In this document: in pieces, positions 1-64,000 of the stretch
How positions within the stretch are numbered: the stretch's first letter is position 1
How the letters are laid out: each line of letters starts with the position of its first letter
Source: Plectrocnemia conspersa
Lineage: Eukaryota; Arthropoda; Insecta; Trichoptera; Polycentropodidae
DNA: 64,000 nt
Assembly: GCA_009617715.1 (NCBI GenBank)
Contig: VTFK01000511.1
Coordinates: forward strand, 62,001 to 126,000
Reading direction: 5' to 3'
The notes under the pieces: generated by a model
Told to the model about the DNA's origin: nothing
The model's input: the letters and a program-made list of their open reading frames with translations, nothing else
Databases searched by the model: none
Position numbers and translations under genes: made by a program

Positions 1-1970
1 TCCAGGTTGCTACACTTTGTCAAAAGCCTGGGTACATAGCTAAGCAATATTTTATAATTTCAAAGTTTTAATTGATATATTTTCTAACCTATGCACTTGC
101 TTTATTGTAGAATTCATATTTCTAAAGCCAAATTAATGATTTGGTAAAAGCTTAAGTTTCTCTATTACCAGTTTTAATAGTCTTTTTTTTTACTATATTT
201 ACGTAACTGGTAAGATCATCCTTAAAATATGAGTTTTATGTTATCTTTGTAAATTTTAATATATTTTGCAATATAGTAATTAAATGTTGAAAAAAATATT
301 ATATTCAAATTTCATCATAGATACAAATTAATATATAGAAATGCAACCAAGAAAAATAAATTATTATATATGTATACATTTCTTTCACTTCCTCTATTAA
401 GTTAAAATTACAAATTAAAAATTCAAGTTTTAATAACCGTTAATTTCACATATATAAAATTAAATCGATAGTTTTATTAAATACGTATACGAAAGAGAGG
501 CTTAATGAAGGCCTGCGTTGAGATCGATTCGATTAACATAAATAAGCCATATAGGTTGAAATGTGTGCGGTATCGAGTTAAAAATCGTTGGATTTTTAAA
601 GGTGCAAATTATGTGGAGCAAACTTGTTAGGTTAACCCTTTCGTTGTTTTACGATCTTTAAAACATTTATTACCCATATAATTTCACGAATTTTACTCGA
701 ACAGTATATAATAAGCCTTGGCCCTAGCTAGCTTAATTGCAACATCTTAATAAGTACAAAACACAAACTTGGTATAGTTTAATAGAGCTGTGTATAGATG
801 TAGGAAATTTAACTGCCCGTTAAATAATATGTTATTATTTTTCTTTTCTAGTTTTATTCTGTGTAGTAAATATAACGTAACAAGTTTTATTTTATAATTA
901 TTTATTATCTTATTCATAATTATCTCATTGGTCAGGAGTTTGCCCATAATTTATTATTATTTGCGACTAACTTCACATCGTTTATTATTATTATTTTTAA
1001 ATTAAAAAATATTTTGAAATACGCAACCTATAAAAAAATGCTTTGACGTATAATTTTAATCAACTTAGCTATTATAAGATAGATCTTGCTTCTTTCTTTT
1101 ATCATTGGACGATGAAGTTATTGACAGCACACTTTTTTAAGTCGAAGGTCGGTCTCGTGCTTGACACTGGAGTACTTGCACTTGTCTTGCGGGTCTTTAT
1201 CATTCATAGACGCAATAGTTAAGTTTTTGTCCTTGGCCGGCCAGCCCCATTATTTGAAGATTCCATCTGCAGTTGCTTCGACGGCAAGTTTTGACTTTGT
1301 CCGATTGGGAAAATTTTAAGACATCTTCCGACAAGCATCATAAATGAAAAGTAAACCCTTCTGAATGGTTTAGCTAAGAGTCACCACTTTCTCGTTTTGG
1401 GTTAGAAAATACCAGAGCCTTCTTCGCTGACCACAGCTCGCAGATGGTGCTTTGCCGAAGGTCCATATCCTCTTCACTGGAGACTGCAAATATTTGTAAT
1501 TTCAAAGTATTATGTTATGCTGATGACACATATAGAAGTCATCAAGATAATCGCCAAAATAAATTTAACACCTAAAAGTGTTCTGAACCTTTAAGCATTG
1601 TAATTTGTTTTTTGTTTAGTTTAAGGTTAAAAAACGCTTTAATTTATTGAAATATTTTTAAAATTATTTATGGTATAAATAGGTGCTCCCCCACATATAA
1701 AAATATCAGCCAAAGTTAAAGAATTAATAGTGTTAAACATTAGTGTATTTATTTTATATATTATACATATTTAATTATTTAATCTTCAATTTAATGTGTT
1801 TGTGTCAATCATGAAATAGTCAAATGTAGTGATTCAAATTTATTCAACCGAAATTTTAATTGTAGTATGATAATAATAATTTAATATCAACTTAATTAAT
1901 CTCATAGGTATACCTAAATGAATAAATTAATACTCGGTTAATACTAATTGTTTATTTTAATTATGTTTAT
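1..1970. other. AT-rich non-coding DNA, no gene seen
   Basis: No convincing coding exon on either strand. The stretch from about 1,100 to 1,500 is less AT-rich than its surroundings and looks like an old inserted sequence. A short block near 1,205-1,255 resembles, in reverse, the dispersed repeat copies at 29.2 kb and 38.4 kb (shared core around GGCCGGCCAAGGAC). No reading frame in it stays open for long. Confidence 0.4.
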
Positions 1971-1978
1971 AATGTATT

Positions 1979-2520
1979 ATGTTATGCAAGCATCTATCAA
2001 TTTGCATAAATATTTCTTGTTTTTATTGGTGTTTATGCTTTTCAGCCAAATTAAATAGTGTCAGACTTTTCACCTCACACTTATTATTAGGCGCCATTGT
2101 GTGTTTTTCGTTAGTGACGACGCACGCTCTGCAAAATGTAAACTCGCCACTCGTTGTTATAACCGAAACAACAAATAACCATATTCATACTTCCCTGCAC
2201 ATGTTGACGTTGATGTTTGCACATTGCGGGGTACATAAAACCCCGACGGGCCCAGTACAGTGTTATTTTCACAAAGGGATATCCATGTAATTTTGCCCGT
2301 CCCGGTGGGCAAAATTAGAATATCTCACGACTTAATCAACGTCGTCTCTCGTGCATTTTGGTTAATTTCGCACTATAAAATTTGCATAGTGGTCAAAATG
2401 TTGACGTTAACCCTTGACTATTATCAGCGGTCTGTTTGACCGCTGACTTTTTATTTTATTTTTATCTATCTTTTATCTCTCAACAGGTGCATCTCAATGC
2501 TAGTCTGGTGCGTGCACTGT
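1979..2520 (+). other. GC-richer block with two hairpins and a micro-exon-like segment
   Basis: A 103-codon frame (1,979-2,290) has hydrophobic stretches but no recognisable domain, so I do not call it a gene. It is followed by an inverted repeat at 2,291-2,318 (arms AATTTTGCCC / GGGCAAAATT) and another near 2,423-2,446 (TCAGCGGTC / GACCGCTGA). At 2,487-2,518 a 32-base segment sits between a good acceptor (pyrimidine tract then CAACAG) and a good donor (GTGAGTAAG). This could be a micro-exon, the edge of an old mobile element, or chance. Confidence 0.25.
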
Positions 2521-2524
2521 GAGT

Positions 2525-3715
2525 AAGTCTGTAGCAGAAATTATTTTAAAACTAGAACTCTTAATAAACTCCCAACATAAATATTTTTTAATTTAAAATG
2601 TATCATTAGAGTCTTCGTCGAGTGGTTGGTGAGTTAAGGATCATAGTGTCATATATTTTATAATGGTCCTTCGAGGAAGCAAAAACTAATGGGAAATTAG
2701 GAAAATTAAGAGTGTCACTTTATCGCTTAACTGCATCTTCCATTCGAACCAAAAAGTTGATTTCAGGTTGGCCGTCGGATAAATGCAAAAACTTGATTAA
2801 ACCATCGATGCATGGCTACTATTGTATTTTTTTCTAGGCAAGTTTCAAATCGTGTAAATAAAAGGTTTTTTTCGAAAGTCTGTGTGGTTATTGTGCAGAT
2901 CTAGGTGTTCTGCCGTTCTCTTAAATTTGTCGTTGTACGCCCAATGAATGTCGTTTGCAGATTTTTAATTGATATTATTGAAACCTTCTTCAATTATATA
3001 TTACATTATTTATTTTAGGACATCTTAATAAACATCATAGTCCAATTCCTATATTTTTTTCCATAAAATGGCAATACGTTTGTTTAAAATATTACTTATT
3101 ATATGCATATATGAAAGTTAACTAAACTATTTAACATTTCTAAAACCTATTTTTGTATTTTGAGCATGCTGACAAGGTTTTTTAATTCATCAGCTATCTC
3201 ATCTCAATGGTAATCTCATAGCTTCATATACGCTTTTGAATACAAGATTTGACACAATAAATTTTATGCATTTTAAAAATTATTGAATGTTTGAAGAAAG
3301 CAAAGCATGTTTGTAAATAACACAGTAACTATTATAGCGACATTTTTAATTCGTGTTATTTTGCGATATCAACATTTTTTTAATAAATTTTTCAAATTAT
3401 TTTTTAATTAAATAAAATTACAAGGTTTGTTCTTAGTTATTTTAAAGAATACTCACAGCTTAACTTAAAAATAAGTTCTTATTGGTTCAACTTTATTTAA
3501 AAAAAAGTTATCAAAATCAAATATGATGTATGATTTAATGATTAAAAATAAAGTATGCGTTTCTTTTGTAAGAATAATATGGTAACTCACTTTAAATGAA
3601 CCAAGAAAAATATCTAATGTCCTTAATACTAGTGTGCAAAGCTTATAACAGTTTAAAATTAATTTATTCATTGATGTTATATTATTCTATATGTGTGTTG
3701 TATGTATAGATTAGG
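2525..3715. other. AT-rich intergenic DNA
   Basis: Nothing coding is supported. Short AT-rich frames such as the minus-strand one at 3,465-3,671 have codon content typical of random AT-rich sequence. Confidence 0.4.
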
Positions 3716-3717
3716 GC

Positions 3718-3880
3718 AACGTCACAAATGAGCGCGGACAAATAAGCGTGCGTTCAAAGAGCGCTGCGTCATAATAGCGTTTACCAAAGAAGCGCTGTAA
3801 CAAAATAGCGTACGTCAAATGCGCAGTCAGTAATAAGAGCACTTGTCAAAAGAGAGCGCGTCATAAGAGCGCAAAAATAC
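3718..3880. repeat. Degenerate ~15-16 bp tandem repeat (GTCAwAAGAGCGC-like)
   Basis: About ten imperfect copies of a unit close to GTCAAAAGAGCGCT stand in a row, with variants AATAAGCGTG, AAGAGCGCTG, ATAGCGTTTA, AGAAGCGCTG and AAGAGCGC. The G+C content is higher than in the flanks and the unit changes strand symmetry little. The array abuts the terminal-inverted-repeat element starting near 3,882 and may be one of its parts or its target. It is not protein coding. Confidence 0.6.
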
Positions 3881-3881
3881 T

Positions 3882-5033
3882 TAATATTTTAGGAATTAGG
3901 TATTCAAAATGTAAGTAAATTGTGAGAAATTTACAAAGTATGAAAATTCACGAGATATAGGCGGTAAAATTAGTATTTTATGTGCCAGAGCGTAATGACG
4001 ATTAAAATTATTTAACAATGAAAATATTATTATTTATTAATTATTACGTACATACGAAAGTATGGCTCCCCATCCCCATACATACGATATACATCAGTGG
4101 CGTGCGGTGACTTTGAAATAGGGCATGCGGTTAGGATGGGAGGGAACAAAAACTATATTTTTAAATTTATTTTCTTTATTTTGTAAACTTTTTAAGTATT
4201 TATTTTTTTTTAAATTAATTTTATTCGACGCCCCTTCTTACAAAAGTCAGCAATAACTACATCATATAATATATTGTCTTTCTTTAATTTGTCTAAAAGT
4301 TTTTTTTCGATTGATATTAATGCAAGAGCTGACAATCTATTCTCACTTTTTTTAATAATGTGTCTGATTCGCTTAGAAAATACAATAATTCAACATAGTT
4401 GCCTCTATTTACAGTATTAATATTTTCAGAATGTCCTCGAAAAGAAAGTTGAAGAAGATCCATTAACGACTAATAGGTACGTATGTATATGTATACTAAA
4501 GACAATAATAAATTAAAATACTAAATTAACCCAAGGTCTTGGCTCATTTTTGACCATAGATATAGAAATTTTCGATATACAAACATATATCATATGTGTG
4601 GGCTTAATAAAATAGGAATTTTCTAACAGTTTTAAATATAAAACATTAATCGTTCAATTAACAAAAATATATTATATAATATTCGTACTCGGCCAACATT
4701 CGCGATAAAGTGTAGTTGTCTAAAATAAATAAAAAAAAGGTCTGACGAGCCATATGCCTGCCCTATAACTGTACGCATTTATTGCAAATCGAGTCGATAA
4801 TTATTTGTCAATTTAATGAGACATTATAGAACAAATTTAATGGTAAATTCAAAATCAGCGTTTCATTTTAGTACAAAAATATGTATATCGTATGTTTGGG
4901 GATGGGGAGCCATACTTTCGTAATAATTAATAAATAATAATGTCATTACGCTCTGGCACATTAAATTCTAATTTTACCGCCTTTGTAGATTTCTCACAAA
5001 TTACTTGTATTTTGTATACCTAATTAAATAATA
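3882..5033. mobile_element. DNA transposon with ~150-200 bp terminal inverted repeats, containing a hAT remnant
   Basis: The left arm (about 3,882-4,093) and right arm (about 4,872-5,033) are inverted copies. Both contain the series GTGCCAGAGCGTAATGAC, then TATTTATTAATTATTACG, then GAAAGTATGGCTCCCCATCC, in opposite orientation. The right arm has lost some internal bases. The interior is not an intact transposase. Between the arms a sequence starting CAGTGGCGTGCGG at 4,096 looks like another transposon end, and the minus strand near 4,190-4,330 encodes pieces like LSALALISIEKKLLDK, typical of the C-terminal dimerisation part of ZMYM1-like hAT transposases. I read it as a non-autonomous inverted-repeat element with a decayed hAT inserted in it. 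Confidence 0.6.
4190..4335 (-). pseudogene. hAT (ZMYM1-like) transposase C-terminal fragment, frameshifted
   Basis: Read on the minus strand across frames, the sequence gives NRLSALALISIEKKLLDKL followed by a stretch ending in VVIADFCKKGRR. ZMYM1/P52rIPK-like hAT proteins usually have a leucine-rich 'ALISIE' segment followed by an 'IDDFA' segment in their dimerisation domain. The frame is broken and most of the gene is missing. The match is by eye to a well-known family pattern. Confidence 0.5.
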
Positions 5034-5051
5034 TTTTTCATATAAATAAAC

Positions 5052-5640
5052 TTGAAATGATCGACATTATACTTTTAGAAGGTCAACAAGTCAACAACAA
5101 AGGTGACCTTCGTGTCACTCTCGCATTAAAATATTAAAAATAAACAAACAACTTGCATAAAATAATTCGAATTAGAGATAAATATTTAAAAATTAGACAA
5201 ATTGTCAACCTTTGATAAAAAAATATATTTTTTTTGTAATCTGAGATGCACAACATTTTAATCGTTATGGTTTATATGAACATAACACGAAACATAACCT
5301 TGAACTCGTTTGAACTTGTTTGTGCATCTCGAAATATTTAAAAAAAATTCAGTAGCTATGCGACATCGGGCGCGCAAACTGTTTCGTTACATTTTTGTCG
5401 AATAAGTGTTTTTATAATAATATCCCTTTCGATGTTTTTAATTATAAAGTGATAGTGTAATTCAGTGTATGTGTTAGAATTAAGCAGTGTATACAAAAAA
5501 ATAGTGTAGTGTTTATAATAGGTAGTGTTCAGTTGCACCGTCGCGGCGCGTGGCGCTGGCGTCATTACAGACGCCGCGCCGATGCGCCCCACTACCCCCA
5601 CTACCCCACCCGTCACGCCGAAGGACAAGGTAATGTCTTT
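5052..5640 (+). repeat. Tandem duplicated first-exon unit, copy 1
   Basis: This copy and the one at 5,765-6,236 share, in order, a GACATTATACTTTTAGAAGG block, a block ending TGTGCATCTCGAAATATTTA, a TTTTTGTCGAATAAGTGTTT block, ATATCCCTTTCGATGTTTTT, the GTGATAGTGTAATT region, a CpG-rich exon body, and an identical donor context ACAAG|GTAATGTCTTT. The retention of exon body plus donor suggests duplication of a promoter and first exon. Confidence 0.6.
5582..5629 (+). CDS. Candidate first coding exon (Pro/Thr-rich N terminus)
   Basis: Sixteen codons from an ATG in fair context encode MRPTTPTTPPVTPKDK and end in phase 0 at AAG|GTAATG, a good donor. The exon body (about 5,530-5,629) is strongly CpG-rich in an otherwise AT-rich region, as expected of a conserved 5' exon. 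The next exon on the plus strand could be 9,302-9,379, which has a compatible phase, but this join is unproven. The homologous segment in the second unit carries early stops before its own donor at 6,224. The product is not recognised. Confidence 0.35.
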
Positions 5641-5764
5641 GTAATTTTGTGTGTCTTATAATCGAAATGTAATAAAAATCTATTTTTTTTCACTATTTTC
5701 GACGGAAGAACATGATTTGAATCGTTCGTAATTTTGGCACATATAAATATTTTTCATATAAATA

Positions 5765-6236
5765 AAGTCGAAATCATCGACATTATACTTTTAGAAGGTC
5801 AACATTATTAAAATTACTTGCATTAAAATAATTTTAAAACTAGACAAATTGTCAACCTTTGATAAAAAATATTTTTTTTGTAATCTGAGATGCACGACAT
5901 TTTAATCGTTATGGCCTTTATACGAGCATAACCTTGAACTCGTTTGCACTTGTTTGTGCATCTCGAAATATTTAAAAAAAAATTCAGTAGCTATATGACA
6001 ATGGTCATTAACGGTCGCGTTACATTTTTGTCGAATAAGTGTTTTCGTTTATAATAATATCCCTTTCGATGTTTTTAATTATATAGTGATAGTGTAATTT
6101 AGTGTATGTGTTAGTATTAAGCAGTGTATAATTGAAATTAGTGTTATGGCGTCCTTACTTCCGCGGGAATCGCGGGAGTGACGCCGGGAGGCGCGAGGCT
6201 ATTAACAATCATGCAGTTGACAAGGTAATGTCTTTC
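5765..6236 (+). repeat. Tandem duplicated first-exon unit, copy 2 (diverged)
   Basis: Homologous to 5,052-5,640 with smaller insertions and deletions. Its CpG-rich exon body differs most: an ATG near 6,145 opens only about 11 codons before a stop, and a second ATG at 6,211 gives MQLTR up to the donor at 6,224/6,225. It could be an alternative non-coding first exon or a decaying copy. Confidence 0.5.
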
Positions 6237-6239
6237 GAA

Positions 6240-7285
6240 TATAGTTAACCCTTTGTACTAGTAACTCGACATCGTATTCCAACTCTATGGTTGCACTCGT
6301 ACGTCGACAAAACTTGAAATGCATTTATAGGCTTTGTGTTGGAGTTAATTTTGCCAATTTAAATTTATTAATGGTAAAAAGAGTTGTGGGAAATACATTT
6401 TAGTAATATTGAATTGTTAACTTATGCAAATAAGTGAATAATGTTAAATTGACGAGTGTAAGTTTATTGTAAAATTTTTACCGAGCGGTTTTAAGACCGT
6501 GATACAATTATTTTCTATATTTTATGATATGGGAGTATATGCTCTAATTGTTATTATTGTGTGTCTGTTATGAAATAAAAACGATTAGAAAAAAAGAGCG
6601 AGATTGACCAACTATCAAATAATAATATTAGTAAATTACTAAGTTCTAGTAAACTCTAACAGAATTAGTAATCTGTGTTTTAATCATTTATAAATTTATT
6701 TTATAGTGCTTAAACTTATTTCATGCAAATAATCAATACGAATCTTATTATAATCTTAACTAATATGACAATAAGTCTAAGAGATCCATTTAATGTCTAG
6801 ATACCCAGAGACCCGAAACTATACAATATTTGCATAATAGTTGAATATTTAAAATTGTAAATTGTACAATTTTTTAATATAATTTTCATTTTAATTTCAT
6901 TTATTTTATACACTTTCTGAATTGATAATCAAATTTATCATATGTATTTAATGCGATTCAACGACCTGAACGAACGTTCAACATCAGCTTTAGACACGTT
7001 CATGCTAAGATATTTCTACCAATTTTAAATATTGTACAATTTTCAAGTTTTAGAATAATCTTTTAATGTTCATTTTTATTATTTTTTAAAAACTGTTTTA
7101 ATAAATTCCTAAATATTTTGGTATGTCCAAATATTCTTTTAATTTCTAATATCATTAGGGAATAACAGTATTTTCATATTACATTTTTTGTCTTCCACTG
7201 AGATTAATTATATAATATATATAATAAATGTATAATTGTCAATTGGAGCTTGGTAAGTCTTTTTATGAGATTTGATCTTTTCATT
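6240..7285. other. AT-rich non-coding DNA
   Basis: No exon with both good splice borders and an open frame was seen. Probably intronic or intergenic. Confidence 0.4.
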
Positions 7286-7288
7286 CAG

Positions 7289-7327
7289 CAATGTTTCAAA
7301 ATGTTGTAGTGCTTCTTCAGCTGTTAG
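7289..7327 (+). CDS. Candidate exon starting a hydrophobic N terminus
   Basis: Between an acceptor (CTTTTCATTCAG) and a strong donor (GTAAGT) lies a 39-base segment with an ATG at 7,291. It reads MFQNVVVLLQLL and then ends in phase 1. The run of Val/Leu is like the start of a signal peptide or membrane anchor. No partner exon of matching phase is obvious nearby, so this may be chance. Confidence 0.2.
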
Positions 7328-7329
7328 GT

Positions 7330-9300
7330 AAGTGCAATTATTTGATTGCAAAACAGTTAATTATTCGATTTTAGTGATTATTTTTAATATTTTTTTTAAA
7401 AACCATAAGATTTTATGTCTTTTTTTATCATCCAAATTATAATGCCTAGAAATACTGGGGCGATATTTATAGTTAGTTACGGATAAAAAGGATAATTTGT
7501 CAAATATTGAAAATCTTACAGCATTATTTATAGTAATCTTCTCGCATTATTCGATTTCGATTTCCGAAAGATATTTAAAATACAGAATTTTTTTGAGCGT
7601 CGAGGCGAATCAAAGTCAAGTATATCTAGTCCGGTTTTGTGCTGCGTTATATACACCGTCATATGCGTGAGCTGTACTCGCGAAGATTTTATTTTCGTCA
7701 GTTTAGTAGTTCGATCGCAGTTAATTTATTTCTAGTTAAAATTTATATGTAAATCTGTACCAAACAATGACCGATACGGATCCAATCAGTATGTCGTGAA
7801 CAATTAATGTGGTTACTAATTTAAACACCCAAGACCTTCAGACTCCCAATAAATTAAATTAAATATCAGTGTCTTATTAAAACGTTTTTAAAGATTAATA
7901 ATTGGTTCAGAAGTCAAACATCTTCAATGTTCGTAATTAAGCTGTGCTATTTTATTTATATGATTTTTTAACAAAAAATCTGTGTGATATTTATAAATAA
8001 ATAAATTATATTTACACACTATTATTTAAGAGTAAAGGCAAAACTCGTTAAAAAATACAATATAGCATCTCTAATAACACCTAGAACTGTCCGAATTATT
8101 AAGTTATTAATATGCACTAATATCTTTTTTTTTAATAATATAATAATATATTTATATAATTTTTTTTATATACATTGATAAGACAGAACACAACATATTG
8201 TCAATAAAGCATATTTTTTCAGCAATAAATTGCATAAAATTACATAATTAATAAAATTTAATTTAAAAAAAATTAAAAATTTGCTACAGCTATTTTATTT
8301 TTATATGCATGTAAACAAAGTTTAATTACTAATATATATACATAGTTAATTTATTTATGATGCACTATTTTTAAATATATAGAAAGACAGGTAGAATATT
8401 ACCACAATTGTACAAATAGCTTACGAACAAAATTGCTCGTAATTACGGATCTGATCACGGGTGCTTTTTCTCGGAACGTGTATGCTTTTTGTATTAACAG
8501 AACATACCTTATACTTGCCCTAGAATTTCAATTAAGTGTATTAATAATTAACGCAAGCATATTCACAGCTAGAACTTAAAGGTATTCGATGAGCATTTGA
8601 GCTCTCTCTATCGTAATATTTCCGTATAACAAAGTTAATATGTTTAATTATTAGCACCGAATAAATATTGGGTTTAAAATATATATTTTAATCTTAATTG
8701 AGTCATTGTACACTTTTCAACGACAAAATTTTTCATCGCTAATCTTATTTTATAATAAATTGTAAAGTAGAAAAACCCATATATTTTTTATAATTTCACT
8801 AAAATAACACGTTGCTTGTGCAATTTTAGAATTTCAAATAGAAAGTTTAAAAATAAAATAACTTAAAAAAATATTTTATAATATATTTAATAAAATATAT
8901 ATATTTATATTATTTATAAAAAAATATTTATTTTATTTATAAAAAAATATTTATTTTATATTTAAATAATTATGTTTTGCTTTTATAATTTATATTAAAT
9001 ATTTGCTACTTATAAAATAATAAATACTATTAAAAAAAATTAAAATTGTTATTTATAAAAATAGTATCCACAGCATAAAAAATCAAAATAAGTATGTAGT
9101 AAGTGAATATGAACCCTCAGGGTTCGGCCCTGATCTATAGGTACTTAGAAAAAACGATTACAGCGGCTAATTTCAAAATTTCCTAAACCGCATTACATTT
9201 TATACAAAAGATGTCTAAGACATTTTCTTTAAGCAAAAAACATTTTCCTTACTTCTCCGTCGCCCTCCATGGCTCCTCTATCGCCCACTAAACTCTCCCA
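7330..9300. other. Non-coding DNA with a possible TSS near 7,697
   Basis: Mostly AT-rich. Near 7,590-7,745 the G+C rises and there is a TCAGTTTAGTAGTTCGATCG series that resembles an arthropod initiator (TCAGT) with a GATCG element roughly 15-20 bases later. This might be a transcription start for plus-strand exons downstream, but the evidence is only motif resemblance. Confidence 0.2.
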
Positions 9301-9301
9301 G

Positions 9302-9379
9302 AGCCAGAATTCCCAACCGAGATTCGTCCATCGCCCACCAGTGGGAGATATTGTCTTCATTGAGAACCTATGGCTTAAA
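9302..9379 (+). CDS. Candidate internal coding exon, product unknown
   Basis: A pyrimidine-rich tract (CTTACTTCTCCGTCGCCCTC and on) ends in CTCTCCCAG. It is followed by 26 open codons, beginning SQNSQPRFVHRPPVGD and ending ENLWLK, then a donor GTATTT. Both ends are phase 0, which would fit an upstream exon such as 5,582-5,629. Codon content is unlike the surrounding AT-rich DNA. The frame also extends upstream to an ATG at 9,269, so it could instead be a first exon. I do not recognise the protein. Confidence 0.35.
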
Positions 9380-9879
9380 GTATTTGTTGTATGCTTGTTT
9401 TTTTTAAATAATATTACATCAGTATGTACATCCTTTATATCATATATTATATATACAGTATTTTTATTTTAAAATAGGTATTAGTCGTTACTTTTTCATG
9501 GAGCGTATAATCTTCTTGAGGCGATTTACCGGTTGATTTGCAACTAGTGATCGATTCACGTGTGCGAACTTTAGCATCTGTTTTTGTATGGATATCGTTT
9601 TTAAGGGCCATGTTACCTAAAGGGCATTGATTCTGATGTGAGTTTGTTTGCTAATTAGGTTAACAATGGTTTATATTTTGGGTTATGTTAGAGTCTGTTC
9701 GTGCAAATCATCTTCACAATATATTAAAAATTAAATAGTAAGGGAATTTTCCTAAAATGGAAAGAATTACAATTAAAATTGTAGTGGCCGGTAGTTGAGG
9801 GTTAACTTACCGCCGACGCTTCGGACATCCGATTTGGTGAAAAAGTCTAAATTTGCTTAAAAAGAATCTAAATTTTTAG

Positions 9880-10174
9880 GTTGGCCCCGGCTGACGTGAC
9901 GACTGGCCGTTTCGGCGAAGCTTTTAATCCGAAAGCTTGGGTTTATTTTCCGTTGCGAAATAAATACATCACAAATAATGTATACACGAATATGGTCATG
10001 TTACGCGGGCATGTTAATGCGAAAACATTCAACAACAATTTATTTATTAAAGAACAATGTGCGTGCCTGTATAATAATCTATGGTTACCTCGGCGTACGC
10101 TTTTTAATATAAATAAAATAAAAGATTTGCCTTTTGACGACGGAGCAGTGGTTAAGATTCAGTTGAATACATGA
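9880..10174 (+). CDS. Candidate terminal coding exon, product unknown
   Basis: After an acceptor-like AATTTTTAG there is an open frame of 97 codons to a stop at 10,172-10,174. It includes GRFGEAFNPKAWVYFPLRNK near the start and LWLPRRTLFNINKIKDLPF and DDGAVVKIQL near the end. An AATAAA lies about 70 bases past the stop, as expected for a last exon. The required incoming phase is 2, which does not match the exon at 9,302-9,379 as I have drawn it, so either an exon is missing between them or they belong to different genes. No family is recognised. An open frame of this length can occur by chance in 64 kb, but the splice site and poly(A) signal raise the odds. Confidence 0.4.
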
Positions 10175-10244
10175 GAGTGAGTCTAATGGTAGAAATATAA
10201 TTAAATTGCAGTATGCGTTTGTAAAAATTCTGACCAAATTAAAA

Positions 10245-12120
10245 TAAAATGATCAAGCTTTATTTAATTAACAATTTTCATGCTTTTATATTGGGTCAAA
10301 TGATTTTTATTATTGATAGCAGATAATTGAGCAATTGCAAATATACAATACTTTTTAAATTACCATGATTTTTAAAAATATTTTTGGTGAAGTGATTAAG
10401 TTATATGCACACAAAACTGATGCTTAAAGATCGCAGATTGTTCGTTGGTTGCGAATCAACCGGTAAATTTCCAGAATATCTAAATATTGCACAAAGAAGA
10501 TTTCACATCACGTATTAGTACACAGCTAATAAAAACAAAAAAGGTTGGAGAGTGTACTAGGCCTTAGATATTACCATTTCTTATCACTCTTAGTGCAAGG
10601 TTTGTTCGATTGATTAGATTCTTCAGTGTGAAAGGAACTGATATTAATTAATGCTAATTCGTATTAGATACACAACATTTTATTTATAAAATAATTTACC
10701 ATGTCGTTTAACGACGACGAACGGCGGTATCACGTGAATGTATCGGCAGATTAGTTTCATAGTAAATATTTATTTATATATTTAGCCTTACCAAAAAATT
10801 ATAAATAAAAAATAATCGCTTGTTCATGTCTTATAACATAAACTTTCTGTACTACGCTATATTTCTTCATTAATCCTTTTTTTGTCGTCCGTTCCTTTTT
10901 ACTAGAAAATAGTTTATCCTTTCCTTCATATTTTAAAAAAGAAACAGTTATTATGGAGAAAAATGGTTGATTGTTATAAACTGCTGTATGAGAGACGAAA
11001 TAAAATTTATCCATCACCAGAAATTTAACTGATTAAGAATCTTAAATTCAGACATTAATTCATATTTAATTGTTAAACTGTAACATTATATTATAATTTA
11101 TTATTGATTCTTTATAAACATGTGGAGTAATATACGATATTTTATTTGCATTCAATTAAAACACCCTCTTTGCGATTTCCGTTTGAGTTGGAATATTAAT
11201 AATTATTGCAGATGTTGCCAACAGATGGCTTGCGGCGCAAAAACTATTGAACCGTTTTATTAAAAGCAATGTGCAATATTACAGCAATTTAATTTTAATA
11301 AAAAAATAAAATAAAAGTTATCATGTTATATGATTTTTCCGACAAATTTTAATAATTATAAAATAATAAAGTTATTAATTTTTTAACTTAAATTAAGATC
11401 ATCGTGCCCTAATAGGTTAACCTAATGTGTCACAATGTTTAAAAAAATAAAATATAGTTTTATTGCAATACAAAAATATATAATATAAGTAAGACTTAAA
11501 TTATTACACAAAAAAATAATATAAAGTTAAATGATAAGAACCTGACCAGTTCATTGTAGCTGACATAAATCTATTAATGTGTAATCCCAGCGCTTAAGGA
11601 GCCGGAAGGCGACAGCCATATGCAAGTCGGGTAATGCGGACGTTCTGGCTCTAACTGGCATTAAAAGAGGACGCGATCGTGACTCATAAAAACCTTTGAG
11701 GAAACCCCCAAGCCGTGAAATAATCTTTCGACAGTCGGCCGCCATAGGTTACAAACCGTTTACGATCCCCCAAATAACTTTAAAAATAACCGACTTAAAT
11801 CACCCGAGCAACTGAAGCCCGACAATGACAAATAATAATAAATAATAAACATTTTGCGTGTATAATTAAATATTCCTTCCGCCGGTTTAATTAAGCTTAT
11901 TTAGTAATATATCTTTTATTTTAAAAATAAATGAGTTAGTCTTTGCTTATTTCTTTTTTGCGTAAAACTATAAAAAAAATCTTTTTTTATTGTTTTACGC
12001 AAAAAAAAATTGAATAATATATTAGTTGATTAAACATTATTTTATTAATTAATAATATGAAATATAATAAGAATAATCACGAATACATAAAAAAAAGATC
12101 TTGCAAATGTAAAAATAAAT
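10245..12120. other. Non-coding DNA
   Basis: AT-rich, with two less AT-rich patches: 10,690-10,755 (a 17-codon frame MSFNDDERRYHVNVSAD with a good ATG context) and 11,555-11,760 (a 64-codon minus-strand frame with no recognisable domain). Neither has clear splice context. Confidence 0.3.
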
Positions 12121-12122
12121 AT

Positions 12123-12128
12123 TTTATT
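12123..12128 (-). terminator. Possible poly(A) signal for the 42-residue-repeat gene
   Basis: AATAAA on the minus strand about 205 bases after the stop at 12,333. The AT-richness makes such hexamers common, so this is only a candidate. Confidence 0.3.
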
Positions 12129-12332
12129 TTTAATATATTTTCATCACAATGTTTTTTTTTAAATTACCTTAATTATTTTATATAGCCCAATGGGCTTTTT
12201 AAATATATTTACTTTTACTCTTTAATTTTCCGTTTGAAATATGAGTCATAGTTAGGTATTGTAATGTCACTAAGTTATTTTTTTTAAACATAGACAGTTT
12301 CTCCTTAATGTCTTCGACTTATATCGACTAAA

Positions 12333-14442
12333 TCACGATCTTTTGTTATCTTCGTTATGTACCAAAATACTATTCACTAAATCGACGTCCACTTCACCTT
12401 TTCCTTGATTTAATATTCTTAATATGTCAACTAGACCTATATCGACAGAGCCACGACCTTTTGTTTTAGTATTATCTTGATTGTGAATTATAAGGTCTTC
12501 AACTAAATCCAAATCTACTTCACCTTTTCCTTGGTTCAATATTGTCAATAGGTCAACTAGATCTATATCGACAGAGCCACGACCTTTTGTTTTAGTATGA
12601 TCTTGATTATGAATTATAAGGTCTTCGACTAAATCCAAATCTACTTCACCTTTTCCTTGGTTCAATATTCTCAATATGTCAACTAGACCAATATCGACAG
12701 AGCCACGACCTTTTGTTTTAGGATTATCTTGATTGTGAATTATAAGGTCTTCAACTAAATCCAAATTTACTTCACCATTACCATGATTCAAAACTGTCAA
12801 TAAGTCAACTAGATCTATATCGACAGAACCACGACCTTTTGTTTTAGTATGATCTTGATTGTGAATTATAAGGTCATCAACTAAATCCAAATCTACTTCA
12901 CCTTTTCCTTGGTTCAATATTCTCAATATGTCAACTAGACCTATATCGACAGAGCCACGACCTTTTGTTTTAGTATTATCTTGATTGTGAATTATAAGGT
13001 CTTCAACTAAATCCAAATCTACTTCACCTTTTCCTTGGTTCAATATTGTCAATAGGTCAACTAGATCTATAACGACAGAGCCACGACCTTTTGTTTTAGT
13101 ATGATCTTGATTATGAATTATAAGGTCTTCGACTAAATCCAAATCTACTTCACCTTTTCCTTGGTTCAATATTCTCAATATGTCAACTAGACCAATATCG
13201 ACAGAGCCACGACCTTTTGTTTTAGTATTATCTTGATTGTGAATTATAAGGTCTTCAACTAAATCCAAATCTACTTCACCTTTTCCTTGGTTCAATATTG
13301 TCAATAGGTCAACTAGATCTATAACGACAGAGCCACGACCTTTTGTTTTAGTATGATCTTGATTATGAATTATAAGGTCTTCGACTAAATCCAAATCTAC
13401 TTCACCTTTTCCTTGGTTCAATATTCTCAATATGTCAACTAGACCAATATCGACAGAGCCACGACCTTTTGTTTTAGTATGATCTTGATTATGAACTATA
13501 AGGTCTTCGACTAAATCCAAATCTACTTCACCTTTTCCTTGGTTCAATACTCTCAATATGTCAACTAGACCAATATCGACAGAGCCACGACCTTTTGTTT
13601 TAGTATGATCTTGATTATGAATTATAAGGTCTTCGACTAAATCCAAATCTACTTCACCTTTTCCTTGGTTCAATACTTTCAATATGTCAACTAGACCAAT
13701 ATCGACAGAGCCACGACCTTTAGTTTTAGTATGATCTTGATTGTGAATTATTAGGTCATCAACTAAGTCCAAATCTACTTCACCTTTTCCTTGGTTCAAT
13801 ACTCTCAATATGTCAACTAGACCTATATCGACAGAGCCACGACCTTGCTTGGCAATTAACAGGTCTTCGCAACCTTTTAGTGGGAATTCTATTTGTAATC
13901 CTTTCAATAAATCATGATTTTTAATGTCTGCTGTGTTTATTAAAGGTTTTGCCTGTAAAAATTAAAATTTATCATTAAACTAATTGTTAAAATAGTTTAA
14001 TCATAAATTAAACTGTTTTAACAATAAACATAAAATACAATATAAAATAAATTTAATTTTATATTGTATTTTATGTTTATAAAATAACATATTTTTTTAT
14101 AATCAATATAAAAAACGTATATAGTAAAAAATTATTATTTTATTTTAATTAATTATTTGCACTATTTTTTACTGATTTATACATGATTGTATAAAAATAC
14201 TCTTTAATGTTTTTTAATTATCAATTATATAAAATATGCTATAAAACATATGGTAATGTTTGACGATATTCAATTATAATTTATGTATTTTTCAAACTGT
14301 TTTGGTAATTTTTTTTAAATTTTATAGTAATGAGTGTAAATAAGTCTAACGGTTTTTTTGTAATAGGCATTAATTATTAATTTATATATTATCTTACCTG
14401 TATGGTGGCCGTAGCCGCAATTAAAAATATCAGAAACTTCAT
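12333..14442 (-). CDS. Secreted acidic protein made of twelve 42-residue repeats
   Basis: Two coding exons: 14,442-14,398 (15 codons, MKFLIFLIAATATIQ) and 13,952-12,333, giving about 554 residues. The donor is CAG|GTAAGA, the acceptor TTTTTACAG, the intron is phase 0. Residues 1-17 form a signal peptide with cleavage likely after Ala 16 or nearby. A short linker with one Cys (LKGCEDLL) follows, then twelve 42-residue repeats to the C terminus. Each repeat has two related halves, GRGSVDIGLVDILRVLNQ and GKGEVDLDLVEDLIIHNQ, plus a DHTKTK spacer; it is acidic with regular Val/Ile/Leu. From repeat 4 on, two repeat types alternate (IGLVDIL with HNQDH, and IDLVDLL with HNQDN), so the latest expansion was of an 84-residue dimer. 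There are no membrane segments beyond the signal. It is the most expanded member of the minus-strand secreted family in this window. The repetitive amphipathic design fits a structural or matrix protein, but I do not recognise a named family. Confidence 0.85.
12336..13844 (-). repeat. 126-bp coding tandem repeat, 12 copies, with 252-bp higher-order period
   Basis: The repeat lies inside exon 2 of the gene at 12,333-14,442. Copies are near identical at the DNA level, which points to recent expansion or homogenisation. Copies 1-3 are of one type; copies 4-12 alternate A/B/A/B, visible as TTGATTATG versus TTGATTGTG and ATTCTCAATATG versus ATTGTCAATAGG differences on the plus strand. Confidence 0.9.
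13983..14080. repeat. Two adjacent inverted repeats in the intron
   Basis: The first has arms 13,983-14,001 and 14,007-14,025 with one mismatch. The second has perfect 25-base arms 14,024-14,048 and 14,056-14,080 around a 7-base loop. Both are AT-rich and lie in the 445-base intron of the repeat-protein gene, so the nascent intron RNA could fold into strong hairpins. Confidence 0.75.
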
Positions 14443-14497
14443 CTTTCCGATTTGATCACGCAACTTTGAATGATGAGAATTTAAGTATTTGAAGTTA

Positions 14498-14505
14498 TAT
14501 TTATA
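14498..14505 (-). promoter_or_regulatory. TATA box of the 42-residue-repeat gene
   Basis: TATAAATA on the minus strand, 56 bases upstream of the ATG at 14,442. The same octamer precedes the next three family genes at similar distance, which supports it as the core promoter. Confidence 0.7.
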
Positions 14506-14509
14506 CCTT

Positions 14510-15275
14510 CAAAAGTATTTTTATGTTATTCATATTTAATAAGATTTTTTTTATTTTTACCGTATTAATTTCAGGGTTTTGTGTATTATAATATAAAAAT
14601 AATGGAAAACGTTTAGGATTTGAAACACGCTTTGTGATATTTTGCAGATTAATATTTTATATTATTAGATTTCTCTGATATCAATATTTATGTATTTGTA
14701 TTTTATATCTATAAAATGATTTTAAAATCATAAAATTTGAATTGAAAAACAACGTTATCGATTCGTTTTGCTTAAATTGTAATATAAAATATTAAAAGTC
14801 GATTAAGTTTATCAATAGAAATTGTATATAAAGGCAAACTTTGTGTAAACATATACAATACTTACCACTTGCAAGAATATGTAGTTCATAATACAAGTAT
14901 ATGTTTAAATTACTAGTTTATATATAAACTAGTAATAAAATTAACAAAAAACAATTTAAAAATATGAATTGTTTTTATTTCATTTACAAACAAATAAAAA
15001 AATAGCACTAAACGTATTATTGACACCCGGTTTATATTATATTAATTCTAATCCGTATTATGTGGTTGATGATTTTAGCATTAAGTCCTAAATGCATCAA
15101 AAGGAAAAGCGGTGGTGACAAAGTACTGCTGATGTATTTTCGGTGTGCCCGGAGCTTTAACCACTTAATTTATATTTTTAATCAACATTTTGACAATACA
15201 AGGATTAAACTAAAAATATAATTTTTAGCATCAAATCATTTTTAAAAATTACTCATCAACGATTCATTAAGACAA
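14510..15275. other. AT-rich intergenic DNA
   Basis: No gene seen. Contains a perfect 28-bp palindrome at 14,909-14,936 (ATTACTAGTTTATA and its complement, no loop). Confidence 0.5.
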
Positions 15276-15279
15276 CTAA

Positions 15280-15516
15280 GAATCGATATTTTTTCACTTT
15301 AATCTTTCAGTCGAAATTTCCGTAATTAATTTAATAAAATAATTTATATATAGGAGTTGCTTGATGATTGCCAGAGTTGAATACCATACATTCAAAATAA
15401 ACAACTATAAATCGATATTTTTCCCCTTCAATTTTCCAGTCGATCTCTCAGTAATCAAATTTTTGGAGTTATCTGGAGTTGCTTGCTGATACCCAAAGTT
15501 GAATACCATACATTAA
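15280..15516. repeat. Two-copy tandem repeat of ~120 bp
   Basis: The blocks 15,280-15,395 and 15,410-15,516 both run from AATCGATATTTTT through CAGTCGA, GGAGTTGCTTG and AGTTGAATACCATACATT. They are non-coding. Confidence 0.6.
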
Positions 15517-15689
15517 AATTGCCTTAGAGATGGATTTGATGATGAGCAGCTTAATATCCACTGTCTTTAGTAGTTTTGCCAGTAGTATTTTCTTAGACTG
15601 GGTTTTAGATGTTTTCTTTTAGTACTAATATGGATTTTCCATGTAATCCTCTGTCATGTCCATTTTTTTGCATCATTTGATTGTGAAAT

Positions 15690-16110
15690 TATTGCGTTAT
15701 ATAATTGGACGGAAGGACACGTTTTCTTTTTTTTGGTAAAGGTCACATCGTCAGACTATTGTTAGTTTGTCCTTATTCTTCAAATATGCAGCCATTCTTG
15801 TATTATGTTTAGATTTTCTTATGATTTTTTCGGATTCTTCTGAGAAGCCATTAAACTATGTCGTCAGCAAATATTGCATAAGAAGTCTAGTTTGTAGTAC
15901 TATTAAATACAAAACTGGCCCTATTAAACTGACCTGAGATACTCCAGATTTTATACGATTGGAGGGTTTTTCGTTTTGATATTTTACTATTAAATATCTA
16001 TCACCAAGGTATGACTTTTTAATTTCATATTTATTATGAGGTAGTGCTTTTATCATACTATATTTTAATCCCACATACCACACTTAGTCAAAAGCTTAAC
16101 TTATATTAAA
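15690..16110 (-). pseudogene. Non-LTR retrotransposon reverse transcriptase fragment (jockey-like)
   Basis: On the minus strand, 16,083-15,900 reads KSYLGDRYLIVKYQNEKPSN and then SGVSQVSLIGPVLYLIV. This matches the 'SYL..R...V......GVPQGSVLGPVLYLIY' core (RT block around the fingers/palm) of jockey-clade LINEs. The frame then breaks; the following sequence in another frame still shows remnants like a catalytic FADD region, the 'NPKKS..NLNIIQEWLHI' helix and 'TFTKKRK'. It is truncated at both ends and inactive. Confidence 0.7.
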
Positions 16111-16974
16111 AAAGCAGCTGAGTAGTATTTCTTCTTATGTAGATTTATAAAAAAATCTCGTTGGAGGATAATTTGAAATATGCCGATAAATATTTGTGAA
16201 CATCTATATCAGGGCTAGAAGTTAAATATCACTGTGTTTCCAAATTAAGCACTGATTTAGAGGACAAACAGAAAAGTCTTACAAGCGCTCTTCTCGGGAA
16301 AATTGTTTGAATGATTTTTAAAACATGCGGATATACACGTTCGCGAGGAAATTATTGCACACACTATTGTTTTAAGAATCCGCGAAGAGTAAGTGTTTTT
16401 ATGCAACGTTTTAAAACAATACTTAAATATGCGAATGACATGGCAGCAAAAATTTAAATATATTCACAAATAAAAAAGTTATATTTCATACAATAAAATA
16501 ATAGCTTAATGGTTCACCGTTTTATTAGTTTTTTGTATGTATAGTACAAAAATAATATATTCAGTGAATTATTCATATTTTACAATTTAAATCAAGTTTA
16601 TTACTTTAAATTTATGTCATTATTATTCTACAAAATGATTTGATTTTACAATGACAATGTTTTATTAGCTTATAAATAAAAAATATATAAACATATAAAT
16701 ACAAATAAACATTAGTTTAGCAAAGATGATTTAACAAATGTAGAGCATTGTTATAACTATTTTTTCATCCGAAACACATATAATTGTATGATAGTTATGC
16801 TTACAAATTAGCCTAATTTTAACTTTAAAATATATTTATTGTTATTAAAGAAAAAATCAAGTAGAATGAAGAAAAAACATATTTTATTTTTTTTAATGCA
16901 ATAAAAACCTTATTTTTATTTTTTAATTTATTTTTTTGCGGAAAATGTAAAATATCACTTTCTTACTTATTTTG

Positions 16975-17020
<46 letters not shown>

Positions 17021-17440
17021 ATAAACTCAAAAACATGAAAGCAATTTTGGAATCACTTTTCAGGTTGAATATCTGCTTAATATAATATTTAAAAAAATAC
17101 CAATAGAATATTACAGGAATTGTTTTATTGATTACAAAATAACACATGTTAATAATTTATAATAAAAATATAACACATTATAATTTTTAATTCAATATCA
17201 CACTACCCTTAAAACAGCCCTGATTTAGTATTGGTAACGTTCTTCTATCGGTGTAAGCAAATTCGCGGAAAACTGTATATGTATGCATTCATGCGTATAC
17301 GCACCCTTATTTTCAACACACTATGATGAGCGTTAGCATCTTGGATGGACTATACTTACCTTCATTTGCGACCCAAGAATTAAACACCACCGGTGCAAGT
17401 TGAGATATTGAGAAATAAAGTAAAACTGATTAACTGTTTT
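16110..17440. other. AT-rich intergenic DNA with a short (TA)n
   Basis: No coding evidence. A (TA)n microsatellite occupies about 16,979-17,020. A less AT-rich stretch at 17,215-17,400 has no open frame of note. Confidence 0.5.
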
Positions 17441-17445
17441 AAGAT

Positions 17446-17477
17446 TTTATTATATTAAACTACAGTTACAATTTATT
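17446..17477 (-). terminator. Poly(A) signals of the mucin-like gene
   Basis: Two AATAAA hexamers on the minus strand, at 17,477-17,472 and 17,451-17,446, lie 5 and 31 bases after the stop codon at 17,482. The second is better placed. Confidence 0.45.
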
Positions 17478-17481
17478 GTTA

Positions 17482-19965
17482 TTAATCAACGTTTCTGATT
17501 TCTGTGCAGCTGAAGTGTTCTATAATGATACGTGTGCCACCGTAATGATCACAGCTTGATTCGTCAGTAGTTTCTTCTTCAGAGGTTAATTTATCATTTC
17601 CATCAGTCCTGTCATCAGTAGAATGCCGTTTAGTATTGTATTCATCAGTACTGCTATCAGTAGAACACCCTTCGGTTGTAGATTCATTATTTTCATCAGT
17701 ACTGCTTTCGGTGGTTCCAGACGCATCAGTTGTGGATTCATTTGCTTCATCGGTACTACTTTCGGTTGTTTCAGACGCGTCAGTTGTGGACTCATTATTT
17801 CCATTGGTGCTGCTTTCATCAGTGCTGCTTTCAGTAGAACACCCTTCGGTTGTGGATTCATTTGCTTCATCGGTACTACTTTCGGTGGTTCCAGACGCAT
17901 CAGTTGTGGATTCATTTGTTTCATCGGTACTACTTTCGGTAGTTTCAGACGCGTCAGTTGTGGACTCATTAATTTCATTGGTGCTGCTTTCAGTAGAACA
18001 CCCTTCGGTTGTGGATTCAATATTTTCATCAGTACTGCTTTCGGTAGTTCCAGGCGTATCAGGTTTGAATGTAATATGTCCATCAGTAGTAGTTGGGCTG
18101 ATTGGTGTAGTTGTTGGCTGACGGTGATGGTGATGACGGTTTTGATTGTAAATAAGAGTATTTAAGACATGGCCTATTCCGACTGAACCACGCCCACTTG
18201 GTATTGCATCACCACGACTAAGAGGGCTGGCCTAAATACACAATAAATCGATTAAATTTTTTTTCGTAAATTTAATATTATTTGAATTGGTGAAGTTAGT
18301 GAATAAAAAAATTCAAAAAAATAAAAAAAAATTATCGAAAAAATGAAATAATTATTTTATGTTATTTTTAACACTCTCAACTGATCGGTTGTTCGCATAG
18401 CAAGAGTAATTACAAGTGTACGTATCATATATTATTAACCCTAAATGGTTTTGCTTGTGTTCTTTAAAAAGTAAGTTTTCAGAAAATTATTATATTAACC
18501 TTTCTCATGCTATGAGCCACTTACGGGGCTCAGTCGATTCTTGACTATTTAAATTTATAAAGTAATCTATAAATAAACGTTAAATATATAAAATAATCTA
18601 TAAAGAATCGTTGCAACTTAAATGGCTGAAATTAATGTGCTTCTTGTCAATTACGTACTACGAAAAATTACTTATTTGATGATTAGATAGATCTCAATAA
18701 TCTATTTCTTATATTCATATTTTTTTATTTATAGTAAAAATGAAAAGAGTGATATATTTTAATAACACAAGTTTAAGCACAATTTTTTAACACGAAAAAG
18801 AATATGTCGATTAATGAAAAAAATTTACATAAAGCAGATTATGATACATATCCTAACGATATTAATTCTAATGAATTATCATCAGAAATAATTAGATGCA
18901 AAAATCAGGCAATCGCATTTATTTTTGACAGCTACAAGTTTGGATATATTATTATATATTAAAAATGATGCATGAATACAATTTAATATAGTTATATCCG
19001 AATTTGGACATTGCGTGAAGGATAATTTTAACGGGCGCGTACGGTGAGAAACATTCCCTTTCGCTCACTCGCGTGTGAGTGAGAGATAAGGGTGTGCGTT
19101 ACATGCGTTCCGCGTGCCTTCTTCTTCTCACTTACTCTCGTCACTTACAGCACGCGATCGAGCAAAAGGAAATGTATCTCACCGTACGCGTCTGATTATT
19201 TTAATACTACCTGTCACTGTAGCCTTTTTAAAAACAGATTCAGTACATTGAATTTAGAAAAACCTATTTACCGTACTTTGCTCAGGAAAATTATCAATAT
19301 GGCAATTTTATCGATTGAACATAATTTTACAAAACATATTGATTTTAATAATATAATTGATGAATTTTATTTAACAAAAGCACAAAAAATATTTTTTAAA
19401 GGTAAAGATTAAAGAATATTATTTTGTTTCTGATTTAATATTTTCTAAGCATGTGAGCTTAAGTCACTGAAATTTTGTAAATTAAATTACTGCAAATTTT
19501 GTGATATTTTAACTAATTTTATGTGATGATCTTAAATATGTTTTAATGCTTTCTTTTGTTAAACAAAATAATTTTAAAAATATTTTAAATAATTTTTTTT
19601 AAACAAAATAATTTAAAAAATAATATTTATTTCATTTTTTCAACGTTGGATTTATTTTATTTTTATTAACTATTGTTCTATAACTGTGTCCTATGGCTTA
19701 TTGCTTCTAAATTTATGATTTTTTTCTTAATATTATACTAATTGAAAGTAAAAAAGCAACTAAGGGCAATAATTTTTTTTTTGCCTCAGGTAGCAAAATG
19801 TCTAGTCCCGGCCCTGCTCTATTGTTATACAAAGCAAATATATTATGTATATTAATATATTTCTCAAAGACCTATCTTTAACTTTTTTTACCGACATTGC
19901 AAAACAAATAAAACTCTTACCGAAGCCGTCACAGCAATGAAGAAGAAAACAAATAAGTACTTCAT
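17482..19965 (-). CDS. Secreted Ser/Thr/Glu-rich mucin-like protein
   Basis: Two coding exons: 19,965-19,921 (15 codons, MKYLFVFFFIAVTAS) and 18,231-17,482, giving about 264 residues. The donor is TCG|GTAAGAG and the acceptor TGTATTTAG; the phase-0 intron of 1,689 bases holds a hAT remnant. Signal cleavage is likely after ASA (residue 16). The mature N terminus carries the family module GRGSVGIGHVLNTLIYNQN, then a His/Arg patch (NRHHHHR), a TTTPISPTTT stretch, and about seven ~17-18-residue repeats of the type ESTTDASGTTESSTDE. These come as a period-three series (EGC, ASE, ASG versions); the EGC version has one Cys. The C-terminal 60 residues are not repetitive and end in SCTEIRNVD. Dense Ser/Thr suggests heavy O-glycosylation, as in mucins or sericin-like glues, but that is inference. 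The open frames on the opposite strand are products of the repeats. Confidence 0.85.
17640..18060 (-). repeat. ~54-bp coding repeats with a three-unit higher-order pattern
   Basis: The tract inside exon 2 of the mucin-like gene repeats ESTT[DE]-[AG]-[SC]... about seven times, in the order EGC, ASE, ASG, EGC (extended), ASE, ASG, EGC. The ~160-bp trimer has itself been duplicated. Confidence 0.75.
18800..19816 (+). mobile_element. hAT element remnant (ZMYM1-like), 5'-truncated, in the intron of the mucin-like gene
   Basis: Plus-strand frames show DYDTYPNDINSNELSSEI near 18,840 and, after an inserted MITE, ILPVTVA near 19,200 and MAILSIEHNFTKHIDFNNII then DEF near 19,300-19,370. These are in the order expected of the hAT catalytic/dimerisation part of ZMYM1-like transposases. 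The 3' end is marked by ...CTAGTCCCGGCCCTG ending at 19,816, whose complement begins CAGGGCCGG, a familiar hAT terminus that also appears at 63,822. The 5' end is not visible and the frame is broken. Confidence 0.65.
19030..19194. mobile_element. 165-bp hAT-like MITE
   Basis: Inverted ends (19,036-19,066 and 19,160-19,190) share CGCGTACGGTGAGA...CATT...CC. The flanks ATAATTTT and ATTATTTT look like an 8-bp target duplication with one mismatch. The internal CTTTCGCTCACTCG and GAGTGAGAGATAAG blocks also occur in the MITE at 31,997-32,141, so the two belong to one family. It sits inside the older hAT remnant. Confidence 0.65.
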
Positions 19966-20012
19966 GTTAATGTATTTACTGCGAATAAGTACCGATCGTA
20001 AGTCTTCGAACA

Positions 20013-20020
20013 TATTTATA
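20013..20020 (-). promoter_or_regulatory. TATA box of the mucin-like gene
   Basis: TATAAATA on the minus strand, 48 bases upstream of the ATG at 19,965, in the same position as in the neighbouring family genes. Confidence 0.7.
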
Positions 20021-20029
20021 GTGTTTTAG

Positions 20030-21110
20030 GTACTACGTATTATAAACTTTGTACCAATTAATCGATTATAAACGGACTTAAGGCGTGATATCCAAATCGA
20101 ATTGTGCAGTGCTGGATTGGATAATCGTTTATATAGCTTTAAGATCACAAATTTTATTATCAGATGTATCTATTTCATACTGCAGCTAAAAAAATTAAAG
20201 ATGTCATTATAATTCTCAGATTGGCTATTGTAATATTAGCATAACTTGTACTAAAAATCATAATTCAAAAATGTATTCTCAAATAATATATTAGATATAG
20301 GTACAATTTAAAGCGATATAAAATACAGTTGATCTAGCAAAATCAAATCGAAAACGATACTGCAAAAAATCTGCTTTGGAGATGATATGATAGAGGTGAT
20401 GACCCCAACGGCGGAAGTCGAAACGTCATGAAGAGACTTAGAGACTAACATAAATGAAAGACTCGTGCTTTAATTAAAATTAATTATTATGATTTTAATT
20501 TTACATATATTCAAATATTATAGATTTGTGTAAAAATCGTATAATATATGATGCAATATTTATATTTTATAACACAATATTAAATGTATACGAATTTAAT
20601 GTTCTGTGTGATTATATTATATTATAATTATGTACGCTATTTTTATGTAGCTAATGTATATTGACAATTTTGAGCTTAAAAATAAATATTTATTAAAAAC
20701 CTCATTGTATTGTACACCTAATTCGTTACAATGAGGTGAACTACTAAGAAGGTAGTGAAATCAGACTCAAATCAAAATCTGTCAATTAAAAAAATATTCT
20801 TTATTAATTATACATAGTTTTAATAGATTATCATCAATATGTCGCTATGTATGTTCTAGCACAATTTTATTTTGAATATTTGTGAGATTAGGAAAATTTT
20901 GGAAAACCTAATCCATTATGATGGCTCGGAATTAAAACTATATAATAATTTAAAAAAAATTACTTGAGAATATATTCTTATATTGTACTGGTTTAGTAAT
21001 TGAAAACGTATGTTTGGTTAATTTGTAAAATTATATAAAAATAAAATAAAAATCTGAAATATTTTGTTCAAAAATCGCTACGCAAGAGCGTGTTTTATGG
21101 CAAAAAACTA
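20030..21110. other. AT-rich intergenic DNA with an old dispersed repeat
   Basis: No gene. The block 20,840-20,945 (TGTGAGATTAGGAAAA... then AACCTAATCC) weakly resembles the repeat copies at 38.1 kb and 63.7 kb. Confidence 0.4.
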
Positions 21111-21124
21111 AATAGTAATGTGTA

Positions 21125-21665
21125 TATATGTATGTCGCAGTGAATGTGTATTACCAGTGTCACTAATTTCAATATGTTGTCTGCCTTGTGTTTCTTTTTC
21201 TTCTTTTTCTAAGATCTACAGAAAAGATTCCCAACTTTAATTAGTGTACGAGCTACTTTTAAAGTTAAAATTATATGTTGAGCTTCTTGTTACAGAAAAG
21301 TGGTAAAAAAAAAAAAAAAACAACAGTAAAAAAAATGTTTTTCTATATAAAAAATTTAGATTTTTAAATATTTAAATATTATAAAAATACAAAAACAAAT
21401 TTACAAGAAAATATGTTAAATATGTATAATACATGTACAACTATAAAAAATGAAACTATTGTTAGTTTTAATACTTTTATTAGGCAAGGTTGCGTTTGGT
21501 TGACTGGTTAAGGTTCCTAATAATATATTAGTTAAATTATATTTTAGATAGTAAAAATATATATCTACTTGTGAAAATGTAATTGGTATGATTTTGGTAA
21601 AACGCCAGTGAAAATATTACTTCACTGGTAATACATATTTACTGTAACATGTATAATAAATCAGT
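21125..21665. repeat. Inverted-repeat-bounded segment related to a dispersed repeat
   Basis: CAGTGAATGTGTATTACCAG at about 21,138 is the reverse complement of the block at 21,622 (CACTGGTAATACATATTTAC). The right-hand block, with its upstream AAAACGCCAGT, recurs in the same orientation at 31,570-31,620. This could be a short non-autonomous transposon with degraded ends. Confidence 0.4.
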
Positions 21666-21955
21666 ATAATAAAAATATACTGAGTTTATAGAGATCTTAT
21701 TAAAAAAAATATATTCCATAATTATAATATATATAACTAAAAAATTAGATATGTATCAAATATATTATAATCAATCATACACTTTTTTTTTATTTTAATT
21801 AAAAAAATTATATTTCTTGTAACTTTACCTAAAATCACTTAAATGTGAAATATATTTTCTTAATTTAATTTATTACCTTAAATCTATACATAAAAAATAT
21901 ATTATATTAAGAAATATTAATTCATTGTCTTAAAATTTTATATTAAATTCGGCAT

Positions 21956-21961
21956 TTTATT
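21956..21961 (-). terminator. Poly(A) signal of the Ser/Asn-rich gene
   Basis: AATAAA on the minus strand 66 bases after the stop codon at 22,027. Confidence 0.5.
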
Positions 21962-22026
21962 AGCTGTTAAAATTTGTTTGTCGAGGTGGACCAAACAGCC
22001 TGCAAGATTTTCTTATACAACTTTTT

Positions 22027-23176
<1,150 letters not shown>

Positions 23177-23208
23177 TTTGACTGATGCTAATTTGTAAAT
23201 ATATCGCA

Positions 23209-23216
23209 TATTTATA
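23209..23216 (-). promoter_or_regulatory. TATA box of the Ser/Asn-rich gene
   Basis: TATAAATA on the minus strand only 33 bases upstream of the ATG at 23,176, implying a very short 5' leader. Confidence 0.65.
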
Positions 23217-23219
23217 CTA

Positions 23220-25735
23220 TTTTTTTGCAAGATAAATATAATATGATAAAAAAGGAATCAAGTATCAAAATTTACAGTACCGCATTAGAAGTATATGAAT
23301 TATTATTTTTTTATTGTATTGATTGCAAGTTGTAAACAAGTCTCTATATAAAGTAATGTACATACATATTTGATTTAAGCATCAGATTTCTCTCGCTAAA
23401 AAATAACAATTTGGAATTAAGCAAGCATGAACGAATAATTAATTATTAGATTAGATAAAATTAATGTGCACCTAAAAACAATTAGTATTCATTCTTAGCG
23501 TAGTAAAATTGCTAAGGTGCAGTGTCTGAGAGAGTCGCGATTGCGTCCCTTATTCTTGCTCAAGCGCTTGAGAAAGCTCACCCAGCTTCTCAACGAGCTA
23601 GCTAAATACAAGGATGTTTTCAGGTAGCATCAATAGCTATGAGAACTGAGAAAAAATACGTGGCATGGTGCTTATCTATGGTATAATTATTTTTTGTGAA
23701 AAGGGCTTTATGACGCTCAGAAAAAATCTGTCATGTCATAATAATCAGATTTTTAATAAAAAAAAATTATAGATAATATTTATTTTATTATACGTGGATT
23801 AGATATTATTAAGTACAATAAATGATTGAGTGCTACGTATTACACATCACAAAGTCTCAATAAATCACAATTGTTAAAGATAAATCACAACTCAATATCT
23901 TAAAAAAACTTTGTAAAACAATTTATCAAATAAAAGTATTGTCGCATATGCCTACAGTGTACAACAATGCATCTTAAAAAATTATATTGTTATAAAATTT
24001 ATGTGTTTGTGTTGTAAAATTCATTAGAAAACAATATATTTTCTGAATGGATTGCAATGAGAAATATATATTTAAGATGAGACAATATAAAAAAATGTTT
24101 TGCCACTAAATCACTCTTTATTAGTCATACAAAGTCAGATATAAAAGGCCTGGTTCCAGGACAAACAATAGAAAAATATGACAATAGATGATCGATATTT
24201 TGTAAATTGTTTTGCTTTTAAATTTATTTTTGCAAGATTCATTATAAAATGTTATTTTGAGATCTTAGATACTAGTAGAAATGCAGGATATTTATATAAG
24301 TATGTACTATATTATTATATATAAAACATATGAAGCACAAAAAAAAAAAAAAACTAGTTTTGCCACTGGAAACGTGGTTGACGAAACATAAGAAGGAAAT
24401 AGTGACGCAGATTCTTAACTGACCTTTAATGTGGGCCTCACTTCGTGAATGCAGATCTGAAGGCTGCAGTCTCTATAGGCACCGTTAAAAATGCTTTAAA
24501 TATGAGCTAGACCGTCTCAAAGTCTAAAGTTTAGCGTCAAGCTATCTGCAAGCGGAGGCGCCCGGCCAAGGACAAATTCTCAATGCAAAAAGCAAGTTTC
24601 TCTTAAAAAATCTCAGCGTTGGGACAAAAAAATAATTTTTCTATCAATGATTCAAGATCGACTTATCGATTGATATCCTTAGCGTCTTGCTAAAGGAGAG
24701 GATATCTTAAAAACATTTAAGAAACGGGTGACTTGCTGAAAAATCTTTTAATAATATTTCTTAATTACATTTTTTGAAAAGCAGTTTTAAATTTGTTACG
24801 AGAAACGTCGTTATCTTCTTGGGCGTAGCAACAATTGCGTCAGTTACAACAGAATATACGTGACATATTTTTGTAAAATTTATCTTAGACAGCTGGTTAA
24901 TGTTTGTTTCAATCAATATCGGGTTAACTGAAGCATAGAACGAAATTTGTAATTAGTCGATAGAATAGAATTTACGTATCTTTAACCTACAAAATAAATG
25001 AGAAAAATATTTAGCGACACACTTGAACTCCAAAAATCAATTCAATACTCACATAACGGAGAGTGGGAGAGGTTCTAGATGTAGATGAAGCGCAAAAAGT
25101 GGGAGTAAGATTTGCGTTTCTACATCACTGCGCTACACGCGTTTGATTTAATGTATTAAAAAGGAAAATGTTTTTCTTAACGCGTATAACGAGTACCGCT
25201 TAAATGTAAATTTTGTACTTTAGTGAAATTTGTAAAATTAAGCTATCAAGTTGACTTTTAGGTGCTGAGCCTTAACCTCTAAATTCTTTCTGTACAGTTT
25301 CAAAACTTTATACTACGGATACTTTTAATATTATTAAAAATTGACATCATGCTTGAAATAATAAAATTTGGCCAGTAAATAACAAAGACCTTTTTATTTT
25401 GTTGCACTATTATACACAATATTGTATTACAATGATTAAGAAAATCTACAATTTTTAACCAAATTTCTACTTTTTTTTATAAATATTTGACAACTATAAT
25501 ATATAACCCCAAAGTCCTATAAAATAGTTAAATATAAATTATAAAAATATTATTTTGTTTAAGCTAATGGTTTAAAAGCAATACATATTGTCTAAAATGA
25601 TCTCATCTCAATTTGTCCGGCAACAATTTTTTTTTTTAAAATCAAAATACAGGACCTTTTTAGAATATGTTGTAATTTTGTTACACAGTATTTTAAAAGG
25701 AATTTAATAAAATAGAGGTTTTAATTAAATTTATG
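23220..25735. other. Intergenic DNA with an unidentified degraded insert
   Basis: AT-rich apart from 24,360-24,880, which is less AT-rich, has stops in all frames and may be an old transposon; I could not match it to a family. No intact gene. Confidence 0.35.
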
Positions 25736-25737
25736 CC

Positions 25738-25743
25738 TTTATT
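25738..25743 (-). terminator. Poly(A) signal of the Cys-containing acidic gene
   Basis: AATAAA on the minus strand 94 bases after the stop at 25,837. Confidence 0.5.
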
Positions 25744-25836
25744 TTACATGTATACATGAAATTATGTAAAATTTACAATGTTACACTGTCTTCAGTGCAG
25801 GATCAATCTACACTGTGGAGAGTAATTTCTAAATTA

Positions 25837-27000
25837 TTACATTTCTTGTAAATGGGTTGGATCAATAACATCATCGGTAGTGGTTTCACAAACGTCATTT
25901 TGAATATGACCTAAACCTCCTGTATTTTTGGTGGTAGCCGGATCGACATCGCAAGTATCTTCGTTGTGGATGGTTGCTAGATCTGCTCGGTCAATGGTAA
26001 CGGAACCACGACCATGCTTACCCGTTACGGTACCTTCTCCTTCTGTGCAAGTGTCGACTTCTTGATCTTGGTTACATATAATAGATTCTAAAGCATGATC
26101 TACATGTACGCTCCTTGTGTGAGGATGCGAATTGGCCTGAAAGCATAATTAACTAATTAAAACAAATTGTATAAATACCTTTACAATGCGTACCATTTAT
26201 CAAAAAAAAAATTATTGCTTAATCAAAAAGTCCATGTAGTTTAAAGAAAGATAAACTTAAACATTTTTGCATTAAAACTACTCTAATGGTAGAAGGTTAA
26301 GATTTTTTCTGTATTTCTTCAAACAAACAAAAAATCCACTATCTAATCCTCAATAAAACTAATATATCTTACGAGTCATCACAAATAATATTATTTAAGA
26401 AACGATAAAGAAGTTATTATAAACTGCTTTAAAGAACGACTTTTAATATACACTACTGAAATAATACAACTATTCTTACATTACAAGAAGTTCACAGTCG
26501 ATTAAAAATGTCTTATCTACAGGATAGATTCAGCATTATTAACAAATCAGTATTGCCTACTAGTAACACTAAGAAAACATGGAGTAAAAAAAGTGTAACT
26601 ATACAAAACAATTTTAAGACTATGTGTATATCTCATTTAAATCTAGAGTAAAGTTAAAAATCTTATAATGAAATAATGTAAATATTTACTTAAAAAAAAT
26701 TTATACAAAATACTGCCCATGGTTATTGACAATTAAATTATCATGTTAAAACGGTAAGAGGAGTGATAAAAGTCAATAACATATGTACAATTTGGGGTGG
26801 TATTTGAATGAGGCGGCAAACCTCTAGAGTGAGGTGCAAATTATTACTCTTAATAGGTCCAGCGATTTTCTAATCAGTAAAACCGCATAATAAAATTTAA
26901 TTAAAAAATAAATTTTAATTAAATTTTATTTTGAAAATGATTTACATATGCTTACCAAAGCCAAGACAGCAAAGACGAAGTAGATTGCTAGGTACTTCAT
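25837..27000 (-). CDS. Small secreted acidic protein with the GRGSV module and four cysteines
   Basis: Two coding exons: 27,000-26,956 (15 codons, MKYLAIYFVFAVLAL) and 26,136-25,837, giving about 114 residues. The donor is TTG|GTAAGC, the acceptor GCTTTCAG, the 819-base intron is phase 0. Signal cleavage is likely after ALA (residue 16). The mature protein holds two copies of the family module: a diverged one (TRSVHVDHALESIICNQD) and a clear one (GRGSVTIDRADLATIHNED), joined by a Cys/Glu/Thr linker (EVDTCTEGEGTVTGKH). A Thr/Asp-rich tail ends DPTHLQEM. The four cysteines of the mature part could form two disulphides. It is the simplest member that links the module to a non-repetitive protein. 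Function unknown. Confidence 0.8.
26889..26930. repeat. Perfect 18-bp inverted repeat in the intron of the Cys-containing gene
   Basis: Arms AATAAAATTTAATTAAAA (26,889-26,906) and its exact complement (26,913-26,930) around a 6-base loop, close to the donor of exon 1. Confidence 0.8.
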
Positions 27001-27047
27001 TTTGATGCTTATTTGCAACAATATACTTCACTAGAAATAAGTCTGCA

Positions 27048-27055
27048 TATTTATA
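27048..27055 (-). promoter_or_regulatory. TATA box of the Cys-containing acidic gene
   Basis: TATAAATA on the minus strand 48 bases upstream of the ATG at 27,000. A TGACGTCA-like sequence (ATGACGTCAAT) lies about 20 bases further upstream and may be a CRE/AP-1-type site. Confidence 0.65.
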
Positions 27056-27059
27056 CTGT

Positions 27060-28960
27060 TTGCATAATTGACGTCATTGGATAATAAACGAATCAAAGCC
27101 GTGACAATTATATTACCGCATTGGAGGTAAAACATTTATTTTCTTTTTATTTTTCTTTTGTATATATATATTATATGTTACAATAAAAAGCAGCCTAATA
27201 TTTAATATATACATATATCTAATAAGTGGAAAATTAATTAAAAAACTTGCCTGTGAAAGTAATCAAGTTCAACTCGATGGAAGGTTGTTCAAATTTTTAT
27301 TTTATTTAAACCAGAAATATAAACTACACTGCCTCTTACAGACTAATAAGTATCTTACTAGTTATGTAGAAAAAATACCGGTAATCTTTTTAAAAAGTTA
27401 AAAACAATATTCCAAACTCAATAACATGATCTTAGTAGATAGCAATTTTATTATTTTAGTTATTGTAATAAAATACGAAAATTATTTTTTAGTCAATAGT
27501 CTTAATAATTGTTTTTATTTATTATATTAATGCATTCATTGGGGTCTGATTTAATTTAATTTTTATTTAATAAATTATGAATTTATTATTTTTATAAAAA
27601 TTATATATACTATTTTGATGTAAATTTTATTATGATTTTGCAGTTTCGTTTATTGTTTTTTTTTTTTATTAAATTTGGTATTAAAAATATTTTCAATAAA
27701 TCATTTTTTTAGCATTCAAACAACACACTTTAACATATTATAGTTTCTATTTTTGATTTATACATTGTAAGTTATAAATGGTAGTATTAACGCTACAAAT
27801 AATTTATATAGTATTTTAATTACAAAATTATAATACTAAATAACAGACATTTTAATCCACTTTTATAGTGGTTTTTATATCTTTTTTCTAAAATTATAAG
27901 CTGATTTTTTTGTTAGATTTCAATTAGATATTGTAGTTTAAGAATCATTAATTATATATTCTATAATTATTTTAATTCAAACAATACTCTAAAATATTTT
28001 TCAGTTGCTTTTTATGATTTATTTTGATATACAATACTATGATAAGTAATTGTAATTTTTATTTTATTTATTTTAAATTATAAAAAAGAAAAGAAATATC
28101 TATTGTCATAAATTCACTTCAAAAAATTTTTTTTAGAAAATCACTAATGGTTTATTTATTTTAATGTAAAATTTAAAGCTGATTTTGCTATATCGTTTAT
28201 TATTTTATATATAAGTCTCGTAGTTAAGACATTGATTATATTTTATATAATTTTATTAACACTCAAGCAATACTGTTACACACTTTTTGCTGAAATTTAT
28301 GATTTATAATAAGATACTATGTTAAAAAATTATAAATTTGATTAATATAATATAAATAGTATTTTAATAATAAAATTATGATATTAAAATGTCAGTTATA
28401 AAATTATAACTGACATTTTAATTTATTTCTATAGTGGTCTTAATATATTTTTATTATAAAATTATAATTTAATTTCGCCGTTAAATTTCAATTAGATATT
28501 GTAGACTTATAATAGTTAAAAAATTATAAATTTAAAGTTGTATCATTGTCACTAGAAAGAATTTATTTATTATTTTTTTACAAAATAAAAATATTTTTTA
28601 TATAGTTGTTATTATATTTTTGTATTGTCATATGATTATGGTTAAAATTACAACTGGTCACGAATATTTGTATGCAAAATATGTCCTAAACTTGAATATA
28701 TTATTTTATATTTTCTGGACTTTTTGTTGTTGTACTTTATGCTGTTGTGTTTTTTAATTTAATTAAATAACTGCTTAAAATTATTTGAGAAGATAATACA
28801 TATTAACATAATTATAAATACAACTAGATTAAATTGACACATTTTCTTCATTATATAATCTACATTTTAAATCTTTGTGACAAAAGAAAGATACTCTAAA
28901 TATTCATTAGATTAATTTATTTAGGTATAGGCATTTTCAACTATTAAATCGAGTTTCATA
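27060..28960. repeat. AT-rich DNA with ~250-550 bp diverged tandem blocks
   Basis: Blocks recur with changes: GATTTTGCAGTTTCGTTTAT (27,637) and a similar one at 28,180; ACAGACATTTTAAT...ATAGTGGT (27,843) and ACTGACATTTTAATTT...ATAGTGGT (28,408); AGATTTCAATTAGATATTG (27,916) and AAATTTCAATTAGATATTG (28,485). This is an old local duplication series. A perfect 17-bp hairpin is at 28,383-28,422. No genes. Confidence 0.5.
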
Positions 28961-29225
28961 GACTAAATTTAGGAGCAGCATATAATTTCGCTAGCGCCTA
29001 TCAAATAAACTATATTTTATAGTAGAAATGTAATCAAATATTATTTTTAAACAAACAGTTTATGAATTTATATTTATACCCGTAAAAGTAAAAATAATAC
29101 TAAAAAATATACATTTATTGTAACATAACTTTTCTTAGTATTTATTATGGATTATTCATAATAGGATTTTATTTATAATTTATTTTTAAGTTCTTATATG
29201 CTTGTGGACTAGACGCTATTGAGAT

Positions 29226-29455
29226 GACGTCGTTTATGGGATGATCGGCCAAGGACGAGAGCTTGGCGAATCGTTACCCCTTGTGGTGCTGGCTTACAAT
29301 GGTGGCTCAAATAGCAGGGATTAAAAAAAAATTCTGGTGTCAAACTAAAAATAAATTAATGTGCGCTATCGGCTTTTCTTTGCTCGACGACCCAAGAGCA
29401 ACTGTCTGGTGTGGCTCAAAACTATTGCTACCCCCGGCGTATGGCGAATGAAAGG
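29226..29455 (+). repeat. Dispersed repeat X, copy 1
   Basis: Less AT-rich block homologous in reverse to 38,395-38,592: both share GGCCAAGGACGAGAGCTTGG (with changes), then TTAATGTGCG, then GGTGTGGCTCAAAAC. It probably belongs to a non-autonomous mobile element; ends are undefined. Confidence 0.5.
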
Positions 29456-29459
29456 GAAA

Positions 29460-31500
29460 CCAATGATTTTTTTTTATTTTATAAAAGAATGTCTTCCCAC
29501 GCTTTTTTTTAATTTAATTTTATCGGTCAAATTCTTTTTTTTTTTCGTATTATTCCTAAAATAACAACTTCTGCGTTAAAATAACACTTTTTACTATAGA
29601 TTGTTATAAATTTATTAAAAAAAATATTTAAACAATTAATATTTTAAATTATGCATCTATTTTTTTACAGTATTTCCAGTATATCCTTGTAACTAGATAT
29701 TTTGCTGCTTTTACATATTATTTTAAACATTCATTATAGACGCATATATTTTTTTTAATAATAATAAAATTTTTAATGGTCCTGCGTAATAGTATAAAAT
29801 ATTTATTATAAATTCAATTAAATTAACATATAAACTTGTTTTTTAATCGTAAATATATAACCGTGATTTTAATATAAGTAAAGATATTATGATAAATTTT
29901 TATGTTAGTTTTGCAATGTTTTATTTTATGAATCTTGTTGGTACTGTTATTATTATAATACTACGATAATATAAAAACCGTGTCATCGATTTTATCATTG
30001 TATTTTATGACGCTTGATAAATAAAAGCAATAAGAAATTATTGATGATTGATTAACTCTGATTAAGATATCTTCACGGGTGACTTTTTTGCAATAGAGCC
30101 GTAAATTTCCAGTGCTTCGGCATTGTGATCAGTCAAACCCAAAACCTATAATCATCAGATATTATTTATGCGTGTTGATTCAAGAGTAATCTTAGCGTCC
30201 CTTTAGGCGCTGGGTTCGACACCCTACTTGACTCATTTAACAATTATTATCCTGGAACGAAATCATCGGATACCATACATTATTATTTAAATAATACATA
30301 CTAGATGTATGTATATTTATATTCAAACTAGTAACGCGATACGAATCCATATTTTTTTATGAAATAAACACTTTGAAAACATCAATAACGTTGTGGAGTA
30401 AGAGTTTTGACAGATATAGCTTAGGTTTGGTAGAAATGACGGAATTCTAACAATATTGTATCAACAAAGCCGCTTAAAATAAATTACTTTGTGCTGCATT
30501 TTCATACTGCCTTTTATTTACGTTTATAACCAACGTTCCACCTGTGTATGGTTTTCAATACGTCGGTTCTAGCATTTCCCATTGTTTCATCACTGGAGCG
30601 CAATTTGCATTGTTACAAAATGAACGGAAGTGCGTCTCCATTCGAAATGCAATGTTTGCATAATAAAAACTAGGTCGATATAGAGGTGCAGCACTTCTAA
30701 AACTTTTCCGGCGCACTTTTACTTCTGTATTTTTCCTGTGGATGCAGTGAATTATGGAGCTATATGTTCTTTTGTGTCGGGAAAGGTCGAGAAACAGACA
30801 CAAAAGTATTATTTGTCGGCGAAATGCGAGATGTGTTTGTTCAGCGCATGCACTGGCATGAATTTGCGGGATTTCTACAAAATTATGTAATGCTAGTAAG
30901 CTAATATTTACAATCTTGTGAAATGCAGAGCAATCTAAATATTGAATTAACTGTGCTTATGGAAAATGCAAAAAGCTATTCGTTTATTTTTATTATTTAA
31001 TTAAACGTTCATAGAGACTGATTATATAGCTTGTTCTTTTAATACTATATTAATTTTATGTATATATGTATACTAAAAGGGTTTAAACCGTGAAAAAACC
31101 AGAGTGGCCATTTAAGACTGTGCCTAAGAAGCAGTGCAATTGACCCGCAAACATCCTCATCTGCAATTCGCGATAAATGTCTTAAACTAGCATAAAAAAA
31201 TTGTGACTGTTAGGAGATTGAGGAAGACACGACGAGAGACGCCTCGGAGTCACAGCACAAGACACGTCACAACAAATCACAGCCGAAAATAATTCAACTC
31301 GTTATTACCTTTTTGCGGCACTTACATTTATCCATATTTGTGGCAACTTATACGAATTTATAAAATCAACCGTTACTACTTTTCTGGCGTTTATTTTCAC
31401 TGCAAAGTCACACTCCTTTATTAAATTGTTTTAATAACTATGAATTTATAATGTGTATGTTACAAAAAACTTAAATTTTCTTTGAGTTAAAAAGATTTTA
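29460..31500. other. Non-coding DNA with a possible pol III element
   Basis: AT-rich to about 30,050. Around 30,175-30,290 the sequence GGTTCGACACCC looks like a pol III B box, but a matching A box is poor. Between 30,530 and 31,300 the sequence is less AT-rich, with an 82-codon minus-strand frame lacking any known domain. No gene is supported. Confidence 0.3.
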
Positions 31501-31514
31501 GAGCAGCATATATT

Positions 31515-31640
31515 TTTTCTAGTAAAAATATAAATGTACTGATAGAAATGTATTTGGATATAATCTCACTAAAACGCCAGTAAAAATATAACTTCACTGG
31601 TAATACACATTCACTGTAACATATACAACAATAAACTTCT
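31515..31640 (+). repeat. Dispersed repeat Z, copy 2
   Basis: Shares AAAACGCCAGT, TTCACTGGTAATACA and CACTGTAACAT with 21,590-21,655, same orientation. The start (GAGCAGCATATA) also resembles 28,976-29,040. Confidence 0.5.
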
Positions 31641-31996
31641 AACGCCTGAAAATATATGTTTACTTATACGATTTTCAATTCTACATATGTATGTTGTGAA
31701 AATCCTGCATATTACATTTAACATAACTGAAAAAATGAGTTTTATAAGAGTAAACAAAACACAAGAATTAGGGTTACGATTTGACATGTTTGCGTTGTAA
31801 GAAATATACATACTTTAGCGTGAGGTCTACCTTTACATCTGTTGACAGTTGAAAACGTCTATTTTTCATTTAAATTTTAACCTAACCTTAACGAATAAAC
31901 CAAACTCCAAAAATGATAAATTTACGTGCAAAATACGAGAAACTATTATATTTAAACCAAAGTGCAAATATATATTTTCATTAAACACCTTGATAG

Positions 31997-32141
31997 CCAG
32001 GGGCAGGTGGTTAAATACTTTCCCTTTCGGTCGCTCTCGTGTTAAGTGACGAGAGCGAGTGAGAAATAAGACCATGCTGACCAAATGCTCTTATCTCTCA
32101 CTCACTCTCGTTGACAGAAAGTATTTCACCGCCTACGCCTG
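31997..32141. mobile_element. 145-bp hAT-like MITE
   Basis: Imperfect inverted ends (CAGGGGCAGGTGGTTAAATA... and ...TATTTCACCGCCTACGCCTG) enclose a stem with CTCTCGTG / GACGAGAGCGAGTGAG blocks. The flanks CTTGATAG and CTTGATAT are an 8-bp target duplication with one mismatch. Same family as the MITE at 19,030-19,194. Confidence 0.75.
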
Positions 32142-32149
32142 CTTGATAT

Positions 32150-33470
32150 CATGTTTATGTCAGTAGCTTGTTTTAGTTTTTTGATCTATGATGAATTTAT
32201 AACCACCCATCTGACCCACTTACCACCTAACCTAGAACTAACTAATACGTATTTAATTATTTTTATTTCAATATAAATCCAGCACAACATTAAAATATTT
32301 TTATTTGACTGTAATGTCAACGGAATATTATATTATTATAATTATTATTGAATGGCTATAAAAAATTAAATCCAAATTCAATATATTTTATTTTTTTATT
32401 TTTAATACTACTTTGATATTTTTTTAATACTTTTAAAGTCTCTGAATTTTGACTTGAATAAGTACTTGATCAAATTTACTCGTCGACGCGACACGAGATA
32501 ATCATATACCAGCATATCTTGTGGGAATTGTATAGAAAATAACAATGGATAATATTTATATTCCGTTAAACAGGTGTCTGAGAAACTTTTTATAAAATAA
32601 GTAAGTCGGTTACATTATTTATAAACAAAAACAATTTTTTTCAATCTTTATTATTATAATTATTAACAGGAAAAAACATAAATAAACCCAGATTAAAGCT
32701 ATAAGGAATTCTTGATGTAGTAATCTATTTATTCGATTTATATAGCTCATATTAAATATATTAATTATAAGCTAAGATATATCTATTATTTCAGAATTAA
32801 TGCTTGATAAGCTTTATTTACACTTATATGCTTATAAAACACTGCATCATCTCTTTGTCTGTTTTATTTTATACGATACATAAAAAAATCTATTGTAATT
32901 TTATACATGAAATTACATTTCTACGTATACCCTATTTAATATTGATAATACATTTCCAAATGTGACATACGGTTATCGTTAACGCACTATAAATCTCACA
33001 ATGGTTTAAAAGCGATAACGATTTCTTTCGTCAGATGGATATAGCGATACTCGGACAAAAGTGTCGAATTATCTATATCGTTTCTCGGAGATTTATCTTT
33101 CGTTATTTGTAATTAGAGGGAGCGGAAGCGTTTTCGGATGCCCGGCATCCGTGGACCGAGATGATGTAGCCTGGACAGAATCAATCTGGCGGGTGCTTCG
33201 AGCGAAAAATTCAATCAAGATGTAATCTTCGTACCCTCTCCTGGTGCATATTTGTCTCTAATCTAAATGGAAGCCAGATTAGGCGATCGATACGGCGCTC
33301 TTTCTCGATTATTTATTACCTTCAGAACACCCGGGGCGATTGTACCGCTCTAATTTCATGTTTTATTAAATTAATAAAAAAAATATTAAAGCGTATTTTA
33401 CTTTTTCTAGAAGAAACAAAATGCTATATTATATGTGCTAAAAATTAAACAAAATTTATTATATTATTTT
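32150..33470. other. Non-coding DNA with a GC-richer block
   Basis: AT-rich to about 33,000. The stretch 33,000-33,360 is markedly richer in G+C, without a long frame or splice pattern. It may be a conserved regulatory element or an exon of a non-coding RNA. Confidence 0.3.
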
Positions 33471-33472
33471 AT

Positions 33473-34200
33473 TTACTTTAGACATGTCAAATCTAAAGTT
33501 AAACGCTTAAATACATATATACTACTAAAGATTAAATGTAAAATAAAATTGAAAAATATTATACATTTGAATAAAAATTTGTAGTGACTTCTAAAGTTTT
33601 GTCCAATTCCGGACTGATAAATCGTCTCGATTCCTTTTTTAGTGTTGCTGTCTATGATCGAATAAAATCTGAGAAACCAGAGATCAATGTATTTTGAAGG
33701 ATCGAAAAGTGGCAAAGATGGTCCGATGAGTTTGATGAACCAAAGTGCCGAAACTGTAATGATCTTGAACGAAGCTCTTATTGGGGTAATAATTAAATTC
33801 ATCTGCGAAAATCCACGTTCACGTTCACTGAAAAAAATGGGAATAGAATTCAGAGTGTATATCAAACGAAATATTTTCCAGGAAGTCTTTTCGAGAATGT
33901 ACTTGCGAAATCCACGAATCATTTCCCTTTCGTTTAGTGGTTGTCTGATTGACATGTACATATATTTTATCTCTCCAAATGTCAACTGAATGAAAAAAAA
34001 TTTATTCAATTAAACGAGCCCAAAATACAGATTCGACATTTTTTAAATTGACTCTTTCAACGTAGAATAAAATATTTTCAAAGCAATTGGAGGAGCATTT
34101 ATTAAAAAAATTCATGGTGTAAAATGTAGAGCAGCTGTAGCACATTTATAATAAGGTCCAAAATCAGGGACGTCATTTGCTTCCTCTTGAACTTGGCCAG
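33473..34200 (-). pseudogene. hAT transposase remnant (KIAA1586/ZNF862-like C-terminal domain)
   Basis: A minus-strand frame of 178 codons includes LNSIPIFFSERERGFSQMNL, then ITPIRASFKI, then LIGPSLPLFDPSKYIDLWFL. This fits the C-terminal dimerisation domain of KIAA1586-like hAT-derived proteins, which have an 'IPIS.A..ERGFS.MN' core and a 'GP....FDP..Y...W' segment. Further upstream on the same strand (about 34,190-34,050) broken frames still show coding-like pieces. No full transposase or start is present. The domain frame is unusually intact for dead DNA. Confidence 0.65.
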
Positions 34201-34209
34201 AAAAATTCA

Positions 34210-37200
34210 TGTCATTTAATGAAATACTATGATTTTTAATAAAAGCAAAATATTAAGAAAAACGGTTACTGATTGGCCAATTTTCGCCCCCCCCCCTAAA
34301 AGCAATAAAATCGTTTCAGCGCCGTCGCAGTGGGAACGATAATAAACGTAATTAATTGTTTTATTACATGTTTTTATTTAAAATATTATTTCTTCGTTTA
34401 AAATATACATTAATAAAAAGCTAACTTCAATTAAAATATAAATTTAAAATTGCTCTTGTTTATATTTTTCATAATTTATTACTATTGAATTATTATTTTT
34501 TGTTAATTAAAACGTAAACTCTTAAATATCTCAATGTATGAATAAATGTATTTATACCACTTTCAAAAAAACAGCTCATGCACTATTAATTACACTGTAC
34601 GATAAATTTCGCTTCAAATAAAAGATTCATAATTTATAGTAAGTTAGTAGTCATCATAAATCGACGCAATTGTGCATGGTGCGATGATAAATTGGCTACC
34701 GGAAAAACAATTTCTCCCAACGCACGTGCAAAAAATAAAAACATTTGAGTATTTGTTGACAAAAATAACTTGCGATATGATGTTAAATTTAACTCTCGGA
34801 TGCAAAGTATTTATTGTGGCCTTACACGTCTCAAATACGTTGTTTTGATACTACTGGCCGTTTTACTGAACATGCAAAAATTCAATAAAAACCGTCCTTA
34901 GAAGCAGGTAGCAAAACCTAAAAAATATCGCTGCGTACTATTTTTAATTATTAATAAAAAAATTATATATAACAGTATTTTACGATAAAAACGTAATCTT
35001 AGCAATACCAAAATCACTCATTATCGATTGAAAATTATCGATCTCCTTTTATTTATCCGATAATAAATAGGTCACCACAAAAAATCACTTCCTACATTTT
35101 ATTTACTACTTATTTTTAATTTAAGTTTACTTGTTCTTGAATTGTTCTGTTTTCTGGATTATAAACGAAGCGAAAAATTCTTAGTTGTTAAAGAGAATAA
35201 TAATGTTCGTATTTATATCGTAGTGCCTTTTTCTAGTAGCGTTGGGATACGATTTATTGCATTTTTAATATATAACGTATTCAACAAAAATATTTTTAAG
35301 TTGATAAAAGATGGTGGTGTCGACAATCCATCGATGCTTAAGTTGTAATTGAGATTTTCTCGTGCACATATGAGGTTTTGGTTCAATTTGTATGGGACAA
35401 TGTATGTGTATGTTTGTATCTTAAAATTGTAATGTATTTTATACTTCTGGCAATCGTGACGTATTAGGTTATTCTGTCAGGTCATGGTGGTCATAATTTC
35501 AATAAGCAAATAAATGTAAGTATAAAAAATAATGAAACAATAGCATAACAGACAAAATAGTACGAGTCTAGATTTTAAAACTGTGAGAAAAGCAACCTTT
35601 CCACTATGATTTTCAGATTTGGTTCAGACAATCGATCATTATGAGTCGCCAAGAGTTGAAATAAAGCTGAATATTTTTTTAATTAAAATAAATATCTAAT
35701 ATTTTTCTAACCATTCTGTTTGGTATATTATGTTACTATATGTATTATTGAAAATTTGTAGATGCCGTGAACGATTTATGTCGGGCACAAAGCCGAATAA
35801 GTGCTTTCGCCATTATTAAAGTAGTAGTCATAAAATATCTCGTGCGCCTCGTTCGCATCACAGATAGGAAACGGTGATGGATTGCGTACGGATGATGTCG
35901 TACGAAATCGTATCTGCGGAAGTTTACCAGGAAAAGATGAATTGTTCATTTCGTGTCCCGTTTATGTTGTTTTTTCTCTTCTCCGCTACGCCAAAAATCT
36001 TTTTATGGAATGTTTGAATTTATGAACGAGATTTTTCTCCTTCAAACGTAATGGCTTTTATTTTGCTCGTACCTATGACGCGGTACAGCGTTATATTGCT
36101 CTACCTTCATCTGCGAACAAATCGCGAATTTGTACACAGTCCTCTAGAATTGAATGTGGGCCTTGATTGAAATACATTCTGGCGAGTTTTTAAAATGCAA
36201 ATTATAACGTTAACGCTGAATTCGTATAACGAGCGTTATTATGCAGTGTAAAAAGTCCTGTCATCATAGCGTACAAATGAAATAATTCATTCAGAGTACA
36301 CAAAAAAATCAGTAGTTGGCTTAAAAAAAATATTAAGTGTCTTTTGATATATGTTTGAAACTAAAGTTTGGTGTATTACGGAAACCTAATAGAACATATT
36401 TGACCATTGATAAGTGGAATATTATTATAACTGTAAAAATACGATCAGCTCGTTAAACGGCGTTACATAATAATTGTAAAAAAAATTAAATATATATTAA
36501 ATACGAAATTGATATTATACAAAGCTCAACAGTACAATTATGCATATTTCAAATTTTATTTATACAGACAAGCACAAAGCAGACGGAAGATTAAAGTATA
36601 CAAGAGTATATTTTTAAATCGCACTTGAATCCACTTGAATTTATTTTATACAAAGGATTAGCTTGGCAATTTGGCTTGTAAAATTTATTTTAAACATATC
36701 GATAAGCAGAACAGACATTTTAAAACAATTTCATTGACGTCATATCCTTTTTTTAGATCAGATCAAGCGTTAACTAGATGTTATGCTCTTAACCAGTTTG
36801 CGCCTACATATTAACCTTCCGTTGGCATTTGTACTATTAAAAAGCTTAGACCAAATATTTCTGACCTCATGATGTTTAATCATAAATTCAGTTTTATATT
36901 ACACATAATCCGAACAAGATATTTGGTCTAGCAGGTGTTGAAATGGGGTCCTGCGGATAATCTCCGATTTATGACGCTGGATGCTGGCGGCGCGAGTGAT
37001 AAGAGTTAACTTTATTATCATATTATGCATTTGCATTGGAAGAGATGAAACTAGTAAATTATTAAAGTTTATATTATATGTTTTTATTTATATTTTAAAT
37101 AAGCAATATTATTTTCTAGTATTCGGCAAAGTGACAATTTTGAAATTATTAACTGCTTTATATCTGCTTCATAAATTCTACAATTAGAAACATATATTTG

Positions 37201-37560
37201 TATTTATGTATACTTCTACAAATATGACAGATACATTAATAAAATCACATTTTAATTTGCTTTTTAGGTTTAGTAGGTGCTGATGGAATCTTGAGTTACC
37301 CTATAATCAAGTATCAAACCTTTATCAAAATACTAACCTTGTAGTGTGATGAACCAGATGTGTTATTATAATGGGACAAATACTGAGAAGGATGAGCTAT
37401 AAATACCATTTTTTAATTTAGAAACATGCCTGATATAAAATTATGATTTATTGCAAATAAAAGCATTGTCTAAGTGGTTAAATTTTTTTTTTAACCTAGC
37501 ATTTACAAGATTTATCTCCATTATTTAAAACAAACAATATGATATATAACCTTGAAAGCG
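34210..37560. other. Intergenic or intronic DNA
   Basis: Mostly AT-rich. A poly(C) run at about 34,288-34,298 marks an old insertion edge. The block 35,760-36,130 is G+C-richer and free of long frames, like 33.0-33.4 kb; both may be regulatory. No gene supported. Confidence 0.35.
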
Positions 37561-37582
37561 ATGCATAGTATGAATATTATTT

Positions 37583-37640
37583 GGTTGACATATTGCACAT
37601 GCCATTATGGCAACCAGAATGGCATGTGCAAATGTCACCA
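37583..37640. repeat. Hairpin of pre-miRNA size
   Basis: TGCACATGCCATT and its exact complement AATGGCATGTGCA flank an 11-base loop, and the stem continues outward after a small internal mismatch with TGACAT / ATGTCA. The stem is about 20 bp and not just A/T. It could be a microRNA precursor on either strand, or a foldback remnant. Confidence 0.45.
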
Positions 37641-38034
37641 TGTTCTCCGTTTGGGAGGAGTTTTAATGACAAACTCAGTTTTATAGTATAGATGGCATTC
37701 CTATTTAAAAAAAATATTGTCTGACAAATGTATGTTAATGACACAACCAGTCACTATGGTCCAAAAACAAATGTAATTAAATGACTTTAATATTCATTTT
37801 TATTAAAAGCAATAATTTTAATTATGATACAACTCTTGCGTCAAATGTTGTTTATGTATAGATCTAAAATTTGTTAATGTATCGTAAAACTCAGATCCAA
37901 ACGCTTGCTGTCATTGCGCATAAATAATATACTCTTGCGGAATGAATATTAATATACGCTTGCTAGGTGTGGAGTCCCATTAGTAACTCCATTTTTTATT
38001 TATTTTACTTCAAGTTTTTAAATTTTGAACGATC

Positions 38035-38160
38035 ATCACAGATTACGATTGCCTAGATTTCCTATTCTCACGGATGAATATCATGGTGATTAATTAAAAT
38101 CGAGCTAGGTCGTACATATCTGGTATTGAAACTTCTCTCATAATACAACTCATAGAGAAA
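38035..38160 (-). repeat. Dispersed repeat Y, copy 1
   Basis: In reverse, it matches 63,705-63,821: both contain ATGTACGACCTAGCTCGATT and CTGTGATGATC with AATCTAGG between. Unknown element. Confidence 0.55.
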
Positions 38161-38394
38161 ATTTTATATGTATTAAAAAAAAAAAAGGAAAAATACTTAC
38201 TTATATTATTATAATTCGTTTAGTTTAAGGGTCACTATTAAAACCAGTACCGACGCATTTAAATAAACTATGAAAGCACCGCTGTTTTACTTTTTCAATT
38301 AATATTTTAGCCACTTTCGAACCATTCTGAAAATGTATTTATAAAAACATTATTGGGTTATAACATGTTTCTGAGTGATTTCGAGAAACTCCGC

Positions 38395-38592
38395 TTCCTT
38401 TACCAGGTGTAAGAGACAGCTGTTGTGAGCCACGCCAAATAATTTAGCAAAACGAATAGATCAACGCACATCAATTTGTTTTTGCCTGTCGCCACGGTTT
38501 ATTTATGTTTCATAATCACAACAAGTCACCATTTGCCAAGTTCTCGTCCTTGTCCGGCCTTCCCCATTAAAGACTCCGTCTCTGTTAAGTTC
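38395..38592 (-). repeat. Dispersed repeat X, copy 2
   Basis: In reverse, homologous to 29,226-29,455: shared GGACAAGGACGAGAACTTGG, TTGATGTGCGTTGATC and TTGGCGTGGCTCACAAC. Confidence 0.5.
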
Positions 38593-38599
38593 ATTTTAA

Positions 38600-39445
38600 A
38601 TAAAAGGTAAGAATATTTACTTTTTTTTAAAACTCATTTTTTTAAATAATCTCTAAAAAAGGTGTATTCTTTTAATAGTACAAATATAAGTGTTGATAGT
38701 AAAAGTAAAAAAAACATATTAAAAAATATTTTGCCATCGTTTCAAAGTATATATTGAGCAACACTTTTCAGTGCACCTATTAAATTTTTAATATACTTAG
38801 CGAGACTAACGAAGACATTCAATAAACGCAATAAATTATTTAATGCTATCAAATAAAATTAAAAAGTCTAAGATATTAGACAGTAAGTAGAGGGCCTTAA
38901 GAAGCAGTTAAAAATATCTCGTTACTGTTAAACGCATCAACATCGATTTAGCTCATTTTATAAAAATTAAAATAGTATTTTAGATTTTAATACGAACTAG
39001 ACAGAATGACTGTATATAAATTTCTTTCTTTAGCAAATCATCTTTTTCGTGTTCCTTTAATTTAAAATTAAATAAAAATATATTACAATAATATTTCTTA
39101 AACATATATTGCGTTTCATTATAAATAGTACTTTTTTTACGAATTTACTTATATGATTTAATACATCTTATTGATGAAAATCGTTTTTAAAATTGAATCA
39201 CATAAGTAAAATGTCCAATATATATGAAACCCTAATTTCATTTGCGACTCATGAATAACTATCATAAACATAATTATTTTGTTAATGAAGTATTTAAAAT
39301 CTATATAAAAATATATAGAATATATTTTATGAAACGCATTACATATTTCCTAGAATACATTTTGATATGAAAAATGGAGTCAATAAAAATGTTAATTTTC
39401 ATGTGTAGTCTTTTCGTATTTAAATCACGCTCTAATCTCACTCGT
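38600..39445. other. AT-rich DNA, no gene seen
   Basis: No exon or repeat structure stands out. Confidence 0.4.
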
Positions 39446-39449
39446 CCAG

Positions 39450-39542
39450 CGACTCAATTCCCGCACTGCAATGAGATTGTTACAATCACATACCACAAAG
39501 GAGAGCCGGTCGAGAATTTCGAGCACGTATCAAAGGATCGAG
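39450..39542 (+). CDS. Candidate internal exon (phase 1-1), product unknown
   Basis: Between an acceptor (AATCTCACTCGTCCAG) and a donor (CGAG|GTATGA) lie 93 bases open in one frame, reading TQFPHCNEIVTITYHKGEPV and on to EHVSKDR. Codon content is not AT-driven. Symmetric phase-1 exons are common in extracellular modular proteins. I could not assign a family. Confidence 0.35.
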
Positions 39543-41432
39543 GTATGAACTTTACAAATTTACAATAAAAAGGACCCTTTTTTTTTACGTATCGACCGCA
39601 CACTGTTCGGGTTAAATTTTTGTGTGAAATATTCATATTTACGACTCGGTTACCTAACCCAAAGTTATTGTTATCAATGTATTAACTGGTCAGAGTTATC
39701 TACCTAAGGCATTGAGAAATGTTAACATTTCAAATGTGATACAGGTGCAAATTTCGTCTGGCTGTCGAGTGTAAATTTTCCGAATGGACCATTCTACGTA
39801 CTGCCTCTTACAGCGGTTGTACGTGACTCGGAATTTCTAAAAGTGTCTCTGAACTTTTAAACCCAGGCGGCCACGTTATTTTTTTATCTCTAATCGGAGG
39901 TTGGCTTTCATTAGAACTATTTTTATTTTGCTTATGTACACACCTAGTTAATGCTAAACTTTTTTTCTAGCCTCCACTCGTCCTTTAAATGACAATCGTA
40001 ATCGATCTAGAATTGATTTGATAAATATCGTGCATGTTATTTATATTAATAAAAGTATTGAAAAGTTAAAAATAGGTAATATAGTTTATTGAGAAGCAGA
40101 TGTAAATATGTTAGTAAATTAATATTGCAAATGGCTAAAGATCCTCTGTTCTTGAAATATAATATAAAAATACTCAGGCAACAAAAATCCGACACATTTA
40201 ATGTTAAACGCAAATTTTATTGTGATATTTATAACTTGATAATAATTTTAATTATAAATTTCGTTAAAAGTGATTCAAATTATTTTCAAGGTATAATACA
40301 TGATGGTATAACTGTTTCAACTTAGCTTTTGCTCACCAGTTTATTTTCACTTTTTGTAGCAGTCTAGTAAAATTTAATCAGGATAGTAAAAGTCTTATTG
40401 AATCATTTTGTTTCAGCGTGGGAGCTAATTCATTTATTAAAATTACGTATGCTTTTGATATAAATTCAAGGAAAACCGATTAAGTCAAGATTGAATCAAC
40501 GTAATTTCAACGGCCCATATAAATCATATATTAAGACAACGATTAAACAAATAAACACGATCGGTTAACGTGAAATTTAATGAAAATCCTATATATCAAA
40601 CAAATAAGCGTGGGCTATTTGGAAGTACATATTGAATAATGTATGTGTTTAAGTGAAATTTCAATCATAAAATCGATTCAACGTAGCATTGAATTTCAAG
40701 TGGAATTATGTAAATTTTATTCAACAAAAATTGAGACATTAAATTTATATGAAGGTAAATAATATACTATTAAGATAAATAAAGATCAATATATTTTTTT
40801 AATTTGACATCTTGTGATTCTTTAACATTGAGCTACTAGCATTTTAAATTAAAATATTGTTATGAATTTTTATCCCTTTTTTATGTCCCAAATAATGTTT
40901 ATTTTTATCATTATATTTTATTTAATGTTAATATTATTGAATATTATAAGCTGCTATAACATAATTTTTAGAAATAATTTTTGTGTTCGAAGAGTCTGTG
41001 ACAGACTTTCTTCTAGACTCGTGTGACAATCATTGTCATCACTGCAAAAATTTGTATTTCAGATTTGCTTAAAATTAGGGCTTACATCAAATTCGACGCA
41101 AAGCTCCAGCATGTCATAAAATATAAAAATTAAACCCAACTTGCGTGTTGTTTTTCTTTCTCGCTCTCTCTCTCTCTCTTTTGTGGTTTATTCGTTCATT
41201 TTTTGTCGTTTGTTACAAACACACGCATTTTGAGGCAATGAGGCACATTTGTACTGCGTCGCTAACCCTACCCGTTTTAAATTAGTCCCTAGCCGCATGC
41301 CACGAATTTCACGCCGGGCAGAAAAAAAGCAACAACGGGCACTAAAACCAAAGGCACGCGTAATAAAATTATTCCATGGTCGTATTTTTTATTAATTTTT
41401 ATTATAATTTTATGTATGATGTGTTTGTACAG
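39543..41432. other. Probable intronic or intergenic DNA
   Basis: AT-rich. A short (CT)n tract is at about 41,160-41,181. No other exon was recognised. Confidence 0.35.
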
Positions 41433-41582
41433 GGTGTACGTAAGGATTCTAATTTAATTGGAGGCAACAAAGAGCGTCCTGCAAGGCAGTTAACACTTCA
41501 GGCCCGCATGAGATTTATGGGCGAAGATCCAGGCACTTATGTAAATGCATACCTCCGGAAAGTGGTGCCTTTGTTGCCGGGG
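41433..41582 (+). CDS. Candidate internal exon (phase 0-0), product unknown
   Basis: After GTTTGTACAG, 50 codons stay open to GGG|GTAAAA. The peptide begins GVRKDSNLIGGNKERPARQL, contains RMRFMGEDPGTYVNAYLRK and ends VPLLPG. It is charged and non-repetitive, as in a real globular protein. The phase fits the exon at 45,607-45,885. No family recognised. Confidence 0.45.
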
Positions 41583-42265
41583 GTAAAAATTACGTCTTAT
41601 TCATAAACACACATGTTCGTATTTATCATGTTCTATATAGTTATCGTTGGTAAAGAAAATTGAGACAATATTTAAAAACATATTATATATTACAATTTTC
41701 CGCATCCATTTTTTGCTAAATCAAACACATTCATATCAATTATATAGCTAGTTAAAAAAAATTTTAATCAGATATTGTTTTTCACTCTAAATGATTCTAT
41801 AAAATATAGCTAAATATTTGATTGTATCGCAAAAGTATGTATATACTAATATATATACACTATTATACGTACTTTGGGTCAATATAAATTAATAATAATA
41901 AAATTTTATATGCCCATAATTTTGGGTTTAGCCCTTGTAAATTTCCGCTTAATGCTTGTTAAAATAATAACACATGCATGCCCATAATAACAATGTTCAG
42001 TAAGTGAAATACTGAAATAATATGAATAATTTCTATAGTATTTAATACATATGTATGTAATAGCGAACATTAGAACTAAGAATCGTTGTTGAGAAACCAA
42101 GACAAATTACCAAAAATGGCTAACAATATTTTGTGGTAATAAAAGTAAAAAACTCTTTGTAATATTTTTTTCTTTTTTGACACATTTGGTGTGCCTTTTC
42201 TTGAACTTTATTTTAACGAATTGAATCTGTAAACAAAGCAGTTATGTCATCTTTTTGGATGCCAA
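41583..42265. other. AT-rich DNA between exon candidates
   Basis: Nothing supported. Confidence 0.4.
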
Positions 42266-42267
42266 AT

Positions 42268-42365
42268 AGGGTTTTTCGGGTCCGGGTACCCGGACTCGGA
42301 CCCGTCGGGTTTTAGGTTAAAATAACCGGACCCGATACCCGGTCTAAGACCCGACGGGTCCGATT
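42268..42365. repeat. GC-rich CGGGTCC/GGACCCG repeat block
   Basis: A ~100-base block made of degenerate CGGGT-CCGGG units in both orientations, including the palindrome CCGGGTACCCGG. It stands out sharply from the AT-rich surroundings. Such sequences often form termini of DNA transposons, but I see no matching second end here. Confidence 0.55.
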
Positions 42366-42369
42366 CTTG

Positions 42370-43555
42370 TTTACGTCGCCCATTGACTTGTTTCGCAGAC
42401 TTGAAAATATATGTGTATTGCGGTAAGTAAGAACTTATTATTAATTCGCCTTAAAGTACTTTTTTGTGTAAACATGCAAATCTCGCAGATTTTAGTAAAA
42501 AATCTGTAAACAATGATAATTTGCTAAGCTTGTGATTACTCCTCTATTTTGAAGACATTTTTACACATCCAAATGGTTTTGTGCAGAAAAGTGTCCACTT
42601 TATTCAATTTCACAGACAAAATTCTCAACCCTACAATAACCCTATAATATGAATTTTACCTTTTTAACTCAATGGTATATTTTTGTAATATATTTTGGAA
42701 TAAAAGCGGATAAAAGTTCCCCTCCCCAACCATAGACAAAATGTCAATGTATTGAAACGTAGTTTGACACTTATATTACATTGACACATGCGAAGTAAAT
42801 CTCAAGGGAATCAAGCGAAAAATATAATATAATATAATATATAAATGTGACGTTGTAACTTCGTTGCTTAAAAAAACATATGCCTAAAATGTGAGAAACC
42901 AGTTACAAATTTATCGAAATAATGTTGCTAAGAACAAGATAAATATTATATATAATTTTCCAATAAATGCAATTCTGACTTGACTGAAATGATTGACATA
43001 TAATGTTGTTTTATTTTCATTTCAGTAATCTTTACTTTTTCTATTCTATATGCACATATTATTTAAATTAAATTGTAAGGGTTTTAATCACCTTACAATT
43101 TTTTATAGTTATAGGTTACTCTAACAATCATTTTAACATACGAATAGATACTCTGAAAAGTTTGGCCATACACAGTTGAAGAGAGATCTTATGATCAAAC
43201 AATTGCATTAATAATTGGTTTATTGCATAGACCACTCAATAGTGCATTTATCCCCAAACATTAATCAGCAATAAATACCGCTAAAATCTTTTTATTTGGA
43301 AAAGATACGCGATAAATAATATTTTCCAACCTGCGCATAATACTATCGTTATTCTATCCATGGTTACCGATCGCCAGAGTGGCCATCTGGATGAATACTA
43401 TTTTAAGTCGTGAACAAATCTTGTAAGTGTGACTAAGAAGCGTCAAACACTATAAAAATGTGACACTAGGTTACATTTTTTATAATGTTTGAGAACCAAT
43501 GTTTCTGTTATCTAATAGTTTGTGTAATATTAAATATTTCAACACCTTTAATTAT
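42370..43555. other. AT-rich DNA
   Basis: No gene seen. A short (ATAAT)n run is at about 42,823-42,843. Confidence 0.4.
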
Positions 43556-43558
43556 TAC

Positions 43559-43633
43559 TATGTATATATTATACATACATATACTAAGTACATACCTAAT
43601 GTACTTAGTATATGTATGTATAATATATACATA
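43559..43633. repeat. Near-perfect long hairpin (35-bp arms, 5-base loop)
   Basis: Arms 43,559-43,593 and 43,599-43,633 are exact complements around ACCTA. The core contains TACTAAGTACAT and its complement, so it is not a pure TA repeat. The perfect pairing implies recent origin or gene-conversion maintenance. Confidence 0.85.
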
Positions 43634-43639
43634 TGTAGA

Positions 43640-44536
43640 TATGTTTTTTTGTTGATGTCGTTTTAAACATTTGTAAAATAAGTCATCCATAAAATTATTA
43701 TTTGTTACAATTTACATATAAAATAAGTAAATTGTTTTACATACCTATATAGTTAAATATTGTGAATAGTATTGCAGGAAAAAATACACAAATACTAAAT
43801 ATTTTATTTAAAACGTTAATACAATATTTAATTCACTGTGCAAATACATTATTAAATAATTAAAAATATACAATTATACATCGGCAATTTTTAAAAACGT
43901 ACAATAATATTTCAGAGCAGAATATCAAATTTTATTTGTTTAAATAAATAGTTTGTATATTAAAAATAATTTTTAGATCAAATATATTAAAAAACGTTAA
44001 TTTACACAAAAATAAAAAACGAATATATATACAAAAAAATTATAGACAAGAAATAATGTTTATTTAATGTTATTTCATCGTAAAAGTATTTTTTCAAAAG
44101 TTATGCAATTTAAAATATAAACTACATATGTATATATGCATGTATTTGCAAAATAAAGTATTTTTTTGCAATAAAATATAAAGCACAGTTTTTGTGAAAT
44201 AAAATTTTGTTAGAAATATGAAAACAACTAACCTTAAATTAATGCAACACAAACTCTACATATATCATATTCTATTAAAATTAAGTTTCCAAATATTTGT
44301 TATTTTAAACTATTAAAATATCAAATAGTAAACGATATAATATTTATATGTTTGACATCATACCTCCGCCAGCTTCTCCACCACCGCTCGGAGAAATAAC
44401 TCACCATTTATCGTCTGTCGCAACATATGTAAATAATGTAATAAAACTCCAACTAGATTTTATTAAGTGTCTTACTAGCTACAAAATCACACCCCTGGGG
44501 TTCCTAAACCTAATATATATATACACTCATGTGTAT

Positions 44537-44592
<56 letters not shown>

Positions 44593-45606
44593 CACATGAG
44601 TAAATAGCAATAAAAATAAAACATACACCCAGTTCTTTATTGCGTTAAATTTTAATATTTTACGACACGCTGGGAGACGCGGGGCATTAAAAAAGGGGCG
44701 AGACTCACGTCGGATGCTGTTAGACCTGTGATTGGCAGCAGATTGACGCTTCATCTATAATCTGGATTTGTATCTGATTGGACTGACGTATTTTATATCA
44801 TCCTCGACGATAATGAATGAAACTCATCAGTCGGACTCTAATGAATAACGAGCCTCTATAAATTAATATTCAAAATTTCATTATATGTAATCGGGATACA
44901 AATTGCTGCCTAGTATACCAAAACTGGTTTCACACTGATTGCGCGAATCGTTATTGATTGGTCCACTAATAATGTATTTATAGTAATTATTTCGTTTCGT
45001 TCAGTGTAATATATAATGAGATTGTTTTGAATTGCCTTTGAATACGTGGCAAACAATTTGCTCTGTGCGTGAATTTTATAAGCTGCAATACCAATTGACA
45101 GTATTATATATTATTAGTATTGTTTTACTATTTAGGCACCACTGTTTGTTTGTATATTATGCAATAGAATTTTTCATTTTTTAATGTATGTACTATGTAT
45201 GTTTCAGTAAAAATTTATATTTATGTATAAACATGATTATTTACACTTTATCAATTATTTTAATAAGCTTAGTATAACATAATATAATTTTGGTTTATCT
45301 ACAGTCTTCCTTAACGATTGTTTATATATACATATGTCATTATGCCTATGTCAGGAATCATTTACAAAAGAAGCCCTTTCCTTTTTATAAATATTTAAAA
45401 TTAAATATTACTATTAAAAGTTATGTTTTTTAGTATTTTCTTAATAGTAATATACACAAAAAATTTGGTTAAATTTAAATCTATTTTCTTTTTTATATTT
45501 TCTTTATCAATTGATATGATACTAGTTAAAAATATCAGTTGATGAAACGACGAAACCATGTTCTTTGTTTCAATTTCGTGTTCCCTTCCTTTATCTCTAT
45601 AATGAG
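43640..45606. other. Intronic or intergenic DNA with weak exon candidates
   Basis: Apart from the hairpins, two minus-strand segments have splice-like borders: about 44,757-44,712 (MKRQSAANHRSNSIR, donor GTGAGT) and about 44,405-44,355 (TINGELFLRAVVEKLAE, donor GTATGA). Their phases do not join, so I do not call them genes. Confidence 0.2.
44525..44601. repeat. (TA)n microsatellite inside a 15-bp inverted repeat
   Basis: ACTCATGTGTATAAA (44,525-44,539) and TTTATACACATGAGT (44,587-44,601) are exact complements flanking a TA run. Confidence 0.85.
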
Positions 45607-45885
45607 GAAGTCATGATAGCGTTAAGTCAATTATATAATTACAACCATCAGAAGCTCCCGCCTTCTACTTATTCGGATAACCGCTCGTCTGTCAACCAAT
45701 TGCTCAAAGAGGTGCAAATTGACGGTCTAACTGCGAATTATGTCCGAAATGTCGGATTAAAGACAACCTATCGGACGAGTGTTAAATTCCAATCTCAACC
45801 AAAGCAAATTAGAGCGTTGGCGAAAAATACAAATCTATCACCTATTACTTTACGGGCGTTAAGAAACAGTTGGATTAATGGTTCA
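45607..45885 (+). CDS. Candidate internal exon of 93 codons (phase 0-0), product unknown
   Basis: A pyrimidine-rich stretch (TTCCCTTCCTTTATCTCTAT) leads to an AG, then 93 open codons to a perfect donor (TCA|GTAAGT). The peptide starts EVMIALSQLYNYNHQKLPP, contains NQLLKEVQIDGLTANYVRN and ends LRALRNSWINGS. It is mixed basic and polar, with no membrane segment. The phase fits the exon at 41,433-41,582, suggesting one plus-strand gene with an intron of about 4 kb. Homology is not recognised; a domesticated or remnant mobile-element protein is not excluded. Confidence 0.5.
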
Positions 45886-46900
45886 GTAAGTAATTAGTGT
45901 TAGATTATTTTTTTAATTTTTTTATATACCAGCAGTGTGACATGGCTTTAAACAAATCCAACTTAAGACGTATAATAATTAAAGTTAATAAAAAAAAAAT
46001 TGGTTTATGATCTTCAAATTTAAATACATTTTCTTAGGTAGTCGACATATTCATTGACACAACATTTATTTTAGTAAAAAAAAATCCGGAGTTCTGTAAT
46101 TGATAAATTTGTTGATGATTAGTTATCTATGTCTGTCAAATATATTGAAATGTGTAATATTTCAAAGCTTATTTTATTTAACTTTTAGAAAGTAAATTGT
46201 TCATTATCGTGCAAGTGAATTATATCTTTTTAATTGGCCAATACAGTTACCGAGATTTTACTTAGTTTCCCTTTAATTAAACACTTGGACTGACCTGATA
46301 CTTCTACATAGACATAATAAACTAATTTGATTTTTTAAAAACAACTGTCGGAAGATGAATCACGAAAGATTTGCATAAACTCGAACAATGCTAAAATTTA
46401 CAACTCGCTTCCCACGCGGGTTAAAGTGATAAAAAATATATAAAGCGGGTTAAAGTGATAAAGTTCGTTTCTTTAACACTTTCAACGAACGCGCCGTTAA
46501 ATATAATAAGATTTAAACGGCCCAGTTTAAAATCATTACTCACATCCTGAATTTTACTAAGAGCAATAACAAAAAAATGTATTCTCTTCGTCACAGTGTT
46601 CACAAAATTTGCAATAAAACCCCGTCGTTAAATTTTGATGGTGAATAAAATTTATCGCTGAAATAAGAGTTTTTTCATAAAGCATATAATAATACCATCT
46701 GTACCCGACTTTCCGGTACCAACATAGAATGTTAAATACATTAATATATAATTATTAAAGATTCATTATTTTAAATGCAAATCGAAAACCAGATTTAGAT
46801 AAAAAAATAGTTTAACACATACATGAACACTCGGTTCTTTTTTATGCGGTAGATTACAGGAAAACGCATAAAAAAAGACTAGACAAACGTATAAAAATAA
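45886..46900. other. AT-rich DNA
   Basis: No gene. If the exons before it are real, this is probably intron. Confidence 0.4.
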
Positions 46901-47300
46901 AGGATACGTTCCATATTTTTTTAAAACCGCATATAACCAAATCAATGAGATACAATATATCGAAAATCACATAAAAAAACGTTTATTAAATTTCAGAAAA
47001 ATAATTAGTCTTACCATATTCCTTCTAAAATATTTATTCATATTTTTATAAAAACGCTAACAATATTTTTTTTCACATTCTTTTTCTTAGAATTAGCATT
47101 GCTATACAGCACTAATTTTCTAAAACTGCATAGAACTAAACAAACAAGTTAAAATTACTGTAAATCGCACAGAAAAGCTTATTAAATTTCAGAAAACTAA
47201 TCTTAACATACTCCTTTTAAATTTATATATAAAAATTTTACAAAAATGTTAATCTTTTTTTACATTTTTTTTTTAGAATTATCATTACTATATATAAGTG
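46900..47300. repeat. ~195-bp tandem repeat, about two copies
   Basis: Blocks around 46,920-47,110 and 47,120-47,295 share AAAACCGCATA/AAAACTGCATA, TATTAAATTTCAGAAAA, a TACTCCTT/TATTCCTT motif and TTTTTTAGAATTA(G/T)CATT. Non-coding. Confidence 0.6.
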
Positions 47301-47689
47301 TTCGGCATAATTTGCGAACTGGTTCGAAATCACTTTCATCAGTAGAAGAGATATATAAAATAAAAATATTTTTATCGGTTTCATTAATACATAAACATAA
47401 TATCATTTAGGAGGTTTTAAATAAATCCAGGTATAACAGGTCACCAAACAAGTGGTTTTGTGATAAAAACACGAAGCACCTGGACATTGCTTGTTTTTAT
47501 CGAAAAGTGCTTGGACATGTTTCGTTTTTAAATAAACGGCAAATTTTTAAGGCTCGTTTTGATGAACAACGACATTTTTTCGAGGTCTGAGGAAAATACA
47601 GCATATGTAAGGCAATGAGAATTATTAATTAGAGGAATAAAACCACTTTCGAAAATAGGAGAAAAATCTAGTTTTTAATTGTTAAAGGA

Positions 47690-47770
47690 TTTGAACTACT
47701 CATCCTATGGCAAACCTTTTAATCTGAAATCAAGTGTCAAAACCATTATACTAGCTAATTGTTAACTTGT
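47690..47770 (-). ncRNA. tRNA-like remnant or tRNA-derived SINE head
   Basis: On the minus strand TAGTATAATGG resembles a pol III A box and AGTTCAAATCC a B box, about 50 bases apart. Only a partial anticodon-like stem can be drawn and the acceptor stem does not pair, so it is not a functional tRNA as drawn. Confidence 0.3.
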
Positions 47771-47774
47771 ACAA

Positions 47775-48185
47775 TAAAACATCATATAGTATATAATTCA
47801 TAGAAAAAATAATGATAACATAGGCTAATTATCTTTTTTATTATTAAACATTTTGGACGTCACGAAACACATAAAAAATATATATATTATATATAATCAT
47901 AAAATATGCATAAATATTATTTGTTTTAAAGCGTTAAATTATTAATTTAAAAATATGTACTAACAATAAAATAACATCATAATAATAATCGATAAAAAAT
48001 AAATTCAAGGGCAAAACATATTGATTCATTCGTGTTTAATTTATACGTAGCAGTTGTTATGTCGCTGGTTATAAAAAAATCATAGTTAAATATGAATAAC
48101 ACAATAAAAAAAACAATTTTAATTTATCTACGAACATTGGCGCCAATATTGACGCAAGTTTAATAAGTAATATTTTATTTTAAAT
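47775..48185. other. AT-rich DNA
   Basis: Nothing seen. Confidence 0.4.
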
Positions 48186-48189
48186 CATA

Positions 48190-48470
48190 TAAATTGTGTC
48201 AATAATAATTTTGGTGACAAATTAGATTTACTTTATACAAATGTTAATAATTGCGTAGTAGTTAAAAGCGAATTTAACATAGTGCCGGAAGATAATTATC
48301 ACCCGGCACTAATGATAAAGTTAAATGTAAATAAAAACAGCATAATTACGAATGAGGTGGAATGCGTTAGCGATTGGAATGTATGCGGATGGTCGTTTGG
48401 AAATTGTGTATATTTTTATTTATTGAATAATTTACTTTTAGGTATGGATTGGAATCGAGTGCGTTGATGT
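48190..48470 (+). pseudogene. Non-LTR retrotransposon endonuclease fragment
   Basis: The plus-strand frame reads NNNFGDKLDLLYTNVNNC, then FNIVPEDNYHPALMIKLNV, then a WSF...YLLNN...MDW segment before a stop at 48,467. Jockey-type apurinic endonucleases carry 'LDLVL.N' followed by 'P.D.YHPAL' (with the catalytic His) and then a 'W.F....Y..LY..L...DW' linker, so the order fits. The rest of the element is gone and it is unlikely to be a host exon. Confidence 0.7.
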
Positions 48471-48474
48471 TAAA

Positions 48475-51100
48475 TCTTCCCTAACGGCCTTCAATTCAAA
48501 CAACAATGAATGCTTTACACCTTAGCAATATTTTCAACTACTGTTATATGTAACTTAAATCTCGATTATGCCAACAACATAAATATTTTTTTGTAAATAA
48601 ATTTATGTTTAATAAATGTTTATTTTTGACCTATTAAAGACCAAGCTACAGTAACATTAGCATCCTTTGATTGAATCTAAATATATTTAATGATATTATT
48701 TGAAGAACAACCATTATACCAAAAATTTTTTTTTACAGAAAAGAGTAAAGACTATTTTTTACTTTGATAACAAGATATTAGTTTATTTAATACATTTTAA
48801 ATATAAACATAGAATAAATTTATATAAGAAATAAAATAATACATACTAAAATATATAAAAACCAACCTATACATTGACAACACATCAACAATTTTGTATT
48901 TCAGAATTTTTCAATGTTTGAAATGTTTACCCCTAGAAGCTTTAAAATATAGATTTCATGGAATAACAATGTTCAATATGTGTTTTTTCCAGAAAAAAAT
49001 TTCCCTTATCTCGCCTTCAAAATATTTTTGTCCCAATTTTTGGTATAATCTTTTTGTTCCTTCAGGCAGCTAATGATTCAAAATTAAGTGACAATCAATT
49101 ATTGTGTAAGATATCCTGATTACGATAGTAGTGCTAAAATTTCTTAAATTTTCAAAAAATAATTTAGAATTACAAATAGCTTAACCAAAAAAAATTTTTT
49201 TAATAGTATAGTTTCATTTTAAAAGATTTTTATTGTATAAATATAATTAATACTTAAGTACCTGCAATCACTTCCAATATTTTTTGGGGAAATATTTTTA
49301 CCCGCATAACTCTCGTTCACTTTTATATAAAATGCAATTTTTTGGTTTATGTATATAAAATGTAGAATGTTAAAAAATCGCAACCGAATCGCCCAAATTT
49401 AAAATGCAGCTGGTCAGTGACTATCTGTGCATGATGCATAATTTTATATTTTTTGAGTAATGTAATATATATTAATATCCCCTCGACAATTATTAAAATT
49501 AAATTTTGTTTATGTAAAAAAGCACGATGTGAAAACACAGACTAGAGAATATATGTTTTGTGTATGCACGTGATGCGTTTGCTCTTGTGTTTTTGCGGCG
49601 TTTCTGTAATACAGAAACAGGGATCATAATCTAAGACGAAAACAATTTTTTTTTTGATAATTCGATTTATTCACATTTGATTTTGTGAAGGTTAAATATT
49701 AGATGCTTTATTAAAAAGTATTTTTTTCTTTATACTTGTATACTTTTTATGTTTTTTTGTTTTTTCTTATGTTTTTTCTTTATACTTTTGAAAACCATAA
49801 GCATTAAGCAATACTTCTCCATTTTTTAGTAACCACTCAACAATGTATTTTGCTCGTCGAAATGCGTATCCAAACGATAGCATTTTTTTGATCGACTCAA
49901 ACGTTTTTTATTGTTATTATACTATTTTATTGTATAAGTCAACACGATAGATTTGAATATTAATAGCCATTTTGTAAATTTTGCAATTAAAAAATTTGGT
50001 TGAAAATTTAAATTTCAATAATAATTTTAAATAAACGATTTTATAAAACATATTCATACATTTTTAAGGCCACTGAAAATTTCAAATAATATTCTTCTTT
50101 AAATATATGTTTGCTTATATACTTAAATGTGTATGTAAATATGAATAAATGTGTGATTTTTTACCTGAATTATTCCAGCTCCTTATTCTTAGTGTATTTT
50201 TTAAGGAGAGATCTACGGTTATTATACGTGTGTTTTCATCTGCTCAGATACGCAATATAGTTTGTTTACGCTGACAAGGTAAATCACTTAATTTAGTTTC
50301 ACGATATCTTAAAATGGCAACATATTAACAAATACTAAAATCGTTATTATTAATTAAACATATAATAGAACAAATCAAAGTAGGCATATATATGTTTCAA
50401 AATAAAAATTATTAAAAAGGTTTTTGCCTAAAAACTAATTACAATATAAAAAAAGCTTTGTATAAAAAGTCCTAGAGAACAAATTAAGTAATTCAAAAAT
50501 ATTCTATGATAAACATTAAAAGATTTTATTTACAGTATGGATTTTTTATGCTATGGATTTTTTATAGTACATTTTTTTTAAGTAATAAATTAATTAAAAA
50601 TATTAAAAAAAAGCTTAAAAAGCAAAATATATAAACTTAAATTAGCGTAAAATCATATATTTGCCGATGGCTATGTTATATCACTATATTTTATTGCTGC
50701 TTCTTATTCAATTACTTTTAATAAATACTTATTTAAAATAACTTTTTATACGCTAATAAGATAAATATATAAAATAATAAAAATCAATTGCTCACTGTCC
50801 GAGCTTTTGTAAATCATTAGCAAATAAGATAAATTCATTTCTTATGTTCAATCAACATGGTTTTTGTATAAGATAATTAACACAAGTGCTTACAAACCTT
50901 TTTCACAAAATGATTTGTATCAGAAAATCTGAAATAGGTTTTGTGGTTTATTCAGTGTAAATTATAAGTTTTAATTAAAAATCAAGTACAGTATAATTAT
51001 TATATATTGGGTTTCTCATTATAGTATTTATTTTAAAATACTATGATAACACAAATAAAAATAAAAATCTAATTTATTTATGCGACTATTTAGCGAAAAA
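48475..51100. other. AT-rich intergenic DNA
   Basis: No gene. The block 48,545-48,640 weakly resembles 59,795-59,890. Confidence 0.45.
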
Positions 51101-51880
51101 CCACCAAAAACACGGTTGATAAATTTAGTGAGATGGCATTATATTTATATACGAATGTATATGATCATTTCTAGCGAATATTAAATTCTGTACTAGAGTT
51201 TGTGAAAATATTTGTGTAGAAAATTGTGTTTTATTGTGTATTATAAAATCTGATATAATAGCTAATAATAATAAATTATTATCAATATATCAATATTCAT
51301 TTTTAACAAAATCGATCTCTTAAAAAATATAAATTATATTTATATTCTTAGAGTTACTAAATTATTAAAGCATTACAGGAATTTATAAGAAAAAGATTAT
51401 CTGAAATTATCACAAGCTTTTAAATACTAACAATATTAACTTATGAAATCTTTAATCGAAAATAAGTTACGCAGTTTAAATTTAAAAATGATTACGAGCC
51501 TATCGCGTTGTCTTTACAATCTTATTACGAAAATCAATTATAACTTTGTGTCGGTCAAAAAAATGCTATTGTCTTGACACAAGTGTAAAACATTGTTTAG
51601 TTGTATTGATGTTTTGATAACATCAAATAATATTTATGGTTTTCATAAATCTTCTGTTCTAATAGTACGGTTTCTCTTAAGTTCGAGTCGTAATATAAGA
51701 TGAGATTGAAATTTCGACAATTTTTCATTCGAAGATCATTTTCTAAATGCGTCGTTTCTTTTGATAATTCTATCTTGTGATGAAAATGTCATTAACGTTT
51801 GCTCTTCTTAAGGCTATATACTAAAATGTCTGCGTAAACAGTGGCGCAAATAAAAAAGTGTGTCTTTAATTTAGTAGTGC

Positions 51881-51886
51881 TTTATT
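51881..51886 (-). terminator. Poly(A) signal of the first Asp/Ser/Asn-rich paralogue
   Basis: AATAAA on the minus strand about 100 bases past the stop; conserved in unit B at 58,192-58,197. Confidence 0.55.
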
Positions 51887-51986
51887 GATTCCCAAAAAGT
51901 AAATAAAAATAAAATAAAGCTCTCATTAATAAATCGTTACTCATGTAAGGTGATTTCAGTCCTTCTTCACATAGGTGATCTGATTA

Positions 51987-52990
51987 TTAGTTATGTAAAA
52001 AGTTAATAATCAAACCATCACCAGTAGTTTCAGTAATTCCCGGTAAACTTCTCATTTCATGTGGAATTAAAATTCTGCCTTTAACCCCAATTGGAATTTC
52101 CGTAAGTTGTACTTCGTCATTATCGTTGTTATCTTGGTCATTACTGTCTTCACTAATGTTATTGCTGTCACTGTTGTCACCGCGTTTAATTTTATGGTTC
52201 AATGTATCATCAGTAGTGCAATCGCAGGTATCGTCTGTTGTTTCATCTATATCAACTTTACCGTGTCCTCTCGGTCTGTCAGGTTGAGCATTCTAATACC
52301 AAACAAATAACCCAAACGTTATTTTCAAATATTAAGTTAAAACTATCGATATATGAAAAATAAATCTAAATTTAAATTAATTTGATCAAAACTGCTTTAA
52401 AATATAAATTCACAGGAAACGATTAACTTATATGTACTAATTAACTTTTGTGTGATCATATTTGCCTCCTCACCAATATTTTATACGAAAAATTACATAA
52501 TTTAATGGTGTTAAAAATTACTTTTACTTAAATTATCAATATTATAATATGTTTAGTGGTAACTGTAGCAAAAGCAAATATTTTTTTGGATCACTACAAT
52601 AAAGTAATCAAATTTTTTTGCATGAATTGTCAAGATTGGAAAAAACGCATCTCATGATTTAAATTATGACTCTTGTGAATTGTATTAAATTCAGAAGATA
52701 ATGTATTATAGTGATATTTAAACAAATGTTTATTTAAAAATATAAAATTATATACTTAATATTAGAAATAAAATAAATATGGATGGGATAATATTACATG
52801 AGATTGTGGCTTTACCCTTAAACCGAATTATTCGAGGTTTAATTTCTTTTAAATTCCTTAAAGATTGGAGTGAACCATATATCTTAAAAAAGTTGAATAT
52901 TCAATGACATCTAATATATTATTTATTTTTTAAACTTACACAAGCGCAGATGACTACAGCAAGAAACAGATACACGAATAAGTACCTCAT
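51987..52990 (-). CDS. Small secreted Asp/Asn-rich protein, paralogue A
   Basis: Two coding exons: 52,990-52,940 (17 codons, MRYLFVYLFLAVVICAC) and 52,292-51,987, giving about 118 residues. The donor is TGT|GTAAGT, the acceptor TGGTATTAG, the 647-base intron is phase 0. Signal cleavage is likely after CNA (residue 19). The mature part starts QPDRPRGHGKVDIDETTDD, where GHGKVDID is a variant of the cluster's GRGSV module. A Cys-containing segment (TCDCTTDD), a basic KIKR site and an Asp/Asn/Ser-rich stretch (SNDQDNNDNDE) follow. The C terminus is non-repetitive (PIGVKGRILIPHEM and on). KIKR might be a processing site. It pairs with the paralogue in unit B, whose C terminus differs. Confidence 0.8.
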
Positions 52991-53038
52991 TTTGCAGTTG
53001 GTTTTGTAAAACTTATATTTTTTAAAGAAAAACCATCG

Positions 53039-53046
53039 TATATATA
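53039..53046 (-). promoter_or_regulatory. TATA box of paralogue A
   Basis: TATATATA (context AGTATATATACG) on the minus strand, 49 bases upstream of the ATG at 52,990; identical in the paralogue. Confidence 0.6.
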
Positions 53047-53585
53047 CTTTATTGAAGATATGGTTGGTCACGTTTTCATATATAATTATATCATAAATAT
53101 TTATAATTTGCATTTGTTATTTGATATAAGGTATTTTATATCAATATTTACGACTTGCAATTTTTGTGTCTAATATATTTTATTTTGTATCGCTTCACAT
53201 AACAAACTGTTATTGTGAATTATAGTCAGCTAGTAAGAATAAATAAATAAAAAGAATAAAGTAAGGTTTGTAGAATTAAATTAAATTTAGCACTTATGCA
53301 TAAGGATAAATTTAGTTTTATTGAAAAAATAATAAATAAAGTTATTTTACCACAGGCAACAATAAAACATATTTGTATAACACTAGTTGTCGGTACCTCA
53401 CTATCGCGAATAGAGTCTCCAATTACTCGAACCATCAACTACTCGAGTATCGAATATTAAAATTTTAAAATACTCGAGTACTTGAGTACTTTCGAGTATT
53501 TACCAAATGTACCAAAATAGCTATTATTCAAATTCGTGCACATATATATAAATAAATAAAATACTTTGTATGTTAATTTTTACAA

Positions 53586-53819
53586 TTATTTTAACTTCAA
53601 GAACATACTTTTTAAAAACAATAATGTAAAATGTGTCTCGAATTTAATATTACTGCGAACCTTTGGTTTTATTATTCCCGTTGTAGAAAAAACCCTTTCC
53701 GTTGCTGTTGATGTTGGTCTTATTGTCATTAACGCGTTGGATAAGGCTTCTAATTTATCTGTTCGCTTTTTATAGATATAACATTTTTTGAACTCTCTTT
53801 TTATGTTCTCTTCTTTCAT
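53586..53819 (-). pseudogene. hAT transposase C-terminal dimerisation fragment (outer element)
   Basis: Residues around PTSTATERVFSTTG match the hallmark 'P.TS...ERVFS..G' of the hAT dimerisation domain, followed by KVRSN and a LLFLKS segment. No N-terminal or DDE-like part remains. Confidence 0.75.
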
Positions 53820-53998
53820 TCCCTTCTCTGCTTTTCTCTTATTTCCTTCGACTGTTGATAAAATAGCATTTTGTAATTCTTCTTGAATAGATTTTTTTTC
53901 TTAACAATATACAATCTTCTAATCCTTCTGATTAATGCGAAAAATTTAAATCTATATCCTTCGAAGATGTATTTGGGTGAATCCCTTTCACTCTAGAG

Positions 53999-56380
53999 CA
54001 GTGGTTCTTAACCGGTGCACCGCGAACTCATTGCAAGTGCACCGCGAGAAAATTGGTAAAAACAAAAAATCCGCAAAATAGTAAAATCTTAATGTTTCAA
54101 TCAATTTGTATTTTATTATAGTCGTGATACCCCACAATGGATAAATTTATTACCAAACGAAATTGTGAATCAAACCAAAACATTAATGACCAAAATATTA
54201 ATGACACTGGGAGTACAAGTGGAAGAAGTAGTGACGATGTTACTAGACATCATACGTCTCATACAAAAGAAAATATATCCAGTAAAATAAAAAAAAAAAA
54301 TGGACAGTATTCTGAAGAATATTTACGTTTCAGTTTTACTAGCATCAATGAGGAAGGATATCACATTCCACTATGTGTTGTATGTGGAAAAAACTGTCCA
54401 ATAGCGCGATGTATACTGACAAGTTAAATCGCCACTTCACTACAAAGCACGCCGATCTTGCATCAAAAAGTAAAGATTACTTCAAAAGATTGTTAAGCAT
54501 GCACAATAAACAAGCGAAATATTTTGAAAAAACTGTTAAAATTTCCAATAAGGCACTACTGGCGTCATAAAAAATTTCTGAATTGATTGCTGTACAATTA
54601 AAACCACATACCATAGCAGAGTCTCTAATTTAACCTGCATATTGTAAAATAGGAAAAATTATGTTTGGTGATGAAGCAAAAAGGAAATAATGAAAATTCC
54701 TCTTTCAAACGATACAATAAAAAAAATAATTAAATATGTCGGATGATACTAAGAAAACAGTTAACGATAAACTTTTCAAGCGATTTTGTTTTACAAGTCG
54801 ACGAATCTACTGACATTAGCGGTAAGGCACAAATACTAGGATTCGTTCGTTTCATAAATGAAAACAAAATAATGAATCAATATCTATGCTGCAAAGAACT
54901 TACCGAGCATACGACAGGACAAGATGTTTTTGATCTTATTTATTCATATTTAAAACAATTTAAAATATCATTGGAGTTATGTGTAGGAATTTGTATGGAT
55001 GGTGCTCCTTCAATGGTAGGCTCATTTAAAGGATTTTTTTAACCCTTGCAAAGACAGGAAAACCTAATATTAAATCTACGCACTGTTTTATACATAGAGA
55101 ATCTTTAGTTTCGAAAACATTACCAGCAGCACTAAAACCTGTACTAGATCAAGTTGTAAATATAGTGAATTTCATAAAATCAACACGCATGCTTAAAAAA
55201 CTTTACATTTCTATGGAAGCTATGTACGAGTGTTTGCTTTTTCACACTGAAGTCAGGTGGTTATCTAAGGGTAAAGTTTTATGCCGATTCATAGAACTTA
55301 AGAATGAATTGGTAATCTTTTTTTCGAAATGAAGGTATGGATGACTTTGTAAAATGTCTTCAGAATAATGATTGGTATGCTAAAGTGGCATATTTAGCAG
55401 ATATTTTTATTTACTTAAATAACGTTAACACAAGCATTCAAGGAAAAAACGAAAAACTCATGACATCCATTGACAAATTGACAGGACTTCGAAAAAAAAA
55501 AATAACTCTTTCGAAAAATCGAATAATAGAAAAAAAAGTAGACATGTTTCCTTCACTTAACGAAAACATTCCCAAGGGAGTTATTTCCGCAATAATAGAA
55601 CATTTAACTTTATTGGAAGAAAAGATTGCACATTTTCATTCTTAAATATAGAAAATTATGACTGGATACGAAATCATCAATTTAGTCTCATTGTCGACTG
55701 ATCGTACTCTAAAAATTAAATTTTCCGAAATAACTATGAAGAATTTTTGGATTATTGTCCAAGAGGAATATTCACTTCTTTACATGAAGGCATTGAAAAT
55801 TTTGTTACAGTTTTCAACATCATATTTGTGTGAGCTTGGTTTCTCAACAACAACTAATATGAAAACTAAAAAAACGAGAAAGACAGAAAAAAATTTAAAC
55901 GAAGAATTCAGGGTAACTACATAAAATATTCGACCTAATATTTCTGATATCTGCAAAAGCCAACAAGCTCGGGTATCACATTAATTAATTTTTGATCAAT
56001 CATATAAATTCCATTATGTTAAGCAGGAACGTCATTTTGGGTAAACAAAAGGGGGAAAATGCACCACTTAGATTTGCCACCCAAAGAGCACCTTTAAATA
56101 TTAATACAAATATTTTTAATAATACACGTAATTAAAAATTGGTTCTAGGGCAAACTTAACTAACCAAATTTATTTTCAATACTTAACTTTTTTATATAAT
56201 TTAATTTAAAAAAATATGTAAAAAAATTGTATGTAATTTTGTATGTAACTATTATTTTTTTTTAAATATGTAATAAAAATTATGTCCACATATTTTTTTC
56301 GACCTTTTAATTCTGGTGCACCGCCACTTTTTCCCATGATCAAAAGTGCACCGTGACTTTGAAAAGGTTAAGAACCACTG
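53999..56380 (+). mobile_element. Inner hAT element (SCAND3/ZBED5-like), 2,382 bp
   Basis: The terminal inverted repeats CAGTGGTTCTTAACC and GGTTAAGAACCACTG and a perfect 8-bp target duplication CTCTAGAG (53,991-53,998 and 56,381-56,388) define it exactly. Subterminal GTGCACCG motifs occur at both ends. It contains one decayed transposase gene on the plus strand and lies within the outer hAT. Confidence 0.95.
54137..55924 (+). pseudogene. Inner hAT transposase (BED zinc finger, SCAND3/ZBED5-like), disrupted
   Basis: An almost full-length coding order is readable in pieces. There is an ATG at 54,137, then a zinc-finger region with a frameshift near 54,400 (CVVC...HFTTKH), stops near 54,570-54,690, and the catalytic region 54,743-55,042 with FVLQVDESTDISGKAQI and CVGICMDGAPSMVGS (acidic residues typical of the hAT core). 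It ends at a stop after KGFF but continues in another frame with HCFIHRESLVSKTLPAALK and EVRWLSKGKVL. The last parts are 55,337-55,645 and 55,658-55,924, the latter with the dimerisation-like STSYLCELGFSTTTNMKTKK. At least four disruptions make it inactive; the missing parts are small, suggesting moderate age. Confidence 0.85.
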
Positions 56381-56388
56381 CTCTAGAG

Positions 56389-56905
56389 CTTTAAATGCCT
56401 TTAAATGCCTTTAAAACTTTAAATGCCTTTAAAACACACAATTGTTTTGATTTATATTTTAAGCTGAGGGATCAGTATAAACAATTTACAACACTTTACG
56501 CTACAACTGCATAGTCATAAAACCTAATTTTTTTTTTGATATTTCATATTGTTCATTGCCATAAATTAGGTAAGTCGGGACTGTCGGACAGAAAACACAA
56601 AAGAAATTTCTCCGTCGTACCCACTAACATAGCCGACGACCGGAACTATGCAACTATGGAACTATGAAAAAATTATACCTGATAGTAACCGCTCTAACTT
56701 GGGACTTCGGGCATAAACGCCAAATAAAAGCAAGACGTTAACCTTTACCGGACCGAGTTAAAGTTAATTTTGTTTCTGAAATATCTCAATTTTTTTTAAT
56801 TTCGAGTATTAATCGAGTAATTTTCAAAATACTCGATTATCAAGTACTTGAAAAATAGACAAGTATACTCGAGTATCGAGTACTCGATTACTCGAATTGG
56901 AGACT
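56389..56905. other. Right arm of the outer hAT
   Basis: After the inner element's target duplication, short TTTAAATGCC repeats (to about 56,435) and then non-coding DNA lead to a terminal ATC/CTCGAGTA-rich inverted region near 56,800-56,900 that mirrors 53,430-53,500. Confidence 0.6.
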
Positions 56906-56916
56906 CTAATCGCGAA

Positions 56917-58025
56917 GTACCGCAGCTAGTGTGTGCGCGTAATTACCAGACCCATAACTTTTTGGGTTTTATATTTTATTTTTGTTTCGTTCCTTTTTAA
57001 AATTATATGTTTTTAGTATATTCCTGCTACTATTATATATTAAAACTATATTAAAATTATTCTCAACATGGTGAATTATAAATGAGATAAAAGACAATTA
57101 TTACATATTTTTATTTCTGCATATTTACCGGTTAGGTTAGTTCAGATAATTATTTAAGTCTCGTATTTTTGGGGGTTAGAATTTATATTAAATTGTCAAA
57201 ATAGATTGGTCAGAATGTAAGTGACCAAAATAAACATTACATGGTCAGAATCTATATTAAATAGTAAGAATTATTTGACTGTTTGTTGAAAATCCGAATA
57301 ACAAAAATAAAACATAACACTAATAAAATATTTTTTTTATTCTACTTATTAGAATATTTTAATAATACAGAACATTTTCTCCCAAATTAATTTATGTACA
57401 CAAGGTTACAAAATTTTTAATTTTTGTTATATCTATTTTTATAAAAAAATTTATTAATTTTCATTTAATTCAATTTATTTACGTATTTTATCAATTTATT
57501 ATTTCCTAAGATTTTTTAAAATGAGTTTTCAAACTCTTCTTAAAAAAATAACTTTTATGTTATTTTTTGATAGGCTGTCATTTTAAGATAAGTATTTTTA
57601 TTGTCAGCGCAAAAAAATGATATTGCAAATCAGATTAAATATCTGTTAAAGGGTTACCTTCGACAACTTTAAAACACTATTAAGCCCGTATATATGTATA
57701 AGAAAATAATAAAGAGCCTGTTTTTGCCATGGATTATTGCATTATATAAGACTTTGAATTAAAAAATAATCACATGCCCCGTCAGGAACCGCAGTATCAT
57801 AGTGTATTGGGTTCGCAAATAAAGTATGTAATTTGAATTACTATAATACTTAAAACAAAAATTAATACCTTAATAATTTATTAAACTATTTAGTATAAAA
57901 TCACCAAAATGATCGTTTCGGCTAAATAATATTGTTTGTAAAAATATTTGTTTTGGAAATTGTGTGTTATACAATCTTGTGTTTCAATCTCTTTATTTTT
58001 TATTTTTATTTTTAGTACATATAAG
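56917..58025. other. Unit A flank, non-coding
   Basis: Duplicated in unit B in two parts (60,430-60,800 and 62,980-63,690). Has several copies of a GGTCAGAAT/ATTCTGACC motif. No gene. Confidence 0.5.
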
Positions 58026-58191
58026 ACGTTCTCTATGAGCTGTGTATAAAACGAGCGAAAATGAAATTTTGACAGTCTTTTCTTATGATGATTCGATCTT
58101 GTGATAAAAATATCATTGTCGTTTGCTCTTATTAAGGTTATATACTAAAACATTGGCGCAAATAAAAAATGTGGCTATAATTTAGCAGTGC

Positions 58192-58197
58192 TTTATT
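58192..58197 (-). terminator. Poly(A) signal of the second Asp/Ser-rich paralogue
   Basis: AATAAA on the minus strand about 130 bases past the stop; conserved in unit A. Confidence 0.55.
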
Positions 58198-58328
58198 GAT
58201 TCCAAAAAAATAAATCAAAATAAAATAAAACTCTCATTGATAAACCGTTACTCATGATAGGTGATTTCAGTACTTCTTCACATAAGTGATTTGATTATAG
58301 TTAAGGTCTGCATGCACTTTCAGTAGGA

Positions 58329-59376
58329 TTAGCGTCCAGTTCTTATCGTAAGAACTTCGTCGCCATTATCGTCGCAGATATCGTCGCCGTTATCACGGTC
58401 ACGGACATTACTGTCTTCACTACTGTTACTGCTGTCACTGCTTTCACTGCTGGAACTGCTGTCCCTGCGTTCTACTGTAACGTTCACTGTATCATCAGTA
58501 GTGCAACCGCAGCAATCATCTGTTGTTTCATCTACATCAACTTTACCGTGTCCTCTCGGTCTGTCAGGTTGAGCATTCTAATACCAAATAAATAACCCAA
58601 ACGTTATTTTCAAATATTAAGTTAAAACTATCGATATATGTAAAATAAATCTAAATTTATATTTATTTTAGCAAAAAAGCATTAAAATATAAATTCACAG
58701 CAAACGATTAACTTATATGTACTAATAAACTTTTGTGCCTCCTCATCAATAAACTTTTGTGTGATCATATTTGCCTCCTCACCAATATTTTATACGAGAA
58801 ATTACATAATTTAATGGTGTTAAATAATGACTTATACTTAAATTATAAATATTATAATCAAAATTTTTTGCAAGAATTGCCAAGAAAGGAAAAGCTGCAA
58901 CTTATGATTTAAATTATGACTTTTGTGAATTATATTAAATTGGGAAAATAATGTTTTATAGTGATATTTAAACACGTGATTATTTGAAGATATAAATTTC
59001 CATAATTAAAATTAGAAATAAAGATAAAATTATAGTAAAATAAATATGGATGAGATAATGTTACATGAGATTGTGGCTTTACCCTTTAACCGAATTATTT
59101 GATTTAATTTCGTTTAAATTCCTTAAAGTAAGGAGGGAACCATATTTAAAAAAAATATTAAATATTAAATAATAAATGACATCTAATTTATTATTTATTT
59201 TTCAAATTTACACAAGCTCAAATGACTACGGCAAAAAACAAAAATACAACTAATAATTAATAAATAAGCTATACTTCTTAAGTAAAACATAAAAAAAAAT
59301 ATAATATAAATATTGTTCAACTTACACAAGCGCAGATGGCTAGGGCAAGAAACAGATACACGAATAAGTACCTCAT
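58329..59376 (-). CDS. Small secreted Asp/Ser-rich protein, paralogue B
   Basis: Two coding exons: 59,376-59,326 (17 codons, MRYLFVYLFLALAICAC) and 58,577-58,329, giving about 99 residues. The donor is TGT|GTAAGT, the acceptor TATTAG, the 748-base intron is phase 0. After the signal (cleavage likely after CNA), the mature protein starts QPDRPRGHGKVDVDETTDD as in paralogue A and has a CCGC pair-rich segment. A Ser run (DSSSSSESSDSSNSSED) and a short end (GDEVLTIRTGR) follow. The C-terminal ~35 residues of paralogue A are replaced because of a deletion and frame change. The intron holds a decayed second copy of exon 1. Ser/Asp runs could be phosphorylated or bind cations, but this is speculation. 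Confidence 0.8.
59205..59262 (-). pseudogene. Duplicated, decayed exon 1 in the intron of paralogue B
   Basis: The minus strand reads like the signal-peptide exon (LVVFLFFAVVI, stop, AC) and keeps the donor-side ACTTGTGTAAAT context, but has an in-frame TGA where Cys stands in the intact exon and has lost its ATG. It is a tandem duplicate of the exon at 59,376-59,326 (or of paralogue A's exon) that decayed. Confidence 0.75.
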
Positions 59377-59424
59377 TTTGTAGTTGGTTTTGTACAACTT
59401 ATATTTTTTACAGAAAATCCATCG

Positions 59425-59432
59425 TATATATA
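59425..59432 (-). promoter_or_regulatory. TATA box of paralogue B
   Basis: TATATATA on the minus strand, 49 bases upstream of the ATG at 59,376. Confidence 0.6.
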
Positions 59433-59621
59433 CTTTATTAAAGATATGGTTGGTCACGTTTTGATATATGATTATATCATAAATATTTATTATATGCATT
59501 TGTTATTTGATAAAAGGTATTTTATATCAATATTTACGACTTGCAATTTTTGTTTCCAATATATTTCATTTTGTATCGCTTCACATAACAAACTGTTTTT
59601 GTGAATTATAGTCAGCTATTG

Positions 59622-59947
59622 AAATGAAAGCTTTAGAATCATTTTTCAGTTTTGAGGAAATTCGAAAATATTTTTGCATGTGTATTTAAGCTACAATAGT
59701 GATATTTATTACAAAGTTCCATTTATATATAATACGATTTTTTTGCTTTTAAAATTAAATATTTTATATGATTGCAATATTTTTTTCCATATTGTAGCAT
59801 ATAACTTTAATTTCAATCGTGCTAACAACACAAACATATTTTGTAAATGAACTTTCATTTTATACTAAGTAAAGGGTTATTTTTGTTAAATAAGAGATCA
59901 AAAAAATTCTTAATTATTTTCGTATTTTTAGAAAGCAATGTGTTAGA

Positions 59948-60037
<90 letters not shown>

Positions 60038-60039
60038 AT

Positions 60040-60135
<96 letters not shown>

Positions 60136-60262
60136 CTTAACAATATCCAAATAATATATTTATATTTATTATTTAATTTATATTTCTAAAAAGCTAGTAA
60201 TGTTTTATATAATATATGGGAATTTCTAGGGTTTTAATTATTTATATTCTACTTTTAACACT
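59622..60262. other. Insertion in unit B, with (TA)n
   Basis: Absent from unit A. Contains a (TA)n tract at 59,951-60,132 with two small interruptions. Frames through it encode only alternating Tyr-Ile and are not genes. The insertion has no clear terminal repeats. Confidence 0.6.
59951..60132. repeat. (TA)n microsatellite, ~180 bp
   Basis: TA dinucleotides broken by single T and G changes near 60,023 and 60,041. Confidence 0.95.
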
Positions 60263-60959
60263 TAAAATTAGATTAAATAAATAAAGTAAGGTTTGTAGAT
60301 TTTAATTTAATTAAGCACTCATGTATAAGGAAAAATTTAGTTTTAATAGAAAAATAATAAATAAAGTTATTTTACCACAGGCTATAATAAAACATATTTA
60401 TATAACACTAGCTGTCGGTACCTCACTATCGCGAGGTACCGCAGCTAGTGTGTGTGCGTAATTACCAGACCCTAGACTTTTTTTGGGTTTTAAATTTTAT
60501 TTTTATTTGTTCTTATTTAAAATATATGTTTTTAATATTTTATTGTTGATATTTAAATTAAACTATTTAAAAACTATTCTCCACATGGTGAATAATAAAT
60601 GAGAAAAAAGACAATTTTTAAATATTTTATTTCTGCATATTTTACTGATATATACCGGTTAGGTTAGTTCAGATAATAATTTAAGTTTAGTATTTTTGCG
60701 TTCAAAATTTATATTAAAATGTCAGAATTCATTGGTCAGCATGTAAGTGACCAGAATAAATATTACATGGTTAGCATTTATATTAAATAGTTAGAATTAT
60801 TTGACTGTTACTGTATTGTATTGTTATTGCTGTAATGTTGAAGATTGGTGCAACCGGTCAATCAGTCATATCAGCAGTTTAGATACAGCGGCAATAGCAC
60901 TAATTTCAGACTTTCGCTACGACAACCACAACGACTTTCCACACTCTAAAATAACGTCG

Positions 60960-61026
60960 ATATACATGACCTTAGAGTCTAAGGTCATGTATATAAAAGA
61001 ATGTCTAAGCGGCTTAGACATTCTTT
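60960..61026. repeat. Two adjacent perfect hairpins
   Basis: Hairpin 1: arms 60,960-60,976 and 60,978-60,994 (17 bp, 1-base centre). Hairpin 2: arms 60,996-61,009 and 61,013-61,026 (14 bp, loop CGG). They share a CTTAGA/TCTAAG core. Confidence 0.85.
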
Positions 61027-62531
61027 GTTCGTCGCCCTTAATGCCTTCGCGTCCTACATATAATTAAAAAATTCGTTGACAATTATTAATATAGTGTTCA
61101 TTGTTCTGAGCAACGCTCGCTCGCTGCCGCTCGTTAGCACCTAATGTTTTATGTGCAAGCGAGATATTTTATGAGATATTTCGAAAATAAATAACCTATT
61201 TCCCATTTATGTTATAAAGTTATTATATTTTTTAAATTCACATTATCATCCTATATTTTAATTCTGATTATCATATATTTTTATTCTGAGCGTATGCTAT
61301 TTTTATTTTAACCATTTGGTGTTAATTCTGATCCTGAATAATATTATCACCATTTTGATCATCCTATATTTTTATTATTATTGTATACTATTTTTATTCT
61401 GACCGTGAATAATATAATTATAACCAGGCAGTTGATTAAATTCTAACCGAGACGATTCAGATTTTTTCACTTTGCTAGCTCTTTATATATTTATTTCTGT
61501 TGTTATTTATTAATAATTAATTAATTTACTTAGCTTTATAGCTAATTTTTACATCAAATTATTTTAGCCTATTGTGTCAGATGTATTTGTTATTAAAATT
61601 ATTGTTTATAATTTACTTATTAAATTACTAAAATAACTAACGCTAAACAGGAAAATAATATTTGTCTAATAAAAAAGAATCAATCAGAGACTAAGGTAAA
61701 AATATTTATTTTCTTCCTTCATAATCCAAAAGATATTGTTATATGCGTTGATGTAAGATATATAAGCATACGGTAATTGTTTGCCTTAATTGTAAACAGC
61801 TAGCGAAAAATGACGTTTTACCAAGCTATCACCAGTCGGTCAGCACAAAAAATGAACCGGTTAGTACGCTGAAGCAAACCAAATAAATAAATGAATTCAA
61901 ATCTTAGTTTTAATAACTAATCCGCGCATCCCACAACTATTATATTAGTTAGGAAAAGCAGCCATTTAAAGACGAAGAACTATATATATTGTGACATTTT
62001 TAGAAGAATAAGAAATAATTTTAATAAAAATGTAAAGCGTTTTAGATCTCTTTTTTTATTTTTAAAAATAGTATATTTTCAATGATATATGTTAATATTC
62101 TATTTGGGGGGATGGGAGAGAGCAAGTTTTTTCTCTGAGCGCTAAATAAGCTAGAGCCGGTTCTTTATAAAATAAAATAATCTTGCCTTTTTAAAAAAAA
62201 AAAAATCGTTATTAGCATTTTATCACAGCATCCTCGGAAGCTGTTGTCTTTTATTTTTAATTAATTTATTATATTAACTGTATTGTGTTAGAAATAGTGT
62301 AATTTTGTGTTTTTTTGTTTACCAGTTTTACCCTGCTCAGAATTGGAAGCCAAGATCTAGAAAACATTTTTCCGTCATCTCTTTTGTTCAATAAAGATGC
62401 TATGTTGATTTCTATCTCAACCGCTTTCCGCTTAGTCAATCTAAGCGACAATACAAAAAAATGTATTTTCAATCGTTTATAAGCTCTAATCAATGTTTAC
62501 TTTTATTTCTCAGACATTTTTGTTAATATTA

Positions 62532-62571
62532 TATATTTCATTTTAATTGTTAACAATTAAAATGAAATATA
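62532..62571. repeat. Perfect 40-bp palindrome
   Basis: TATATTTCATTTTAATTGTT is followed at once by its exact complement, with no loop. Confidence 0.9.
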
Positions 62572-63704
62572 ATACGATTTAAATCGTACCTAGTAAATTT
62601 GTTATTCCGAACATTTAAAATCGAATAAAATATTTTGTCATCGGCTATCTATTTTCTTATATTAATTATTATAATTAAATTTTGTGATTGGTCTTAAACG
62701 CTTAGAACTGGAATGTCGCACGTAACCATTTAGTGGCATTTGCTTATTTTAATTTTGTATTTAAATATAGACCGTTTTTCCACGGCCATATTCAAATTGT
62801 ATTTAATTATTATTTTTTGATTGGTAGTTCCAAAACGACACAAGATGTGCTACATTATGAGCTAGGATAATTTATCTAACGTACAACACAATATATATCA
62901 GTTTGGCTGGCCAATGGGGCCTGCGCGTCAGGAAGCGACGGCTTAGTACAATTATTTATAAGATTTTATTTAATTTTTACAAAGAAAATCCAAATACCAA
63001 AAAAAAAACATAACACCAATAAAATATTTTATTTATTTTACTTATTATAATATTTTAATAATACAGAACATTTTTTCCCAAATTAATTAACGTACACAAG
63101 GTTACAAAATTTTTAATTTTTGTTATATTCATTTTTATAATTTTATTTTTTTTAATTTTCATTTAATTTAATTTATTTACGTATTTTATCAGTTTCCCAT
63201 TTTCTAAGATTTTTTAAAATGAGTTTTCAAACTCTCATTAAAAATAACGATTATGTTATTTTTGATAGGCTGCCATTTTAAGATAAGTATTTTTCTTGTC
63301 AGCGCAAAAAAATGATATTGAAAATCAGATCAACTATCCCATAAAAGGTAACCTTCGACAACTTTAAAACACTATTAAGCCCGTGAATATTTATAAGAAA
63401 ATAATAAAGAGCCTGTTTTTGCCATGGATTATTGCATTATATAAGTCTTTGAATTGAAAAATAATCGCGTGCCCCGTCTGGACCCGCAGTATCATACTGT
63501 ATTGGGCTTGCAAATAAAGTATTAAATTTGAATTACTATAATACTTAAAACAAAAATTAGTACTTAAGTAATTTATGAAACTATTTAGCATAAAATAAGC
63601 AAAATAATCGTTTCGGCTAAATAATAATGTCTGTAAAAATATTTGCTTGGGAAATTGTGTGTTATACATTTATTTTTATTTTTAGTACATATAAGATGAG
63701 TTGT

Positions 63705-63821
63705 AGCTCATTATTATAGAATTTTCAATACCATTTATGTACGACCTAGCTCGATTTTAACTAATTATCACGATATTATCTGTGAGATTAAGAAAATCTA
63801 GGTAAACCTATCTGTGATGAT
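63705..63821 (+). repeat. Dispersed repeat Y, copy 2
   Basis: Matches 38,035-38,160 in reverse (ATGTACGACCTAGCTCGATT, then CTGTGATGATC). Confidence 0.55.
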
Positions 63822-64000
63822 CAGGGCCGGCCCTAGGTTGTTTGGCGCCCCAGGCAAAAACTAAATTTACCCCCCCCCCCCCTATTAACACTTGATGAGC
63901 GCAAAAATATAATTCAAATTAAAGAAATAATATATTATATTTTACAACATGCTCTTTTTTACGATTGTGGGTATTTAAGAATTTATAATTTATTTTTTGT
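63822..64000. mobile_element. Probable hAT-type element end, cut by the window
   Basis: CAGGGCCGGCCCTAGG starts right after repeat Y and is followed by TTTGGCGCCCCAGGCAAAA and a poly(C) run. This terminus type (CAGGGCCGG) is seen in reverse at 19,816. The rest lies beyond the window. Confidence 0.5.

Follow-up and report, generated by a model that had tools for sequence, protein, structure and literature searches.

The question

Does a row of short two-exon genes in the caddisfly Plectrocnemia conspersa represent one family of secreted proteins, and which kind of secretion would it encode? The window considered here is a stretch of 64,000 nucleotides (assembly GCA_009617715.1, contig VTFK01000511.1, positions 62,001 to 126,000 of the forward strand). 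Families with a conserved shell and a diverging cargo seldom preserve relatives from every stage of decay next to each other. The 85-kb row described here holds near-identical as well as barely recognisable members, which allows the steps of divergence to be put in order. The cluster is also a set of predicted secreted proteins outside the published silk list of P. conspersa, and its tissue of expression would decide whether retreat-makers have a counterpart of the case-makers' small multicopy peptides.

With moderate confidence, we explain the locus as a single family of 13 genes for secreted proteins that arose by tandem duplication, in which whole units were copied and the mature exon diverged. 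Each unit would comprise a TATA promoter, the exon for the signal peptide, an intron, and a single mature exon, all of which would be copied by duplication.

Gene architecture and extent of the cluster

All six genes of the original prediction were found with the anatomy described for them (Table 1). Their TATA boxes begin 40-63 bases upstream of the ATG (32-55 bases if counted from the end of the 8-base box). In all six, exon 1 of 15 (G1-G4) or 17 codons (G5 and G6) starts with MKF, MKY, or MRY and ends in phase 0 at GTAAG, followed by one open mature exon of 75 to 539 aa. All gene models are predicted from sequence and represent putative two-exon genes whose short first exon would encode part of the signal peptide. 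The intron had been placed next to the predicted cleavage site; a plausible -3/-1 site indeed lies at most two residues from the exon junction in 6/6 genes, as judged by our own rule of thumb and not by SignalP. The repeat unit of the G1 array is GRGSVDIGLVDILRxLNQGKGEVDLDLVEDLIIHNQDxTKTK, of which 12 copies were counted from the sequence, versus 11.7 copies by TRF (period 126, 93% matches).

The six-gene, minus-strand cluster proved real with respect to its six genes but was drawn too narrowly: a pattern scan of the whole 263-kb contig revealed 13 genes of one architecture across approximately 85 kb, 11 on the minus and two on the plus strand of this single contig. Ig-domain exons are located nearby, at C531:183-209 kb. 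The chance control compared the whole contig with its reversed sequence and with 20 Markov-1 resamples. Under the strict architecture, 13 genes were found in the real contig and none in the reversed contig or in any resample; under a looser one, the counts were 16, 1, and a mean of 0.8 (maximum 3), respectively. The acceptors of the seven outside genes (G7-G13) were picked by hand and do not in every case give the longest open frame. For G11, two candidate second exons, a and b, are present; exon b was taken for the counts and exon a was omitted from the composition table.

Table 1. Positions of the cluster genes and their parts (G1-G6 in window coordinates, outside genes as C531 positions; exon 2 includes the stop codon)
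Feature	Position	Strand	Remarks
G1 TATA box	14498..14505	-	TATAAATA; begins 63 b before ATG
G1 exon 1	14398..14442	-	15 codons, MKFLIFLIAATATIQ, then GTAAG
G1 exon 2	12333..13952	-	mature 539 aa
G1 tandem array	12333..13844	-	12 x 42 aa (126 bp each); final copy ends in stop codon
G2 TATA box	20013..20020	-	
G2 exon 1	19921..19965	-	15 codons, MKYLFVFFFIAVTAS; outside-gene profile E 1.1e-5
G2 exon 2	17482..18231	-	mature 249 aa, Thr/Ser-rich repeats
GRG motif in G2 exon 2	18195-18139	-	0/2000 shuffles
G3 TATA box	23209..23216	-	
G3 exon 1	23132..23176	-	15 codons; upstream blastn vs G4 E 7.6e-8
G3 exon 2	22027..22254	-	mature 75 aa, without GRG motif
G4 TATA box	27048..27055	-	
G4 exon 1	26956..27000	-	15 codons, MKYLAIYFVFAVLAL; profile E 7.1e-6
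G4 exon 2	25837..26136	-	mature 99 aa; tblastn vs G11 exon 4.6e-5
GRG motif in G4 exon 2	26013-25957	-	0/2000 shuffles
G5 TATA box	53039..53046	-	
G5 exon 1	52940..52990	-	17 codons, MRYLFVYLFLAVVICAC; profile E 5.3e-30
G5 exon 2	51987..52292	-	mature 101 aa; short GHGKVDID motif form only
G6 TATA box	59425..59432	-	
G6 exon 1	59326..59376	-	17 codons, MRYLFVYLFLALAICAC; profile E 2.2e-34
Partial second exon-1-like stretch within G6 intron	59207..59250	-	profile E 4.1e-4
G6 exon 2	58329..58577	-	mature 82 aa, Ser/Asp-rich
Outside genes, minus strand	C531:128113, 133144, 137216, 145219, 152089	-	
Outside genes, plus strand	C531:155215, 159049	+	

Relatedness of the genes

A promoter profile of all 13 genes is built from the same genes that it finds. 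Due to this circularity, profiles of the outside genes, leave-one-out profiles, and the chance control of the architecture were used instead. The promoter and exon-1 profile trained on the seven outside genes only recovered G2, G4, G5, and G6 in the window (4/6 genes), and no match up to E 10 in the reversed window. Leave-one-out profiles, which still contained close paralogs of the omitted gene, recovered 11 of the 13 genes without any off-family match; G1 and G3 were missed. A protein motif trained on the outside genes recurs in G1, G2, and G4 (0/2000 shuffles each). In 2000 shuffles each, the full motif was not significant in G3 and G5-G8; its score was reached in 83 shuffles for G3, 152 for G5, and 883 for G6, which is without the full motif. 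Exon a of G11 likewise showed no motif (1151/2000).

Because the promoter and exon-1 DNA is homologous in the majority of genes and the motif of G1, G2, and G4 is present in outside genes, most cluster genes form one family beyond their common architecture, and do not fall into a different unrelated family each. G3 is its weakest member, tied to the others only weakly.

All genome-wide matches are situated on the cluster contig, namely 4/4 for the G6 shell, 3/3 for G5, 4/4 for G9, and 2/2 for G4. This confinement covers the searches with G4, G5, G6, and G9; every copy detected so far sits at one locus. The GRG DNA pattern has one genome match on a different contig, C932. This match falls midway within a multi-exon gene that looks HERC2-like, and was judged to be chance.

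Divergence of promoter, exons, and introns

As predicted for a conserved shell with variable mature content, exon 1 is more similar than exon 2 in 12 of the 13 compared pairs. The promoter exceeds exon 2 in nine and the intron in seven of the 13, several of them at background level. Only in case of G5/G6 do promoter, exon 1, and intron all exceed exon 2 well above background: aligned identities amount to 93% (promoter), 94% (exon 1), 90% (intron), 86% (3'), and 75% (exon 2), and with gaps counted to 93, 94, 65, 63, and 51%, respectively. In G1/G4, exon 2 is at least as similar as both the promoter and exon 1. The intron is less similar than exon 2 in six of the 13 pairs (G6/G7, G7/G8, G6/G8, G5/G8, G10/G11, and G12/G13), and many of the remaining intron identities range from 47 to 59%, which is the level of unrelated AT-rich DNA. 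A conserved intron is not general across the cluster.

Among the stages of divergence, G6/G7 are near-identical, G5/G6 and G12/G13 are half-diverged, and further members can be recognised through a single motif or the promoter only. The exon-1-like stretch within the G6 intron may be what remains of an unequal exchange.

The description of the genes as fast-diverging holds for the lower similarity of exon 2 but not as a statement on selection: NG86 dN/dS, a crude pairwise test, is 0.58-1.07 in five of six pairs (dS is 0 in the sixth), so that positive selection on the mature region is unproven. After duplication, the promoter and the signal exon would stay most similar (in G5/G6 the intron, too), and the mature exon would change through substitutions, indels, and the amplification of internal repeats, as suggested by the 12-fold repeat of G1 and the Thr/Ser repeats of G2. 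More far-reaching, and in our opinion doubtful, is the idea of a secreted-protein factory, a caddisfly example of gene birth in a fixed shell, in which the shell would be copied along the chromosome and the mature exon rewritten so far that one regulatory programme would export highly dissimilar proteins, ranging from Ser/Asp-rich ones to a 12-fold repeat. Rewriting would then proceed by repeat amplification, indels, and possibly exon replacement in G3.

Searches for known families and structures

No Pfam match above cut-off was obtained for the 12 of 13 proteins scanned (all except G7), and no TIL domain occurred among the rows of these 12. Rows below cut-off were judged to be chance, among them DUF2303 (E 2.9e-4) and DUF6115 (E 0.011) for G1, IMUP (E 0.018) and New_glue (E 0.14) for G6, and DUF188 (E 0.04) for G12. 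In the protein database, no relative was found for G4 nor for an 8-row family alignment of G9, G10, G11b, G12, G13, G4, the first 77 aa of G2, and G5. Within these searches, the original statement that no named family is recognisable is borne out, and as far as checked the gene row is undescribed. We would classify it as a presumably new, locally confined secreted-protein family, similar to known clusters of gland-secretion genes.

An EF-hand or dockerin reading of GxGxV was rejected due to misfitting spacing in an alignment made by eye. A contig scan for at least 8 Cys per 55 aa yielded four segments; two run antisense to G6/G7, and the other two overlap at 178 kb.

The half-units of approximately 21 residues in G1 show an NQ-G-x-G-x-V spacing, which looks curli-like, and the mature repeats might form stacked beta hairpins of a functional amyloid glue. 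We regard this as very improbable. AlphaFold gave short helices and no strands for the first five G1 repeats (pLDDT 38) and no strands for G13 (pLDDT 53), models too poor to prove or exclude a curli fold, and the PDB sequence searches each returned a single weak row (E 0.49 and 0.018); curli was not among these rows, and both were judged chance.

Protein composition and possible function

Including the signal peptide, the proteins have sizes of 8.4-60.7 kDa, with 11 of 13 between 8 and 20 kDa. The mature pI is 4.1-5.7 in 11/13; G12 (9.2) and G13 (10.0) are basic (G11 as exon b). Neither Ala nor Tyr ranks among the top three residues in any of the 13 proteins. G2 contains 20.8% Thr and 16.3% Ser, a richness that does not characterise the whole family, G10 is Gly-led (16 kDa), and some members contain several cysteines. 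We infer that the transcripts are spliced and strongly expressed in a single secretory tissue, that the products leave the cell through the classical pathway, and that their role is glandular.

Antimicrobial or immune effector peptides from fat body or haemocytes would agree with clustered TATA-promoter genes whose predicted products are mostly small and secreted, some of them with several cysteines. Most antimicrobial peptides are cationic, which argues against such peptides given the 11 acidic mature parts; no antimicrobial family is among the Pfam rows of the 12 scanned proteins either, and we consider this explanation unlikely.

As to the function, we tentatively favour a soluble or stage-specific product of the silk gland, which would coat or condition the thread and would not be a main component of the larval net silk. 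Silk-gland genes with two exons, of which a short one encodes signal peptide, are represented in caddisflies by the Pfibs of P. conspersa (PMC9432349) and the Caz genes of Limnephilus (PMC11092239). The acidic, Ser/Asp-rich, Thr-rich, and Cys-bearing mature parts might serve as adhesive or barrier polymers that are phosphorylated, glycosylated, or linked by disulfides. Upstream POU and forkhead sites (5 and 46 observed, reached in 13/200 and 1/200 random sets, respectively) are no evidence for silk-gland control, since the promoters are related by descent.

The silk study of P. conspersa lists 27 silk genes (PMC9432349), none of which is matched by any of the 13 cluster genes in size, exons, and composition. 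Nearest in size are G9 to PN20 and G2 to SGA28, with differing amino acids. G1 is predicted to yield 25 tryptic peptides with lengths of 7-35 aa, 12 of them distinct, so that it would be hard to overlook if abundant in silk. The joined L-fibroin exons of the same genome are 100% identical over 215 aa to the P. conspersa fibroin light chain, which identifies the DNA as that of this caddisfly.

The mismatch with the silk list weighs against products within the thread itself, whereby the cluster would correspond in Plectrocnemia to what cadhesins and small multicopy peptides are in Limnephilus; we hold this to be rather unlikely. Like the Caz/SMP clusters, the genes are two-exon, clustered, and heterogeneous, one being Thr/Ser-rich and others small (PMC11092239). 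In the same text, a single SMP-reminiscent peptide is reported in P. conspersa, so that an SMP counterpart could have been missed. Caz of 18-222 kDa and Pfibs of 43-135 kDa are Ser/Ala/Thr- or Ala-led (PMC9432349, PMC11092239), unlike the mostly small and acidic proteins of the cluster, in which Tyr never leads.

Absence from a larval list would fit an adult gland, and egg-mass cement or seminal fluid proteins are a further, likewise rather improbable, explanation. Reproductive secretions are typically encoded by locally confined, diverging, tandemly duplicated genes, a description shared by the cluster genes with their predicted secreted products. No such protein is mentioned in the abstract openings of the papers listed by a literature search on caddisfly egg masses and accessory glands.

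Comparison with known systems

The apparently conserved promoter and signal exon combined with a divergent mature exon recall SSSGP-1 of the Hessian fly, a tandem cluster of small secreted salivary gland proteins with seven genes in 15 kb (PMC2955719). Both loci are tandem clusters of related genes with an inverted member. In SSSGP-1, too, the promoter and the exon for the signal peptide are described as conserved, the signal-peptide region contains or adjoins an intron, and the mature region has diverged, with no relative found in other species (PMC2955719). SSSGP-1 differs in belonging to a plant-feeding midge (PMC2955719), versus 13 genes in approximately 85 kb of a caddisfly; here, furthermore, intron conservation is clear in some pairs only and several mature exons keep a motif.

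The two-exon clustering may also recall caddisfly pseudofibroins and cadhesins. Pseudofibroins of the same species have two exons with a very short first one coding part of the signal peptide, a partly repetitive exon 2, and some adjacent genes, and are silk-gland specific; unlike these Pfibs with 32-44% Ala, no cluster gene is Ala-led (PMC9432349). Caz of Limnephilus lunatus form clusters of heterogeneous genes for secreted proteins, mostly with two exons, of which a short one encodes the signal peptide; the Thr/Ser-rich G2 resembles them in composition (PMC11092239). SMP are clustered multicopy small peptides, as in the cluster here, but Tyr- or Gly-led and of 3-8 kDa; the accessible text mentions a GRGxV motif for neither Caz nor SMP (PMC11092239). 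Zonadhesin-like (TIL/EGF2) silk proteins have 12-17% Cys and EGF2/TIL domains, unlike the cluster proteins. Finally, in the KQY cassette effectors of the pea aphid, the signal-peptide coding region is conserved and the remainder divergent as well, the latter consisting of miniature exons (PMC7495047) versus a single mature exon here.

Architecture and extent of the gene cluster

The gene models of the six minus-strand genes inside the window (G1-G6) were re-derived from the sequence, which bore out the anatomy originally claimed for them. In each gene, a TATA box starts 40-63 bases upstream of the ATG, and the predicted signal-peptide exon (exon 1), with 15 codons in G1-G4 and 17 in G5 and G6 as had been proposed, ends in a phase 0 GTAAG donor, and the predicted intron, which spans 445-1689 bases and closes with an AG acceptor, leads to a single open exon (exon 2). 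The predicted mature parts of G1, G2, G3, G4, G5, and G6 comprise 539, 249, 75, 99, 101, and 82 aa, respectively. By a rule of thumb, a plausible signal cleavage site lies within 2 residues of the exon junction in all six genes, in agreement with the suggested intron placement. Exon 2 of G1 consists of 36 residues and, after these, 12 units of 42 aa, the final one being shortened by the stop codon.

A scan of the rest of the 263-kb source contig, C531, on which the window occupies 62001-126000, confirmed the architecture but not the gene number of the original prediction: 13 genes match, six in the window, five further on the minus strand, and two on the plus strand (G7-G13, several of whose acceptors were picked by eye). 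Strict criteria yielded 13 matches on the real contig, none on its reverse, and none in 20 out of 20 Markov-1 resamples; loose criteria yielded 16, 1, and a mean of 0.8 (maximum 3), respectively. G11 has two candidate second exons, each preceded by TTTCTTTTACATG[GT]TAAG, and the GRG motif, common to several mature parts, is present only in the farther one. The two exons may represent either alternative splicing or decay.

Coordinates of genes and other features on C531 and in the window
Feature	Position	Strand	Observation
G7	C531:128113	-	architecture scan
G8	C531:133144	-	architecture scan
G9	C531:137216	-	architecture scan
G10	C531:145219	-	architecture scan
G11	C531:152089-149939	-	architecture scan
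G12	C531:155215	+	architecture scan
G13	C531:159049	+	architecture scan
hAT-like piece	window 53586-53900	-	broken frame
hAT-like piece	window 54128-55924	+	broken frame
Tandem near-duplicate, ~640 bases	window 5030-5640, 5746-6230		88-98% in pieces
Inverted repeat arms	window 3959-4094, 4881-4982		54 nt 85%, 42 nt 98%; ~0.8-0.9 kb apart
100-aa open frame	window 9872-10174	+	AT-rich region; no Pfam match at E 0.01
Ig-domain exons	C531:183-209 kb	-	I-set E 1.6e-6 in one, Ig_2 E 0.0069 in another
GH18 chitinase-like piece	C531:202.9 kb	+	E 2.7e-8; between Ig-domain exons

Relatedness and apparent confinement to one locus

A DNA profile of the promoter and exon 1 (the "shell"), trained on G7-G13 alone, matched G6 (2.2e-34), G5 (5.3e-30), G4 (7.1e-6), G2 (1.1e-5), and a partial exon-1-like copy in the G6 intron (4.1e-4) in the window; G1 and G3 were missed, and the reversed window gave no match. 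Leave-one-out profiles, with close paralogs retained, recovered 11 out of 13 genes, again except for G1 and G3, with no off-family matches. The upstream regions of G3 and G4 are similar (blastn E 7.6e-8), a weak link due to their AT-rich sequence. A 19-residue mature-part motif, trained on six stretches from G9-G13, scored above all 2000 shuffles in each of G1, G2, and G4. It was not significant in G3, G5, G6, G7, G8, and exon a of G11 (83, 152, 883, 831, 625, and 1151 of 2000 shuffles reaching the score, respectively), and only GHGKVD[IV]D is left of it in G5, G6, and G7. Within the window, G1 is thus joined to the family through the motif in its mature part, G5 and G6 through the shell, and G2 and G4 through both, whereas the link of G3 is only weak.

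In the 393-Mb genome, all matches to the G6 promoter/exon 1 (4 of 4) and to exon 2 of G5 (3 of 3), G9 (4 of 4), and G4 (2 of 2) are located on C531; as far as searched with these queries, the family appears confined to one place. The GRG DNA pattern occurs 14 times, 12 times in G1, once in G4, and once on contig C932, the latter being judged a chance match.

Divergence and duplication

Segment identities were computed for 13 gene pairs. The presumed fast divergence is upheld insofar as identity is higher in exon 1 than in exon 2 for 12 of 13 pairs (promoter 9, intron 7, several of these close to the 45-59% of unrelated AT-rich DNA), but dN/dS values (NG86) of 0.58 for G5/G6, 0.75 for G5/G7, 0.67 for G7/G8, 1.07 for G12/G13, and 0.61 for G9/G10 (undefined for G6/G7) reflect weak constraint and leave positive selection unproven. 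G5/G6 is the clear case of a shell conserved above the mature exon, with aligned identities of 93, 94, 90, 86, and 75% for promoter, exon 1, intron, 3' region, and exon 2, respectively (93, 94, 65, 63, and 51% with gaps counted). G7/G8 share 96% in exon 1, 82% in the promoter, 64% in exon 2, and 54% in the intron, and G12/G13 91% in the promoter, 96% in exon 1, 79% in the intron, and 88% in exon 2 (61% with gaps counted). For G1/G4, only background-level identity was observed among the segments compared. G6 and G7 (exon 2 99%, promoter 89%; units matching at 88% across 1.68 kb) are a recent pair, and the second exon-1-like stretch in the G6 intron is read as a putative trace of unequal exchange.

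Protein properties and possible function

Mature parts have a pI of 4.1-5.7 in 11 of 13 genes, those of G12 and G13 being basic, and GRAVY values mark 11 of 13 full-length sequences as hydrophilic. In most cases the composition is led by Asp, Ser, Thr, Gly, or Leu, and some proteins contain several cysteines. The AlphaFold models, with pLDDT of 38 and 53, were too poor to use. In agreement with the original reading, no named family was recognised: Pfam had no match above cut-off in the 12 proteins scanned (G1 entered with 4 of 12 units, G7 left out). A protein-database search requiring short exact words and similar length, with queries outside G1, G3, and G6-G8, returned five candidates for G4, none at E 10, and none of 7986 scored candidates at E 1 for an alignment of G9, G10, G11b, G12, G13, G4, the first 77 aa of G2, and G5. 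Since some caddisfly proteins are present in this database, these empty results do carry a little weight. An L-fibroin family search found one match above cut-off, on contig C178, and none in 14 control genomes; the 215 aa encoded by its exons match 'fibroin light chain [Plectrocnemia conspersa]' at 100% identity, followed by Stenopsyche, Hydropsyche, and Arctopsyche (49-52%) and one unnamed protein (48%). The window thus derives from this net-spinning caddisfly species or one very closely related to it.

For P. conspersa, 27 silk genes are tabulated (PMC9432349). Compared with the descriptions in Table 2 of that source, where 44 detected proteins without predicted signal peptide fall outside the comparison, none of the 13 genes fits by size, exon number, and leading amino acids; G9 and PN20 as well as G2 and SGA28 are near in size only (PMC9432349). 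That they are missing from this list of larval silk genes speaks against a role as main component of the silk. The pseudofibroins described there share the predicted two-exon plan (PMC9432349), and clustered two-exon cadhesins together with small multicopy peptides are described for Limnephilus (PMC11092239). A glandular secretion is favoured, because such an architecture serves this in the caddisflies studied; an immune or a reproductive role is possible. In mode of evolution, the nearest match among the accounts consulted is given by the Hessian-fly SSSGP-1 genes (PMC2955719), and a thin literature search yielded no recognisable account of the cluster itself among the papers listed.

Other features of the window and contig

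The hAT-like transposon pieces are situated between G5 and G6 (Dimer_Tnp_hAT E 5.6e-4, DUF4371 E 2.3e-5, both below the Pfam cut-off). Each ~640-base copy is followed by a GC-rich block with a GACAAG end, ahead of GTAATGTCTTT, and the copies look like duplicated alternative first exons of some gene. The inverted repeat is possibly a fold-back element. The Ig-domain and GH18 genes are conserved and may aid synteny comparison.
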